Part shown: positions 1-64,000 of the stretch, piece by piece
Layout of the letters: every line of letters starts with the position of its first letter
How positions within the stretch are numbered: position 1 is the first letter of the stretch
Assembly (NCBI GenBank): GCA_922989275.2
Contig: OV277863.1
Span: forward strand, 25,386,001-25,450,000
Reading direction: 5' to 3'
DNA: 64,000 nt
From: Gari tellinella
Taxonomy: Eukaryota; Mollusca; Bivalvia; Cardiida; Psammobiidae
Position numbers and translations under genes: made by a program
The notes under the pieces: generated by a model
Databases searched by the model: none
What the model was told of the DNA's origin: nothing
What the model saw: only the letters and a program-made list of their open reading frames with translations

Positions 1-58
1 CGGTGTTAAATGGTCATTCAGTTAAGATCCGTATCAGTCGCTAAATGCATGCCATTGC

Positions 59-311
59 TTAACCCTTTCCCTTATAGAAGCGCCTTTTAGCGAATATGAT
101 TTATTCATCCGCTGAAGAAAATAGTTCCAGTTTATACCCTCATGAACAATTACCATTACAAATATTGTATATAGCCTGACAGATTTTAGCTTAAAGCAGG
201 CTGAAAGTAAAGCAGAATGCGCCTTAGGGCGCATTCTGCTTTATTTTCAACCTGCTTTAAGTAGTCACATATCTTCAATACTAGAAACAATGCTATCAGG
301 TAAAGGGTTAA
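59..311. mobile_element. Family G MITE, complete
   Basis: Flanked by TTAA on both sides with inverted ends CCCTTTCCCTTATAG and GGTAAAGGG. The central palindrome (191-260) has arms TTAAAGCAGGCTGAAAGTAA and its complement, meeting at GCGCCTTAGGGCGC. This is the second palindrome class. TTAA duplications and a CCC start suggest a piggyBac-like mobiliser. Confidence 0.85.
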
Positions 312-458
312 TGCAGGACAAAAGTAACAAAAATAAAGGTCCTGAAAGTAATAAAGAAAAAAATCTGCATAACGTCTGTCTTTCATTGAACCGCGTCCGT
401 TTTGTAAGTTTGTTTTATAAGTGGCCTCTTAGCACATTCGACGAGTAAAATTCGAAAA

Positions 459-625
459 AGTTTGGATCCTGATCAGACGCTGCATAATGCGGCGTCTGAT
501 CAGGAGCCAAGCTGTTTGACACTCGTATCGACATTTCTTCAGTCAAAACAGCCATAAACCTGACTTAAACAATATTACAGACGACGCTACCAATGCAAAC
601 AATATTTTGGCCGTAAAAGGGTTAA
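459..625. mobile_element. Family D MITE, left end decayed
   Basis: The palindrome (459-519) carries GATCAGACGCTGC and GCGGCGTCTGATC. The right flank carries TGACACTCGT, TTTCTTCAGTCAAAA and GCAGACGA-type motifs and ends AAAAGGGTTAA. Confidence 0.75.
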
Positions 626-1053
626 AGCAGACGATGAAACTTGAAAGAGAAAGAGGTGGTGAATGAGCTATACTGTATCAAGCATCCAAAAGATAATAAT
701 TTGCATTGAAGAGATTAGCTTGGTGAAAGTAAAAGCTTATCATAAGTCAACATGCCCTAAACGCTTTTCAATATTCTGAACAGGCAAAATCTATAAATCA
801 TAATTTAGTGGATTGAAGTCAAATTATCCTGTGATTTTCTCTCCCAACACTTCGATATCCACTTCAGAGATAAACAATGTCTTGTTTAAATAAATCATAA
901 CATTGATGTGTTCAAATACATATGACATTTGCAATAAAACAGTTACACGGGATTGAATAAGTTCACGTCCAAACATCAAAAGAAACACTAGAGTGTCAAA
1001 ATGCCAAACCTATCACCTCATTTCCTGTTTATAGTATTAAAGATAGGTGACCA
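626..1053. other. AT-rich stretch, nothing recognised
   Basis: No coding frame, terminus motif or inverted repeat was found between the family D end and the next palindrome. Confidence 0.5.
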
Positions 1054-1125
1054 TTTAAACCAGGTTGAAGGTAAAGCAGAATGCACGTTAAGGCTCACTC
1101 TGGTTTACTTTCAGCCTGCTTTAAG
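1054..1125. repeat. Family G palindrome remnant
   Basis: Arms TTAAACCAGGTTGAAGGTAA and CTTTCAGCCTGCTTTAA with a degraded centre; element ends not found. Confidence 0.65.
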
Positions 1126-1495
1126 CTACAATCTATAAGGGTATAGAGAAAATATTTCTTATAGTACATATTCATGAACGAATAAATTAAAGGCCTATAA
1201 AGGCGTATCTATGAAGTAATGGATTAATAAATATTCCTGCTTTATCTTTATATTGTTTTAAGCAACCACATTCCATAAAGGTGGTTTGCATTTTATCCCA
1301 TATCGGTTGGCATCCAAGTTTGAAATATAGCATCTATAGGTACATGTATGTGTCGTAAAAGATTGTGCACGCCGATACCTCTGCATTCAGCATCAAGCTC
1401 ATTCAGGACTTGTCTGATGTAGGTCCAGTTCATTTCTTAAATATACCGTTTGAAAATGGTAAAAGTCAGTGTTGTTGGTCTTGGCAGTGAAAGGG
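1126..1495. other. Non-coding; stray family D-like terminus at its right edge
   Basis: GGCAGTGAAAGGG followed by TTAA at 1483-1499 matches a family D right end, but no palindrome accompanies it. Confidence 0.45.
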
Positions 1496-1776
1496 TTAAC
1501 TAAAATATTCAGATATTTGAATAGTTTCTGCACCTGTTATTTTAGCCCTCTGTAGAGATAACTGATTACAAATGCAAACAGTGTAGAACCTAATCAGAGG
1601 GCTCCTGTATGAGCCCTCTGATCAGGGTCTGCACTGTTTGGTAGTTTCATTGGTTTTTGTTGTCATACCAAAAATGTAACAGTAGACTGGTTCAAAATAC
1701 TTGTACCAGAAGAGTCCATAAGGATTATAACTATAGGTCTATACCCACAAGAGAAATTTAGGGCTGAAAGGGTTAA
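1496..1776. mobile_element. Family F MITE
   Basis: The palindrome (1574-1640) reads GCAAACAGTGTAGAACC, then AATCAGAGGGCTCC, mirrored by GAGCCCTCTGATCAGGGT. The left flank shows TAGCCCTCTGTAGAGATAAC and the right end GGGCTGAAAGGGTTAA. Confidence 0.8.
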
Positions 1777-2511
1777 CCGACATAATCTAATCTAAACTGG
1801 CCTGGTCAGTATATGGCGATGGACATGCGGGGTACGGTCACAGGGGGAGGTTCGTGCGTGTTACTCACTATATTAGCTAATGGCTAAAAGCTGGACATAC
1901 GTCAAGTGCGAAGAAACACAAGTTTCTCGTTAGAAAGTGACACTAAAATCCCAGGGAGATAGACTTAGTACAATACTTCGCCCATGTCAGTCATAATCCC
2001 CTTGTTCCGGGTTTTGACGCTTAGTATCGATGAAAATGGGGTTGTTTGGGCAAACTATCCATATTGCTACTATCTTGCCGTCAGTGTCAAAATAAGTGCT
2101 TTTTAACCCTTTGCCCCATAAAAGCACGTTGTATGCTTTTGTCAAACCCTCAAAGAAATGTCTTTTCATGTGTCTTCAAGGTCCTGGTAGAGGGTGTTAT
2201 GAAGCTGTTGCTCTATAGTCTTGCAATGGCGGCGTAAATCAGACTGAATGTAGCTTTACTTCCAGTCTACTTCTAGTAATCACCTGTCTTGCACACGAAA
2301 AAAAGCTAATGGGTATTATATAGATTCAAGAATTTATGTGTATTAAATACAGCTTAAAGAAGTTATTGTTTCATATCTAACGATGCAATAAAACCACACG
2401 CAATTCAATAGAAATAGGAAAACAATGGTTTCTTGAAAATGTTAATGATTTATTTGAGTCCGTGTGTAAAAAAATTATAAACCTGATCACACGCCCAGTC
2501 TCCGCTGGAAC
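1777..2511. other. Non-coding; isolated family G left terminus
   Basis: TTAACCCTTTGCCCCATA at 2103 matches the left end of family G, but the palindrome and right end are missing. Open frames at 1987-2237 are short and have no family resemblance. Confidence 0.45.
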
Positions 2512-3064
2512 TACAGTACTCCCTCTCTACAACAACACCAAAAGGGAGACAAATATTGTGTATGTTGTTCAGAGGGAGTCCTTTTAGGCAATGAAGATTA
2601 ATACCTTAAAACACATTTGCAAACAGTTTGAACCCAGATCAGACGCCGCGTCACGCGGCGTCTGATCTGGTTTTAAAATGTTTGTCACTCGTCTTTATGT
2701 TTCTTCTGTCAAAATCCAATACGTAATTTTGAGAAGCAAAAACAGCAAACGGCAAGTTTTAAGCATACTATATTGCGACAGAGAAAGCGTTAAACATAAA
2801 TGTATTGTGTGGGGAACAGCGGCAAACATTGTTGTAGGGGGAAATCGTTCTCGCTGGATCGTCGTAGGGAGGGAATTGTTCTCGGAGCGCCGTTGTAGGG
2901 GGTTGTTTTTAGAGGGCCGTTGTAGGGAAGGAATCGTTCTCAGAGGGCCGTTATAGGGAGATACTCGTTGTTGGCGGGCCGTTGTACGGAGGGAAAGGTT
3001 CTCGGAGGGCCGTTGTAGGGATGGGATCCTTGTCGGAGGGCCGTTGTAGGGAGGGAGCACTGTA
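2512..3064. mobile_element. Family B MITE with expanded internal minisatellite
   Basis: TA-flanked ends TACAGTACTCCCTCTCTAC and GGGAGGGAGCACTGTA. The palindrome (2619-2685) reads GCAAACAGTTTGAACC with GATCAGACGCCGCGTC at its centre. The right part carries about seven or eight GGGCCGTTGTAGGGA units instead of the usual two or so. Confidence 0.85.
2835..3062. repeat. Minisatellite, about 31 bp x 7-8
   Basis: Units of the type GGAGGGCCGTTGTAGGGAGG followed by an AATCGTTCTC-type segment, matching the family B terminal motif. Confidence 0.85.
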
Positions 3065-3494
3065 CACAAATGGTGTTGGGGAGGATTGAAACATTGATCT
3101 CTGTATCTATGAAAAATTAAAATTAGAATTATCTACATGTATAAAAATCCCTTTTTCTGATGTTGCTAGCGTAAACGATTTCCTACATATCCTGTTAAAG
3201 ATACATTGAGAACGTTTCATGTGTTTTAACAGAAACCTCCTAAATGAGCTTTGTGTTTTACTTTGAGTCTGCTTTACAGAACAGAACATAACAAATTTTT
3301 TATTTATCACCCAATCATTGCAAGAGCTACATTCTGAATTATAGGAGCATAAGTCTATCATGCATTTTCATAAATTTATTCCCCTTCTATTACTAACGAA
3401 AACCTTTGGCATAGTCACATGAAACCTGCCACATAATATTCAAGTAACGGTGGCCGGGCACTCTTAGTGACTACAGTTAGGTCAAAAAAGGATA
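3065..3494. other. Non-coding, nothing recognised
   Basis: An 84-codon reverse frame (3107-3361) has no codon bias or motif to support it. Confidence 0.45.
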
Positions 3495-4222
3495 ATTATA
3501 CTTGCACACAATTTATATCCAAGAGTATAAATTCTTTAAGGAGCTCGATTTATGTTGAAATATGATCATTGGTTTAGGCGATATCTGCCCTTGATGCTAT
3601 AAAATGTTTGATTTCAGTATTGTTTACTTTCTATATATATAGTATCTAAAAGTTAAAATGAATATTGATAAAACTTAGTAAAACTATATATGACTAAGTT
3701 ATCGAGTCCGATTATGCTTAAAATCATACCAATTTGTCAGGAGTTATATCCCCTTGGTGTGTTAAAAATGTGTGCACACTCTAGCAACTAAAGTTAGTTG
3801 TTGTTTTTTACTTGCACACAATGTGTACACGTAATTATAAATTCTCTAAGGAGTTCGATAATGATAGAAATCAGATCTTTGTGTTAAGTGTTATCTGCCT
3901 TTGACAAACTCAGATATGTTAGACAATGCTTTATTTTAGTATTGTTCAAGCTCCAGTGTTAAGAATATTAAATAATATTGATACCACATCGTAAATCCAT
4001 ATTTGACCGTACGTTCTCAGATGAATTCGATTATGGTTGATATTGGGCGAACTAATAAGAGTTTTTCTGCCTTTGGTGTATTGAAAATGTCATATTTAAC
4101 AATGTTTACACTTTTAATTGATTTCATTAATTTTTGAATTTATATTGATTTTATTTGCATACAATGTATATGCGTATATAAATATCCTTAGATATGATAC
4201 TGAATTTGATGCTGACCATTGT
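3495..4222. repeat. Diverged tandem repeat, about 155-170 bp units
   Basis: Repeated elements: ACTTGCACACAAT, TAAATTCTTTAAGGAG, TTCGATTATG, TTATCTGCCCTTGGTG and a following AAAATGT-type segment, seen about four to five times. A similar stretch occurs at 28290-28560. Confidence 0.6.
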
Positions 4223-4362
4223 CCCAATCCTGAGACAAAGGGATGACGCATCTGATAAAGCTTATGCGGGACTATAAACCTTAGCAGCAACAACAACAAC
4301 TGAATTTGCGAGTGGGCGTAACATGCCTCGTCCGCGGTACCAATGTAACTCATAACCTCAGA

Positions 4363-4521
4363 CACCAGGCTCCAAGATAATAAAGCTTTTGAGTTGAGTC
4401 TGAATTCGTTCTCAAGCATTTGATTGGTCAGAATTGAGCCTAGGCTCAAATCTAACCAATCAAATTGCTTGAGAAAAAACTCAGACTCAACTCAAACGCT
4501 TTAAAACCTTGGAACCAGGCT
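4363..4521. mobile_element. Family J foldback
   Basis: Inverted arms ACCAGGCTCCAAG, AAAGCTTTTGAGTTGAGTCT and CAAGCATTTGATTGGTCAGA fold back over a centre GAGCCTAGGCTC. Confidence 0.8.
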
Positions 4522-4841
4522 AACATTTCTATGTACGTTGTATGAGCTTTGGGGCATTAGAATTTAAAGTAGATTAAACTGTCGTTTTGAATTGCTATCA
4601 TAGACACTTAAACAAAGTGAAGAAGCTATCCATTTAAAGAATGCTGGCCATGATTTGATGTTTTTTCTTTTAAAATTCAAGAGTTTATTGATATTATTTC
4701 ATTGATATCATAGTCTAGTACTCTAACGTTTGATCACAAGTCCAGACTAAGTACAACAACTGATTACAAAATACTACTGGGGTATTCACTTCACTTTATA
4801 ACTCTTTGCACGTAATTAGCGCTAAAACCATGATTATCTTT
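4522..4841. other. AT-rich, nothing recognised
   Basis: No coding frame or inverted repeat was seen. Confidence 0.4.
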
Positions 4842-4912
4842 GTAAACATACTGGGTCAAGATGAGACGCCGCATCATGTGGCGTCTTGTCAGGATCCAAT
4901 CTGTTAAACACT
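4842..4912. repeat. Decayed first-class palindrome (family D type)
   Basis: GAGACGCCGCATCATGTGGC and GTCTTGTCAGGATCC remain, flanked by AACACTCTGACC. Confidence 0.65.
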
Positions 4913-5011
4913 CTGACCCAATTTCAAAATAGAAAAAATAGATTTGTTTTTGGAACAGCAACAGAATGACAGTTTATTGCCGACGACTATGTTACTAAGC
5001 ATGGAAAGGTT

Positions 5012-5261
5012 TTAACTCGTTCAACCCTGAAACGTTTAATGGACAATTCCAATTTCAAAATATGTCTAGTCCATGTTTGACTAATTTGGGTTGATTTTAA
5101 CAATATATTTCAAAATGACAAACAGTGTAAACCCTGATCAGAGGGCTCCTTAAGGAGCCTTCTGATCAGGGTCTACACTGTTTGCATGGGACAAGAGTAC
5201 TCCTCACAGGTACACTGTTTGTAAATGCGAGTATACCCATCGTTAGGGTTGAATGTGTTAA
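5012..5261. mobile_element. Family E MITE
   Basis: TTAA-flanked, with ends CTCGTTCAACCCTGAAACG and GTTAGGGTTGAATGTG. Palindrome (5119-5184): CAAACAGTGTAAACCCTGAT, AGGGCTCCTTAAGGAGCC, then its complement. Internal TGGACAATTCCAATTT and GTACACTGTTTG segments are typical of the family. Confidence 0.85.
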
Positions 5262-5490
5262 ACCGATGCTACATACGATCTGCCATTCAGAATATCAAGA
5301 ACAATTCAACGGCATAAAATGTAACCCTCTGATTCAGATGTATCAAGTAGGTCAATTGACTGTTTTTAAGGTACAATAAAACTTATATGTATAACATCCA
5401 CTAAAACAGCCCGTAGTCGTCTTTCATGTAAAAAGGGTCAATAGGACAAGGGTTAGGCAGAAATATTGGGGTGAAAGAAAGGTGGTTATT

Positions 5491-5737
5491 TTAACTCTTT
5501 CGCTGACAAGTTCTATAACATTAACATAACATTAACACATGCGAATAGTTTGTATCCAGATCAGACGCGGCGTCTGAACAGGATCCAAACTGTTCGATAC
5601 TCATATAAATGTTTTAAGTCGAACTGCATACAATCTAAACTCTCAAAATAGAAGCAGACGATAAGTTAGCGAACATACGATGCTATGGCAGTGAATATTT
5701 AGGCAGGTTATGACGTCATAATGGAAGTGAAAGGGTA
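5491..5737. mobile_element. Family D MITE with shortened palindrome
   Basis: The ends are TTAACTCTTTCGCTGACA and GGAAGTGAAAGGGTAA. The palindrome (5548-5605) has lost its centre (CAGACGCGGCGTCTGA), but the remaining arms still pair. Confidence 0.8.
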
Positions 5738-6150
5738 AAGCAATATAAAATTATTGTCACACCTTTAAGAAGTACGTAACTAGTTGTTTTATTTGCATAC
5801 TGCCTCTTGCTGCCATCTGTCTTTAACCACATATGAGAGATATTTTGTTACAGTAGCGATCGCTGAACTGCACTGTTTGTTCACAACATCACTTAAGAAC
5901 TACGTTGTATATGTGATAGAAATGTGTACTCCTCTTAAGAAGTGTTTGGGATCAGAAAAAGTTTTGTCAAAGCAGACACAGTTTAAGTACATTTAGAGGC
6001 CGAATAGTCTTAATTTGACATAGGACGAAAGGGACATGGTGTTTCAGCAACACATATTGTTTTAATATGATCTTGGTCAAATCAGTTTATTTGCCTATTT
6101 TACAATAAAACATTTCTTTACCTTCGCAGTTTCATACAGTGTAACCAGGG
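5738..6150. other. Non-coding, nothing recognised
   Basis: A 70-codon forward frame at 5784-5996 shows no motif and is treated as chance. Confidence 0.45.
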
Positions 6151-6347
6151 TTATTTTCATACCTCCATGAACACAATAAATATTCGAATTATTCCTAAAA
6201 CATATATCACATAGCAGATGGTAACTGAAAGCAGGTTGAGAGGAAAGCAAAATACGCCTTAATGTGCATTCTACTTAACGTTAAACCTGCTTTAAGTGAT
6301 CAACCGCCTTCAAAACTAAAAAAGATGCGAATGGGGAGTAAAGGGTT
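6151..6347. mobile_element. Family G MITE, partly decayed
   Basis: The palindrome (6228-6296) has arms GAAAGCAGGTTGAGAGGAAA and GTTAAACCTGCTTTAAG. The right end is GGGAGTAAAGGGTTA; the left end is unclear. Confidence 0.7.
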
Positions 6348-6909
6348 ATTGCAGGGTAAAAATGCATTTTGAGCTGTAATAAGCTGACCTCTGTCTTCCA
6401 GACCGAACATTTTACATTTGGCAGTATCTCTCATGAGAGATTTGACTAGGATCATCTTCTTTGACGGGTTAGAGATAACGTCAAAGACCAGGCCTGGATT
6501 ACCAGTGGATCAGCACCTCATATAGGTTGATAAAATTGTTGTTACGCCTACAAAATCACAATCCGATCACTTGGTTTATGAACATAAGGTTTTGATCTTT
6601 GACATCGTAACTTCGATCAATTCCAATTGACTTTTTCACGGTTAACAACCAACAGAACTTCGAATAATGTAATACACCTATGTCATACTTTTTGTTACAA
6701 ACACTGGTTTTGCGTATCAAACCACTTTGTAACAAAAAGTGACAATTATTTATAAAAGATAAGATGTTATTCTTTCCAGTTAAAAAGCGTACGCAACGCA
6801 ATGCACTAAAATATAGAAAATTACAACTTTTTTTTTAATTTTTCACGGATTATTATCATTTGAATTGGCCCTTAAGGAGCCTTCTGCTTTACTTAGTAAT
6901 TCATTATAA
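6348..6909. other. Non-coding with a palindrome remnant
   Basis: GGCCCTTAAGGAGCCTTCTG (6868-6887) looks like the centre of a lost palindrome. The 81-codon reverse frame at 6556-6801 is unsupported. Confidence 0.4.
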
Positions 6910-7118
6910 AACTGCTCTGTTCTAGTATTTCAACCATTTAGGGCCTTTGCAAAAATAAATCAAAAAAATACACGTCATATTATTTGAAGCCATAACATCA
7001 AAGACACCTGTTTTATTTTATGACTGAGTGTATGTAACAAAAACTTGACGTGTATTTGGACATGATTTTCTTTGACAAAGGCCCTTAGAGGTTGAAATAT
7101 TTGAATAGAGCAATTTGT
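6910..7118. mobile_element. Family N foldback
   Basis: The left arm (TATTTCAACCATTTAGGGCC, TTTGCAAAAATAAATC, TACACGTCA) pairs with the right arm (TGACGTGTATTT, AAAGGCCCTTAGAGGTTGAA). A related half copy is at 23060-23165. Confidence 0.75.
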
Positions 7119-7189
7119 TTTAAAAACAAAATCAAACGCAAACGAAATGAAAAATAAATGTAGAAAAAATGACAGATTTCTGTAGATGC

Positions 7190-7312
7190 TGCCCATTTTT
7201 ATTTCAATCTGAGTGGCGAATAGATGAGAGCCTGATTAGTCGTCGGGTAACTTGGCGTCTTTTTTAGCTCCAAACTGCAATGGAAATAATTGTTTTAGCA
7301 CAAACCCGTTTA
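7190..7312. mobile_element. Family A MITE fragment
   Basis: Carries the family A segments ATCTGAGTGGCGAA, a degraded palindrome and GGAAATAATTGTTTTAGC through GTTTATTGGGAAA. The terminal CAGTGGAG ends are missing and family B abuts it. Confidence 0.65.
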
Positions 7313-7321
7313 TTGGGAAAT

Positions 7322-7683
7322 GCAGCACTCCCTCTCTACAACGACATCCAATGGGAGACACAGACTGTGTGCGTTGTTCGGAGATAGTCGTTATAGGGAG
7401 GGGAAATTAAGACTTGGCTTACATTTGCAAACAGATTGAATCCAGATCAGACGCCGCGTAACGCGGCGTCTGATCTGGATTCAAGCTGTTTGGCAATCGT
7501 TATTATAGTTATTCTATCAAAATATCCACTTATATAATTATAACTTTGAGAAAAACAGCAGACGACAATTTTAAGCAGACGAAAACTGTTAGACATAAAT
7601 GTCTTGTTAAGGGAAGTGCGACAAGGGTCGTTGTAAGGAGGGAGTCGTTGTTTGGAGGGCCGTTGTAGAGAGCGAACACTGTA
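7322..7683. mobile_element. Family B MITE
   Basis: Ends CAGCACTCCCTCTCTAC and AGAGCGAACACTGTA. Palindrome (7427-7492): GCAAACAGATTGAATCC, AGATCAGACGCCGCG and complements. Confidence 0.85.
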
Positions 7684-8059
7684 ATAACGTCCAACCCACT
7701 GTACGAAAGCAAAGTAAAATCTCCCTTTCACGACCACTGAAAAGAAGGCTCATTGACTCGTTTAGAAAACGATAAAAACGAGGCTTGTATAATATCAATT
7801 CATTGCAAAATCAAACAGAAAGGGGGAAAATGAAATTGACATTGACATTGTGTATGTGAAGGTTCATGGGGTGAATAGGTTAACAACCAGTTGTTATTTG
7901 ATTCCAATGCTATGGTGACAATATAACTACAATGTAGATCTTTATGAAATAAATTTCATATATATCTTTACAATCAAAGTGTTTCCAAATATTTACAACA
8001 CATCTGACAGTTTCGCCCAATTGTTGATGTTTAAGTGAGGTGAAAGGCACACAGCGACG
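7684..8059. other. Non-coding; possible family H terminus
   Basis: TAAAATCTCCCTTTCACGAC at 7712 resembles the family H end. Nothing else was recognised. Confidence 0.4.
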
Positions 8060-8301
8060 TGGCCCGTTTCATAAAACTTCGTACGACAATTTGTGTCGTA
8101 AGTCAGATTATTAAAGTCTTAATTATTATTTATTTCTCCATCTTATCCTGTCTTGTGACATCTGTTTGGAATCGTCCTGAAAAGACGATTCCAAAGAGAT
8201 GTCACAAGACAAGATTAGATAGAGAAATCAGAAATTAAATGTATTTTAAAGTTTTGACTTACGACCGTTTTTGTCGTACGAAGATTTATGAAACGGACCC
8301 C
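8060..8301. mobile_element. Family I foldback
   Basis: Ends GGCCCGTTTCATAAAACTTC and its complement GAAACGGACCC. Outer arms contain TACGACAATTTGTGTCGTA; the centre is a perfect hairpin built on CTTGTGACATCT and GGAATCGTC. Confidence 0.85.
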
Positions 8302-8695
8302 CAGCCATCTGTCAACGACACGATTATCTTCTGTAAGTGGATTGTCTTCGTGTGTTTTTCTCACATCTACTGAGTGTCAATTTGCCTGTTTACCATTTGT
8401 TATTTAGTGTGTACAAACATATAGATTGACTTTTAAAGTCAAAGAGCAAACACAAAATACCTCTTACAGGTTGCTTATCGCGGTTTAACCTTTGAATGGC
8501 TCACCAGCAGTCGATGGCAGATGTTTGAATACAAGTTAAGAGGAAAGAGATAACTTTGTAGTACTTGATCATTTGAAACTGTACCAGTGAACAAATGTGC
8601 ATGTCTGTTCTGTAAAACAAACTTGCTTCTGGTTGTACAAACGTGCATAGTTTGTAATTTTAAGAAAACTGCGTATTTGTTCGCTAAAATGAAAC
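8302..8695. other. Non-coding, nothing recognised
   Basis: An 83-codon reverse frame (8475-8726) ends inside the next MITE and is unsupported. Confidence 0.4.
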
Positions 8696-8946
8696 TAAAC
8701 CCCTTCACCGTCATATAATACTTCATTCAACATTACAAATAGTTTTGATCCTGATCAGACGCCGCATATTGCGGCGTCTGATCAGGTTCCAAACTAATGG
8801 TCATTAATATAATGATTTTTTTTTAAAATTAAAATTTCTAAAACTATAAAATATTTATGTAAAAGCAGACTATAACTTTGCAAGCCGAGGATATGTGTAC
8901 AGAGAAGTGTTGGATTATGACGTCACAATAGTAGTGAAGGGGTTAA
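8696..8946. mobile_element. Family D MITE
   Basis: Ends TAAACCCCTTCACCGTCA and TAGTGAAGGGGTTAA. The palindrome centre is GATCAGACGCCGC through GCGGCGTCTGATC (8755-8787). An AAAGCAGACTATA motif lies to the right. Confidence 0.8.
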
Positions 8947-9198
8947 TTACAGTGCAATACACAAAACGAAACACGGTGGTAAAGGAGACTAATTAACCAG
9001 GGGAAATAACTCGTACTGCATTTTTATCACAGTTATATGCGATTAGCCACTCAGTAGTGCCGCGGTAAATCCGATTAATCCGCCCAATGTGGATCTAGCA
9101 ATGAAATGTAGATAATCGTATTTGCTTTGTTTTTTAATCCTCTCCCGTACATGTTGATATGTTTAAGACTGTTTGTATATGAAATAAAAATTTAAAAA

Positions 9199-9750
9199 AT
9201 GGCGGATTATTTAGATGAAAATGGCGATTCTTCTGGACATTTGAAGATAGCAATAACGGCGAGGGAAAGAAAAGAAAGTGCTATTCAAAGGACTAGTAGT
9301 TTTAGAGAAAGAATAGAACAAGCCGGCTCAGAAACCCCGGGCACTTCAGAAATAGAGAGCATTCTTCAGAGACAGAACTTCAAGACACCCATCCAGAGCA
9401 GTGAAACCCCACGCTACAGACACCAGTCCCCTAAGAAATCGTACTCCCCAACCCGAGAACACGGCTCGTCGCCGACAAATAGATCATCTGTTTCTCCTTC
9501 TCGTCGGGAAAGATCGTATCTCCGGATTTCATCCCCGGACAAACCCTTGAGACAATCGGAGATATGGGGGCAGTGGGGACGGTCAAAGAACGATGTTGGG
9601 GAGTATTTACAAGAATACAATGTGAAGCAAATGGGAAGTCTTTATGGGAAGCCGCTGGGCGGAAAGGTGGAGGCAGCACAGGAGTGGTACCGAGATAATG
9701 GACTGGATAGAAGTAAAACACAATCAGAGGCCCTGGAATGGCTCTTTAAG
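9199..9750 (+). CDS. Exon 1 of an unidentified multi-exon gene, with start codon
   Basis: This exon encodes residues 1-184 of a protein I do not recognise. The ATG follows a run of A (A at -3, G at +4), a good animal start context. Residues 20-120 are rich in Ser, Pro and Arg, with several SP and TP pairs (SPKK, YSPTRE, VSPSRRERS), which suggests a disordered, possibly phosphorylated region. Residues 121-184 look more ordered, with aromatic positions (IWGQWG, EYLQEY, EWYRDNGLD, EALEWLFK). The exon ends in phase 0 at AAG before the donor GTAGGT. Nothing resembles a signal peptide or membrane segment, so a cytoplasmic or nuclear protein is inferred. The 5' UTR and promoter are not recognisable; the 250 bases upstream are AT-rich. 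The reading frame stays open 13 codons past the donor into a family A MITE, but that extension is intron. Function unknown. Confidence 0.85.
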
Positions 9751-9755
9751 GTAGG

Positions 9756-9978
9756 TACAGTGGAGAAACCGTTATTCTTTCCCGTTTAAACGCAAACGAA
9801 ACGCAAACGCAAATCGCTAACGTGTAGGAAATTACCATTTTTTGACATTTCTAATAATGTTTTTTAATCTGAGTGGCAAACAGTTTGGAGCCTGATCAGA
9901 CGCCAGGTTCTGGCTTCAAACTGTTTGTAATGGAAATAATAGTTTTAATGTAAACGCGTTTAATGCTTCTCCGCTGTA
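9756..9978. mobile_element. Family A MITE at the exon 1 donor
   Basis: TA at 9756-9757 and 9977-9978 flank a body starting CAGTGGAGAAACCGTTATTC and ending CTTCTCCGCTG. Internal AAACGCAAACGAAACGC and CAAACAGTTTGGAGCCTGAT segments are typical. Its palindrome is shortened. The first five intron bases, GTAGG, precede the insertion. Confidence 0.9.
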
Positions 9979-10006
9979 GGAGGACTCTAATACAAAGGCG
10001 GAAACA

Positions 10007-10158
10007 GGGTCAAACGTTGATTAGTCAGAGTTGAGCTTGATGATTTTGAGTTGAGGCCGTCCTCAAGCATTTGATTGGCCATATTTTATTGAGCAAAACC
10101 TCAACTCTGACAAAACAAATGCTTGAGAACGATCTCAGACTCAACTCCTTGGACCCAA
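10007..10158. mobile_element. Family J foldback
   Basis: GATTTTGAGTTGAGGC and CAAGCATTTGATTGGCC face CAAATGCTTGAGAACGATCT and CAGACTCAACTCC. Confidence 0.7.
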
Positions 10159-10212
10159 TATTACTGTATTATTTTACTTTCATATGAATTGGATAGTTAG
10201 ATGAGTTCGGAT

Positions 10213-10310
10213 TTACGGCACTGCGGCACAAAAAAAGTCTATAGCGCCGATGAATGATGAGGGATGATGAGATGAGATGATGGTGATTTCAGGAAGATGA
10301 TTTCGGCTAA
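10213..10310. repeat. Short repeat R
   Basis: TTACGGCACTGCGGCACA, TATAGCGCCGATGAATGATG and GATGAGATGAGATGATG. Copies lie at 31919-32010 and, inverted, near 53585-53690. Confidence 0.7.
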
Positions 10311-11160
10311 TCTCATTCGTTGCAAAGCAGCGAACGGGATCAAAACCACCGACCTGCCTTCCTTTTAGTTCTTGGCAGAGGGAATAATCTCGGTCTAATA
10401 GAAACAGGAACCTCCACTATGATAATTCACCCTTTCATGATCATATTATTAGGGATATTTTTACCCCTTCACCGTTTCTTTGTCGTCTACTTCAATTTTG
10501 TTGTCGGCCATGTCGTTTTTAATTTTAACAAGAAATATCTTTAAAAAAGATATTCGGCGGAATGGTTGGTGGAATTCATGCTGTTGATGGGTGTGCAAAA
10601 TTGTACGAAATTGGAGGTTTTCAAAGAATTGTAATATCTTGGATTGAAAAGCAAAAAATACACATTCAACGATATAGCATGACTAAAAAACTATAAATGT
10701 ACAGAAATGCAAAACATATCCTAGCTACTGGTAGGAGATCCTCAGATTAAATTATATTGTTCTGTATATCAAACTTCATTCATGGGGAGTTTCTTGAAAC
10801 AAACTATAACTAGATAAACTGTGCAGGCCCATACAGAACAGTCTGCCCTGCTTTACAAGGTCCATAACACCTCACTCTTGTAAATAAATGATGAAACAAC
10901 ACAATTGTGTTTAACTCACTTGAGGCCATTTATTATATTGCTATCAATGTATGGTAAATTTGTACAAAATTAATAGTTAACAATTAAAATAAATTGGAAG
11001 TAAACCATTATTAAACAAAATACCTAGCTGCCACTGTCTATCTATAAATACACATCAGATTCTGCTAGCATATCTTAAAATAGAAGCTCAGTATTACACA
11101 CTGGCTGTGTCTAATTTTACACTCACATCAGTGCATAAACTGAGCTAGGCTACTGTTTCA
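10311..11160. other. AT-rich intron 1 stretch, nothing recognised
   Basis: A 74-codon frame at 10320-10544 is low in complexity and unsupported; no termini or foldbacks were seen. Confidence 0.45.
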
Positions 11161-11350
11161 GGGCTCCAGATAAGAGGGGAGTAAATTGAACAAATCTAAC
11201 ATTTTCTCACTCATTTCAGCACCAAACCCTATGGTTTTACCACTCATTTTTATCGTCTCGAAGAGACAATTCATATGAGTTGGACACCATAGGGTTTAAT
11301 GCACAAATAAAGTTTTTAAGTTTTGAAATAACTCTCTTATCTGGAGCCCT
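11161..11350. mobile_element. Family K foldback
   Basis: Ends GGGCTCCAGATAAGAGGGGA and TTATCTGGAGCCC. Inner arms ACCAAACCCTATGG and CCATAGGGTTT surround a short hairpin CGTCTCGAAGAGACAA. Confidence 0.85.
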
Positions 11351-11519
11351 GGCTACTATCCAATCAGACAATTCAGTTTCAACAGGTGCTCTTAATTCTA
11401 AATTTCTGATCAAATATGATTGGTTCAAATGTTTGTCTAAATAGAAATGTGTGACTAAATAGATAACAGACAGCTCCGCCGAAAAAATAAGGCAGTATGA
11501 CTTAAAAAAAATTCAATAC

Positions 11520-11618
11520 GAGTGTCAAACAGTTCGGATCCTGATCAGACGCCGCTTTATCAGAATCCAAACTGTTTGCAAACGCGCTTTTAAGCGCCAT
11601 AGAAAGCAAAAGGGTTAA
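11520..11618. mobile_element. Family D MITE, shortened palindrome
   Basis: GAGTGTCAAACAGTTCGGAT, GATCAGACGCCGC, then CAGAATCCAAACTGTTTGCA. The right end is AAAGGGTTAA; the left end is decayed. Confidence 0.75.
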
Positions 11619-11710
11619 GCCCCAGAGCCACGACAAGGTAGGAACATCTCTGGTGACGAAATGCAACGCAATGTCGTGTACAAAAACATCTGATTTTCGG
11701 CTTTCAATGT

Positions 11711-11783
11711 ATACGGTTGCTTAAAACAGAATTACAGTAAAGCAAAAGCCCCATTTCTGTTTACTTCTATTCTGCATTAAGCT
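11711..11783. repeat. Second-class palindrome remnant
   Basis: GCTTAAAACAGAATTACAGT faces TCTATTCTGCATTAAGC. Confidence 0.5.
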
Positions 11784-11868
11784 GTCTAATGTGTTTTACC
11801 CCATAATTGTGTATTTAAAGGGTGGATGTAAAGGCAGAATTTTACTGTATCTTTCGACAGTGTTTGTC

Positions 11869-12115
11869 TTAACTCATTCTCCCCTGAAACTTTAGTGGAC
11901 AATTCCAATTTCCAATTAAGTATAGTCCATTTTTAATATTTAAGGTTGACTTGAAGAATATATTGCAAAATGACAAACAGTGCAGGCCCTGATCAGAGGG
12001 CTCCTGCAGGAGCCCTCTGATCAGGGTATACACTGTTTGCATAGGACAAGAGTACTATTCACAAGTACACTGTGTTTAATGACGAGTATACTCGTTGCTA
12101 GGGTTAAATGTGTTA
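11869..12115. mobile_element. Family E MITE
   Basis: Starts TTAACTCATTCTCCCCTG and ends AGGGTTAAATGTGTTA. Palindrome (11974-12039) with centre GAGGGCTCCTGCAGGAGCCC. Confidence 0.85.
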
Positions 12116-12641
12116 TGATAGTCATATGGCCATGGCACGCCCCGGCCTTTCTAGGCCCATATACTCAGCGTCTGAGCTGGCACTAACTGTTGGTAACGGA
12201 CCTCAGTGTGTGTACAAGCAAGTCTGTTGGGAAACAATATTTTCTCCCATTTTCGCCCATGTGGGATAGAGATATTTCCCATGGGGAATCACTCTATCCT
12301 CCATACCACGTGGCGTCTTTTATTGTTTGCCCAGCTTTACAACAAGCGCTGCATGACGCGGGTAACTAAATCACGTCATCGTTTAACAGAAACTGCACTT
12401 ATTTTGTTATTTATACTATGTTTTCATGATTTAAAATGGAGAAAAAAAATCCACCATTCGTTTTGTTGATGTAGGATAGGAGTTTTCTCCCCCGAGGGTC
12501 AGAAAATTCACGCAGGGATTCGGCTTGGTTGATTCTTATACTCTCGGTCAGTATCCATCCAACCCCTATAGTACCTTTTTATTTTCACGGAAATCGATAT
12601 TTATCAGCCATGCCGAAGAACTGGATCCAGGTTATAAAGCT
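12116..12641. other. Non-coding, nothing recognised
   Basis: Moderately GC-rich with short open frames (12206-12469) that lack splice sites or motifs. Confidence 0.4.
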
Positions 12642-12793
12642 GGATCCAAGGTTATAAAGCTTTTGAGTTAAGTCCGATATCCATTTCAAGCATTTGAATG
12701 GTCAGAGCTTTTGCTTAGCAAAGGCTGAAAACTGATCAATCAAATGCTTGAGAACGACCTCAGACTCAATTCAAACGATTTTTAACCTTGGGT
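12642..12793. mobile_element. Family J foldback
   Basis: AAGGTTATAAAGCTTTTGAG at the left, CAAATGCTTGAGAACGACCT and AACCTTGGGTC at the right. Confidence 0.75.
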
Positions 12794-12821
12794 CTGTAGT
12801 AACTTGAACATCGACCTAATA

Positions 12822-13125
12822 TATATACCAGACACAAAAACCGTCTACTATGACATATATAGTGTTTTACTTCATAGCATCAGATCTAAATAAATACTTC
12901 ATATTTTTCACTAAAGTTTTCTTTTACTGGTGCATACATCCCTTTTCTGTATCAAAACAATAATTTTATTTGTCTTATAGATACAAGAGGCTCGCAATTC
13001 TAGCAAAGATGTTGAATAAAAGTAAATGAAAGGCACACACTTTTACATAACATGTATAGACGTTTCTTTTTTGTCTGGTATCACGGAGTAAACGGGTCTA
13101 AGTACTCCGTGTCTGGTATATATGA
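12822..13125. repeat. Imperfect inverted repeat
   Basis: TATATATACCAGACACAAAA at the left returns inverted as TTTTTTGTCTGGTAT and again as CCGTGTCTGGTATATA at the right. Confidence 0.5.
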
Positions 13126-13456
13126 AAATTCACATAGCGAATAATCCAGACTGTTCCCATTGTAATCGAATTGTAAATACAGAACATTAACTTTCTATAT
13201 GCGCTAAACATACCCCCTGAAGAATTGTATATTTTAGTTATTGCTAGTTGGTAATTTCATCCTTATGATTCGAAATATTAATGTGTGGGTGTAACAAATT
13301 CATTCATGATGAAAATATATTATTATTGATGATTTGCACCAATATCTGAAAGAAACAAAGCGCTTGACAAATAATTTATGAAAATACTAAATGATTTCTG
13401 TGTTGTTGATTTAGTAGATATTGGGTTCAATGTCACACATATTATATTTTGTGAAC

Positions 13457-13632
13457 AACAACTCCGTCTTCTTCTTCTACTACTACTAGTCTACTACTAC
13501 TACTTCTACTACAACTACTACTGCTACTACTTCTACTACTACTACTACTACTACTAGTACTAATACTACTAATACTAATAATACTAATACTAATACTAAT
13601 ACTAATACTACTAGTTATCTACTACTACTACA
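13457..13632. repeat. Trinucleotide microsatellite (CTA/CTT)n
   Basis: CTTCTT grading into CTACTACTA and ACTAATACTAAT tracts. Confidence 0.95.
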
Positions 13633-13843
13633 TGCTATTTTAAATTGACGTTACACAGTCGATTGTGGGGTGAGCGACCGTCTAGTAAGGAAGCATTTCG
13701 ACACATGGTTACTTGATGTTGGGTAACAATAATTCTGAAAGTTCCTACAGAACATTTCAGCACTGAATTTTCTGCATCAACCTATACATCCTTCTTTAAC
13801 ACTTTAAACCCCACCACTGCCACCGCATCGCCTGCTTGGCTGC

Positions 13844-14083
13844 TTAACCCTTTCAACACTACAGTCCTCTGTAGAGATTACTGATTACATATGCAAACAG
13901 TGTAGACCCTGATTAGAGGGCTCCTATATAGGAACCCTTTAATCAGAGTCTACACTGTTTGGCAGGTTCAAAGGTGTTTGTTGTCATATCAAAAATGCAA
14001 CAGTAGACTTGTTTAAAAAACCTGTACTAGAAGAGTCCGAAAGGATAATAAATACCCAAAAGATATTCAGGGTTGAAAGGGGT
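13844..14083. mobile_element. Family F MITE
   Basis: Left end TTAACCCTTTCAACACTACA, palindrome at 13893-13961 (GAGGGCTCCTATATAGGA centre), right end GGGTTGAAAGGGG with a decayed TTAA. Confidence 0.8.
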
Positions 14084-14181
14084 ATACCCCCTTGGTATCT
14101 TCTTTTGAGGAGTCACTTAATACAAGACAGTCTTGCATTTCTGCATCACCCAACTGCTCCAAAATTGCTATACATATTGAG

Positions 14182-14649
14182 ATGAGCCCTGTCATGAGAA
14201 AACCTGACTTATTGCATTGCAAACAGTGAAGATAAAGGCCAGCCGCCGCGTCAAAGAGGCAGCGGCTGGTCTTGATCTACACTGTTTGACATTCTCATAC
14301 GTCTAAAGCATTTATGTAGCTGTTGTATATACGGTATTTGCACGGGGGGCTAACTACGTATTATCATCAAACTGTATAGCTACGACAACCTATATATAGG
14401 TATTATAACAGATTGTATTGCTACGAAGTCAGTGTATATAGTGAGAAATGTTTGTCTACGAAAACAAAGTTGCCTTCGTAAATCATATACAGGTTGTCGT
14501 AGAGTAACATTTCATTGCAATACCTAGTTGGCCCCCAGTGATTTGGCAGTGTAGATCAGACTCAGATACAGAGCCTGGGTTGACAATGTTGTTTGTCTGT
14601 GCAATGTTGCATTGCAATAAGGCTGGTTTTGTCATGACATGGCTCAAAT
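14182..14649. mobile_element. Family O foldback carrying a palindrome and a nested insertion
   Basis: Ends GAGCCCTGTCATGAGAAAAC and TTTTGTCATGACATGGCTC. It holds a palindrome (14219-14290) of the GCAAACAGTG class with the unusual inner arm GGCCAGCCGCCGCG, and is split by the 14342-14531 element. Confidence 0.75.
14342..14531. mobile_element. Foldback nested in family O
   Basis: Ends GGGGGGCTAACTACGTATTA and GCAATACCTAGTTGGCCCCC; inner arms GCTACGACAACCTATATATA and TATACAGGTTGTCGTAG. An ATTTG(G)CA duplication of the host element flanks it. Confidence 0.7.
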
Positions 14650-14916
14650 GTAAGTAAGCAAACTCTTAATTTCTTTTTTTATGTTTTTCTTCTCTTACTT
14701 CGTACTCGCTTACATTGTCTGGTACCAGCAAAGAGCTGTTCATGTTTAGAGTCATTGTAAAACTGCTCTGGATGTTAATACAGTGAAACCTTTCTATTAC
14801 GACAACTAAGAAGTTTTCATTATGTTATACATGTAGTTAGAACCTTAATGGTTAAGAAGGTCAAAGCGACAAAGCGAGCGCCCAGTCTTCGCAATTTAGA
14901 TTTCGTTTAAGATGTT

Positions 14917-15150
14917 CTAACTAACCTATATTTTGATTGGCTCATGCATTAGCTTCTAGTAAGCAAATCTCGTTTATTCTGGTTCTGAGATCGCCAAATA
15001 TGGCAGTGTTTACAACTAGTTGCTACGAGCCGGAGCTATCTATATGGCGCGCAGAACCACGTGACGTCGAAAAACAACAAAATTCTTAATTATTAAGTGC
15101 CGTACTTAATGGGTTGCAAAATGCAGTTTGATTGGTTTAAAATGTAGGTT
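14917..15150. mobile_element. Foldback nested in family H
   Basis: CTAACCTATATTTTGATTGG at the left pairs with TTTGATTGGTTTAAAATGTA and GGTTA at the right. Confidence 0.55.
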
Positions 15151-15252
15151 ATATTCTAATAGGTGTTAAAGACAGGTGACTACTTAAAGCAAGGTGACAG
15201 TGAAACAGAGGGCTCCTTTAGGAGCATTCTGTTTCAGTGTCACATTGCTTTA

Positions 15253-15778
15253 CAGGGACTCGCAACCGGATGGTGTACTTGTCAAATAAAATAAAATGGT
15301 CAAATAAAAGCAAATTTGTGGCATTATTTGGCTTCTGACATTAAAAAAATATGATCAGTCCAAAAAAAGTCTCAAGAATCGTCACCGAATCTTAGTTTTC
15401 TTTTAGATATTTTCCATCGTTTTGCTATAGCGTCAGCTGACGGTATAGTTGTTGTTGTTGCTTCTCTACACGGGTACAGACATAAACCCGAGCCGAATAA
15501 AGTATTATCGATCGCTACCAGTGAAGTACGTTAATTCGCTACCATATAGATAGAGAGCGCTGGTAGCCGATGTGGTAAAGGCGTTACCTCATTTTTCATG
15601 TTTGTCTCCGCATGGAGGGTCACGGGTTCGAATCCCACCAGAGCTTTTTTTTTTTTTTTTGAAATGCATTTTTTAACAGAATTTATTATCCTAAACTAAA
15701 GCTTATCCATTTATATCAGCATTTGACATATATTTACAAATTACTATTTTTAATGCTAAATCCGGTTGCAAGCCTCTT
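15253..15778 (+). mobile_element. Family T: TA-flanked inverted-repeat element carrying a tRNA-like unit
   Basis: TA (15251-15252, 15779-15780) flanks a 526 bp body with ends CAGGGACTCGCAACCGGAT and ATCCGGTTGCAAGCCTCTT. The tRNA-like unit is internal. The insertion splits a family H palindrome whose other half continues at 15781. Confidence 0.8.
15559..15645 (+). tRNA. tRNA-like sequence inside family T (probably not a functional tRNA gene)
   Basis: It has an A box-like TAGCCGATGTGGTAAAGGC, a B box GGGTTCGAATCCC, an acceptor stem GCGCTGG facing CCAGAGC, a long variable region as in Leu/Ser tRNAs, and a T-run that would terminate Pol III. The middle region is too irregular to assign an anticodon. 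Confidence 0.55.
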
Positions 15779-15910
15779 TAAGTAGTCACCTGTATTATAG
15801 ACAATCAATTAGGCTTCTGATTAGTGGTCGTAATAGAGGTTTTACTGCAGTTAAACCTCTCTATTATGACCACTCAAACGAAGGCTGATTGATTGTACAA
15901 ATATAGTGTA

Positions 15911-16243
15911 TACAGCGCTCCCTCTGCAACGTCACCCTATGGGAGACAAAAAATGTGTGCGTTATATAGAGGGAAATTGGCTTACATTTGCAAACAGCTT
16001 GAATCCAGATCAGACGCCGCGTTACTGATCCGGATTTAAGCTGTTTGTCACTCGTCATTTAGTTTTATTTCTGTCAAAATGTCCAATATGTAACTTTAAG
16101 AAAAACAGCGAACGACAACTGTAAGCAGACGATATTAGAACAACAATATCGTTAGACATAGTTGTCCTGGGGGAACTGCGGCAAGGTTCTTTGTAAGGAG
16201 GGCGGCGTTTTTGGAAGTGTCGTTGTAAGGAGGGAGTACTGTA
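15911..16243. mobile_element. Family B MITE
   Basis: Ends TACAGCGCTCCCTCTGCAAC and AAGGAGGGAGTACTGTA; palindrome (15991-16048) with a shortened centre. Confidence 0.8.
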
Positions 16244-17005
16244 ATAGAAAGGGTATACTGTGCAAAAGCGCCGAATCTAATGTGTTGAGAATTGGATGCC
16301 CAATCCCATTTTACTATAGAGATTGAAATAAATTATGTTAAATGTAAACTATCCAACCCCTGTAAAGTTTAACTCGTTCATCGTGATATTAAAGACATCT
16401 CCTGAAGACCTTTCGGTCATAACACCTAACAAGCTATCAAAGCATGCATCCATGTGCAAGTCTTGTCCTTACTGCTATCTTGTCTAGGGATATACTCATC
16501 CAAGCGTCTCATGTGAGGGCCGTACCTTAAAATTGTTAGTTTGGTTAGTAAAACCCATTGAAAGAACCCATGAGTGTGGGTATGTGAGGGCCTCTCTAGA
16601 CAACTTATTAGTTACCTGTAATTTAACACCAACTGAGATTGGTATACCCGGTGAAAGATTGTGATTCATGCTTTTTGTCGCCTATCGCGAACAATGGGGG
16701 TTGGTCCACCAATGGACTGAAGAAAAGTCTTTTAACCATTTATAGATAACAAAGGGGTTAAGTGATCACAAGGAAGGGAGAGAAGAAAATAATAAGAAAA
16801 AAGAAAGAGGTGTCCAGTTACATTTTCAATATGTATGGCAATTTTGGACCAATCCGGTAAAAATGGATAATTTCCGGTTTCCAATAAAGTCTAGTACATT
16901 TTCTAATATTTAGTAGCTATCAATACATTTATATAACAAAATAATCTACAGCACACACCACGATCAGAGAACTCATGTTGGAGTAAGGTGGAGAGGTAAC
17001 ACTAA
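16244..17005. other. Non-coding, nothing recognised
   Basis: No open frame above 60 codons, no termini; only a weak TTTAACTCGTTCATCG family E-like motif at 16369. Confidence 0.4.
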
Positions 17006-17249
17006 TACAGTGGAGAATCTGTTATTCTTTCCCAATAAACGCGTTTACGCTAAAACTATTATTTCTATTGCAAACAGTTTGGAGCCAGATCAGAAGCCGG
17101 GTAACCCGGCGTCTGATCTGGCTCCAAACTGTTTGCCACCAAGATAAAGATGAACTTTCAGAATTGTCAAAAAGTTGTACTTTTCTACGTTTTATCGCTT
17201 TGCGTACGTTTGCGTTTAAACGGGAAAGAATAACATATTCTCCACTGTA
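17006..17249. mobile_element. Family A MITE, complete
   Basis: TACAGTGGAGAATCTGTTAT to AATAACATATTCTCCACTGTA-type ends with a TA duplication. Palindrome (17072-17137): GCAAACAGTTTGGAGCC, then GGGTAACCCGGCGTC. Confidence 0.9.
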
Positions 17250-17354
17250 CATGTATAGTGTGCAAGAGTGTGATAGTGTTCAATGGTTTTCAGCATAACG
17301 AAAGGCTGTCGCAATGCTATAAATATAGATAGAAGGAGCCATATGTTACGGACC

Positions 17355-17602
17355 TGGGGCCCGTTTCATAAAACTTCTTACGACAAATGTTGTCGTAAGT
17401 CCAAACTTTAAAATACATTTAATTTCTTATTTCTCTATCTAATCCTGTCTTGTGACATCTCTTTGGAATTGTCTTTTCGAGACGATAAAAAAGATGTCAC
17501 AAGACAGGATTAGATGGAAAAATAAATAATAATTGAGACTTTTATAATCTGACTAACGACAATATTAATTTTGTCGTACGAAGTTTTATGAAACGGGCCC
17601 CT
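17355..17602. mobile_element. Family I foldback
   Basis: Ends GGGGCCCGTTTCATAAAACT and GAAACGGGCCCC; inner hairpin on CTTGTGACATCTCTTTGGAA. Confidence 0.9.
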
Positions 17603-17724
17603 TTACCTATTGCGTAGGACAACTAGGATACAAGTCCTAGGCCTGGGATACTCTTTACTAGTACACTGTTTGTAGATGCTGAGCATAATCGCGTGATTCA
17701 GTGGGTTAAGTCCAGACAATACAC

Positions 17725-17968
17725 TTAACACATTGTGCCCTAGTGACGCATATATGCGTCCTTTACCAAAAGAGTACACTTGTCTAATTCAAACAGTAAA
17801 GTCCCTGATTAGAGGGCTCCTGCAGGAGCCCTCTAATCAGTGACTTCACTATTTGTCATTTTGCAATATATTATAAAAAAAAAATACAACCCTAAATAGT
17901 CTAAAATGAAGTGGCCTTTATTGTAAACTGGAATTGTCCATTTGAAGTTTCAAGGGATACTGAGTTAA
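17725..17968. mobile_element. Family E MITE
   Basis: Starts TTAACACATTGTGCCCTAG and contains GTGACGCATATATGCGTC. Palindrome centre GAGGGCTCCTGCAGGAGCCC; ends GGGATACTGAGTTAA. A half copy of the same family lies just to its left (17615-17710). Confidence 0.85.
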
Positions 17969-18084
17969 ACAGAACGACCACTGAAAAGCTGAAAAGTACA
18001 CTCTTATGATTTTAACCCATTTATGCCGGTATATTGCTTTGAACCTTCACTATGGGCTTTGTGAAACGTTTCATTTTATAATTG

Positions 18085-18275
18085 ACTTGAGCCATGCCAT
18101 GAGAAAACTTGAATTATTGCATTTCTAACAGTGTTGCCATTCTATGTAGCTGTATTGTTTACGGTATTTGGCAGTGTAGACCAAACTCAGATACAGACCC
18201 TGGGATGACAAATGTGCTTGGTTTGACCAATAGTGTTGTATTGCAATAAGGCTAGTTTTGTCATGGCACGGCTCA
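18085..18275. mobile_element. Family O copy lacking the palindrome
   Basis: Same outline as the 14182 copy (GAGCCATGCCATGAGAAAAC to TTTGTCATGGCACGGCTC), but TAACAGTG joins directly to TTGCCATTCTATGTAGC, with the palindrome gone. Confidence 0.7.
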
Positions 18276-18667
18276 TATATACAATGGTGACATAAAGACA
18301 CATACAGATACTAAGTGTGTGTCCATAGATACAGTAGATCATTCATATGTATTGAAAAAACAGTTAGTAACGCGGCGTCTCTACACTATTTGCTAGTATG
18401 TACATTTGTGGACACCAGGCTTGAATGAGTTAATTAAAGCCACATAGAAGTTTAAAGCATGATGAGAGTCAGCCAATTTTACCTTCTACTTGTTTCACCT
18501 TGGATGTTTCTCATGTAACATGCAGGGTATAAGGTAATAAAACTGAAGCATTTAAATTGGTCAGATTAGCTTTTACACTTTTTCATTTTTGTCTTGCACC
18601 TTTTTCATCTTGCTTCTGATTGCGTCGAACTGTTTGTGGTATATTATTATTATTTATTTCATGTTAA
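18276..18667. other. Non-coding with a palindrome half-arm
   Basis: GCGGCGTCTCTACACTATTTG at 18372 is a lone right arm. Otherwise AT-rich. Confidence 0.4.
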
Positions 18668-18896
18668 TTAACCCATTTGTGTCAACGATCCCATATATGG
18701 GACATAGGCAAACAGTGAAGACTCTGATCAGGCGCCGCATTATGCGGCGTCTGATCAGAATCTTCACTGTTTGCCGATAGGAATTTCAATATAAAACAAA
18801 CTGAAAAAGAAAATTTTGACCAGGCATCCCTTTGATAAAAAATGGGCTAACCCAATATATAAACATGGAAGAATCCACTGGGTATAAATGGGTTAA
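18668..18896. mobile_element. Family C MITE, complete
   Basis: TTAA-flanked ends CCCATTTGTGTCAACGATCC and CTGGGTATAAATGGG. Palindrome (18708-18774): GCAAACAGTGAAGACTCTGA and CAGAATCTTCACTGTTTGC around GCCGCATTATGCGGC. Confidence 0.9.
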
Positions 18897-19292
18897 TTAA
18901 ATATTCGAGATAAAACTTGGCAGTTACCACGTATACATGACATACGGACACCGGCCTTTGTAAACTCCCTCTCTTTGCTTCTGTCTCTATTCTCTTTATT
19001 TCTTGGTAAATCAAATGACCATTCTGGGTAGTCGTTAGCACGTATGACAGATTTTAAGCGATCTATATCGGTTGTCTTGTCTGTTTAATTGGTTATAGGA
19101 GAATTTGCCCTGTGAAATAATGACCTCATAATCAATTAGTTATGTTCCATATGGTGGTTGGATTGGACTGTCAGGTAATGATCGGTGTGTTGGTTTCCTA
19201 TAGACTGTGTTTTTAGTACACCATCGTCTTCAATATGGGCACAGGTGTCAATAAAACGACGTTTCCATCTTCTTCTTGTTCGGAAGCAAAGT

Positions 19293-19515
19293 AAATGAGT
19301 CGTGTCAAGACAAAGCCTGCCTTGTTGCATTGTAAGACCAAGCACCGTTGTCATCCCAGGCTCTTCATCTGAGTTTGGTCTACATTGCCAAATACATGTA
19401 CCGTATATTACATAGCTACATAAAGTGTTTTAGATGCTTGCGGGTGTCAAACATTGTATATCAAGACCTTGATCTACACTGTTTGCAATGCAATAAGGCA
19501 TGATTTGTCATGGCT
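19293..19515. mobile_element. Family O copy, reversed, with reduced palindrome
   Basis: Carries CATCCCAGGCTCTTCATCTG, TTTGGTCTACATTGCCAAAT and a reduced arm pair ending GATCTACACTGTTTGCAATG. Confidence 0.65.
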
Positions 19516-19991
19516 AAGTTCAACTGTGGTGGTCGATAGAGCTATAAACCAATCGGACGCTGAACGCGTTCAAAAGCCGAATACAATATATTAAAATGTT
19601 TAACATATGCGTTCAATCATTACCCTAAATCTACTGAATTTACAAGATTACATATCAAGTGTTCATATTTGAAAGCTACAGTGTTCAAAGTTTGAACACA
19701 AGCGTTCATGGGTTTGGAACCTTGTGTTCATGGGTTGCAATTTAATTCCTTAATAGTAAATTTGTTCAGTTTGTCTGAATTTATTTGATAAAACTTTAGT
19801 TTTACGTGAATATCCAACACTTTTGGATGAGAACATTCAAAATTAGCACAGGTCTCCTTTGTCAGGCTAGAACACTTTTTCAACGCCTACGTTCAAAGAT
19901 GTATTAATTAGGAAAATATTTACGTATAAGTGGATGATATCATTAACTGAATGCCGTCACTATACGTCATGAAATATGATGTTATCGGTTT
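19516..19991. other. AT-rich, nothing recognised
   Basis: Contains GTTCATGGGTTTGGAACC-like short direct repeats only. Confidence 0.4.
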
Positions 19992-20118
19992 AATTACGCA
20001 GCGTCTGATCTGGATTAAAGCTGTTTGCAAATGTAAGTCCCTCCCTATAACGACTCCCTCTGAACAACGAGTCATTGTCTCCCATCGGGAGTTGTTTTAG
20101 AGAGGGAACACTGTAAAA
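19992..20118. mobile_element. Family B half copy
   Basis: Only the palindrome right arm (GCGTCTGATCTGGATTAAAG) and the right terminus (AGAGAGGGAACACTGTAA) remain. Confidence 0.75.
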
Positions 20119-20538
20119 GTTGTTTACCATTTCACCAATAAAAACTCATTATAGAGCAAGGTACATCAAATATATTATATAAAACTAATATTAATTGCAT
20201 CCTCTTCATGGGAAAACTGCATTTTTTTTTCAAACCTAACATTCTACCGGTACATTTTCTCCAAAGATCATATTAGTCATGCACTCTTCTCAAGTTCTTC
20301 TTTCTATTATTACAGAAATGCCTTGTATCTATTTGTGGCACCCATGTATAGTATCAAAACACAGCACAGTGAAAATGTTTTGACAAAATACTACCTTGAG
20401 TTCAATATAAGTTAGGCCTATTTCTCGGCAGACTTCTTTCGACTGCATGTACACTGTACAGTCTATTGTACAGCATTGAAGCATTTCCGTCGATTTAGTG
20501 TCCCATACCTATTCCGTATAGGAATACCTTTCCATCTA
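20119..20538. other. Non-coding, nothing recognised
   Basis: No frame, terminus or foldback seen. Confidence 0.4.
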
Positions 20539-20751
20539 TTAACCCATTTGCGCCCTGTGGTTTCTACTATGCTTGTAGATTGGATTAGTCCATTTTTTAT
20601 GTAATGGTGCCTTCATTTTCGTTTTTTATATTGAAATTTCTATCAGCAAACAGTGTAGACTCTGATCAGACGCCGCATTATGCGGCGTCTGATCAGAGTC
20701 TACACTGTTTGCCTATGACTCATATGGGATCGTGTGCACCAATGGGTTTAA
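20539..20751. mobile_element. Family C MITE, complete
   Basis: TTAACCCATTTGCGCCCTG at the left and ACCAATGGGTTTAA at the right. Palindrome (20646-20712) is perfect around CGCCGCATTATGCGGCG. Confidence 0.9.
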
Positions 20752-20761
20752 AGATACATGG

Positions 20762-21008
20762 CACAGTGGAGAAGACGTTATTCTTTTCCGTTTAAACGCA
20801 AACGAAACGCAAACGCATTGCAATAAAACGTAGAAACTGACAACTTGTTGAAAATTCTGACTATTAATTTTTATCTGAGTGTCAAACAGTTTCGAGCTTG
20901 ATAAGACACCGGGTTTCCCGGCGTTTGATCTGGCTCCAAACAGTTTGCATTGGAAATAGTTTTAGCGTAAACGCGTTTACCATGAAAGAATAACGTCTTC
21001 TCCACTTT
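20762..21008. mobile_element. Family A MITE
   Basis: CACAGTGGAGAAGACGTTAT at the left, GTCTTCTCCACTTTAT at the right (final bases mutated). The palindrome has several mismatches. Confidence 0.85.
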
Positions 21009-21379
21009 ATTGTGATCGCTATAAATACATGTCATTAAAACATATTTTATTCCATAAATTTGCTACATATTGTACATAAGATTTTACAACATTCGAATAG
21101 GGTTGGATTGAAAGCAAAGCTTGTTAAGTTCCTTTTCTGTTGTCATGCCTTTTTACAACAAATCAAATGTAGTGTTAGTAGGTAATAGATGTGATCATCA
21201 ATATCACTGTGACATATATAGTTGTTGAGTTTTGAAAGAAATTAAAAAGAGGAAAAAACGGTAGATAGGGGTTTATGGTCGGTGGTGTGCATCTCATGCA
21301 CCATTGGTGCAGAGTGCTTCGACAACAGAGCAAAAGGGGTCCTCAGCTAAAGCGTTTGCTATCCTTAATAAATATGTGG
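21009..21379. other. Non-coding, nothing recognised
   Basis: AT-rich intron sequence. Confidence 0.4.
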
Positions 21380-21570
21380 ACTGCTTTTTAAGTGCATTGT
21401 TTATCCAAGAGATGCCCTGTCAAACTTTTCATTTCATTTTGTTTTATATTGAAATTCCTATCAGCAAACAGTGTAGACTCTGATCAGACGCCGCATAATG
21501 CGGCGTCTGATCAGAGTATACACTATTTGCCTATGTCCCATATATGGGATCGTGAGCACAAATGGGTTAA
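21380..21570. mobile_element. Family C MITE, left end decayed
   Basis: Palindrome around CGCCGCATAATGCGGCG; right end CACAAATGGGTTAA. Confidence 0.85.
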
Positions 21571-22149
21571 AAATAGTTTCGTTTTCCTGCTAGTGAGAGA
21601 TTTGGGCTTCCATAGAGAATAGTTTTTGTGGTAGCAATACAGACGGAGTAGAGTACATTAAAGAGATTGGTCCTAATAGTTTGGTACCTTAGACAAAACA
21701 TGAAATAGTGATTAGCACTCTCTATATCTCCACACTGGCATTATGAAGAATCAACACTGTTTTTATTAAATAAACGTAGATTAAAGGAACTACAATTAGT
21801 TCCTAGAATACGTGGGTGAAGAATTTGGGTTTTACTGTTTCCAATGGGTCTGTTTAATGGTGTTTGGGGGGAAATAAGCTGTTTGAAAACATTCATTATC
21901 ACATAAAACCGACTCTGGGAGTGTTATAAAGCCATTCAATAAACTACAGTGAAATATCAATATTTTGGCTCCGGCCCTACCTGTTCGTCCACGAGCGCTG
22001 CATGGCGCCAAATGACGTCATTTGCCATGGCGTTACTGTAAACAACGTCAAGTTTGGGCGGAAAATACATATGGCGGAGAGACAAAAAACTACGGATTCA
22101 GTTCACTTAAAAGGGTTTTAAAATGTTTATGTGATAAATAGGATCTAAC
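21571..22149. other. Non-coding, nothing recognised
   Basis: A short palindrome AAATGACGTCATTT at 22008 is the only feature seen. Confidence 0.4.
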
Positions 22150-22278
22150 ATTCGTGCTCATTGTTTATCATTCTTAATAAACTCATTGACTAAAACAAAT
22201 ATAACGCTCGCCAAGGCTCGCGTCATATTGTTTTAGTCAACTCGTTTATTAAAAATGATAATTAATGAGCACTCATGT
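22150..22278. repeat. Hairpin-forming inverted repeat
   Basis: CTCATTGACTAAAACAAATA and CGCTCGCCAAGGCTCGCG are mirrored by TATTGTTTTAGTCAACTCG and ATGATAATTAATGAGC. Confidence 0.7.
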
Positions 22279-23059
22279 AAGATCCTCTATATACATTTCA
22301 TTGCGTTATATTGTAAACAATCATAGGAAAGCTGCCCGAACGTAAAGCAAACATCTCCCTCAGGACAAATTCTGCTTCACATCCATACTGTTTTAAACAC
22401 TGGAACCAAAATGATGCGGGAAAGTTGTTGTTGTTGGGGTTTTTTTTGGGTGGGGGGGAGTTGGTTTTTTTTCAATGATTTTATTCACATATTTTACATC
22501 CATACATATTTTTACATTCCAACATCATGTAGTATAAGTAGAAAATACAAATACAACGCAATTATATGAAGAATCAATGAACTATTGAAATATATATCAT
22601 AAAAAACTATTAAATAATATTTCTACATACAATTTGTCTATTGAATGTAAATATGAAAACATACATTTTTTATGGGGAAAAAATTGAAAATGGAATACAT
22701 GTATAAAAAAAATACAGAAAGAAACATGCATTTTTGCTAGGTTATTTTTCATTACAGTAAGTTCTATGTCTAAATGTAGTTTAATACAAGATATCGTACA
22801 ATTGTCCATGTAGAAACTATATTTTCTGTATTACTACATGCTTGTTTTATATCCTATGCTAGTTTCAATGAGTTATTTAACCCGGTTATTGACGGAACGA
22901 TTTCCTTTGTTTTACATAAAAATATATATTGTTTTATTTCTAAAAACAAAATGTCAAGTTTGAAGTCATTTTGATCGGTTCCCAAAAGTACATATTAACT
23001 ATTTATTTTGAGGTGCGGGTTATAGTTATATTTTATTAACCTATCTAGATAGACATTAT
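22279..23059. other. AT-rich, nothing recognised
   Basis: Holds a G/T-rich run at 22425-22470. The 70-codon reverse frame at 22597-22809 is compositional. Confidence 0.4.
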
Positions 23060-23165
23060 TCTCTTTGATTTTATGGCTGAATGCATGTAACAAAAATGTG
23101 ACGTGTGTTTTGACGTGATTTTCTTTGAAAAAGGCCCTTAGAGGTCGAAATATTAGAAAAGAGCA
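23060..23165. mobile_element. Family N half copy
   Basis: GCATGTAACAAAAATGTGAC, AAAAAGGCCCTTAGAGGTCG and TATTAGAAAAGAGCAGT match the right arm of the 6910 element. Confidence 0.65.
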
Positions 23166-23286
23166 GTATATATATTAATATCTAGATATATGTTATTATT
23201 GATTTCACTTTACAACATTTCCAAAACAAATGAACAATAATTTCTTCATGATTATGACAGAAAGTGCATAAATTAGTACCTTTGAT

Positions 23287-23400
23287 TTAACCCATTACCC
23301 CATAGCCTGTTTCTAGTATTGAAGACGTGTGACCACTTAAAGCAGGTTGAAAGTAAAGCAGAATCTGCTTTAAGCCTACCATCTGCTAGATTATTTTAAA
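23287..23400. mobile_element. Family G MITE, palindrome collapsed
   Basis: Left end TTAACCCATTACCCCATAG. The palindrome is reduced to CTTAAAGCAGGTTGAAAG, then GCAGAATCTGCTTTAAG, with most of the right arm lost. Confidence 0.75.
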
Positions 23401-23671
23401 CACTCGAACGAAATAATGCGGGAACGTTTAAGACATGTATCACTAAATACTATAGACACAATTATGTGAGTATATGCTGTTAATGGAAGAGATGTCTCTT
23501 CTTATTTCATAGACTTAGTAATCCAGTGTCATCTGTTAAGTGTAGCTTTAAATGATTTTGTTCATGGACCATTAGTTAAACCTCTACACTTGTTTGTATA
23601 AATGTTTGCCAGCCCATAAAATAATACAATTCCAATCCAACCCCTTGAACCATTACAATGCTAAGCGCGAC

Positions 23672-23790
23672 TTGGCTAACATTTAAAAACAATTTGGATC
23701 CAGATTAGACGCCGATAGCGTGACGTGCGATCTGGATCCAAAATAACTGACATTTATATTCAACATTTCTTTAGTTCAATAACATATATA
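23672..23790. mobile_element. Decayed family B/D palindrome
   Basis: CTTGGCTAACATTT precedes arms CAATTTGGATCCAGATTAGA and GATCTGGATCCAAAATAA; ATTTCTTTAGTTCAA follows. Confidence 0.6.
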
Positions 23791-23954
23791 ATTGATTTTG
23801 CGTTTTTTCGCAGACAAAATATTTGAAGCAAACATCAATCCAACATGATAATGGTTAAACCAGAATAAATGCCATCTGCTCACAATGTTGTCTGCTTTAT
23901 CTCTAATAAATGGTTATTTCTGCTCGACATGGGTATCTATAAGAGCCAAGAAAA

Positions 23955-24017
23955 CCCCAGTTTGAATCCTGACCAGACGCTGAGTTAGTTGTCAGATGTG
24001 GTTCCAAACTGTCTCAA
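23955..24017. repeat. Decayed first-class palindrome
   Basis: GTTTGAATCCTGACCAGACG faces CAGATGTGGTTCCAAACTG. Confidence 0.55.
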
Positions 24018-24596
24018 ATGTCTCCTAACTTCGTTTCCCCATTTTTTAGAGCTGATTACAAATGGTCAAATCGATGGAGATTAACGTTTTAAATCTTATA
24101 TTTGGATTATCTCCTCAGTAAGATATTGTATGCTTTCTTAGTTCCATTGTTGAGAAGTGAAATTAATTACTCGATCAAGGGATCTTTGTTTACTGCACAA
24201 AGCTTTATTTTAATCCACCGTGATCTCGGCCTGTGTATTAGCTACCCCTCTAAATGTACTAGATTGATCTCCGGGGGAGAATTTGGAGTCTTGGTTTATG
24301 AAATCGTAATATTCTAGTGAAATAAATTTTGAAAAACAATATATAGTGAAATTATGAACTTTTTTATGAGCGATTTTACGAAGATTTTGTGACCCAGCGA
24401 GTTTAATTATTTCATCTGACACATCTACAAGATTTGTGGAAAGGAAATAAAGATATGGAGGTAAGTTGCTTAGTTTTCTCCACATATACTTATGAAAACA
24501 ATACAATTCAGTATTCACTATTCTTTCCTGCCTGGTGTATTTGAAGAAGGGATAAATATTGAAGTCATTACCCAATGAATACGCCTTTTTACGCAT
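24018..24596. other. AT-rich, no supported gene
   Basis: A 128-codon reverse frame (24210-24596) lacks any motif, and its composition follows the AT-rich surroundings. Confidence 0.4.
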
Positions 24597-24800
24597 TTAG
24601 TTTATTCCTCCACTGAACAATATAGTTCCCCTTTATACAGTCATGGATATGTACCATAAGACATATTTTCTATATCCTAGTAAATGGTAGTTTAAAGCAG
24701 ACTGAAAGTAAAGCAGAATACGCCTTAAGGCGCATTCTACTTTACTTTCAACCTGCTTTAAATATTCACCTCCTGTCTTCAAAACTAGAAACAAATGATG
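24597..24800. mobile_element. Family G MITE, ends decayed
   Basis: TTTATTCCTCCACTGAACAA, the palindrome (24691-24762; centre CGCCTTAAGGCG) and CTTCAAAACTAGAAACAAAT are recognisable. Confidence 0.75.
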
Positions 24801-24863
24801 GGGCCAGCCATTGTACCGATATATTCGCTGTCTGATCAGATTCCATGCTATTTGACACGCACA

Positions 24864-25104
24864 TTAACCCCTTCACTGCCATAATGTCATCAATTTTAAA
24901 CAATTGCTGCCTGATTTTAATACTCAAATTTAAATTTAAGGTATTTTTTACTTAAAAAATATAATAATTATTGTCAAACAGTTTGGATCCTGATCAGACG
25001 TCGCGTTACGTGGCGTCTAAGCAGGATCCCAACTGTTTGCACTGGAAATAATAGCTTGAGCGTAAACGTATTTACTTGGAAAGAATAACGGTCTTTCCAC
25101 TGTA
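24864..25104. mobile_element. Chimeric MITE: family D left half, family A right half
   Basis: The left end is family D (TTAACCCCTTCACTGCCATA). The palindrome opens GTCAAACAGTTTGGATCC. After it the sequence is family A (TTTGCACTGGAAATAATAGC, GTAAACGTATTTACTTGG, CTTTCCACTGTA). The switch lies within the palindrome. Confidence 0.85.
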
Positions 25105-25208
25105 TACCTGATTCAAACGAAATGAAGATGGAACAGAGAGCTCTTAAAGAAGCGTTTGGTTTTCTTTCACCATATTTATATAAGCTACAATGGTGTTATT
25201 CAATGGCC

Positions 25209-25365
25209 TACAGCGACATTATTCTTTTCCGATGAAGGCGTTTATGCTGATCTGTCTCAAAACTGTTTGCCATTCAGGTCAATATAAATCGTCAAAATTG
25301 TCAAAAAAGCGCTTTTTTGCATGTTATTTTATTGTTTGGGGAAAGAATAACGAATTCACTGTAGC
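25209..25365. mobile_element. Decayed family A MITE
   Basis: Left ACAGCGACATTATTCTTTTC, right GGGGAAAGAATAACGAATTC. Only the palindrome right arm (GATCTGTCTCAAAACTGTTTG region) survives. Confidence 0.7.
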
Positions 25366-25803
25366 ACCATCAGTGAGTACCCATGTTCAAATATGTACCT
25401 CTACTAGACGTGAGCTACATGTATATAGGAGTAGTTTTGGGTTTATCGGCTGTAAAGTCTATTTTTGTGTCATTTTTAAAAATGCAATGTCTATTTTCTA
25501 GTAGAAAATACGAGTTTCGATTGGCATACAGATCCATATTACTAAACGCAATTGAAAGAACCGATAAAAACACGGACTGCGTTTGTTCTTGTATTGCATA
25601 AGCCATTAGTTCGATGTCTAGAAAACTAATGACTTGTTGACAATTTGATCTTTACAAGAAATACACATGCACAAAAACTTAATTGCGTTTCTTTTTATAG
25701 AAGATATGATTATTTTTTGAAATATCAGTAATTTGTAACATTGTTGCATTTCCACAAGGGCATATCACATATAATTATATAACGTGTTATACTTTCATAT
25801 TGG
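25366..25803. other. Non-coding, nothing recognised
   Basis: Overlapping short frames on both strands here have no splice or motif support. Confidence 0.4.
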
Positions 25804-26021
25804 TTACCTATTTGTGCCCCCACGAGCCATAGGCAAACAGTGTAGACTATGACCAGACGCCGCATTATGAGGCGTCTGATCAGAGTCTACACTGTTTGCT
25901 GCTAGGAATTTCAATATAAAACAAAATGAAAATGAAGATTTGACCCAGATATTCCTTAAATGAAAATGGACTAATCCAATATATAAAACATGGAATAATC
26001 CACTGGGCGCAAATGGGTTAA
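25804..26021. mobile_element. Family C MITE
   Basis: Left TTACCTATTTGTGCCCCC, right TGGGCGCAAATGGGTTAA; palindrome at 25832-25899. Confidence 0.88.
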
Positions 26022-26209
26022 GCTACTACCTTTCTTTGACACCAAAGTAAGTATTATTTGCTGTGGCCATATAGATAGATTTTATTCAGGAAATCAAGGC
26101 AAATATTTGCCCACCATTACCAGAGTAACTTAACATTGTAAACTTTGATAAAAAAAAAACTGTAGCAATTTTCTTAGACGGTTTCAAACCCTTTACCTGT
26201 TCGTTTCAG

Positions 26210-26359
26210 GACGCCATCCGCTCGGCAACGGCATCGGTGTCTTGTACACCCATGTCCACACAGACAGACCCCGTTCACATCATCCAGATGAATGAGACGC
26301 CCAGGTCCAGTAGCATGGGCGAAAATGCCAAATTCATGGGCACCCCGTACAAGAACAGA
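26210..26359 (+). CDS. Exon 2 of the same gene
   Basis: A 150-base exon encoding 50 residues, beginning DAIRSATASVSCTPMSTQ and ending GTPYKNR. The acceptor is a pyrimidine-rich stretch ending TTTCAG; the donor is GTAAGA. It starts and ends in phase 0, so it reads on from exon 1 and is symmetrical (it could be skipped without a frameshift). The segment is Ser/Thr-rich with TP and SSS clusters and continues the flexible character of the N-terminal region. Base composition (GC-rich, normal codons) stands out from the AT-rich intron on both sides. No domain is recognised. Confidence 0.8.
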
Positions 26360-26621
26360 GTAAGATTAGACCTGCAGATAGTAACACGATCTCAAAATAT
26401 ACCATTATTATGGAAGATTCGAATTTACTTATGTCGTTATTTTGTAATTCCCAAATACCGCCAGTTAGTACACATGCCTTGATTTTGTTTAAAGGGACTA
26501 ACAACTAGATTTAGTCTTAAAGGTTCTGTCATCTATTGTGTATTGATGAACATTCGATTGTGGTCATGATTTATTTGAAAAGGAACATACACCAAGAAAG
26601 ACTGCTTTTGCAAATGTCGGT

Positions 26622-26757
26622 GTCCAAGGTAATAAAGTGTTGAGTTGAGTCTGAGATCTTTCACAGTCATTTGATTGGTCATATTTTAACTGACCAATCA
26701 AATGCTTGTAAACGACTCCAGATTCAACTCTTGAAAATGCTATATAACATTGAGGAC
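26622..26757. mobile_element. Family J foldback
   Basis: AAGTGTTGAGTTGAGTCTGA and CATTTGATTGGTCATATTTT face ACCAATCAAATGCTTGTAAA. Confidence 0.75.
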
Positions 26758-26929
26758 GAGTGTCGAACTGGAGTTGCCTCGGCATTAGACATGATCACAT
26801 TACATCACTGGGCGTCACTCAGTATCCATTACTTATGCATAGTTATCAACTGTGGAAAAAGAGGACAAAATAGTATACATTTATGTATCTCAAGACTGTG
26901 ATGTATCTAATTGAGTTATGCGATCAAAT

Positions 26930-27118
26930 AAAGTTGTTTGTGCTAAAGCAAATACATGTTTATCTTTTGCAAACAGTTTGGAGCCAGCTCAGACGCAGGA
27001 TTTTCTGGAGTCTGGCCTGGCCTCTAACTGTTTTGCCATTGAGATTAAACCAAATCGTCAGAAATCCTAAAATAAGTGTATTTTATTGCATTGTGTGTCC
27101 GTTTAGTTTGGTATACAG
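26930..27118. mobile_element. Decayed family A MITE
   Basis: GCAAACAGTTTGGAGCCAGC to CTCTAACTGTTTTGCCATTG, then TTTTATTGCATTGTGTGTCC and GTATACAGTG. Confidence 0.6.
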
Positions 27119-27300
27119 TGAAACTCATTTATAATAAAGTCCTCAGGACCTTCTCATTTCTTTCGTTATATCGTTATATAATTTTGCTTTGCCAGGTCCA
27201 TTTTACTATACATTACAATGTAGTTAGATATTGGGAATACATTTTGTTTTGTAATATCAAATATTTCGTTATAATCCAATTTCGTTAACCGCGGGGAAAA
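27115..27300. mobile_element. TA-type element start, right end not found
   Basis: TACAGTGAAACTCATTTATA opens a stretch with GTTATATCG and TTCGTTATAATCC motifs typical of small mariner-like elements. Confidence 0.45.
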
Positions 27301-27666
27301 AAATAAATAAAAACATTTGTATATTTAAAAGAATTTTTGTCACCAAATCAGCACAGTTTTTATTTCATGTCTGATGTTCGATAATTCACAGTCTGACTGT
27401 CGGCCTAATGTATATGCCTATATGGTACATATTCTTAAACCGATTCATTCAGGACTGTCGTGCATACCATAACAGTACATACCTTGGTGAGACGCTGCAA
27501 TATTCGGCGTGCCTTTAGATGGCTATTACATGTATATGTCTTTGATGGAATCTTTCAGAAAGGAAAAAGATGGCTTATTACAATATCCAGTCATACATGG
27601 GCAAATGAATGGAAATGTGATGTTTTATAGGTTTAATTATTTCGCTGTCAAGTTTTATCGTCTGCT
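27301..27666. other. Non-coding, nothing recognised
   Basis: AT-rich intron 2 sequence without termini. Confidence 0.4.
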
Positions 27667-27876
27667 TTAACTCTCCTACCGCCAAAATATCGTTTGCATT
27701 GGTAGTGTCGTCTGCAATATTTTAAAGTCAGCTTTAGGGCTGTTTTGACAGAAAAATGTCGATACAAGTGTCAAACAGTTTGGATCCTGATCAGACGTCG
27801 CCTGACACGGCGACTGATAAAGATCCAACATGTTTGCAAAGTCGCATTTTGGCGCCGTTGGCAGTGGCAGAGTTAA
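27667..27876. mobile_element. Family D MITE
   Basis: Left TTAACTCTCCTACCGCCA, then GTCGTCTGC and GATACAAGTGTCAAACAG, palindrome (27774-27839), right GGCAGTGGCAGAGTTAA. Confidence 0.85.
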
Positions 27877-27964
27877 TGCGGTTTAATTTAGTCAAGTTCC
27901 GTTTTTACGACCACTAAACCGGAAGTTATAAATGATGTCAACCCTTTTAAAGGTCTGGATTAAG

Positions 27965-28080
27965 ATCAAAGCAAATAGTGAGCATTATGATCTAAGCACT
28001 ACGTCAGGAGCCATTGGGTCAGGGTCTTCTCTGTTTGCCCAAACCTTGCCCGTTATGAAAGATTTTCATAAATGGGTTAA
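27965..28080. mobile_element. Decayed family C half
   Basis: A weak palindrome (27972-28039, GGTCTTCTCTGTTTGCCC right arm) and the right end AAATGGGTTAA. Confidence 0.5.
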
Positions 28081-28289
28081 TAATTTAACAACAATCACCT
28101 GCCATTGTCAGAACTATGTAAACAATAGCTAGGGGAAGGGTCGTAACTAATGGATTTTTTAACTTGGAGCCCAACCTCATTTCTGCATTGAAATTTTTGA
28201 AATGACATATATCTGAAAACTATTGAATGTCCATCGTGTGTCGTGTATCGTCAACAAATTTCAGTGTTTAAATTCTGAAGGCCACACTT

Positions 28290-28560
28290 TTCTATCCAGT
28301 CTTTCTTAAACATGATCATATTGTGCTTGTCGATACTACCTCGAATCTATTTACTACGATTGAAATCAAACATATTGGTGAATATATATCTGCCCTTTAC
28401 ATACTTTGAAAATGTCATATTTAACTGTTTACACTCCAGCATCTACATTTAAGTGGGTCTTAATATTACTTTCACTGAATGTATAGATCTTAAAGCATAT
28501 TTTTTGGAAACGTTTGATAATTGTTGAAATCGAAACGCTGTGTCAAGAGTAACTAGGCCT
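28290..28560. repeat. Second stretch of the 3495-type tandem repeat
   Basis: TATCTGCCCTTTACATAC, GAAAATGTCATATTTAACTG and TTTACACTC match the units at 3495-4222. Confidence 0.55.
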
Positions 28561-28620
28561 TGGTGTATCCAGATATGCTACCAACTGCCTTATTTTATCA
28601 GTGTTCACGCTCTAATTAAA

Positions 28621-28819
28621 TTAACCCCTAGCCTGCCACTCACGACTATAGCTCCATATGCAAACAGCTTGGATCCGGATGAGACGCCGAGTAACTCGGC
28701 GTCTCATCCGGATCCAAGCTGTTTGACACTCGGACAACATTTTCAGCAATTTTCAGCAACTTTGAAGCACTTTGAAGCAGACGAGAAATATAGCAATTCT
28801 TTGGCGGGCTAAGTGTTAA
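28621..28819. mobile_element. Family P MITE, complete
   Basis: TTAACCCCTAGCCTGCCACT and GGCGGGCTAAGTGTTAA. The palindrome (28660-28725) is perfect: arms CAAACAGCTTGGATCCGGAT and complement, centre GCCGAGTAACTCGGC. Here GATCAGA has become GGATGAGA, with the matching change in the other arm. Confidence 0.9.
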
Positions 28820-28882
28820 CAATATGTCAAATATAACGCGAAAGTTTTGGCCGGTAAATCTTAATCATCGACGTAGATGTTG

Positions 28883-29232
28883 TGTCAGTGTTCCCTCTCT
28901 ACAACGACATCCAATGGTAGACCAAAATTGTGTGCGTTGTTCGGAGAGAGTTGTTACAGGGAGGGATATTGGCTTTATACATTTGCAAACAGTTTGAGTC
29001 CAGATCAGACGCCGCGTAACGCGACGTCTGGTCTGAATTCAAGCTGTTTGTCACTCGTCATTAATTTCTTTTCTGTCAAAATGTCAAAAATGTAACTTTG
29101 AGAAAAGCAGCAGACGACAATTTTAAGCAGACGATATTGCGGCAGTGAAAAACTTGGTTTGAGGAACAGCGGCAAGGGTCGTTGTAAGGAAGGAGTCGTT
29201 GTTGGCAGGGTCGTTGTAGGGAGGGAACACTA
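28883..29232. mobile_element. Family B MITE
   Basis: Left CAGTGTTCCCTCTCTACAAC, palindrome (28984-29050), right AGGGAGGGAACACTATA. Confidence 0.88.
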
Positions 29233-29460
29233 TATATTCTTATCTCAGAATATATGTAGTTATGTTTACTTTATCACTATAAACAGTTTTAGGTTATAAC
29301 TCATACTCACAGAACTGTATATTGGAGAAAACGCTATTCGTTCCTAACAGTAACTTCAGTCATGTTTATAATCCAACAACATTAATACAATTAAGTACAT
29401 TGTAAACAATTTGGAACCAGATCAGACTCAAAGAAATCATCAATATTTTCAGAATACATA

Positions 29461-29670
29461 TACAGTAAAACCTCTCTATTACGACCACTAAATTATGTTA
29501 ATTATTAGGGAGTTTACGATAGGTGACCGCTTAAAGCAAGGTGACTGTGAAACAGAAAGCTCCTATAGGAGCTTTCTGTTTCACAGTCACCTTGCTTTAA
29601 GCTGTCACCTGTCTATTATACACTCGATTAGCCTTCGTTTTAGTGGTCGTAATAGCGAGGTTTTACTGTA
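29461..29670. mobile_element. Family H MITE, complete reference copy
   Basis: TA-flanked ends CAGTAAAACCTCTCTATTAC and AGCGAGGTTTTACTG. The palindrome (29531-29600) is perfect: arms TTAAAGCAAGGTGACTGTGA and complement, centre AGCTCCTATAGGAGCT. Confidence 0.92.
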
Positions 29671-29722
29671 CACGTATTGCAATTTTTTTCGTATATTTTC
29701 TGGCCTTTGTTCTTAGTTTTAT

Positions 29723-29958
29723 TTAACCCTTTCACTGCCAATGCCGTTAACACTGACATTTGTAAACAGTTTAGATCCCGATCTGACGCCGCGTACGCTG
29801 AGTCTGATCAGGATCCTAACTGTTTGACACTCACGTCAATGTTTCCTAAGTTTAAAGTGCATGAAATTTCAAATCTTAAAAGTAAAAGCAGACGAAAAAT
29901 ATAAACAGACGATAATATGGTTGTGTTAGACGGGTATTTTCGTCACAATGGCAGTTAA
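29723..29958. mobile_element. Family D MITE, complete
   Basis: Ends TTAACCCTTTCACTGCCAAT and CGTCACAATGGCAGTTAA; palindrome (29763-29824); then GTCAATGTTTCCTAAGTTTA and two CAGACGA motifs. Confidence 0.88.
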
Positions 29959-30173
29959 CTCATTATCCCCTGAAATTTCTAATGGACAATTCCAGTTTGC
30001 AAAAAGTTCTGATGCATTTAAGAGTATTAATTTTAGGGTTTGTTTTGTAATACATTGCAAAATGACAAGCAGTGAAGTCTCTGATCAGAGGTTTGCATGG
30101 GACATGTGTACTCCTCACATGTAAACATTTGGCAAAGGACGCATATATGCGTCACTAGGGCTCAATGAATTAA
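29955..30173. mobile_element. Family E MITE, palindrome mostly lost
   Basis: Begins at the TTAA that also ends the preceding family D copy (TTAACTCATTATCCCCTG) and ends TAGGGCTCAATGAATTAA. The palindrome is cut to CAGTGAAGTCTCTGATCAGA plus TTTGC. Confidence 0.8.
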
Positions 30174-30349
30174 AGTGTTCAATTGGAAACAAAGAAGGTA
30201 TTCCACACTGTATAAGCAAGCACCTGGTTATATATAAGTGTTATGGTCAACAATAGACGTATATTATTAAATGTTATGTTGCTAACCCTCTTTGCTGTCG
30301 TAATATCTTCTACTAAACTCGTAGTCGGACTAATTATTAAATGACATAC

Positions 30350-30510
30350 AGTCAATGTTCGTTAACTGAATGCTCGAACATACCCGTATTTCAAAGTTAA
30401 AAAGCTCAGCCATGTTTTAACTTTGAAATGACTTAAGCGAACTCGAGTTGTCGAAATTCAACTGAAATTATATTGGTTAGTTCGACCTCATTGAGTTCGA
30501 AATATGGAAA
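30350..30510. mobile_element. Family Q MITE, ends decayed
   Basis: ACCCGTATTTCAAAGTTAAA and CATGTTTTAACTTTGAAATG form the central hairpin. Confidence 0.65.
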
Positions 30511-30702
30511 ATTGCCTGAACTATGCCAGAATGTCTGTTGTTGGTGACCTTTGAACTTTGAAATTGTAAGACACCTTGCGTGTGGTTATGATATTCTACT
30601 AGTCGATCCCCCGGTTGATTTGGTGTAAAGGGAACACTTTGGCTGGTGTGCAGTGTTACATCATTGCTAAACGTTTTTACCAAACAGCCATACTAGTCCC
30701 AG

Positions 30703-30862
30703 GGCTCCAGATAAGAGGGAGTAAATTAAACAAATCCTCTATATTCTCACTCATTTCTGCACCAAACCCTATGGTGTTACTACTCATTAGAATCGTCTCG
30801 CATAGGGTTTATGCAGTAATAAAGATTTTAATGTTTGAAATACCCCCCTTATCTGGAGATCC
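30703..30862. mobile_element. Family K foldback
   Basis: GGGCTCCAGATAAGAGGGAG to CCCTTATCTGGAGATCC, with ACCAAACCCTATGG inside. Confidence 0.8.
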
Positions 30863-30908
30863 GTAGTTTAATACATGTGACCAAACAGATTATTGGTTGA
30901 TTGTTAGT

Positions 30909-31604
30909 GCGCTCACATTTGCTCTACGGCGGCCGTACGGCGGCCACAGAAACGTGAAATCGAGAGAATCTTACTACGGCCGTGCGGCAGCCGTACGGTA
31001 GCCGCACGGCGTATCCCAATAGTTTACAGGCCGTAGAGCTTGCTGTAGAATTATAACGCGGAGTTATAACATTTTTTCATTTCTACGGCGGCCGTAGAAA
31101 CACACGCCGCAGAGTAGTTCTACGGCAGCCGTCCGATCGCCGTACGGCCACCGTGCGGCCGCCTAACTCAATGGTCAATTTTCCTATTGTGCATTTGTAC
31201 TTTTGTTCATATATGTAAAACGTATATAATCAAAAAATGGATTTAGGTGTTCTTAAATGCTGTCCAAATGTGTTCTTTGAGTTCATGGTGTTGTTGGCCT
31301 GAACATGTAGCAAAACCAAGTTGCGTAGCAGGATCAGCATTTTGGTTGCAGGATACCTGGTGGGACTTCCACGACTGCCGTACGGCGGCCGTACGGTCGC
31401 CGTGCGGTCACCATACGGCAGCCGTACGGTTGCCGCAGGTTTTTAAACCCACATAAATAAAATCTCGCCGCGCGTCAGCCGCAGCAAATGTGAGCGCAAC
31501 ACACGGTGGCCGTAGGAATTCTGCGGCGGCCAGGGAATTGCTACTCGCCGTAGACATGATTAGCCGTGCGGGCGCCGTACGGCAGCCGCAGCAAATGTGA
31601 GCGA
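30909..31604. mobile_element. CpG-rich foldback element
   Basis: The ends are inverted copies (GCTCACATTTGCTCTACGG at the left and its counterpart GCAGCAAATGTGAGC at the right). An extra copy of the end motif sits inside at about 31470. The interior is crowded with short inverted GCCGTACGGC and CGGCGGCCGTACGG motifs, so GC and CpG content is far above the AT-rich surroundings. No coding frame is supported. Confidence 0.75.
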
Positions 31605-31640
31605 GGCATAAGAATTGCTATTTGTATGTCAGCCTTAGAT

Positions 31641-31850
31641 TTTAAGGTTGATAATCTCTAATGAGATCGGGCCAACGTTTGTCAATATCTGTACTCTACT
31701 GTGAGCTATCGGCCATTCTCGTCAACTGTCGGTCCGTTCCGAACTATGCTTAAGCATGGTCCGAAACGGGCCGACAGTTAACGAGAAAGACCGATAGATG
31801 TTCGTAGTACCGATTTTGGTCCGATCTCATTAGGGGTCCTCAGCCTTAAA
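31641..31850. mobile_element. Foldback element with perfect central hairpin
   Basis: Outer inverted ends contain TCTAATGAGATCGG and its complement. The centre (31708-31796) is a long hairpin with arms TCTCGTCAACTGTCGGTCCG and the near-exact complement, meeting at GCTTAAGC. Confidence 0.75.
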
Positions 31851-31918
31851 TCAGTTTTGAATGAAGAAACATTACATAATATTATGGTAGTCAAACAGTT
31901 TGGGTGGTTGATTTGGGT

Positions 31919-32010
31919 TATACGGCACTGCGACTTTGAATAGGGCATATAGCGCCGATGGATGATGAGATGAGATGTTGATGAGAGATTATTTCAGGAA
32001 GATTATTTTG
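31919..32010. repeat. Short repeat R
   Basis: TTATACGGCACTGCGACTTT, TAGCGCCGATGGATGATGAG and ATGAGATG motifs. Confidence 0.65.
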
Positions 32011-33006
32011 GTTAACACAGTTGTTCCCAGTGGATTCTTCCATGTTTATATATTGGATTAGTCCATTTTTGTCAAAGGGATGCCTGGTCAAAATTTTCAT
32101 TTTCATTTTGTTTTATATTGAAATTCCTATCAGCAAACAGTGTAGACTCTGATCAGACGTCGCATTATGCGGCGTCTGTCAGAGTCGGGAGCTAGTCATT
32201 TCGTAACCGAGTCATTTCGTAACCGGTAAAATAAGTCATTTCGTAACCGAATTTTTGGTCATTTCGTAGCCGCGCAAAACCTAAAAGTCATTTCGTAACC
32301 GGTTTTTTGGTCATTTCGTAGCCGCCAAAAAAGTTGAATTAGTCATTTCGTAACCACCAAAAATTAAAAAATGAAGGGCCCCAAAGAAGGCATAAGTCAT
32401 TTCGTAGCCTCGGACAATTGTTAAAGTCATTTCGTAGCCGAATATTTTTTTCTTTATAATTTTTTTGTGCAGTTTCCTGACATTATTTCAACAAAAATGT
32501 GCAAATATGCAAAATTAAAAAATATATGTTAAGAGAGTTTGGGGTCCGAAATAATTATAACCTTGATTGATATAATTGTAATCAAGTTGTTGAATGTTTT
32601 TTAAAACAGGAATATTATTACTTGTCTTTAATTCAATTAAATGGTCCATTTGTTAACAATGAACATGTATAATTGGTCGTTAATCGCTCAATGTAGGTGA
32701 AGCGTGTCAAACATTAACTTGTATGTTGTTTTAACAGTTTACACATCGGATAAACACTCATACCAAGGCAATTATCGCCTCCCGCACGTGCCGGAAATGT
32801 GGAATTTTTTTTTTCACTTTTAATTTCACAAATGACAAGAAAAATGACTTTGTAATCAATAATCACTGTTTATTTGTTATTACATTCAATAAGCACATAT
32901 AAGTTCAACTGTTGACAGCATAAAATGACGGTTAAATACAGTGGTGCAGCAGATCACCCATAGACAAATATGAGATTGATGTTCGTCAAAGATTTGAATG
33001 TTGATG

Positions 33007-33255
33007 ACAACGCTTAAAGCTGGCTAAATGTAAAGCAGGGTTTTGTCTCAGAGCATTCTGCTCATCTTTCAGCCTGCGTTAAGCTATCATCTTTTAGTAA
33101 ATGAGAAATACAAAAGTGAACGGAACCGTTTCAAAACAGTGTACACATCGGCACAAAGAGTGAATACCTATCTCTACAGCTGCAAACTAATGAAGCAGAG
33201 TGCAAGTAAAGCAGTATTCTGAAAGTTTCAGTCTACTTTAAGCTTTCATCTGCTA
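33007..33255. repeat. Two decayed second-class palindromes
   Basis: GCTTAAAGCTGGCTAAATGT faces CTTTCAGCCTGCGTTAAGC (33016-33086); a second, weaker pair follows at 33186-33251. Confidence 0.5.
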
Positions 33256-33468
33256 GAATGCATAACATACGAAATAGACCACATCTTATTATGCACAAGC
33301 ATATCACAAAGATTGAACACATATATGTTCAGCTTCATACTCTTAAAACAGAGAGAGTCAAAATTCAACAGTTTAATGTTATTTAAACAAATAATGTTTG
33401 TCGTTACATACATAGTAACGCATTCCTATACACCCGGAGAGTAATGCCTGATAGGTCCAAGTATTGTA

Positions 33469-33719
33469 TTAACCCTTTCCACCATGAAACATCGAATGAA
33501 CAATTCTAGTGTTCAATTCAGTCTAGTCCATTTTTGACATTATAAAGTTGACTTTCACAGTATATGTCAAAAGAACAAACAATGTAGACCCTGATCAGGT
33601 GGCTCCTTAATGAGCCCTCTGATCAGGGTCTACACTGTGTGCATAGGACAAGTGTACTTATCATGGATACACTGTTTGCAAATGACGCATATATGCGTGA
33701 CTAGGGTTCAAAGAGTTAA
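33469..33719. mobile_element. Family E MITE inside the 5.1 kb element
   Basis: TTAACCCTTTCCACCATGAA, palindrome (33577-33642), ATGACGCATATATGCGTGAC and the end GGTTCAAAGAGTTAA. Confidence 0.85.
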
Positions 33720-34217
33720 TATGTGATTGAAATAATGACAGGTGGCCGTATTTGAGAGGTTTTACTGTAGCTGGTAGAAAAGAAACTATGTATTGATAAA
33801 TATCTTGGGATAAACATTTTCAAAAACGGGAATTGGTTCCGAACACAGCAAAAAATAGCAGAACGTTCACTATTTTATTATTCATAATTTTTAACAAGCT
33901 AGACCTAGCTGTAAATGATAAATGTAAACTTGTTATGAATATGCTTATGCTTATGTTATTTTATGCCGAATAAAGATCTGTATCTGATAAGAGTGAACGG
34001 TTTTCTATTTTAGGCATTACACACCAAATTATAGCTATTTAATATTAATACATAAAAGCATTTCATTACAGATGGCCTGCATCAAATAAATCTTAGAAAC
34101 GAATGTCTACATCAAAAAATGAAGAATTACTGAATCTAAGTAAACTTATTCATATTTCAAAGAAACTACAAAGTTCACTTATTTTATAAAAATTTCAAAA
34201 ACAATCGTATTAATTCG
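33720..34217. other. AT-rich interior of the 5.1 kb element, nothing recognised
   Basis: No coding frame; a H-like TTTGAGAGGTTTTACTGTAG at 33752 is the only terminus-like motif. Confidence 0.4.
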
Positions 34218-34470
34218 TTTGCATCAGGTTATTCTTTCAAACCAATCAAATACATCTATATCATAAACCACACCCAATATCTAATTGTTATTGTTCGAAG
34301 TCTACAGGTTATTTTTCTCAAAACATTCAACCAATCAAATAAATCTTCTTCATAAGCCACACCCACTACCAATTTTTAAATGTTCGAAGTCTACAAGTTG
34401 ATATCTCACACCTTTCAACCAATCAAATAAATCTTCTTCATAAGCCACACCCAATACCTACTTCTACAGT
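34218..34470. repeat. Tandem repeat, about 89 bp x 3
   Basis: CAACCAATCAAATAAATCTT and CATAAGCCACACCCA recur near 34240, 34330 and 34418, with TGTTCGAAGTCTACA between. Confidence 0.8.
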
Positions 34471-34853
34471 GATTGGATTTGTCACGGTCCATTTCACTTA
34501 TCTCGCTAAATTAGACTAAAGCATCTTATTCATATTTACTTTTGTACCTGTAATTCAATTAAGCAATCACATTCCTTTAAGCTGCCATCTGTCTTAAATA
34601 CCAATAAAAAAAATGTTGACCTGTTTTTCAACTAAAGTGCATATGAAGGCAACGTTATGTACAAGCGGCTGCTCGAGAATTATTTTAATGCACAACTAGT
34701 TCAATCTTTTATTCCTACGTATTCTAAATAGCCAGTTCAATTAGGCAGATCACTGCTGAAAGCAAAATAAAGGTAAATCATCAATCATTTATTTACTTTA
34801 AACTCAACTCTTATTCATATATACTTTTGGACCTGTATTTCAACTAAGGTGCG

Positions 34854-35103
34854 TACAGTGGAGAAAACGTTATTCTTTCCCAATAAACGTGTTTACGCTT
34901 AAACTATTTTTTCCATTCCAAACAGTTTGGAGCCAGATAAGACGCTGGGTAATCAGGCGTCTGACCAGGCTCCAAACTGTTTGCCACTCTGAAACAAATG
35001 AAAAGTCAGAACTTTCAAAAAGCCGTCCATTCTACATTTTAGTGATTTGTGTTTGCGTTTCGTTTGCATTTTAACGGGAAAGAATAATGTTTTCTCCACT
35101 GTA
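34854..35103. mobile_element. Family A MITE inside the 5.1 kb element
   Basis: TACAGTGGAGAAAACGTTAT to AATAATGTTTTCTCCACTG with TA on both sides; palindrome (34919-34984). Confidence 0.9.
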
Positions 35104-36195
35104 TCAGTGTAACGTTATGTACAATTGGCTGCTTAAGATGGAATTTTCTGCATAACTATTTCAATCGTTTAAGTGAAAAGAAATGTGATGAAAATATAAC
35201 TTATTAAAAAATAGCACAAACCTTATTTCTAGAACCAGCAGAGTGGTAAAGTTAGCAAAATATATCCTGTTATTTCGTGTTATTTTAAAGACCTTAATTT
35301 ATTTAATGTTTCGAGATACATTTATACCGGAACTTGATCAGATGACGTTAAGATCACCGATTAAAGGCAAGTATATACGAGGTATATTCTTTTTGCTGTT
35401 TATGACATGAATACCAAGTAAAATATAATTGACAAGAAAAGTTCTTCACTAGATTTGGAGCCAAACCAGACATCAATGCTGATGCCCGGTCAGGAAACAA
35501 ATAAATACGGATATTTAGACACATTGTTTATTAATACATTATGGCAATAATCTCCGTGTATAATTAAAATAATGTTCACTCTCTCTTCTTTATGCTTTTT
35601 TCCCATTCCCAGGCAACAAACTTCTATCATGTTATGCCGAATAAAATGACATGACATGACTTTATTCTTACAATTTCTTATTAGCCAGTTCAGTTAGGCA
35701 AATGACTGCTCAAAGCAAAATGAAAGTAAATCAGCAATCACTTTGCTTAAAGCTGCCATCTGTCTTAAATGTCAATAGTAATCCTGTCTATATTTATATC
35801 TAATGCAATTTTAAACATCATCTGGAATAACTAATTCTTATAGAATTTAGCCGATATTAATTGCAAGTAAACTGTGTAATCTGACATGAGAACATGGCAT
35901 TTAACGTCATTTATTGCCGTTAAGGGTGTATCAATGTCATAAGCCAATTTTTCAAAGTATCAAACTTTTTTTCTAACATTGCTTTTTTGGAAGAGCTGTT
36001 AATGATGAATGAAAAAATGAAAAAAAAAGATGGTGGTGTCTTTTTTTTTAGTTACAGCGATTTGAAAAAGGTATGTCAAATTTGGACGGTTTTTTCAAAT
36101 TTTACCCATTCAGAGTACAAGCTTCAGTAAAATTTATTTCAAAACAAAACAAACATGATAATTTGGGTTTTCATTATTTATTTCATGTCTATGGT
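35104..36195. other. AT-rich interior of the 5.1 kb element, no gene
   Basis: No frame above 60 codons. A decayed second-class half palindrome (CTGCTCAAAGCAAAATGAAA) is at 35706. Confidence 0.45.
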
Positions 36196-36260
36196 GGTAC
36201 GCGGCGTCTGATCAGGATCCAAACTGTTTGACACTCATTTCAATATTTCTTAAATCAAAA
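36196..36260. repeat. Family D half copy
   Basis: GCGGCGTCTGATCAGGATCC, AAACTGTTTGACACTC and TTTCTTAAATCAAAA: right arm and right flank only. Confidence 0.7.
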
Positions 36261-36477
36261 TACCTAGAAATATGCTTTGTATAGGGCATGATTTTATTAG
36301 ATTTTTTCTTTTATGAAAAAAAAAAAAGTTTGAAAATGAAATAGTTATAGTATTAAACCTCTTTTTATATTCGACCAGATGAAAGCACATGCTAAGGCAG
36401 TTCAAAATATGAAAAGAAATTGAAAGGTCAGTGTTGAAAATTTTGCAATTAGGCTTGATCCCTTACGAGAAATAAAG

Positions 36478-36740
36478 CAATCCGAAAAGGTGAGACAAAA
36501 CATCTATTGAGACATTAAAGGTGTGGACAATATACTTCTTCGTAAGTGTGAGCACGTGATATAATGATCGATTAACAATAAATTAAACATCCAACTGTAA
36601 AGCCATCCCAAAAGGTGAGAAAAAACTTCTATTGAGAAATTAAAAGTGTGGACAATATACCTCTTCGTGATATAATGATCGATTAACGATAAATTAAACA
36701 TCCAATTTGTGTCGGTGTTGGGTTTCATCTTAAAACACGC
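36478..36740. repeat. Duplication in the inner part of the right inverted end
   Basis: GGTGAGACAAAACATCTATT and GTGGACAATATAC, then ATGATCGATTAACAATAAAT, occur twice about 124 bp apart. Confidence 0.7.
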
Positions 36741-37354
36741 GTAACATATAATGACATATAATGAGCGATTAATGATCAATTATACACCTTTTATATATCT
36801 ATTTATGTCGGTTCCAATTTTAAAGAATAGAACACTCATATGAATTTAATTGCATAGAGACACGTACTATTATTTCTATTTAAAGCAATATTCAACAACT
36901 TGATTATAATTCTATTAATCAAGGTTTATAATCAATTCGGCCCCCATTACACTCTTTACATAATTTCTCATCTTTGCATGTTTGCACATTTTTGTTGAAA
37001 TAAGTTCAGGAAACTGCACACAAAAATTATAAAAAAAATAAAGAAAAAAATATTTGGCTACGAAATGACTTTAACAATTTTCCGAGGATACGAAATGACT
37101 TATGCCTTCTTTGGGGCCATTCATTTTTTAATTTTTGGTGGTTACGAAATGACTAATTCAACTTTTTTGGCGGCTACGAAATGACCAAAAAATCGGTTAC
37201 GAAATGACTTTTAGGTTTTGCGCGGCTACGAAATGACCAAAAATTCGGTTACGAAATGACTTTTTTTACCGGTTACGAAATGACTCGGTTACGAAATGAC
37301 TATAACTGTTTGTCTATGTCCCATAATATTGGATCGTGGGCACAAATGGGTTAA

Positions 37355-39643
37355 TCCCATTCGCTGCAAAGCAGTATTGATCTTAATCGTAAAGTGTATA
37401 ACTCAGCGTTTGATCAGAATCCAAACTATTTGCAAATGCCAGTGCTCTTGGGTGAAAATGTGGAGGCAGTCCATTTATGTCGCCTTCCAATTCCTCTTCA
37501 ACATTTGTTGAGAAAACCGTTTGAGATTATGTGAAATATATGTAAATGTATTTTGTTTGATGTTGCATATTCTAGATTTGTAATATATGGGAAAACGTGA
37601 TCATTTCCAGTTTAAACACAACTTATTGCTTGATAGTATATTCCATCTAATACATTTACTTATATAATAACGTCTGCGTGTAACATTATCGTCTGCTTTC
37701 ATTTTAAAAAAAAAATGAGTTTTAGGCATTTTGACTTGAAAATCATTTATATGAGTGTCAAAAAGTTTGGACCTTATGCAGCCCCTGTCTCCAAACTTAT
37801 TGCAAATGTTGGCAGCTTGGCAGCTTGACAGTGAGGTTGTAAGTCTTAACGCAATACGATATAATGTAGAAATTGCGAGTTTAGAAAATGTAGACCTGCT
37901 GGCATTTTCCTTCAAAAAGTTCTGTTCTCGTGTATTTTCTTGGAATCTACATGTACGATTTTCATGTATTCATCATTTACAATGTCTATTTCTGATGGAG
38001 GTGAAGATGTATCGCACAAGTCTATATTCTTATTTTAAACGGTTTAATTGGCCGGTATAAAAGCACACATAAAGGCCACTGAAACCATGCATATGTATAG
38101 AGTTTGAAATAACTGTTGTGATGCATTGAATGGACATATATAGTTTTATGCTTGAAGGTGTCAACATTAATGTTTGTCTGATGTTATGTAAAAGTTTTCA
38201 AAATAAATAAATAGATTTAGTGCAGTTTGGCAATTAAAATGGTATTCATATACTCTTGTATACAGTTTACAGTTGTTAAATTAGCAAATTAATTATTGCG
38301 AAATGTAAAATTTGGATGTTTGTTGTAAAAGTACGTCCTATTTTATATGAAATTGAAAAATCATTTATTCGTAACAAGTTGATATAAGCAATACACAATT
38401 GTAGAATATGTTCTATTGTTTTTTCATTAATAAATCAAAACATATTATAATAACTTTTATACTTTTTAATGTATGCTTTAATCTTACAAAATAGTTGGTC
38501 AAAACACATTTCGATTTTATTATTAAGAATATACAATATTAAGTGTTGCTGACTTAAATATTCAGTTAAATTCCAATTAAACTAGGACAAGTATTAGAAA
38601 TAGTATGGCACTTTTCCTATGCAATATGATATGAAATCTCATAAAGTTAAGTAGCAAATATGGCCAGTGCCTATAACTGACCCACATTGATATATATTTT
38701 TCACAACACAGAGTTATTGTCAACGTATTATACATCACATTATCACATAGACGTGTAAAATATACGGTGTATTATTAATCTTATGGCATACTGTGTACAT
38801 AATATACTAATTTACGAATCACTGGAATACTGTATTACTACGCCGACTGTAAAAACCCCAGTTTAGATGATCTAGTTTGGCAATTTTGGAATACTACGAC
38901 GTCCACGAGTAATCCAAACCATTCAAAGTGTCCAACTGGTCTATATCATTTGTTCTCCCGAAAGAACAAGTAGATCTCTAGTATACATACTTTGTTTTTG
39001 TTTTGAATTTCTAACGTTTCATCATAATGACGTCATGTTAAAAATTCTGACGTAATTTCGAAAATGAAACTTATTGTCAAGTTATTATTTTTAGTCAATA
39101 AGAACAGTTGATAGAAAAAAATGACTATGCTATCAGAAAGTATTTCACAACACATTGATGTTGTTTTCCATTAGTATAGTTTGATACTGTTTTTATTTAT
39201 GAATGAATAAACTCTTATAGCAGTTATGATGAATGGTTTTCGACACAGCTGAGGGAAATGTGAAAGCATGAACGTTCGGATTTATGTGTCATTTGGTGTA
39301 TATGTGATAAATAGAATATTTAATTTACGATTTTTCAACGAAAGGCTCGCAACATATTATTTTATCCAACTCGTTCAAAAGATTCAATGCTGAAAACACA
39401 CTCATTTAAAATTCTCTATGTATGTGCAAGAAAAAACGCTTTTCGACGATGTATCACACATGATAATTATACCTGTATATTCCCAGCAAACATAACTTTT
39501 TGAAGGACCGTCATGCAGCTTGTAGACTGATCAGACACCGATCTGCACTACGTCTGATTGCAATGGGTATCAATGTTTTAGCGTTTGTTGTTGTGAAAAC
39601 ATAAAGTACTTATCAGTAAAGTAAGATGTATGACCCTTTGTCT
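37355..39643. other. AT-rich intron 2 stretch with two palindrome remnants, no gene
   Basis: Half arms at 37404-37435 (CAGAATCCAAACTATTTGCA) and a collapsed family D piece at 37670-37810 (ATTATCGTCTGCTTTCATTT, GAGTGTCAAAAAGTTTGG) are seen. Frames of about 100 codons at 37601-38060 lie over these remnants on both strands and are not supported. Confidence 0.45.
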
Positions 39644-39886
39644 GGGCCCGAGGTTATAAAACTTAAAACGAACTCTGTGCTCAAAACTCAGTTTCGATAA
39701 AAGGATCTTGTTTTTACAAAATCTGTATTATTTGATTTTTGTAACCTCATTTGGATAAAATATTACAGTATTATTATGTATGCAAATACTAGTTATAAAA
39801 TAAAATGTTTGCTGAAGAGTTATGAGCTGATAAAAATTCTGAGTTTTGAGCACAGAGTTCGTTTTAAGGTTTATAACCTCGGGGCC
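39644..39886. mobile_element. Foldback with about 50 bp near-perfect ends
   Basis: GGGCCCGAGGTTATAAAACT and AAAACGAACTCTGTGCTCAA, mirrored by GAGCACAGAGTTCGTTTTAA and TTTATAACCTCGGGGCC. Confidence 0.85.
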
Positions 39887-40077
39887 AGATAGCTCTTCTT
39901 AGAGGATTTCGTTTGTCAAATTTCTTGTTAGTTATAAGTAATGTTTCCAGTAACAACTAATGACTGAGTTGGGGTTTACGGCACCACGAAACATAAAATA
40001 GTCTTAGAACTAAATGAGATACTATAGTCGCACATAAGTTGTCTGTTGAGTTTGATTGCCCAAATATTTCTTGGGCA

Positions 40078-40333
40078 AAGCAGAATGGCATATAAATCAT
40101 ACACTGATGAAACAAGACTTATTGACTTGCGAAAAGTGTAGACCAAGACTAGCCAAGGCATCAAAGACACGGCGAGTAATTGTGATCTAAGCTGTGTCGC
40201 ACTCATTTATACACTGCTACATAACATGTTAGTAGGTAAAGACTTTGGTCAGATGCTGTTGCTAAGATGGCGGCTGGGTTTGGTCTATTTTTTATTTTGC
40301 CATGTAATAAGTCTGGTTTTCACATGGCACAGT
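40078..40333. mobile_element. Decayed family O copy
   Basis: GATGAAACAAGACTTATTGA, a weak palindrome (40131-40199) and AATAAGTCTGGTTTTCACAT followed by GGCAC. Confidence 0.55.
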
Positions 40334-40348
40334 GCATACGTATTAACA

Positions 40349-40650
40349 AGAATATACCTACATGCATTGACAAATAATATACCTGAATGCATTGACAAAG
40401 AATATACCTAGATATATGAACAAAAATATACCTAAATGTATTGACAAAGAATATGCCTAAATGCATTAACAAAGAATATCCCTAAATGTATTAACAAAGA
40501 ATTTCCCTAAATGTTGTGACAAAGAATATACCTATATACATTAACACAGAATATACCTAAAATTAATGATTTATCAAAGAGTTTACCTAAATGTATTAAC
40601 AAAGAATATACCTAATTTTATTTACAAAGAATACACCTAAACGTATTTGT
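40349..40650. repeat. Minisatellite, about 24 bp x 12
   Basis: Units of AACAAAGAATATACCTAAAT followed by GTATT or GCATTG-type ends. Confidence 0.9.
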
Positions 40651-40981
40651 GTGGTAAATGCTGATGTAACGACCATTCAGAAGACGTATTGTTTTGTTAT
40701 TGATTGCTGATGAATGATTACCCGGTAACCCCTTTCATGTCATGAAATAGTCTTCTTACTCTGGAGTGATGATTTGGAAGAATTTGCTTTTGAACATAAG
40801 AAATTCTCAAACTATTGCCTCATTTACGACCTCATACCTTAAATGTTTTAAATATATTTGAATATGCTACGGGCTAATAGTTGAATGGCGGATCAGGACC
40901 TTATCTGCTTATGAGGCGTTCTTTGTGTTATTGACAGCTACGATAGGAATATGTATACATGATCATTATCTCCATTTTGTT

Positions 40982-41123
40982 TTAACACTTTACACCATAG
41001 ATACGCATTTTTAAGAATTTAAGTTATTCATGCGCTGAAAATAGAAGTTTCAATTACTTTCAACCTGCTTTAAGTAGTCACCTCTCTTCAATACTAGAAA
41101 CATACAACGGAGTTGAGGGTTAA
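40982..41123. mobile_element. Family G MITE with only the right palindrome arm
   Basis: TTAACACTTTACACCATAGA, then TTACTTTCAACCTGCTTTAA, then GAGTTGAGGGTTAA. The left arm and centre are deleted. Confidence 0.75.
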
Positions 41124-41344
41124 AGGTATATTTGGTGTCTTTATTTTCTTTTGATAAGAAATTCCACTGGATAGATCTTTGCTATTTGTTATAAAGTCGT
41201 TTTATTTTGGCTTTATTTTGACTCGATCTATTGAATATTCATGTATAAATTACCAATCTTATCTAACATGATTCATGTTATATATATGTTAATATTATTT
41301 ATGGACCATATTGAAAATTGGTTGTTGATACCAAATATGTAAGC

Positions 41345-41405
41345 CACATAAAAGTTACGCAGAAAGCTCAATCAGGAGCTTTCTGTGTTATTTTTACCTG
41401 CAATA
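41345..41405. repeat. Second-class palindrome remnant
   Basis: ACGCAGAAAGCTCAATCAGG and AGCTTTCTGTGTTATTTTTA match the family H centre. Confidence 0.55.
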
Positions 41406-41740
41406 TAAACATGCTGAGTGACTTCTCATAAAACCACAATATTGCCAGGTTTTCACTCACCTCCAAATGATACTATATTTTATTATATACCTTCGTTTGA
41501 TATCAAGCGTTTCCGCGTGTACCTGCACAGTAAAATACAAGAGCTGTATCGTCCACCTTGTATTTTACTGCTTGTATTTTACTCCAATCTCGTTTTCGAA
41601 AAGAGCGTGCCGAAACTACTTTTTTCGAACTGATGAAATATTTATATGTTCTACTGCAAATATAAAATGTTTATCGATATAAAGTGATTGAAACATTTCG
41701 TTTAGTTGTTGCTGGTGTATATCGAAGGCATATAATAAAC

Positions 41741-41912
41741 ACATCACCAGTAGGCAGTGCGCTACAGTGTGTTGTATTCAGCTCACGAAGCTTTTGCCGG
41801 AAACAACAGATCAGACTCGCGCCAAGGCGCTCGTCACATCGTATCGGCTATTTCCGCTAAAAAGTCTAGAGCTGAATACATCCCCCTGTATCGCACTGTC
41901 AACTGGTAATAT
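41741..41912. mobile_element. Foldback element
   Basis: CACCAGTAGGCAGTGCGCTA and TGTTGTATTCAGCTC are mirrored by GAGCTGAATACATCCCCCTG and CGCACTGTCAACTGGTAA; the centre has CTCGCGCCAAGGCGCTCG. Confidence 0.7.
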
Positions 41913-42359
41913 GTAGGTATCGAAGCTCATTTGATGTCATCAAGACGCTTATGTGACTTTTTCACTAAATGGTATAAAATACTGTTCAATTGATTGCCAG
42001 TTTTGTTTCGTTTCGAAAAGAGGCAAATCAACAATTGAACAGCATTCATATTAAAAGGATAGTTTACGTGTTGTGCGTACAATATGTAACCAATTTCTTT
42101 ATACGATACATACGTAAGTGTATGCATACAAAATCAGAATGAATAAAATATTCAAATTGTTTTTATGTTAACTATAATGTTTTGGCAATGTATTTTGTGA
42201 ATCGTTGTGACGTTAAAGTGTTGCAAGATGAATCTTCTTGGGGGAGATATTGAAACACAGAATTTATTGCCCATAATATGGTTGACGTTTCATATATTCT
42301 AGATATACAAAATTCGTTTAATCCTACCTTGATAGATTAATTTCTACGATATGTTAAAC
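41913..42359. other. AT-rich, nothing recognised
   Basis: A 66-codon reverse frame (41927-42127) is unsupported. Confidence 0.4.
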
Positions 42360-42528
42360 TACAGTAAAAACTCGAATCTACGAACTCGCGTAAGTTCGAA
42401 GATACCCATATTTCAAAGTTAAAACATGGGAATGTTCGACTTGAGCTTGATCGAATTATCAAAATTCAACTTACGAAATACTGGTAACATCGATTTAAGC
42501 GAGTTCGAAGTATCGAGTTTCGACTGTA
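42360..42528. mobile_element. Family Q MITE, complete
   Basis: TA-flanked ends CAGTAAAAACTCGAATCTAC and AAGTATCGAGTTTCGACTG; centre holds ATATTTCAAAGTTAAAACAT. Confidence 0.85.
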
Positions 42529-42819
42529 TATGAATCAAATGTGGTGATGGTCATTTTCCTCGAACCTACGATACAAAATTTCCAAGACAAAACATAATAA
42601 GCGCGCCATTCTTTTGTTAATGAAATGTAAGTATGACCACAAATTTGATAACAATAATAGTATGCACCCCTTAACGAAAAGTGTCGTTTTCTAGACATAA
42701 TACGGGCATTATACACTGTGGTTCGCTTGGCGTAATGTTTATATCATATGTTTTGTTGCTGTTGCTGCCTGCAAATATCAGGACGTATGCACAGTATTTG
42801 AATAAACTGAATCAAATTA

Positions 42820-42903
42820 AGTCGTTATTATTATTATTATTGTTGTTATTATTATTATTGTTGTTATTATTATTATTGTTGTTGTTGATGTTGTTGTTGT
42901 TGT
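42820..42903. repeat. Trinucleotide microsatellite (TTA/TTG)n
   Basis: Alternating TTATTATTA and TTGTTGTTG tracts. Confidence 0.95.
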
Positions 42904-43658
42904 ACGGACAAACACTGCTTTGTCTTTAGATCACCCCTGTATATTTATAATGAAATACCCCAGCAAACACATAGGGAGATTTCATTGCAATATCTAGGTA
43001 TACACATAGATTAACACTGAGAATAAAAACATTCTTCTTAGTTGTAAACATAGCGGAATGGTTGAGGTTCAAATCCCTATACATTTGATGTATAGTCAAA
43101 AAACTCCCAGATTTGCTATCATAATATCAACGATTCACATAACTTTTGTGAATAAATACCATTTTAAAGTGAAAATATTTTCCTCTTACACGATATAAAA
43201 TATGTTCAAATCAATGTATGAATCTAGCCATCATAATTATATAGGATAATTACATGAGTGTTCATAATTTATTGGAATTGTTAAACAAGTCTATTAGAAA
43301 ATGATAAAACGATGCGTTACCGAGTTTTATCAGAGTTTTTTTTAAACAAAGAGTGTGATTAATTCAATAAACTATGAACACAAATGTTATATTCTTTTTA
43401 TAACATAACAGCTGATTCCATGTATTACCGGGACTTATTTGGAAGTCAAACGAGTGATTCTAAACTCAACCTAAGCAAGAAAAAGATCAAAGAAGACAGC
43501 AAAACGTGGTGGTTCCAATTTAACTCCATTCATTCAGAAGTTGAAACCTAGCATAATTGCTAACGTGTTTTAAAATTGGGAACGCATAAAGTTTTTTCCA
43601 ATGTTTGCCTAGACAAAACAGTAAGTTTTGCTCTAGAGAGATAAATAAGAAAGAACTC
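42904..43658. other. AT-rich, nothing recognised
   Basis: No terminus, foldback or supported frame. Confidence 0.4.
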
Positions 43659-43886
43659 TTAACCCACTTGTGCCCACGATCCCATATATGGGACATAGGC
43701 AAACAGTGTATACTCTGATCAGACGCCGCATTATGCGGCGTCTGATCAGAGTCTACACTGTTTGCTGATAAGAATTTCAATATAAAACAAACTGAAAATG
43801 AAATTTTTGACCAGGCATCCCTTTGATAAAAAATGGACTGATCCAATATAAAAACATGGAAGAATCCACTGGGCTCAGATGGGTTA
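43659..43886. mobile_element. Family C MITE next to exon 3
   Basis: Ends TTAACCCACTTGTGCCCACG and CTGGGCTCAGATGGGTTAA; palindrome (43699-43765) with perfect centre GACGCCGCATTATGCGGCGT. Confidence 0.9.
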
Positions 43887-43917
43887 ATCTTACCATGTAT
43901 GTTACATATATTTTCAG

Positions 43918-44056
43918 GAAATGAAAGCACGGGAGATGCTGAAGGAGGAGAAAAACCTTAACAAACTATCTCACAGACACAGGGTCCAAAGGACGCCCAA
44001 TGTAGACGATATACGAGCAAGAGAGACAAAATTCAAAAACGACGCAGTAGTCACAG
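43918..44056 (+). CDS. Exon 3 of the same gene
   Basis: A 139-base exon encoding a very charged segment (EMKAREMLKEEKNL, RHRVQRTPNVDDIRARE, KFKNDAVVT), probably helical. The acceptor is ATATTTTCAG and the donor ACAG/GTATAG. It enters in phase 0, matching exon 2, and leaves in phase 1, matching exon 4. A family C MITE ends only 31 bases before this exon, so the branch point and pyrimidine tract must lie in that short stretch or inside the MITE. An antisense open frame across this site (43520-43930) comes from the MITE and is not a gene. Confidence 0.8.
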
Positions 44057-44399
44057 GTATAGTGAGCAAATGCGTTTTCACTTAAGGAATAAACAACATC
44101 TTTTGCCGTTTACCAAAGTATTCGCTGGGAGTAAGTTTCGTTAATGTCATTAGTTGCCCTTACCAACATTAGTTACGCTCCCTATCTCCCTAATATAAGG
44201 GTTTATCATACCATTCACAGCAATGCCTAAAAGAAGTTTTTATATACAGATGATTGCTAAATGCAGGATAAAAATAACGCACCCACCCGATTTAGTAGAC
44301 ACCTGTGTTTATCATCTGTATGCTTCTTTAACCCATTAAAAATGCTCATATATTTGGAACTATAGCATCCCCATATAACGTTTCGTTCATGTACTTGTT
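44057..44399. other. Start of intron 3, nothing recognised
   Basis: A weak family G-like GCTAAATGCAGGATAAAAAT at 44258 is the only resemblance. Confidence 0.35.
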
Positions 44400-45246
44400 G
44401 AACTATCTACATAAGATGTCCATACATTCAACAAACATCATAAAAGAACATATCCTAATGTTTCATGAACTTTAAAAAAAATAAAAAATTGAGCTACTTA
44501 ATAAGTAAAATAGTAAAGACTGCAATGAAAAAGCGCCTTGGTGAAGCAACCATAAAGTTCTCAACCCTGTCATTTTGTCAAATCTTTGATAATCTGGACA
44601 AATGATGGCTCATTGTTTACAGCAAACAGTTCTCTTTGACAATAATTGGTAAAAAATCCAAAACAAACGGCGAACACGCGCATGGGAACTCGAAAAGTAG
44701 GGAAACCCCATCATCCGTCCACGCGAAATTTTCCTCTTTTCTCCCTAAATCAACCTAGTGCGGTTTTTACATTGGTTGCATCATGTCACGGATTAATAAA
44801 CAAAAATGTGTTAAAGTCACTAACCGGAGAGTAGTGTGGCAAATATGGCCAAGAATTGAAGATAAACATGAAACTTCAACCAACTTTCGTGATATTTTGT
44901 CCAGCAACTGATCAAGGTCGTCAGGCGCTTGATATGTTCAGTTCAATTCAGTCCAGTTCCTACTTCCGATTTCCTGGCGGCCTAGTGAAATCTGCGCAAA
45001 TCTTTCAATTTTGATCAAGTGACATATATGGCCATTATATCTTAGTTAGAAGATAACAATATGAATAGTATTGGTGGAGGGTGCTATACAGAGCAGGGCT
45101 GCCATTTCTCCGGAATTTTCGAAATATTCAGATTTTTCTTAATTTCTACGGACCTACTGATTTTCCCCTAAATCTTCAGATTTTTCTCCTGCTTTTAAAA
45201 CTGGAGTTTTATACGTTTTTTCCTGAAGGAAACATGGGTGTCAAAC

Positions 45247-45300
45247 AGTTTAGATCCAGACCACGTTACGCGGCGTCTGATCTGGATCCACTCTTTTTGC
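45247..45300. repeat. Palindrome remnant
   Basis: AACAGTTTAGATCCAGACC and GCGGCGTCTGATCTGGATCC, missing part of the left inner arm. Confidence 0.7.
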
Positions 45301-45377
45301 ATAATTATGTTAAATCGCTCTTGAATATTTTGAAATCTTAGGATTTTTATGAGCAAATTATGGCAGCGAGTAGTACA

Positions 45378-45560
45378 GGGCTCCAGATAAGAGGATTATT
45401 TCAAAACCTGAAATATTTATTTTTGCATTTAACCCTATGGTGCTACTACTCATAGTACCGTTTCTTCCAATTGAGTAGTTAAAACATCATAGGATTTGGT
45501 GTTGAAATGAGCCACACATATTGCAATTGTTCAGTTAACTCTCTCTTATCTGGAGCCCTG
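45378..45560. mobile_element. Family K foldback
   Basis: GGGCTCCAGATAAGAGGATT to CTCTTATCTGGAGCCC; inner AACCCTATGGTGCTACTACT. Confidence 0.85.
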
Positions 45561-46210
45561 GTAGTTACCAGGGGGTCTAGCATATTTTCCCTAACAAATG
45601 ACAGGTTGCCCTGTCAATCTATAATCAGTCTAGCGAAACAGAGAACCAACTTCAAAGCAGGAAATGACGCAAAAGTCAAGCGCCTCAAAGACAATGATCA
45701 TATCAGTTTGTCAACCGAAACTTGAAAACGAAAGTTATCTAGAATCGTTTTTCGTACTAGAAATGCTCATTAACCAATAATTAAAAAGGTATTTATTATA
45801 TATTTCATTTTCTATTCATGGCCCGTAACGTGGTGGAATGAATTGGTCGCAAATGTACTTGTTAATCGCTGAATGACGAACAAGTCCGAAATCTAGGGTG
45901 GACGAATGATGACGAACACGGTGCCCGTCGATTATTTTCTTTCTACACTTGTGTTCGTGTCTTGCTTGGGCTGTGAACTACTTTTCTTTGAAGAGAACTG
46001 TTAAATGTAAATAATGAGCCATCATTTGTCAAAATCAACCAAACAATGACAAAATGACAGGGTTGGGAAGTTGATGGTTCTGAATTCACATCCACCTTTT
46101 CGTTGTATTACATACTTGATACATTTTTTTTTTTATTAAATTTCTTGAAACTTCTTGAAAAATTTGTTAAGGATGTTTGATGAACATATGGATGCATTTT
46201 GACTCATTTT

Positions 46211-46785
46211 GACAGTTTTATGGGGGCAGCAGCTGGGAGGGGTTACGCGCCGAAACCCTGTGGTTCGAACTGGTTAAACGACTAGTGTGTCTTTGTTGTA
46301 AGGGCTGATATTGCAAATCAATACATGTACATGTATAATAAGTTGTAACAGATTTTGTGATGGCCTGTTTGAATTCATTCTCAGTTTATAACATTTTAAT
46401 AGATCAGTTTGGCCCATAAGAATGTTCAAACATTATCATTAACCGTTATTGTATTTCAGACATTAAAAAATGGTCTGAAAACACAAAGGGACTTTAAGTA
46501 TACATTTGTATTTTAATATGTTTCCCTTCCACTTGTTTTCAATACTGAAGACATGTAGTTGCTTTAAGCGGGTTGTTGGTACATGTAAGCATGGTGTGCC
46601 TTAATGTGCATTATTCTGCTTTACTTGGCTGTCAACCTTTTTTGAGCCACCATCTGATAGGATATAGAAAACATTCCTTTTGGGGAATATTTATAATGGT
46701 ATAATGTGTGACAAAAGTATCGTGCTAGTATTGCAAAAGTGACTCAAACTATCAGCAGTCTATCGTGATAGTGTTTTGGACTATA
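46211..46785. other. Non-coding with a decayed family G palindrome
   Basis: GCTTTAAGCGGGTTGTTGGT faces CTGCTTTACTTGGCTGTCAA (46561-46640); the flanks do not match family ends. Confidence 0.45.
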
Positions 46786-47126
46786 GAGCTCCTTCTCTAC
46801 AAAGACACCAAGTGGGAGACACATAATGTGTGAGTTGTTCGGAGGGAGTCGTTATAGAGAGGGGAAACTAAAAAATGGTTTACATTTGCAAACAGCTTGA
46901 ATTCAGATCTAAATAAACACGTCTATGCTTATAGAACTTCCTTTGCAAACGACTTGAAGTTAGATCAGTCGCCCGACAACCCGGAATACGACCAGGCGGC
47001 TCCAAACTGTTTGCCACTCAGTTAGAGTGTAAATCAATAAAACCCCATCATTTTCTACATTTGATAGTACATGTATTTGGTTTGCGTTTAGTTTCGTTTG
47101 AATATATATTGTTTTCTCCACAGTAT
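46786..47126. mobile_element. Composite: family B left half joined to family A
   Basis: The left part is family B (GAGCTCCTTCTCTACAAAGA, GGAGGGAGTCGTTATAGAGA, GCAAACAGCTTGAATTCAG). It changes at about 46912 to family A inner sequence (AAATAAACACGTCTATGC), then a second palindrome (46943-47014) and the family A end TATATTGTTTTCTCCACAGTA. Confidence 0.7.
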
Positions 47127-47385
47127 GAGTCATGTCATATGGAATTAGTTGGATAAGTATTAGGAGAGAGACTAAGAAAATATTCAATCATTGACGCACA
47201 AGTATACTTCCTGTTGTGGAACAAAGAACTTTGTTCGATGTCAGAAGATTTTCTGTTTGAAGAAATGCGATTTTCAAAAGATTCGCTGTGGAAATAAAAT
47301 AAATAAAATGATAATTATTATAATGATTCAAAATATTATTGTGTTCAAAACACCAGTTAATACCAATACATGTATTGTGTTTCAG

Positions 47386-47509
47386 AACGCCGACGGACGA
47401 GGTTTAAGGACATCATTCCACAATACGACGCCTCCTCCGACAGACATTGCAAAGCTTACTTCAAACGGAAAGACGTGCAAAAACTGATCGGCGTAACATG
47501 TTCCAGAGA
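47386..47509 (+). CDS. Exon 4 of the same gene
   Basis: A 124-base exon after the acceptor TGTTTCAG. Joined to the single base left by exon 3 it reads ERRRTRFKDIIPQYDASS, then DRHCKAYFKRKDVQKLIG and VTCSR. It ends in phase 2 before GTGAGT, a near-consensus donor. The piece is basic with aromatic and hydrophobic spacing suggestive of a folded or binding segment. No motif with a known function is visible. The other forward frames at this place are closed or lack splice support. Confidence 0.8.
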
Positions 47510-47606
47510 GTGAGTATATCTGATATATGTATAGTACACTCGTTTGCAGTATCTACCTATGTTTTATACACAACTCTACATGGTTTGCTGTGTTCATTCA
47601 TCATAG

Positions 47607-47820
47607 TTAACCCTTAGCCCGCCAAATAAATTGTCGTCTGCTATATTTCTCGTCTGCTTCAAGTTTCAAAGCGCTTCAAAATTGCTCAAAATTGCTGAAA
47701 ATGTTGTCCGAGTGTCAAACAGCTTGGATCCGGATGAGACGCCGAGTTACTCGGCGTCTCATTCGGATCCAAGCTGTTTGCATATGGAGCTATAGTCGTG
47801 AATGGCAGGCTAAGGGTTAA
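47607..47820. mobile_element. Family P MITE, complete
   Basis: TTAACCCTTAGCCCGCCAAA and GGCAGGCTAAGGGTTAA. The palindrome (47715-47780) matches the 28621 copy in reverse, with a single arm mismatch. ATTGTCGTCTGC and TCGTCTGCTTC lie to the left. Confidence 0.9.
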
Positions 47821-48081
47821 GAAACTAGTATACTTATACTGTAAGGTATCTATTCAACAAGACTGTTGAAGATTTCCCGAAATCAAAAAATTAAATAAAA
47901 CAATTTCTTGAAGTAAAACAATAGATGTAAACAAAATTAATAAATGCCTTGCGGACATTTGATCGAAGCCACTGAAGTACCATAGAAAGATAAAGAAAAC
48001 AAACAAACATACAAATTACAATTGGTTCCCCCTTTATTTGTCCACCAACCCCAACATTGAGACAAAAATCCTTTAGAGTAT

Positions 48082-48425
48082 TTCTGTTTTACTTTTATCT
48101 AGCTTGAAGCTGTCATCTGTCTTTTATAAACTGAATTAGCATTCATTTTAGTGGTCTTAACCCTTTACCCCATAGAAGCGACTTTTAGCATATTCAGTTT
48201 ATTGCTCCGCTGAAGAAAATAGTTCCAATTTAATCAGTCATGATTATATAGTATAGGGAAAATTTTCAATATTCTAACACATGGAAGCTTAAAGCAGGCT
48301 GAAAATAAAGCAGAATGCGCCTTAGGGCGCATTCTGCTTTACTTTCAACCTGCTTTAAGTAGTCACCTATTTTCAATACTAGAAATAGGCTATCAGGTAA
48401 AGGGTTAATAGAGAGGTTTTACTGA
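48082..48425. mobile_element. Family H right half split by a family G MITE
   Basis: CTGTTTTACTTTTATCTAGC and GCATTCATTTTAGTGGTC stand left of the insertion; TAGAGAGGTTTTACTG stands right of it. Compare GTGGTCGTAATAG in intact family H. Confidence 0.8.
48157..48408. mobile_element. Family G MITE, complete
   Basis: TTAA duplicated on both sides; ends CCCTTTACCCCATAGAAGCG and CTATCAGGTAAAGGG; palindrome (48299-48360). Confidence 0.92.
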
Positions 48426-49016
48426 ATATTGAAGTCACTTAACTCATTGAACCCTAGCGAAGAGTATACTGTGTGATCTGTCTGTATGAACTGGAAGAAC
48501 CGCACAATGCTTGGACGCCATGCCAACTCGTCAACCACATTATCACTAAGCACTGACGACTAAATGATAAGAGATAATTTTTAGAAAGTATTCCATAACT
48601 GACTAAAGTCATCAAATCTCAATTTAGATATTGGAATCGAAAGTAACAATTGCAATAAAGAAATTTATTTAAGCTTTGCGTCGATCATTGTTTTGATTTT
48701 ACCTTGTATCGTACCTAATGGTCAAATCAGGTGAACGAATCGAATCCAGGGTGCGTCAACTACTAAAATATCAATATATACTTCTGGTGGCGATTAAATC
48801 CTCCCTGATTTCCCAGTGTTCGATACAACTTCGTAACACTAGTACCCGTTGTTTCGTGCTGCTCATCATTCTGCTGTATACCAACTGAAAAGGGACCATC
48901 TAGATTATAAAAAAACATAAACGGTGCAGCCATGAAAATTTTGCTGTTTTGCTCGATTGTATAATTATGTCCCCAAACCTAAACCAAATATATTAAAGCA
49001 TCGCATTTTGTAGTAT
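48409..49016. other. Intron 4 stretch, nothing recognised
   Basis: A weak family E-like start (TTAACTCATTGAACCCTAGC at 48438) lacks palindrome and right end. Confidence 0.45.
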
Positions 49017-49290
49017 GATATTGGTTAGTCGAATTTGGCACCGAACTATCATGTAATATGATATTGGTTAGTTGAATTTGGCACCGAACAATCATGTAAT
49101 ATGCTATTGGTTAGTCGAACTTGGCACCGAACAATCATGTAATATGTAATTGGTTAGTGGAATTTGGCACCAGACAATCATGTAAAATGTTATTGGTTAG
49201 TCGAATTTGGCACCGAACAATTATGTAATATGTTATTGGTAAGTCTAATTTGGTACCGAACAACCATGTAATATGTTATTGGTTAGTGAG
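49017..49290. repeat. Tandem repeat, 43 bp x 6.5
   Basis: Units TTGGTTAGTCGAATTTGGCA then CCGAACAATCATGTAATATG, at 49021, 49064, 49107, 49150, 49192, 49235 and 49278. Confidence 0.95.
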
Positions 49291-49317
49291 CGACTAGTGA
49301 GTGGTTAACAAGGGACA

Positions 49318-49430
49318 TTGGTCCAATGTGAGTTGAGCCTGAGATCCTTCTCAAACATTTGATTGGTCAGATTTGAGCAAATGCTTGAGAACGATCTCAG
49401 AACTCAACCGCTTTATAATATTTGGACTTG
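49318..49430. mobile_element. Family J foldback
   Basis: GAGTTGAGCCTGAGATCCTT and AACATTTGATTGGTCAGATT face CAAATGCTTGAGAACGATCT. Confidence 0.75.
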
Positions 49431-49792
49431 ATGCATTGACAAAGAATAAAAACCATAAGAGAATAGACAATGCTGTAAATCGAGCCCAAAACAAATAAAC
49501 CAACCGAGGTAAAAAGTTCCATATGTTAATAACCGATTAAGGGTAGCATGACTTCAAGCAAGTACTTCAGATATTTTCTTTCTTTTATAAATATTTATGA
49601 TTCAATTCTATGCTATTTATAATCTTCATTCTTCGAGTCGTTTTTCTCCGTGTGAACAATATCATAGTATCACATGGAGGTAGATGTTTTAATCTCTTTA
49701 CGGTTAGATTACCTTAACACGTGCTGCTTGCTTTCATTTCTCAGATTTAGATTTCATGCCATTTTTAACTATATAATTATTGATAAAAGTAT

Positions 49793-49896
49793 AAAACTGT
49801 TGATTCAGATCAGACACCGATTTACTAGGCGTCTGATCTTGATCAAAGCTGTCTGCAAATGCAAAGGTCGTCTATCTTGTTAGAGAAGGGGTTAAT
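49793..49896. mobile_element. Decayed family D/B palindrome with right end
   Basis: GATTCAGATCAGACACCG faces AGGCGTCTGATCTTGATC; then AGAAGGGGTTAA. Confidence 0.6.
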
Positions 49897-50202
49897 ATGA
49901 ATAAGCGCCAATGTGGTTAAGGTGTGGCGATTTCTTTTGTGTGAGTTAGATGCTTAAGTGAATTAAAGATCTCTTTATTGGTGATTACCAACAAGCAATG
50001 GTTTGAAACGTTTGAATCATATACAATAACCCATTCTACGAACTCTTTTCTGAAAGAACCCAACCGACGATAACTCACACAGTCGTAGCGAGGGGCCTTA
50101 ACTATTTATCTGAAAACTCGCAAACAGTGCAGAAGTTTCTCGTTATCCAATACAAAATGAAAATGCAATCAATGAATATCTGAACGGGTTTATTTTTACC
50201 TT

Positions 50203-50530
50203 AGTTTCAAAACGTTTTGAGCCTCATCAGACGCTGTGTAGGTTACTGACCAGGGGCCCGTTTTACTAAACAACTTACGCAAATTATTTGCGTAAGTCAA
50301 AATTTTAAATTTTAATTTATATTTTTATTATCACTTGCTACAAACAGCAAATAGCCAGATCAGAGGACGCGCTTTTAGAGCGCGTCCTCTGATCTGGCTA
50401 TTTGCTGTTTGCAAACGTTTAATGATCGAAAAATAAGAGTAAATCGATTTTGACTTACGCAAACATTTTGCGTAAGTAGTTTAGTAAAACGGGCCCCATA
50501 TCCGCCTGATGAGGCTCAAAACTGGGTATG
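50203..50530. mobile_element. First-class palindrome split by a family I element
   Basis: GTTTTGAGCCTCATCAGACG before the insertion matches, inverted, GCCTGATGAGGCTCAAAAC after it. Confidence 0.75.
50253..50497. mobile_element. Family I-type foldback carrying a first-class palindrome
   Basis: Ends GGGGCCCGTTTTACTAAACA and TAGTAAAACGGGCCCC with sub-terminal ACTTACGCAAATTATTTGCG. The centre (50341-50412) is a perfect palindrome: ACAAACAGCAAATAGCCAGA, TCAGAGGACGCGC and complements. Confidence 0.9.
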
Positions 50531-51528
50531 ACGAGAATAGTAATTTTAGCATATTCACCTTTAATAGGAGACTTTATTTTATCTTTTAGTGCATTATTAT
50601 GAAATCCCTTAAACTAAGACCCATTGACTGTGTACAAGATAGGGAGGTGCATAAAAGAGGACAAAAGTAAAACAGATTCTCCTGGAAAAGTTTTCACATT
50701 GGCTTTCATGTTGCTTTAAATCTTTGGACCCTAGATAGTATATGCACGTCCTCTGCAAAACGTGTCTGACCAGAGTCTGCACTGTTTATTATTTTGCCAA
50801 AATAATATTAAAACAATCCTAAATAGTGGAAAATTGGTACTTTCACAGAACAAGAACGATAATCTATCAATTCTGATAGGATTGTCATTTCACATTTATT
50901 TCCCCTGGATAAGTTTTTCATAAATCCGTTCACTACCAAGCACGGTGTCGACAAATTACATTTCCGATTATGTCATTCAATCACAAAATTATGTCGAAAT
51001 GAAAATGTTTCTTTCCTTAATTTCCATATGTTCACATAAGATTATTTTAACTGATCTGTTTGTCACATCTTTTCAGCTATGATTTGTTATAAATACTGTG
51101 CAGTAGGTGAGCTTGTGTAACATATTGTAGCATGAAACTATATGGAAGTTCCGGGGTTTGGTAGTTCAAAATTCTGTTGTTCAAATGAGTTAGCTAGTGT
51201 GTATTTCCTAAAAACTACTAATATGCATATGCATGTACCTTTGTTATCACAAAATAACGAAAAAACCCGAATTTGTGTTTAGCGGCTATTATAAGAACAC
51301 TCTTTTTTTTAACTTGCTTCAGCTTCATAAAGGGTGGAAATAAACCAGCAAGCTCTTACATGAGTTGTTTGCCTCATCTAAGTTCTTATTAAACACTTCA
51401 CTGCCTTACATCGAGTATAAAATAATAGTTATTTATAGCATGACCGACGATGCAGAAGTGTAGGGAACCCATTGAAGATTTTCTTTATTCAACGGGTCTT
51501 TATTCAACTAGTTTAATAAAGATGCAAA
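50531..51528. other. Intron 4 stretch with faint palindrome traces, no gene
   Basis: A decayed second-class pair (50665-50725) and a lone arm CAGAGTCTGCACTGTTTATT at 50773 are the only resemblances. Confidence 0.4.
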
Positions 51529-51662
51529 TTAGGCCGTGAGCCGGAGGGGTTGGTTGGTACCAATCGGGTGAATAAGGTTCACTATGATTTTCGGAAAGAT
51601 CAATGTGTGACTAGTTAAGAAATGTATGATAGCAGTAAAATCATGGCAGCTTTGTTGACTTT

Positions 51663-52340
51663 TTAGGCATTTTTGTTACCCCACCCACCAAGTTTAACAT
51701 TGCAAAAGGACCATCATTATCACAATCATACTTTTGGTAATGTATGAATTTTTATTGAAACATCATATTGAAAATGTATTGTAAAATGCCACTTGACATT
51801 ATTGGAATTGTTTAAGTAATTTACTTTGGCAAAAAAGGCATATTTGTTACCCCACCCACCAAGTTTACCATTGTAAAAGGACCATCATTATAACAATCAT
51901 ACTTTTGGTAATGCATGCAAATTTATTGAAGTATCATATTGAAAATGTTTTGAAACATGTCATTAGACATTATTGAAAATTGTTGAAGTAATTTACTCTA
52001 GCAAAAAAGGCATATTTGTTACCCCACCCAACAAGTTTAATATTGTAAAAGGACCATAATTATCACAATCATACTCTTGGTAGTGCATGCATTTTTATTG
52101 AAGTATCATTATAAAAATGTATTGTAACATGCAATTAGACATCATTGGAATTGTTGAAGTAATTTACTCTAGCAAAAAAGGCATTTTTGTTACCCCACCC
52201 ACCAAGTTTAACATTGTAAAAGGACCATCATTATCACAATCATACATTTGGTCATGCATACGTATTTTTGAAGCATCACATTAAAAAAGTATTGTAACAT
52301 GCCATTAGGCATTATTGGAATTGTTTAAGTAATTTACTTA
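51663..52340. repeat. Tandem array, about 171 bp x 4
   Basis: Units begin near 51665, 51836, 52007 and 52179. Each opens with GTTACCCCACCCACC, followed by AAAGGACCATCATTATCACA and a TATTGAAGTATCATATTG segment. The units differ by scattered substitutions. Confidence 0.85.
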
Positions 52341-53035
52341 AGCGAAAACAATAAATTACGTCATCCTTTTCATAACGAAAAATCCCTGTTTTGACTCCTG
52401 GAATCTATTGATGCAGGTGGCATAATTAAAGTAATCGCCCTGTTCGTTCGTACGAAGTCAACCATATCTTAACATTTTATATAGCATGAAAACAGCTCAC
52501 TAGAATGATTTTACACTTCTACAGTTCTTGCCTTGAACCATTCCCAGCTATTTTTGAGATATTTCTTGGTAAAATAGATTTTACCGTTTCTCCAGAGTTA
52601 TTACTTCTTTCTGGAATGATTTGATCATTGCATACTGAATACATTGAAACTTTCGAAATCCAGGAATATCACCAAAGCTTGGTTTGGCCTTGGACTTGAC
52701 CTAATTTGGACCTCTAAAAAAATTCAGAATAAACAGTACTGCTAAGGGTGCCTCCGGTGTTCTCTTAAAGCAGTAATGTTCTAAGACATTGTTACTCTCT
52801 TCTTATGCTAAGGCTAATATTGTACAAATCCTTGACTCTGCAATTTTCAAATACACCTGCTAGCACATAACAGATGAAAAACAAATATTTCGGGTCAAAG
52901 GATTTAAGTTTAAAGGCAATCTATTGGCGTTAACTTACAAACCATTGACAGCAGTGTTATGAAAATGTCTAAACATCTAGTCGGCATTGACGAATAATCA
53001 ATGCATTACAACCACTGAAGTGTAGGTTGTAATTC
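52341..53035. other. Interior of the 5.06 kb element between the left array and the pseudogene
   Basis: No coding frame or repeated unit recognised. Confidence 0.4.
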
Positions 53036-53584
53036 TTATGTAAGAATACCAATTCTCACATTTCCTTCACTCTCAATGTTTTCAGCCTCTTCCAGTGGAC
53101 GTTCTTCATCATCTGATTCTGTACTAGTTGCCTGATTATCACAGTTGCACATGTTCGTACTATTCAAACCATAAGAAATGCATACACATTTAGGCAAAGT
53201 ACATTTACTAGCACAGCTCCCCGCTAGTAGGTCAAGCATCTACGTCGGATCTGTTTTCTATCCAGCAAGTCGTGTAATAGCTGATCAATCTCACCCTCTT
53301 TCACAACTTTCCATCCTCTTCCTACATGACTTGGAATATCATCGACTCCAAATAGCAGCCTTGAGGTTAGCTCTTAAAGTGTGCTTAACTAAAGAGTCCA
53401 GACATTCCTATCTTGTTGTATTTCTGTGGGTTAATTGTCATACGGAATTGTTTCTCTTTGTTAGAACGAAATTACCCCCTCTTCTAAGAACTAAAATTAA
53501 GGAAGACAGGTAGTTTGTTTTGATCTTATTTGCTGTTTTGCAAAGGACGAAATTAGTCAAAATCATCTGCGCGAAGTCATCGTC

Positions 53585-53690
53585 ATCATCGCATCTCATC
53601 ACTTCCCCATCATTCACTGGCGCTTTATGACCCATTTTGTGGCGCAGTGCCGTAAACCAAAATAAATTAATCCATCCATCCAGGCATGAG
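53585..53690. repeat. Short repeat R, inverted
   Basis: CATCATCGCATCTCATCACT, GGCGCTTTATGACCC and GGCGCAGTGCCGTAAACC. It interrupts the pseudogene. Confidence 0.65.
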
Positions 53691-54171
53691 GTGTAGCTGG
53701 TGGCGCTCTATCTTACCATATGTGGTACATAATAAGCCGTACCGCTGAACATTCACTTTTGCTGATGACGCTTACAGGGCATAGAGCTGATGTTTATATC
53801 TCAAGTCTGTATATCAAAGCAGGAGGGGTAGCCCTTTCCTATTCAACGTCTGGGAACATTATTGAGCTTCAGCATTACCATTCATCAATTTCAGTGCGCG
53901 TGTTTTATTCTTACCAGCAAATGCGCTGACCGTGTCACAACATGTTAAGACATACATTCAATTCAGTGACTTGAAAACATCAGTGTCAATCGCGTCCTCA
54001 ATTTTCAGGATATCATATATAACTTGTGCATGTCTTTGTCCAGCATTTCTTAAATATGTTCATTTGCTTCTTCTTGGCTGCTTCAAAGACCCTGTACCTC
54101 CTCGCATCCATTGTATTTTATTTTGAAGCATTTGATTTCAACGTAAGGTGCGATATTTTCCTCTGTAACCT

Positions 54172-54449
54172 AGGGGCCTCCGTGGCCTAGTGGTATAGTC
54201 ACTGTGACTTACATCACTAAGTTCCTCACCGCTGTGAGTTCGAATCCCAGTAGAGTCATTCGGATTTCTCATGTGGGGAAGCCTTCCAGTTGGCTTACAG
54301 AAGGTCGATGGTTCTACCCAGTTGTCGATTTGTGCCTGAAACAGTGCATAAAGGACTTCTGGGGTCCTCCTCCACCTATAATTAGCTGGACGTCGCGATA
54401 TGACTGAAATACTGTTGAAAGCGACGTAAAAAAAATAATCAAATCAAAT
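54172..54449 (+). mobile_element. tRNA-derived SINE (Meta-SINE-like)
   Basis: The head is tRNA-like, with an A box around GTGGCCTAGTGGTATAG and a B box GAGTTCGAATCCC. The 3' core contains GACGTCGCGATATGACTG and TTGAAAGCGACGT, the type of core seen in mollusc Meta-SINEs. The tail is AATC-rich. A 12 bp target duplication, CCTCTGTAACCT, flanks it exactly (54160-54171 and 54450-54461). It interrupts the decayed transposon gene. Confidence 0.9.
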
Positions 54450-55429
54450 CCTCTGTAACCTTTGACTGTGCTCAGTTTTCATCCATTGATGCACCAGGAA
54501 TGCTATAAGAATATTATTTTTGACCTTATTGCTACAGAAGCGTCTCCCCTGTATACATCTATTCTATCACTGTCACTGCCGCCTCGAGTACCATCGATAG
54601 AATAGTGCTTGCGCAGCCACAAAAATGCATTGGTATCTTTTGACTTTCAATACGAGGTTCATTCCGTCAATCACAGAGACAGACTTTTTCGGGACACCTT
54701 CAGCTAAGCCAAGCGTTTTCTGTTAGCTCAATGCTAATGCAGCATTGTTTGATTTCTTAGCAAACCATTTGATGTTGAGAAAGACTATTGCCAAAGAGCA
54801 ATAAGTAAAATAATGAAATTTATCTGGAGATTGCGTGTGTGTGCCATAACTATGATGCGACCGAACAAAAGCATTATAGCTATAAGAAATGCCAGTCTTC
54901 CACTGGATTTCACTTTCATGCTGCTTGATGTCTAAACTTTGTTGCTCTTTATTCCATCATGGTTGATCTCCTTTAAATTGTGCATATGAGCATTGACCAA
55001 TCTCATCATTGACCAATCGCATGCGCACTCAGAAGGTTTTTTGCGATGTCTCAAGGTACTGCATTAACGGGGGATATGCTAATCAGATCTTGATTTATTT
55101 CAAATGGGTTGAACCAGCCTCTCATTAGATATGTTACTTTAGTAACTTTTTCCTCGTATTTCTGCATTTGTGACCTTTTCAGCTGTGTGTGAGAGTTCTC
55201 GTGTTTCGTATCTTCAAGATTGTCTCTAAATTGGCTGATAGATGCACTGTTATATAGTAATGCTTGGTGGCACAAGTGTTCAAGCGGAAGTGTATGGTCC
55301 CAATGCGAGTTTGTGTGTCCTCATTGACAGTGATCTCTGTGGTAGTATCAAGGTAAACACAAGGTTGGGTGATATGGATAGATTATGAATGGTATTAGGC
55401 GACAACTGTATAATTATGTATCCAAGTAT

Positions 55430-56165
55430 TTGAGTAAGCGGTGCTAGACGAAAAGATAAAATCTATTTAACCTTGACATAGCACATAAAACATATTCTTA
55501 GTCCACAATAAGATCAAGGTCAATGCCAAATTAAGTTTTGTTGATACTCGTTGATTGGGAATTATCGAATGTAACAATTGTGCAAGTCTCAAAGCATTCT
55601 AATAAAAGTTGTTACACGTAATGCTAGATGAAACGGTAAAATCTAGTTAACCAATAAACATCCCTTATTAAGATATTCTAAGTCCGAATTCAGTCACGGT
55701 CAAGGTCAAAATGGAAGTTGGGTGATATGGGTGAACTGAGAGTGATTCTAAGCCATAACTGTGAAAGTTTCATAGCATTCTACTAAGCGGTAATAATGCT
55801 AGACGATGCGGTAAAATCTAGTGAACCAATAAAACAGCCCTTATAACATATTTTAGTTCCAAATTCGGTGAAGGTCAAGGTCAAAACTGAGGTATGGTGA
55901 TATGGGTGAATTGGCAATGATCAAAAGCAGCAAGTATCAAATCATTCTTATATGCGGTATTGATGCTAGACGAAACAGTAAAATCTAGTTAACCAATAAA
56001 CAACCCTAATAACATATTCGTAGACAAAATTCGGTCAAGGTCAATGTCAAACCGAGGTTGGATGATATGGTTGGATTGGGAATTACCCTAAACAACAACT
56101 GTTTAAGTACCAAAGCATTTTATTACACGGTGTTATTGCTACCAGAATCGGTAAAATATGTTTAA
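55430..56165. repeat. Tandem array, about 175 bp x 5
   Basis: Units recur near 55440, 55620, 55797, 55963 and 56136. Each contains GCTAGACGAAACGGTAAAAT, then AACCAATAAACA, TCGGTCAAGGTCAAGGTCAA and GTGATATGGGTGAATTGG. Different in sequence from the left-hand array of the same element. Confidence 0.8.
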
Positions 56166-56591
56166 CTCGTACGCACCGCCAGTAGGATCACTATATGCCA
56201 TCCTCATCAAAAGACATTTGTCTAAAGGCATAAAAAGGTGATTTTTTCGTCAAAAAAAAGTGGTGGAAATTTGGTTTTTACCAAAGTTAAAACCTTTAAT
56301 AATGTCAATAACATTTAATGGCATGTTTCAATACCCGTTTTGATATTAGGCACCAATAAAAAGGCATGCAGTACAAAAAGTACGATTGTGACAACAATGA
56401 TCCTTTTACAACGTTAACTCGGTGGGTGGGGTAACAAAAATGCCTCAAAAGCCAACAAAGCTGCCATGAATTTACTGCTATCATACATTTCCTAAAAGCA
56501 GAGGGTTTGGGCTTCCTGAAAATCATAGTGAACCTTATTCACCCGAATGGTACCCGTACCTCAAATTTCAGGTGCCTGGCTCACGGCCTAA

Positions 56592-56992
56592 ATGACGTTG
56601 TGTTTATGACGTCATGTAATTACGTCATTAGCTGGCGCAAAACCTACACTAATACTATATTTTCGCATTTGTGCAAATTTTGTCTACTGTATATTACTCA
56701 ACTCAACTCAACTCAACTCAATTTTATTACTAATGTTTTGCATCAACCAGCAATTTGTCTCAAACTATATCCATGATTTAATAGTCGCTAAACACAAAGT
56801 ACGTAATATCTAATAAAATACACAATAGTACGGCAAATCACCATTACTTCATTAATAGGTATAATTCTTATATAGCTCTTAAAGCAAGATAATTGCAAGA
56901 GCTATCTGCTTTTTACTTTCATCTTGCTTTACGTTTTCACATATCATTAACATCATAAACATATCTTCTAATGTTTGACATAATAAATGTAG
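56592..56992. other. Non-coding; short (ACTCA)n microsatellite
   Basis: CTCAACTCAACTCAACTCAA at 56698. A weak second-class palindrome (CTTAAAGCAAGATAATTGCA facing TCATCTTGCTTTACG) is at 56877-56935. Confidence 0.6.
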
Positions 56993-57242
56993 TACTGTAA
57001 AACAGGTATTTTTCGCGTCATGAATATTTCGCGTAATGCGATTTTGTATTAACTCGCGACATCATGCAATATTTCTAGCAGGTGATAGCTTAAAGTAGGT
57101 TGAAAGTAAAGCAGAATGTGCCTTAAGGCACATTCTGCTTTATTTTCAACCTGCTTTAAGAAGTCACCTATTTTCAAAACTATAGACATTCGCGAATTAA
57201 CGCGTAAATTATATTCTCGCGAATAAAACCGGTTTTACAGTA
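56993..57242. mobile_element. Family S MITE carrying a family G-type palindrome
   Basis: TA-flanked ends CTGTAAAACAGGTATTTTTC and AATAAAACCGGTTTTACAG with TTCGCG motifs inside. The palindrome (57089-57160) has arms GCTTAAAGTAGGTTGAAAGT and complement, centre GTGCCTTAAGGCAC. Confidence 0.9.
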
Positions 57243-57250
57243 TCTAGACT

Positions 57251-57460
57251 TTAATTGAACTCTTTCACCGTCGTAGATGAATAAAGTCGGTTTGCAAACA
57301 GATTGAAACCAGATTACACGTCACGTAACGCGGCGTCTGATTAGGACTCACAGTGTTTTGATCAACGTTTCTTCAGTGAACTTTTCAAAATTTGGAATTT
57401 ACAAATAAAAATGAAGTCGACACATTTTAGCAGACGGTACAATTTGGCAGTAAAATGGTT
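57251..57460. mobile_element. Decayed family D MITE
   Basis: TTGAACTCTTTCACCGTCG, a weak palindrome (57293-57360), TTTCTTCAGTGAACTTTTCA and AGCAGACGGTACAATTTGG. Confidence 0.6.
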
Positions 57461-57642
57461 CATCAAACCTTCCTTGCAGTGGGTAATAACATCCTTTAAA
57501 CCTGCTGCACCGAAATTTGTGGAGACTGTTGCAAAGTTTGGATACAAATAATTCTACGTCACATCTGGATCAAAACTGCCTGACAGTCTTTTTAGATAAA
57601 TTCTAGATTTTATTAGACCAAACGTTATTTTCTATTTACCCT

Positions 57643-57856
57643 GCAAACAGTTTGGTTCCTGATCCTGAGAAAACGTTATTCTTCCGTTTAAACGCAAACG
57701 CATTGCAATGAAATATAGAAAAAGAACTGTTTGACAATTCTGACCACCAGTTTTAATCTGAGTGGCGTCTGATCTGGCTCCAAACTGTTTGCAATGAAAA
57801 TAATAGTTTAAGTGTAAACGCGGTTCTTTGGGAAGGATACGTTTTCTCTACTGTAC
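57643..57856. mobile_element. Family A MITE lacking the left palindrome arm
   Basis: GAGAAAACGTTATTC to CGTTTTCTCTACTGTA. CTGAGTGG joins directly to CGTCTGATCTGGCTCC, so the left arm and half the centre are deleted; a stray left arm sits just outside the left end. Confidence 0.75.
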
Positions 57857-57958
57857 TCTGCACGCTGCACACGGGGCACAAACTGCTAACCTTAACAGCA
57901 AACAGTGGTAACTGAACACGCTACATGTTTTAAGGTTGTTGGACGACTCTTTTTTCAG

Positions 57959-58076
57959 GGTCAATCCTATGGAAGACTATTTGAAACGGAAAACTGAAAT
58001 AGCTAGAAAATATTCCTTGTATGGTATTAGCGATGATAAGGAGAATGGTAAACCTTGTTATTCTATTGTGTATCAA
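57959..58076 (+). CDS. Exon 5 of the same gene; gene probably continues beyond the window
   Basis: The acceptor is a strong pyrimidine tract ending TTTTTTCAG. Joined to the two bases left by exon 4, the frame reads EVNPMEDYLKRKTEIARK, then YSLYGISDDKENGKPC and YSIVYQ. The best downstream donor in frame is CAA/GTATGC at 58077; a shorter alternative is AATG/GTAAAC at 58048, so the 3' edge is uncertain. The frame runs on to a stop at 58164-58166, but that stop lies inside a family A MITE starting at 58133, so it is unlikely to be the natural end. No further exon is found up to 64000. The segment is charged and probably helical. Confidence 0.72.
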
Positions 58077-58132
58077 GTATGCATGCTTTCCTTTTCACCT
58101 GAAGTCTGCCAGGCCAAGTATCTCGTCACATA

Positions 58133-58382
58133 TACAGTGGAGAATCTGTTATTCTTTCCCGTTTAAACGCAAACGTACGCAAACGCAAAGCGCTAAAACG
58201 TAGAAAAGAACAACTTTTGGACAATTCTGATAATTCTTGTTTATCTTGGTGGCAAACAGTTTGGAGCCTGATCAGACGCCGGGTTACCCGGCGTCTGATC
58301 TGGCTCCAAACTGTTTGCACTGCAAATAATAGTTTTAGCGTAAACGCGTTTATTGGGAAAGAATAACACATTCTCCACTGTA
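58133..58382. mobile_element. Family A MITE, complete, 57 bp after exon 5
   Basis: TACAGTGGAGAATCTGTTAT to ATAACACATTCTCCACTGTA with TA duplications. Palindrome (58252-58318) has centre GACGCCGGGTTACCCGGCGT. Confidence 0.92.
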
Positions 58383-58397
58383 GTTCATGTATAGTAG

Positions 58398-58761
58398 TAC
58401 AGTGTTCCCTCCCTACAACGACCCTCCAAACAACGACTTCCTCCCTATAACGACCCTTGTCGCTGTTCCCCAAACAAGACAACTATATCTAAAGTTTCCA
58501 AGGCTGCAATATCTTCTGCTTATAAAACTGACGTCTGATGGTTTTCTCAAAATTACACATTGGACATATTGATAGAAAAAAGCATAATGACGAGTGACGA
58601 ACAGCTTGAATCCAGATCAGACGCCGCGTTACGCGGCTACTGATCTGGATTCAAGCTGTTTGCAAATGTAAACCAATTTCCCTCCCTATAACGACTCCCT
58701 TGGAACAACGCACACTTTTTGTGTGTCCCATTGGGTGTCGTTGTAGAGAGGGAGAGCTGTA
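58398..58761. mobile_element. Family B MITE
   Basis: TACAGTGTTCCCTCCCTACA to GAGAGGGAGAGCTGTA; palindrome (58598-58664). It follows the family A copy after 15 bases. Confidence 0.9.
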
Positions 58762-59030
58762 ATTGTAAATGAGTGAAGGGAAACCTATAACGATCACTTT
58801 AATCAAAGCTGTTTGAAACAGCATATAATTAGGGTCCGGATTAGACGCTGAGTAACTCGTCATCGGGTCAGAAAAAACAACTATTCGACGAGTTGCATTT
58901 CTTCAATCGAACTGCAGAAAAATGATGTTTAACCAAATAAAAACAGACATAGAACTTGGACTGGCAGCTTTAAAGACTACTTAAGCAAAATCAAGAGCTA
59001 TAACTCCTGCACGCAGGTGATGGTTTACAT

Positions 59031-59222
59031 AGTCGAACTTCTATATCTCGAAGTCGTTTAACTCGAACTATCCGACAGTTCGACATATGCACTGCATTAT
59101 TTCATGCTCGGTTAAGTCGAACATACCAATATTTCAAAGTTAAAACGTGGCTAAGCCACGTTTTAACTTTGAAATACGGGTATAGTCGATAAAACCGATT
59201 TCGAGATATCGAAGTTTGACAT
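59031..59222. mobile_element. Family Q MITE
   Basis: Central perfect hairpin (59130-59178): TATTTCAAAGTTAAAACGTG, GCTAAGC and complement. Ends are decayed. Confidence 0.75.
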
Positions 59223-59284
59223 ATTATATATAACTGGTGATAGCCTTAGCTTCTCTCATATCTTTACAAAGTTAAAACCAATTT

Positions 59285-59325
59285 TACATTTTCTTCTTCT
59301 TCTTCTTCTTCTATTTCTTCTATTC
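59285..59325. repeat. (CTT)n microsatellite
   Basis: CTTCTTCTTCTTCTTCTTC run. Confidence 0.9.
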
Positions 59326-59499
59326 TCTACGTATGGTGTGGATCTCAACTGTTTGACAATCGATTTAATGCTTCGCAAGTCTTAATTATATAAACGCTTA
59401 ATTTCATATATTTCACAAATGACAGTTTTATAATATAACAGAGGATCTTTAAGCATGATACTGGTGCACCAATTTCTTCCTGATTGTTTCGTTTAATAT

Positions 59500-60154
59500 T
59501 ACAGCGCATCCTCTCTACAACGACTTCCAACGATGGACAACAATTGTGTGCGTTGGTCGGAGGGAGTCGTTAGAGGGAGGGAAATCGGCTAACATTTGCA
59601 AACAGCTTGAATCCAGATCAGACGCCGCGTTACGCGGCGTCTGATCTGGATTCAAGCTGTTTGTCACTCGTCATTAACGTTATTTCTGTCAAAATGTCCA
59701 ATATGTAACTTTGAGAAAAACAGCAGACGACAACTTTCAGCAGATTTGATTTGATTTGTTTTGATTTTACGTCGCTTTCAACAGTATTTCAGTCATATCG
59801 CGACGTCCAGCTAATGACAGGTGGAGGAAGACCCCAGAAGCCCTTTATGCACTGTTTCAGGCACAAATCGGCAACTGGGTAGAACCACCGACCTTCCGCA
59901 AGCCAGCTGGAAGGCTTCCCCACATGAAAAATCCGAACGACCCTACTGAGATTCGAACTCACAGCGGTGAGGAGCTTAGTGATGTAAGTCACAGTGACTA
60001 TACTACTAGGCCACGGAGGCCCCCCAACTTTAAGCAGGCGATATTAAGACAGTAAAAGCGTTAGACATATTGTCTTGTTTAGGGAACTGCGACAAGAGTC
60101 ATTGTAAGGAAGAACTCGTTGTTGGGAGGGACGTTGTAGGGAGGGAGTGCTGTA
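59500..60154. mobile_element. Family B MITE split by a SINE
   Basis: TACAGCGCATCCTCTCTACA to AGGGAGGGAGTGCTGTA. Palindrome (59598-59665) is perfect around GACGCCGCGTTACGCGGCGT. Confidence 0.9.
59744..60024 (-). mobile_element. Second copy of the tRNA-derived SINE, inserted in a family B MITE
   Basis: Nearly identical to the 54172 copy but on the other strand: the AATC-type tail is at the left and the tRNA-like head at the right (GGGATTCGAAC-type B box complement, then CTAGGCCACGGAGGCC). A 13 bp duplication, CAACTTTCAGCAG and CAACTTTAAGCAG, flanks it within the MITE. Confidence 0.9.
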
Positions 60155-60180
60155 TCTGCTTTAGCTCTTGAATACTCGGT

Positions 60181-60285
60181 ATTTGTTTTCGTCTGCATCA
60201 ACTGTCGTCTGCTAGATCTACTAAACTTCTTTTCAAATCCAGGTCAGAGTGTCAAATAGCTTAGATTCTGTTGAGACACCGCGTA
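60181..60285. repeat. Decayed family D/P fragment
   Basis: CTGTCGTCTGCTAG, GAGTGTCAAATAGCTTAG and TTGAGACACCGCG. Confidence 0.5.
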
Positions 60286-60310
60286 AATGATTTATTATTA
60301 TCTATGGAAG

Positions 60311-60672
60311 TACAGCGTTCCCTCCCTACAACGGCCCTCCCAACAACGACTCCCTCCTTACAACGACCCTTGTCGCATTGCCCCAAACAAGACATTTACG
60401 TCCAACCTTTTCATGGCTGCAATACCGTCTGCTTAAATTTGTCGTCTGTTGTTTTTCTCAAAGTTACATATAAGTGGATATTTTGATAGGATATATTTAA
60501 TGACGAGTGACAAACAGCTTGAATTCAGATCAGACGCCGCGTCTGATCTGGATTCAAGCTGTTTGCAAATGTAAGCCAAGTCTTCATTTTTCCTCCCTAT
60601 AACGACTCCCTCCGAACAACACACACAATCTGTGTCTCCCATTGGCTGTCGTTGTAGAGAGGGAGCACTGTA
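60311..60672. mobile_element. Family B MITE with a contracted but still perfect palindrome
   Basis: TACAGCGTTCCCTCCCTACA to GAGGGAGCACTGTA. The palindrome (60511-60565) is only 55 bp; the centre reads ATCAGACGCCGCGTCTGAT. Confidence 0.88.
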
Positions 60673-60727
60673 ATACACAGAACAATTGCTTTCAGCAGTC
60701 TTTAGGCAAAGACGTGTGGAACTCTGT

Positions 60728-61217
60728 TTACCATTGACTCTATAGAAGCGCAGTTTAGTGCATTTGATTTATTCCTCCACAGAAAATAGTTCCATTTAAA
60801 ACAGCCATGAATAAGTATCATAAGAAATAGTTTCTATAATTCTAGTAGATGGAAGCTTAAAGCAGGATGAAAGTGAAGCAGACTGCGCCTTAACTCTTTG
60901 AACCCTAGTCACGCATGTATGCGTCATTTGAAAACAGCGTACAGTACCTATGGAGTACACTTGTCCTATGCAAACAGTGTAGACCTGATCAGAGAGCTCC
61001 TTAATGAGCCCTCCAATCAGGGTCCACACTGTTTGTCATTTTGACATATATTGTAAAAATCAACCTTAAAAAGTCAAAAATGGACTAGACTAAATTGAAA
61101 ACTAGAATTGTCCATATGAGGTTTCAGGGGCGAAAGGGTTAAGGTGCATTCTGCTTTACTTACAACCTGCTTAAAGTGGCCACATATGTTCAAAACTAGA
61201 AACAAGCTAGGGAGTTA
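60728..61217. mobile_element. Family G MITE split at its palindrome centre
   Basis: The left half ends GCAGACTGCGCC before the intruder and the right half resumes GGTGCATTCTGCTTTACTTA. The right end is CTAGGGAGTTAA. Confidence 0.85.
60890..61142. mobile_element. Family E MITE inserted in the family G palindrome
   Basis: TTAA on both sides; ends CTCTTTGAACCCTAGTCACG and GGGGCGAAAGGG. Palindrome (60970-61036) with GAGAGCTCCTTAATGAGCCC centre. Confidence 0.9.
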
Positions 61218-61340
61218 ATCGGTTACGAAGATTAACGGTAGTTTTACTGTAAAATTGATGTTCATCTGCACATGCAGTACGAAATATGCTAAAGATATAA
61301 GTTAGCTCCCTTTCTTCATGACACGAGCTAATATGGTTTT

Positions 61341-62136
61341 TGGCTCACCTGGCACGAAGAGCCAAGGTGAGCTATTAGGATCGCTGGATGTCCGTCGTCC
61401 GTCGTACGTCGTCCGTCCGTCTGTCCACAATTGTTCGTTAACACTCTAGCGGCTACAAATTTCATTTGATCTTCAAGAAACTGAATGACAATATTTGTCT
61501 TGATGAAATCTAAGTCAAGTTCGAATGTGGGTCATGGCCGGTCTAAAACTATGTCACTAGGTCAAATCATCGAAAACCGTGTTAACACTCTAGAGGCAAC
61601 AGCTCTCATTGGATCGTAATGAAACTTAATCAAATTGTTTGCCTTAATTAAATCTAGGTCAAGTTTGAATATCAGTCATATCAGGTTAAAAACTAGGTCA
61701 CTAGGTCAAATCATCGAAAAACCTTGTTAACACTCTAGAGGTTACAAATCTCATTGGATCTTAATGAAACTTGGTCAAAATATTTGCCTCATTGATATCT
61801 AGATCAAGTTTGAATGTGGACCATGTCCGGTCAACAACTAGGTCACCAGGTCAAATCATAGAAAAACTGTGTTAACTCTCATGAAGCTACAAATCTCATT
61901 AGATCTGAATGAAATAGTGTCAGAATATTTGCCTACATCAAATCTAGGTCAAAATCAAATGTTGATTGTGTCTGGTCAAAAACTTGGTCAGTAGGTCAAA
62001 TTATAGAGAAAAAAAATGTTAACACTCTAAAGGTTGATTGTTGGTAATGTTGATCCAGTCGTAATCTAGGTCGCTATAGGTCAAGTTTTACATTGTGTAC
62101 CAGGTGAGCGATTTAGGGCCATAGTGGCCCTTGTTT
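61341..62136 (+). mobile_element. Bivalve-type Helitron-like non-autonomous repeat with internal tandem array
   Basis: It starts TGGCTCACCTGGCACGAAG and contains a CCGTCCG-rich stretch. About five units of roughly 145 bp follow, each opening GTTAACACTCTAGAGGCTAC (near 61437, 61582, 61727, 61873 and 62018). It closes with GGTGAGCGATTTAGGGCCAT and AGTGGCCCTTGTTT, which forms a GGGCCA/TGGCCC hairpin just before the 3' end. The structure matches a very common bivalve repeat. Assignment to Helitrons is inferred from the 3' hairpin and the lack of inverted ends. Confidence 0.8.
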
Positions 62137-62300
62137 AAACATGTCATAATTATTAGTTGTATTAATATTGTTATTATTATTTTCGCTTTCAATGTTTCTA
62201 AAAGCCTAGATACAAGGTGTGTGATTTTTTCTGTCGTCAACAAATCATAGTGGTACATTCGTAAACCCCACCACTGCCACAGCATCGCCTGCTAGACTGC

Positions 62301-62535
62301 TTAACCCTTTCAGCCCCTAAATGTCTCTTGTGGGCATTTATAATCCATTGGGGCTCTTCTAGTACATATATTTTTAACCAGTCTACTATTGGTATGATAA
62401 CAAAGACCAATGAAACTATCAAACAGAGCAGATCCTGATCTGAAGGCTCCTATAGGAGCCCTCTGATCAGGATCTACACTGTTTGCATATGTAATCAGTA
62501 ATCTCTACAGATGGCTGTAGGGTTGAAAGGGTTAA
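62301..62535. mobile_element. Family F MITE, complete
   Basis: TTAACCCTTTCAGCCCCTAA to GGGTTGAAAGGGTTAA, in the reverse orientation to the 13844 copy; palindrome (62420-62485). Confidence 0.9.
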
Positions 62536-62764
62536 TAAAGCTTATCGTCTGTCTTTATTTTTCATATTTGATATAATGCATTTTGACTAAAGGGTTTAAC
62601 ACGTTTGATCATAATCAAACGCCGAACTAAATGGGGTCTGATTTTGGCATAGAAATATAGGAACTATTTCTACCTCAAATATGTCGTCTGCTTTAATCCG
62701 CTCCCTGTCAAACTATCGTCTGTTCTAATATTATTGTCTGCAATATTGTTGTTTCAAAGCTTGC

Positions 62765-63003
62765 TTAACCCTTTACTCCATAGATACGCATTTTACGCCT
62801 TTACTTTATTTATCCACAGAAGAAAATAGTTCAAATGTATACAGTCATGAATAAGTATCATAAGAAATAGTTTCTTTATTCTAGCAGATGGTAGCTTAAA
62901 GTAGGTGCAAAATAAAAAGAGGTGTGCCTTAAAGCCATTCTGCTTCACTTTCAAACAGCTTTAAGTGCTCACTTGTCTCCAAGATGAAAAACAGTCGGAT
63001 TAA
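62765..63003. mobile_element. Family G MITE
   Basis: TTAACCCTTTACTCCATAGA, TCATGAATAAGTATCATAAG, then the palindrome (62894-62964, several mismatches). The right TTAA is at 63000. Confidence 0.75.
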
Positions 63004-63006
63004 GTG

Positions 63007-63080
63007 ACAAACAATTTTTGGTTCAGATCAGACGCCGCGTTAACGCTGCTCCTGAACTGGATCAAAACTGTTTGCAATTT
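63007..63080. repeat. First-class palindrome remnant
   Basis: CAAACAATTTTTGGTTCAGA and TCAGACGCCGCGTTAACG face CTGGATCAAAACTGTTTGC. Confidence 0.65.
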
Positions 63081-63105
63081 CGACTATAGTCGCTTCTGAC
63101 GATTA

Positions 63106-63622
63106 AAGAGACTCGCAACCATTTTTAGCATTAAAAATAGTAATTTGTAAATTTGTGTCAAAACGCTTATATAAACGGTAAAGAATTAGTTTAGGATAAG
63201 AAATTCTGTTTAAAAAATGTATTTCAATAAAAAAAGCTCTGGTGGGATTCGAACCCGGGGCCCGGCATGGGCGGACAGAAGGCAAAATAAGGAAACCGCT
63301 TAGACCACTGGGCCACGGAACTATTCATATATCTCGGATCGATTTAACGTATTTCAGTGTGTAGCAATGGAAAGTACATACAACTACACAATTCGGCTCG
63401 GGTTTATGGCTGAGCCCGTGATCATTTTCTATAGCGTCTTTCTATGCTATAGATAAAACGATGGAAAATATCTAAAGCACTAAGATTTGAAGACTTCCTA
63501 GAGGGTGTTTTTAGACTGGTCATATTTTTCCAATGCCAGATGCACGATAATGCTACCCTTTTGGTTATATTTTAGTATTTTATTTTATTTTTGCAAATGC
63601 ACCATCTGGTTGCAAGTCGCTT
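63106..63622 (-). mobile_element. Family T: second tRNA-bearing element
   Basis: TA (63104-63105 and 63623-63624) flanks ends AAGAGACTCGCAACC and GGTTGCAAGTCGCTT. Inner segments match the 15253 copy in reverse (AAAAATAGTAATTTGTAAAT, GGATAAGAAATTCTGTT, TCGGCTCGGGTTTATG). Confidence 0.8.
63236..63322 (-). tRNA. tRNA-like sequence inside family T (probably not a functional tRNA gene)
   Basis: Read on the - strand: GTGGCCCAGTGGTCTAAGCG as A box region, CGGGTTCGAATCCC as B box, then CACCAGAGC and a T-run. The A box is better preserved than in the 15559 copy. The middle region has no clear anticodon arm. Confidence 0.6.
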
Positions 63623-63907
63623 TAAAAGGTTAAAAAAATTCATTCGTTCAGACAGCCATGTGATCTTGTGTATAGATTTTAACATCATTTAACACAAACA
63701 CTAAACTAATGTGTTAAATGACAAGCGAAGAAAATTAATGGTCTCTTGTCAATAAAGTTAAGCTGTGTATAACTTAACTCCATTTATAGTTCAGTTGATA
63801 GGGACAACACGTTGAAATTGATGTAATGTTTAGTGCCATAAAATACCCAAACGTTTTATCGTCTGTAAAAAGCATGGCGTTTCTAAAAGTCGTCTGCTAA
63901 AAATCGG

Positions 63908-64000
63908 TACAGTGGAGAAGACGTTATATTCTTTCCAATTATCTCTTTCACTCTCAATGACCTTAAAAAGCGCGTTTGCTAATAGTTTAGCGGCGTCTGA
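63908..64000. mobile_element. Family A left end running into family D sequence, cut by the window edge
   Basis: TACAGTGGAGAAGACGTTAT, then TATCTCTTTCACTCTCAATG and AAAAAGCGCGTTTGC of family D. Nested insertion or another chimera; the rest lies outside. Confidence 0.6.

Follow-up and report, generated by a model that had tools for sequence, protein, structure and literature searches.

A palindrome common to TTAA and TA miniature elements of Gari tellinella, and its low variation in the best-sampled families

The 64,000-nucleotide stretch of Gari tellinella DNA analyzed here (hereafter the window) raises the question of how one long palindrome came to lie inside miniature elements with different ends and different target duplications, and whether it contributes to their spread. 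On the usual view, the ends of a MITE suffice to account for it, with almost any filler acceptable between the terminal repeats.

The palindrome occurs in two classes, with consensus lengths of 65-69 bp (class 1) and 72-96 bp (class 2), and the 65-base class-1 palindrome yields a near-perfect hairpin when folded. By exact count the window holds 26 occurrences of GCAAACAG and 24 of CTGTTTGC, and it contains 41 gapless palindromes scoring at least 14, while each of three Markov shuffles gave 0; 36 of these 41 overlap a class-1 or class-2 module match. The class-1 profile matched 54 times in the window and 160 times across 20 regions of 10 kb each, drawn at random from contigs 1-16 of this genome, below 64 Mb (both at E 0.01), with 122 of the latter matches reaching at least 25 bits. 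This density, i.e., ~0.8 per kb, implies on the order of 10^6 copies in 1.6 Gb, partial copies included. Across the 200 kb of random regions, class-1 matches occupy 4.7% and class-2 matches 2.8% of the sequence. Genome-wide, GCAAACAG-N10-GATCAGA was found exactly 482,494 times (241,329 + 241,165), compared to 1 (0 + 1) for the reversed control, while a class-2 31-mer was found 58,276 + 58,453 times (control 0 + 0). A possible link between the two classes, via GCTCCTATAGGAGC, is represented by two exact occurrences and by weak profile cross-matches at three places (15-19 bits). No Rfam RNA family matched the window at gathering score, and one exact pattern each, run against viral and prokaryote contigs, returned 0 and 0, which says little about animals.

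The elements that carry the palindrome differ in their ends, i.e., TA with CAGTGGAGAAT or CAGTGCTCCCTCTC, or TTAA with several CCC... ends. Families T1-T7, U1 and U2 are 202-355 bp long, have TA or TTAA at their ends, and show the size, terminal inverted repeats and duplications of MITEs. The TA duplication of Tc1/mariner/pogo-type elements is present in T1, T2 and U2 (in U2 from the consensus), and TA was found at both ends in 33 of the 40 T1 pairs whose two ends could both be read and in 16 of 23 T2 pairs. T3-T7, T9 and U1 combine a TTAA duplication with the CC[C/T]T ends of piggyBac-type elements, several T5 and U1 copies having CCCAT in place of CCCTT. A full or partial module match lies within 40 of 41 T1 terminus pairs (43 were found; those of 2 bp and 10 bp were left out) and within all 23 T2 pairs. 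Since single-linkage clustering placed 224 flanks in one group, it was unusable for defining families.

The initial annotation had proposed one central palindrome in elements that differ in their ends and target duplications, together with a second class in one TTAA and two TA families. Both sets of carriers were found: class 1 in TTAA elements with piggyBac-like ends, two TA families and a GGGGCCC-ended foldback, and class 2 in one TTAA family and two TA families (Table 1). The palindrome has a fixed position within each family; the description 'central' is nevertheless wrong for most TTAA families, where 36-46 bp separate it from the nearer end and 101-128 bp from the farther one (74 and 103 bp in T4). 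Nor is the common part always confined to the palindrome, as T2, T3 and T7 also have in common a tail of ~105 bp. The foldback, T8, which is probably the family earlier lettered O (the matching of letters is a guess), does carry a class-1 palindrome, while its ends are GGGGCCCGTTTTACTAAAC and show no clear duplication.

Table 1. Palindrome-bearing elements of the window
Family	Duplication and ends	Position	Strand	Palindrome or remark
T1	TA, CAGTGGAGAAT...	17008..17247	+	17070-17136
T1		58135..58380	-	58252-58318
T1		34856..35101	+	34919-34983
T1, older copy (82%)		20764..21007	-	
T2	TA, CAGTGCTCCCTCTC	7323..7681	+	internal TTAA-element remnant: palindrome 7428-7492 + tail
T2		2514..2880	+	2620-2684
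T2		28886..29232	+	28986-29050
T2		58400..58759	-	58600-58660
T2		60313..60670	-	60511-60565, shortened
T3	TTAA, CCCTTAGCC	47611..47816	-	47716-47780
T3		28625..28815	+	28661-28725
T4	TTAA	5016..5257	-	5119-5184
T4		11873..12112	-	11974-12039
T4		17729..17964	+	17790-17855
T4		33473..33715	-	33579-33638
T4		60894..61138	+	~60971-61035
T5	TTAA, CCCATTTGTGCCCA	43663..43883	+	43699-43765
T5		18672..18892	+	18707-18775
T5		25797..26017	+	25833-25899
T5		20543..20746	-	20646-20712, perfect 33-bp arms
T6	TTAA, CCCTTTCAACCCTA	62305..62531	-	62420-62485
T6		1529..1772	+	1575-1640
T6		13848..14081	+	13894-13961
T7	TTAA, family ends CCCTTTCACTGCC	27671..27872	-	27772-27836
T7-like	TTAA	29727..29931	+	29764-29826
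T8 foldback	GGGGCCCGTTTTACTAAAC	50253..50497	.	50341-50411
U1	TTAA	63..307	-	class 2, 190-261
U1		48161..48404	-	class 2, 48288-48359
U1, end estimated from family length		24564..24807	-	class 2, 24691-24762
U2	TA, CAGTAAAACCTCTCTATTACGACC	29464..29667	+	class 2, 29518-29613
U3	TA, CTGTAAAACAGG	56995..57240	+	U1 palindrome inside

Three cases point to entry of the palindrome into foreign elements. Against the T3/T7 tail profile, the right flank of T2 reaches 45.3 bits (positions 2-109, up to the TTAA end), compared to 51.4 bits for T7 itself and -1.0 for the best of 84 shuffled flanks; aligned to the T7 right flank it scores 71, where the best of 100 shuffles scored 42. Judged from this homology, the TA family T2 contains a TTAA element that has decayed but still includes the tail and the TTAA end; the insert is present in all 23 T2 pairs. 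The single U3 copy holds the U1 palindrome with ~20-28 bp of U1 flank per side, without the TTAA ends of U1. The third case is a composite piggyBac element of 4.38 kb with an open frame of 499-500 codons (PF13843 at 335 bits), which holds a nested 201-bp TTAA MITE located 44 bp past the stop codon, its palindrome lying 37 bp from the MITE end. Two copies of this composite share 98.75% identity but are flanked on either side by different sequence, indicating that the piggyBac has moved together with its nested palindrome MITE. At the sequence level, the palindromes of T2, U3 and the composite piggyBac are shown, or strongly indicated, to derive from TTAA elements. The reading of the palindrome as a native end region of an autonomous piggyBac was abandoned on account of the nested TTAA MITE past the stop codon, beyond which homology between the copies continues. 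Nesting was also observed where T1 is inserted in T7-like elements (L006:2040 and L026:375) and where a piggyBac copy (C4) is inserted in a class-2 palindrome.

The remaining flanks bear on descent. T1 flanks have no significant homology to those of any TTAA family, and on the tail profile most T1 copies do not exceed ~0 bits, at most weakly hinting at collinearity. Against the T7 tail, the flanks of T1, T4, T5, T6 and T8 showed no significant homology; a match of T7-left to T8-right (score 23, null maximum 18) was taken as chance. Flank homology between T3 and T7 is significant (z 7.0), and T3 and T4 have part of the left flank in common, while no other significant homology involves the T4, T5 or T6 flanks among the class-1 TTAA families. 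As T3-T7 have the same duplication, CCC ends, mostly the same palindrome position and the T3-T7 flank homology, they may form one lineage by common descent. The initial annotation held that the module has moved or been exchanged between elements: entry into foreign elements is borne out by T2, U3 and the composite piggyBac, whereas continuing exchange is not supported, since of 104 unambiguous cases 93 have a palindrome type that matches the flank family and 11 do not; some of the 11 adjoin, or are nested in, another element. Its own counter-hypothesis, independent evolution of the palindromes, does not fit the finding that distinct families have fixed palindrome motifs in common, CAAACAG and most of GATCAGACGCC being constant.

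The palindrome is the least variable segment in the best-sampled families, i.e., the TA families T1 and T2 and the TTAA families U1 and T5, which is the new observation of this study. Across 82 strict copies, palindrome divergence is 3.3% compared to 7.6% in the flanks, the palindrome being lower in 69 copies and higher in 10, and the direction is kept when copies are picked by their flanks alone. No same-size window outside the palindrome is less divergent in T1 (n=49), T2 (160), T4 (43), T5 (50), T6 (54) or U1 (54), while some are in T3 (5 copies). When the window size is 30 bp, T3, T4, T5, T6 and U2 each have outside windows that are lower than the palindrome mean, and T1, T2 and U1 have none. 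In the small families the effect is weak or absent; for example, T6 and U2 give ratios of 0.80, and two of three T6 copies show the opposite direction. Distinct shared variants per site number 18/228 in the palindrome versus 101/379 in mid flanks for the TA families, and 6/328 versus 42/473 for the TTAA families. They are not fewer in the palindromes of U2 (9/96 versus 3/43) and T4 (1/66 versus 1/113), and the pooled result therefore rests mainly on T1, T2 and U1. Singleton changes are also reduced in the palindrome (0.0228 versus 0.0387), a reduction not expected if selection acts on active masters alone. Variation in the hairpin is below that in the flanks and does not exceed that in the terminal repeats.

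The two arms, furthermore, have changed together between families. Among 15 window palindromes, 49 cells were changed on both sides, compared to 17.3 in shuffles and at most 4 when slid; further pair types showed no excess (24 versus 23.3 in shuffles). Within T1, among 52 copies that are not the strict set, 146 changes are one-sided, 11 mirrored and 7 double but unmirrored; the 11 mirrored changes, each seen once, compare with 3.2 expected and with 8 in the highest of 500 shuffles.

REP palindromes and BIMEs are bacterial and are not known to lie inside elements with terminal inverted repeats. Their likeness to the present module, as described in PMC2817692, is that they are very numerous and tied to a transposase. 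Close prior art exists in the CMITEs of corals and in CMITE-IN (Wang et al. 2010, PMC2872659), which are described as TTAA MITEs with CCC ends, like the class-1 TTAA families, and of which several families with different terminal repeats have in common a 75-bp internal region that is more conserved than the ends. T3-T7 match this combination of TTAA, different ends and a common conserved internal region, and the CMITE family VI left end, CCCTTTCACTGCCA, may be set beside the T7 consensus CCCTTTCACTgcCA; a new coral element is likewise described as having arisen through CMITE insertion, as proposed here for T2 (PMC2872659). This likeness is one of description. Differences are that CMITEs are ~100 bp with ~1,600 copies, compared to 202-243 bp for T3-T7, that the described CMITE families and CMITE-IN use TTAA and none TA, while TA families occur here, and that the terms palindrom, hairpin, stem-loop and secondary structure are absent from the main text (PMC2872659). 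MER6 is a mariner MITE amplified with a conserved foreign module, the SINE V domain; that module comes from a retroposon, and a palindrome is unmentioned in the abstract (PMC6887750). Neighboring literature treats haemoglobin genes of Lucina (PMC4732748) and transposons of bivalves (PMC10294476). The coral CMITEs were found, and no paper on the present palindrome, in a search whose scope excluded most subscription journals, Repbase and Dfam, and its sequence words returned no paper on repeats, as judged by title.

The explanation preferred here, to which we would give about an even chance, is that the module began as a palindrome in an ancient and very large lineage of piggyBac-type TTAA MITEs, that rare founding events would have brought it into elements with other ends, and that it would have been kept for help in cis to amplification, whatever the transposase. 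In T2, a TTAA MITE would have inserted into a TA element and then decayed inside it, a capture to which the composite piggyBac would be a living parallel; each new composite would have amplified as a separate family, retaining its own palindrome version. Candidate means of such help are a DNA hairpin or a dyad bound by a host factor. A constraint acting on multiplication is suggested by the palindrome being least variable in the best-sampled families and by the joint change of its arms between families. Several results count against this explanation: T1, the commonest TA family, lacks significant flank homology to the TTAA families; the insert is present in every T2 pair; the low variation is weak or absent in small families, and shared variants are not fewer in U2 and T4; singletons are reduced as well; further pair types show no excess; and U3 is a single copy. 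As the families use different target sites, and presumably different transposases, the low variation suggests that the palindrome helps different kinds of mobile DNA multiply. If it is indeed selected, MITE success would in part reflect an internal, transferable, host-facing signal, and the question of what lets some MITEs attain copy numbers in the hundreds of thousands would open to testing. More tentatively, the palindrome might be a transposase-independent proliferation module, which elements of different superfamilies acquire by nesting and which is selected for raising their multiplication via host replication or repair; its two versions would then be the core of ~4/5 of the strong palindromes in this genome and of many elements of the TTAA and TA types.

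It is rather unlikely that the palindrome is a functionless passenger, common as the TTAA MITE lineage is common, of which swallowed copies were amplified by chance. The observed density would make capture almost unavoidable, and nesting is seen repeatedly, as in the T1, C4 and composite piggyBac cases above; however, in the TA families T1 and T2 divergence is lower in the palindrome than in the flanks, and the arms of the palindrome covary, where a passenger would be expected to drift like the remainder. Arm-to-arm correction, by which hairpin-templated repair would copy one arm onto the other and keep the palindrome perfect without selection, accords with the excess of mirrored double changes in T1 and with the reduced singletons. 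Yet it should turn many single changes double, while one-sided changes dominate, and it would not keep the common motifs constant; of the readings considered, this one appears the most improbable. Somewhat less so, but still improbable, is a piggyBac-family binding dyad near one end, surviving as a fossil in TA elements. The fixed place near one end in most TTAA families agrees with this reading, as do the 19 piggyBac transposase domains in the genome that are full-length and free of internal stops, and the description, for piggyBac and piggyBat, of left-end palindromes bound by C-terminal transposase domains in TTAA elements (PMC11707139). The dyads described there are, however, 12-19 bp compared to 65 bp here, and the low variation in TA families would be left unexplained. 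Moreover, the piggyBac ends CCCTTTCGGCGCCA (terminal inverted repeat in L031, L033 and L034) and CCCTTTCCCACAT (on C3 and C4) have no module match of their own nearby. As regards autonomous partners of the MITEs, piggyBac frames without stops occur in the genome, and the piggyBac ends that were read have only CCCTTT in common with some of the MITE families. As regards TA-type transposases, PF03184 gave 150 scored matches, of 486 candidates, in the genome.

A gapless palindrome scan returned 41 strong palindromes in the window (contig C8, 25386001-25450000) and none in each of three shuffles, and 36 of the 41 are overlapped by matches to a palindromic module of either of two classes, class 1 (~65 bp) and class 2. 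The corresponding figure for 20 random 10-kb regions of the genome (1.6 Gb in 80 contigs) is 135 of 168 strong palindromes, while 43 of 234 in the window and sampled stretches lack any module match. When seven palindromes were folded as single-stranded DNA, perfect or near-perfect hairpins were obtained (between -31 and -51 kcal/mol; z from -11 down to -19). The class-1 profile matched 243 places and the class-2 profile 127 places in 288 kb, made up of the window itself, the random regions and a further eight loci of 3 kb that were picked by module pattern and also enter the family alignments; densities were therefore taken from the random 200 kb only, which hold 160 class-1 places (~0.8 per kb) and 89 class-2 places. 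Genome-wide, the exact class-1 half-site pattern occurs 482,494 times (reversed control: 1), and the exact 26-base end of family T1 62,541 + 62,640 times (control: 0 + 0). Self-comparison (E 1e-5) covered 30,719 of the 64,000 bases of the window. Some module-free palindromes are also recurrent, for example AAACCCTATGGTGTCACTACTCATTAGAATCGTCTC, TATTTCAAAGTTAAAACGTGGCTTAGCCACG and ATCTAATCCTGTCTTGTGACATC, and one sampled stretch contains a satellite-like, MITE-containing array.

The element families were defined using 165 nearly full-length class-1 modules (score of at least 25), with the repeats of one 2.4-kb tandem array taken out. For the terminus scan, the cut-offs were the 95th (TTAA) and 99th (TA) percentiles obtained with mixed-flank nulls; ends were assigned to 32 of these modules, 22 TTAA and 10 TA, of which ~8 and one to two, respectively, could be due to chance. 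The families were based on recurring ends and alignments rather than on single calls, and the resulting eight family profiles place 146 of the 165 modules at 60 bits or more (palindrome included), while five fit no family. The initial annotation had described a central palindrome in MITE families with different ends; the families and the shared palindrome are real, but in most TTAA families the palindrome is off-centre, at 36-46 bp from one end and 101-127 bp from the other (74 and 103 bp in T4).

Element families carrying the class-1 (T1-T8) or class-2 (U1-U3) palindrome, and location of individual features (L, sampled stretch; C, contig)
Feature	Target or ends	Length (bp)	Palindrome to ends (bp)	Copies	Location or remark
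T1	TA	246	63/118	52 (85% coverage)	
T2	TA	355	97/193	22	
T3	TTAA	206	36/105	8	
T4	TTAA	243	74/103	16	e.g. window 60894-61138
T5	TTAA	222	37/120	7	
T6	TTAA	227	46/115	5	
T7	TTAA	202	36/101	5	Old, diverse group
T8	Foldback, GGGGCCC ends			2	
U1	TTAA	243	45/127	46	
U2	TA; CAGTAAAACCTCTCTATTACGACC		Symmetric	10	
U3	TA			1	
T1 left half and half palindrome, fused to T7-like tail					L028:2246-2352
T1 left end fused to T2 tail, at or near palindrome					L017:4547-4650
Composite piggyBac inserted at class-2 palindrome edge					L046, C4:43500560-43500760
Module-free recurrent palindromes					Window 8132-8228, 59123-59183, 4418-4465; L025:4336, L027:1783, L026:1339, L018:834
Tandem repeat, units with class-1 and class-2 matches	 	~2,387			L014 2729-8749

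Among strict copies (flank divergence of 15% or less, sites near indels excluded; n = 82), each of the eight families with a sufficient number of such copies showed lower divergence in the palindrome than in the flanks, at ratios of 0.33-0.80, T7 being left out as it has too few. Pooled divergence was 3.3% in the palindrome versus 7.6% in the flanks, and per copy the palindrome was lower in 69 of 82 cases and higher in ten, the remainder being tied or too short; in T6, two of the three strict copies go the opposite way. No palindrome-sized outside window was less divergent than the palindrome in T1 (49 windows), T2 (160), T4 (43), T5 (50), T6 (54) or U1 (54), some were in T3 (five copies), and U2 is too short for this control. 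Similarly, in T1, T2 and U1 none of the 30-bp outside windows was lower than the palindrome mean, whereas such windows made up 38% (T3), 17% (T4), 2% (T5), 28% (T6) and 24% (U2) in the other families. Furthermore, where copies were picked by their flanks alone, divergence of palindrome versus flanks was 1.5% versus 3.8% in T1 (lower in 25 of 28 copies, higher in three), 5.6% versus 11.5% in T2 (13 of 14, higher in one) and 7.4% versus 12.2% in U1 (17 of 17, higher in none).

When pooled, the variants most reduced in the palindrome are shared ones, i.e., distinct variants present in at least two copies, which are taken to reflect lineages that multiplied; singletons are reduced less (0.0228 in the palindrome versus 0.0387 and 0.0346). 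In the TA families, shared variants occupy 18 of 228 palindrome sites; the mid flanks have 101 of 379 (p 4e-9) and the terminal repeats 26 of 180 (p 0.04). The TTAA families have 6 of 328 in the palindrome, compared to 42 of 473 (p 1.5e-5) and 12 of 281 (p 0.09), respectively, all these p-values being guides only as sites and copies are non-independent. The deficit stems from T1 (4/67 versus 30/115), T2 (5/65 versus 68/221) and U1 (4/72 versus 35/108), with a weak addition from T5 (1/67 versus 5/90), and is absent from U2 (9/96 versus 3/43) and T4 (1/66 versus 1/113).

Between families, the palindrome arms covary. In 15 window palindromes, which are related copies chosen as gap-free 65-bp ones, both sides had changed in 11 of 32 arm pairs (8.6 when shuffled, the observed value being reached by 13 of 500 shuffles), and 49 cells had changed on both sides, versus 17.3 when shuffled and at most four with slid partners; the number of pair types was not above that of the shuffles. 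The left-arm motif CAAACAG is invariant, and most of GATCAGACGCC is near-invariant.

The initial annotation had also suggested movement or exchange of the module between elements. With flank family called on masked palindromes and palindrome type called separately, 115 of the 165 modules met the flank criterion; type and family agree in 93, disagree in 11, some of which are neighbouring or nested elements, and are ambiguous in palindrome type in 11 more, a pattern that speaks against continuing exchange. Palindrome transfers were, as judged from these sequences, probably rare founding events. One such event can be outlined for T2, which shares with T3 and T7, themselves related in their flanks (z 7.0), the entire right-hand flank, from the palindrome as far as the TTAA terminus. 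A profile built from 36 T3/T7 flanks gives the T2 right flank 45.3 bits over positions 2-109 (shuffled flanks: -1.0 at most), and its local score against T7 is 71 (null maximum 42). Before the palindrome, five of 20 T2 copies carry ATTAA (mostly ATTAAGACTTGG), a few bases being missing or changed there in the others, which looks like a second TTAA from a TTAA element whose left end is mostly lost. Given both flanks, T2 is best read as a TA element containing a decayed TTAA MITE. U3 combines the U1 palindrome with U1 flank of ~28 bp on one side and ~20 bp on the other but has no U1 ends, and aligns to U1 with 12 mismatches and one gap within the first 120 columns. No such trace is seen in T1, T8 or U2, and none of the flank matches of T1 was significant. 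Two fusions involving T1 halves (Table) could be deletions between neighbours or recombination at palindromes. The T4 consensus left flank holds an additional partial copy of the palindrome outer arm (CAAACAGTGTAC...), which suggests an internal duplication.

That the palindrome can travel inside a larger transposon is evident from piggyBac copies on contigs C3, C4 and C8. The C3 and C4 copies, which are 98.75% identical over 3,999 aligned bases, have TTAA at both ends and differing flanks. Their open frame spans 499-500 codons, and 44 bp past its stop codon they carry a TTAA MITE of 201 bp (both TTAA counted) with a class-1 palindrome (24.6 bits) 37 bp from the MITE end. The C8 copy (L039) is 79% identical at the DNA level in the transposase region and has the same MITE downstream at 81%, the intervening stretch being unalignable (225 versus 52 bp). 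This composite may be regarded as a living parallel to the nesting proposed for T2. The C4 copy itself has inserted into a class-2 palindrome, at its edge.

The function of the palindrome is a testable question. The favoured reading, although tentative, is that it would be a cis signal for multiplication that works with more than one transposase, acting by hairpin formation or through a dyad-binding host factor. The simplest rival, a passenger module, appears rather doubtful, failing mainly on the low palindrome variation in T1 and T2. A binding site for the piggyBac transposase, an unlikely reading, would suit the TTAA families; it does not suit the TA ones, and the palindrome is missing from those autonomous ends that could be read. 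Arm-to-arm correction may contribute a little, while being quite improbable as the explanation.

The closest relatives in kind of these elements are the coral CMITEs, TTAA families with differing CCC ends and a conserved internal region in common, one listed end of which equals the T7 consensus end; a new coral element also arose by nesting (PMC2872659). The present elements differ in the long covarying palindrome, the far higher copy number and the presence of the palindrome in TA elements, with low variation there too. Finally, 86 piggyBac transposase matches were found in the genome, 19 of which span the whole domain without a stop, and stop-free frames also include many pogo/Tigger-type (PF03184) matches, so that DNA transposons may still be active in this genome.
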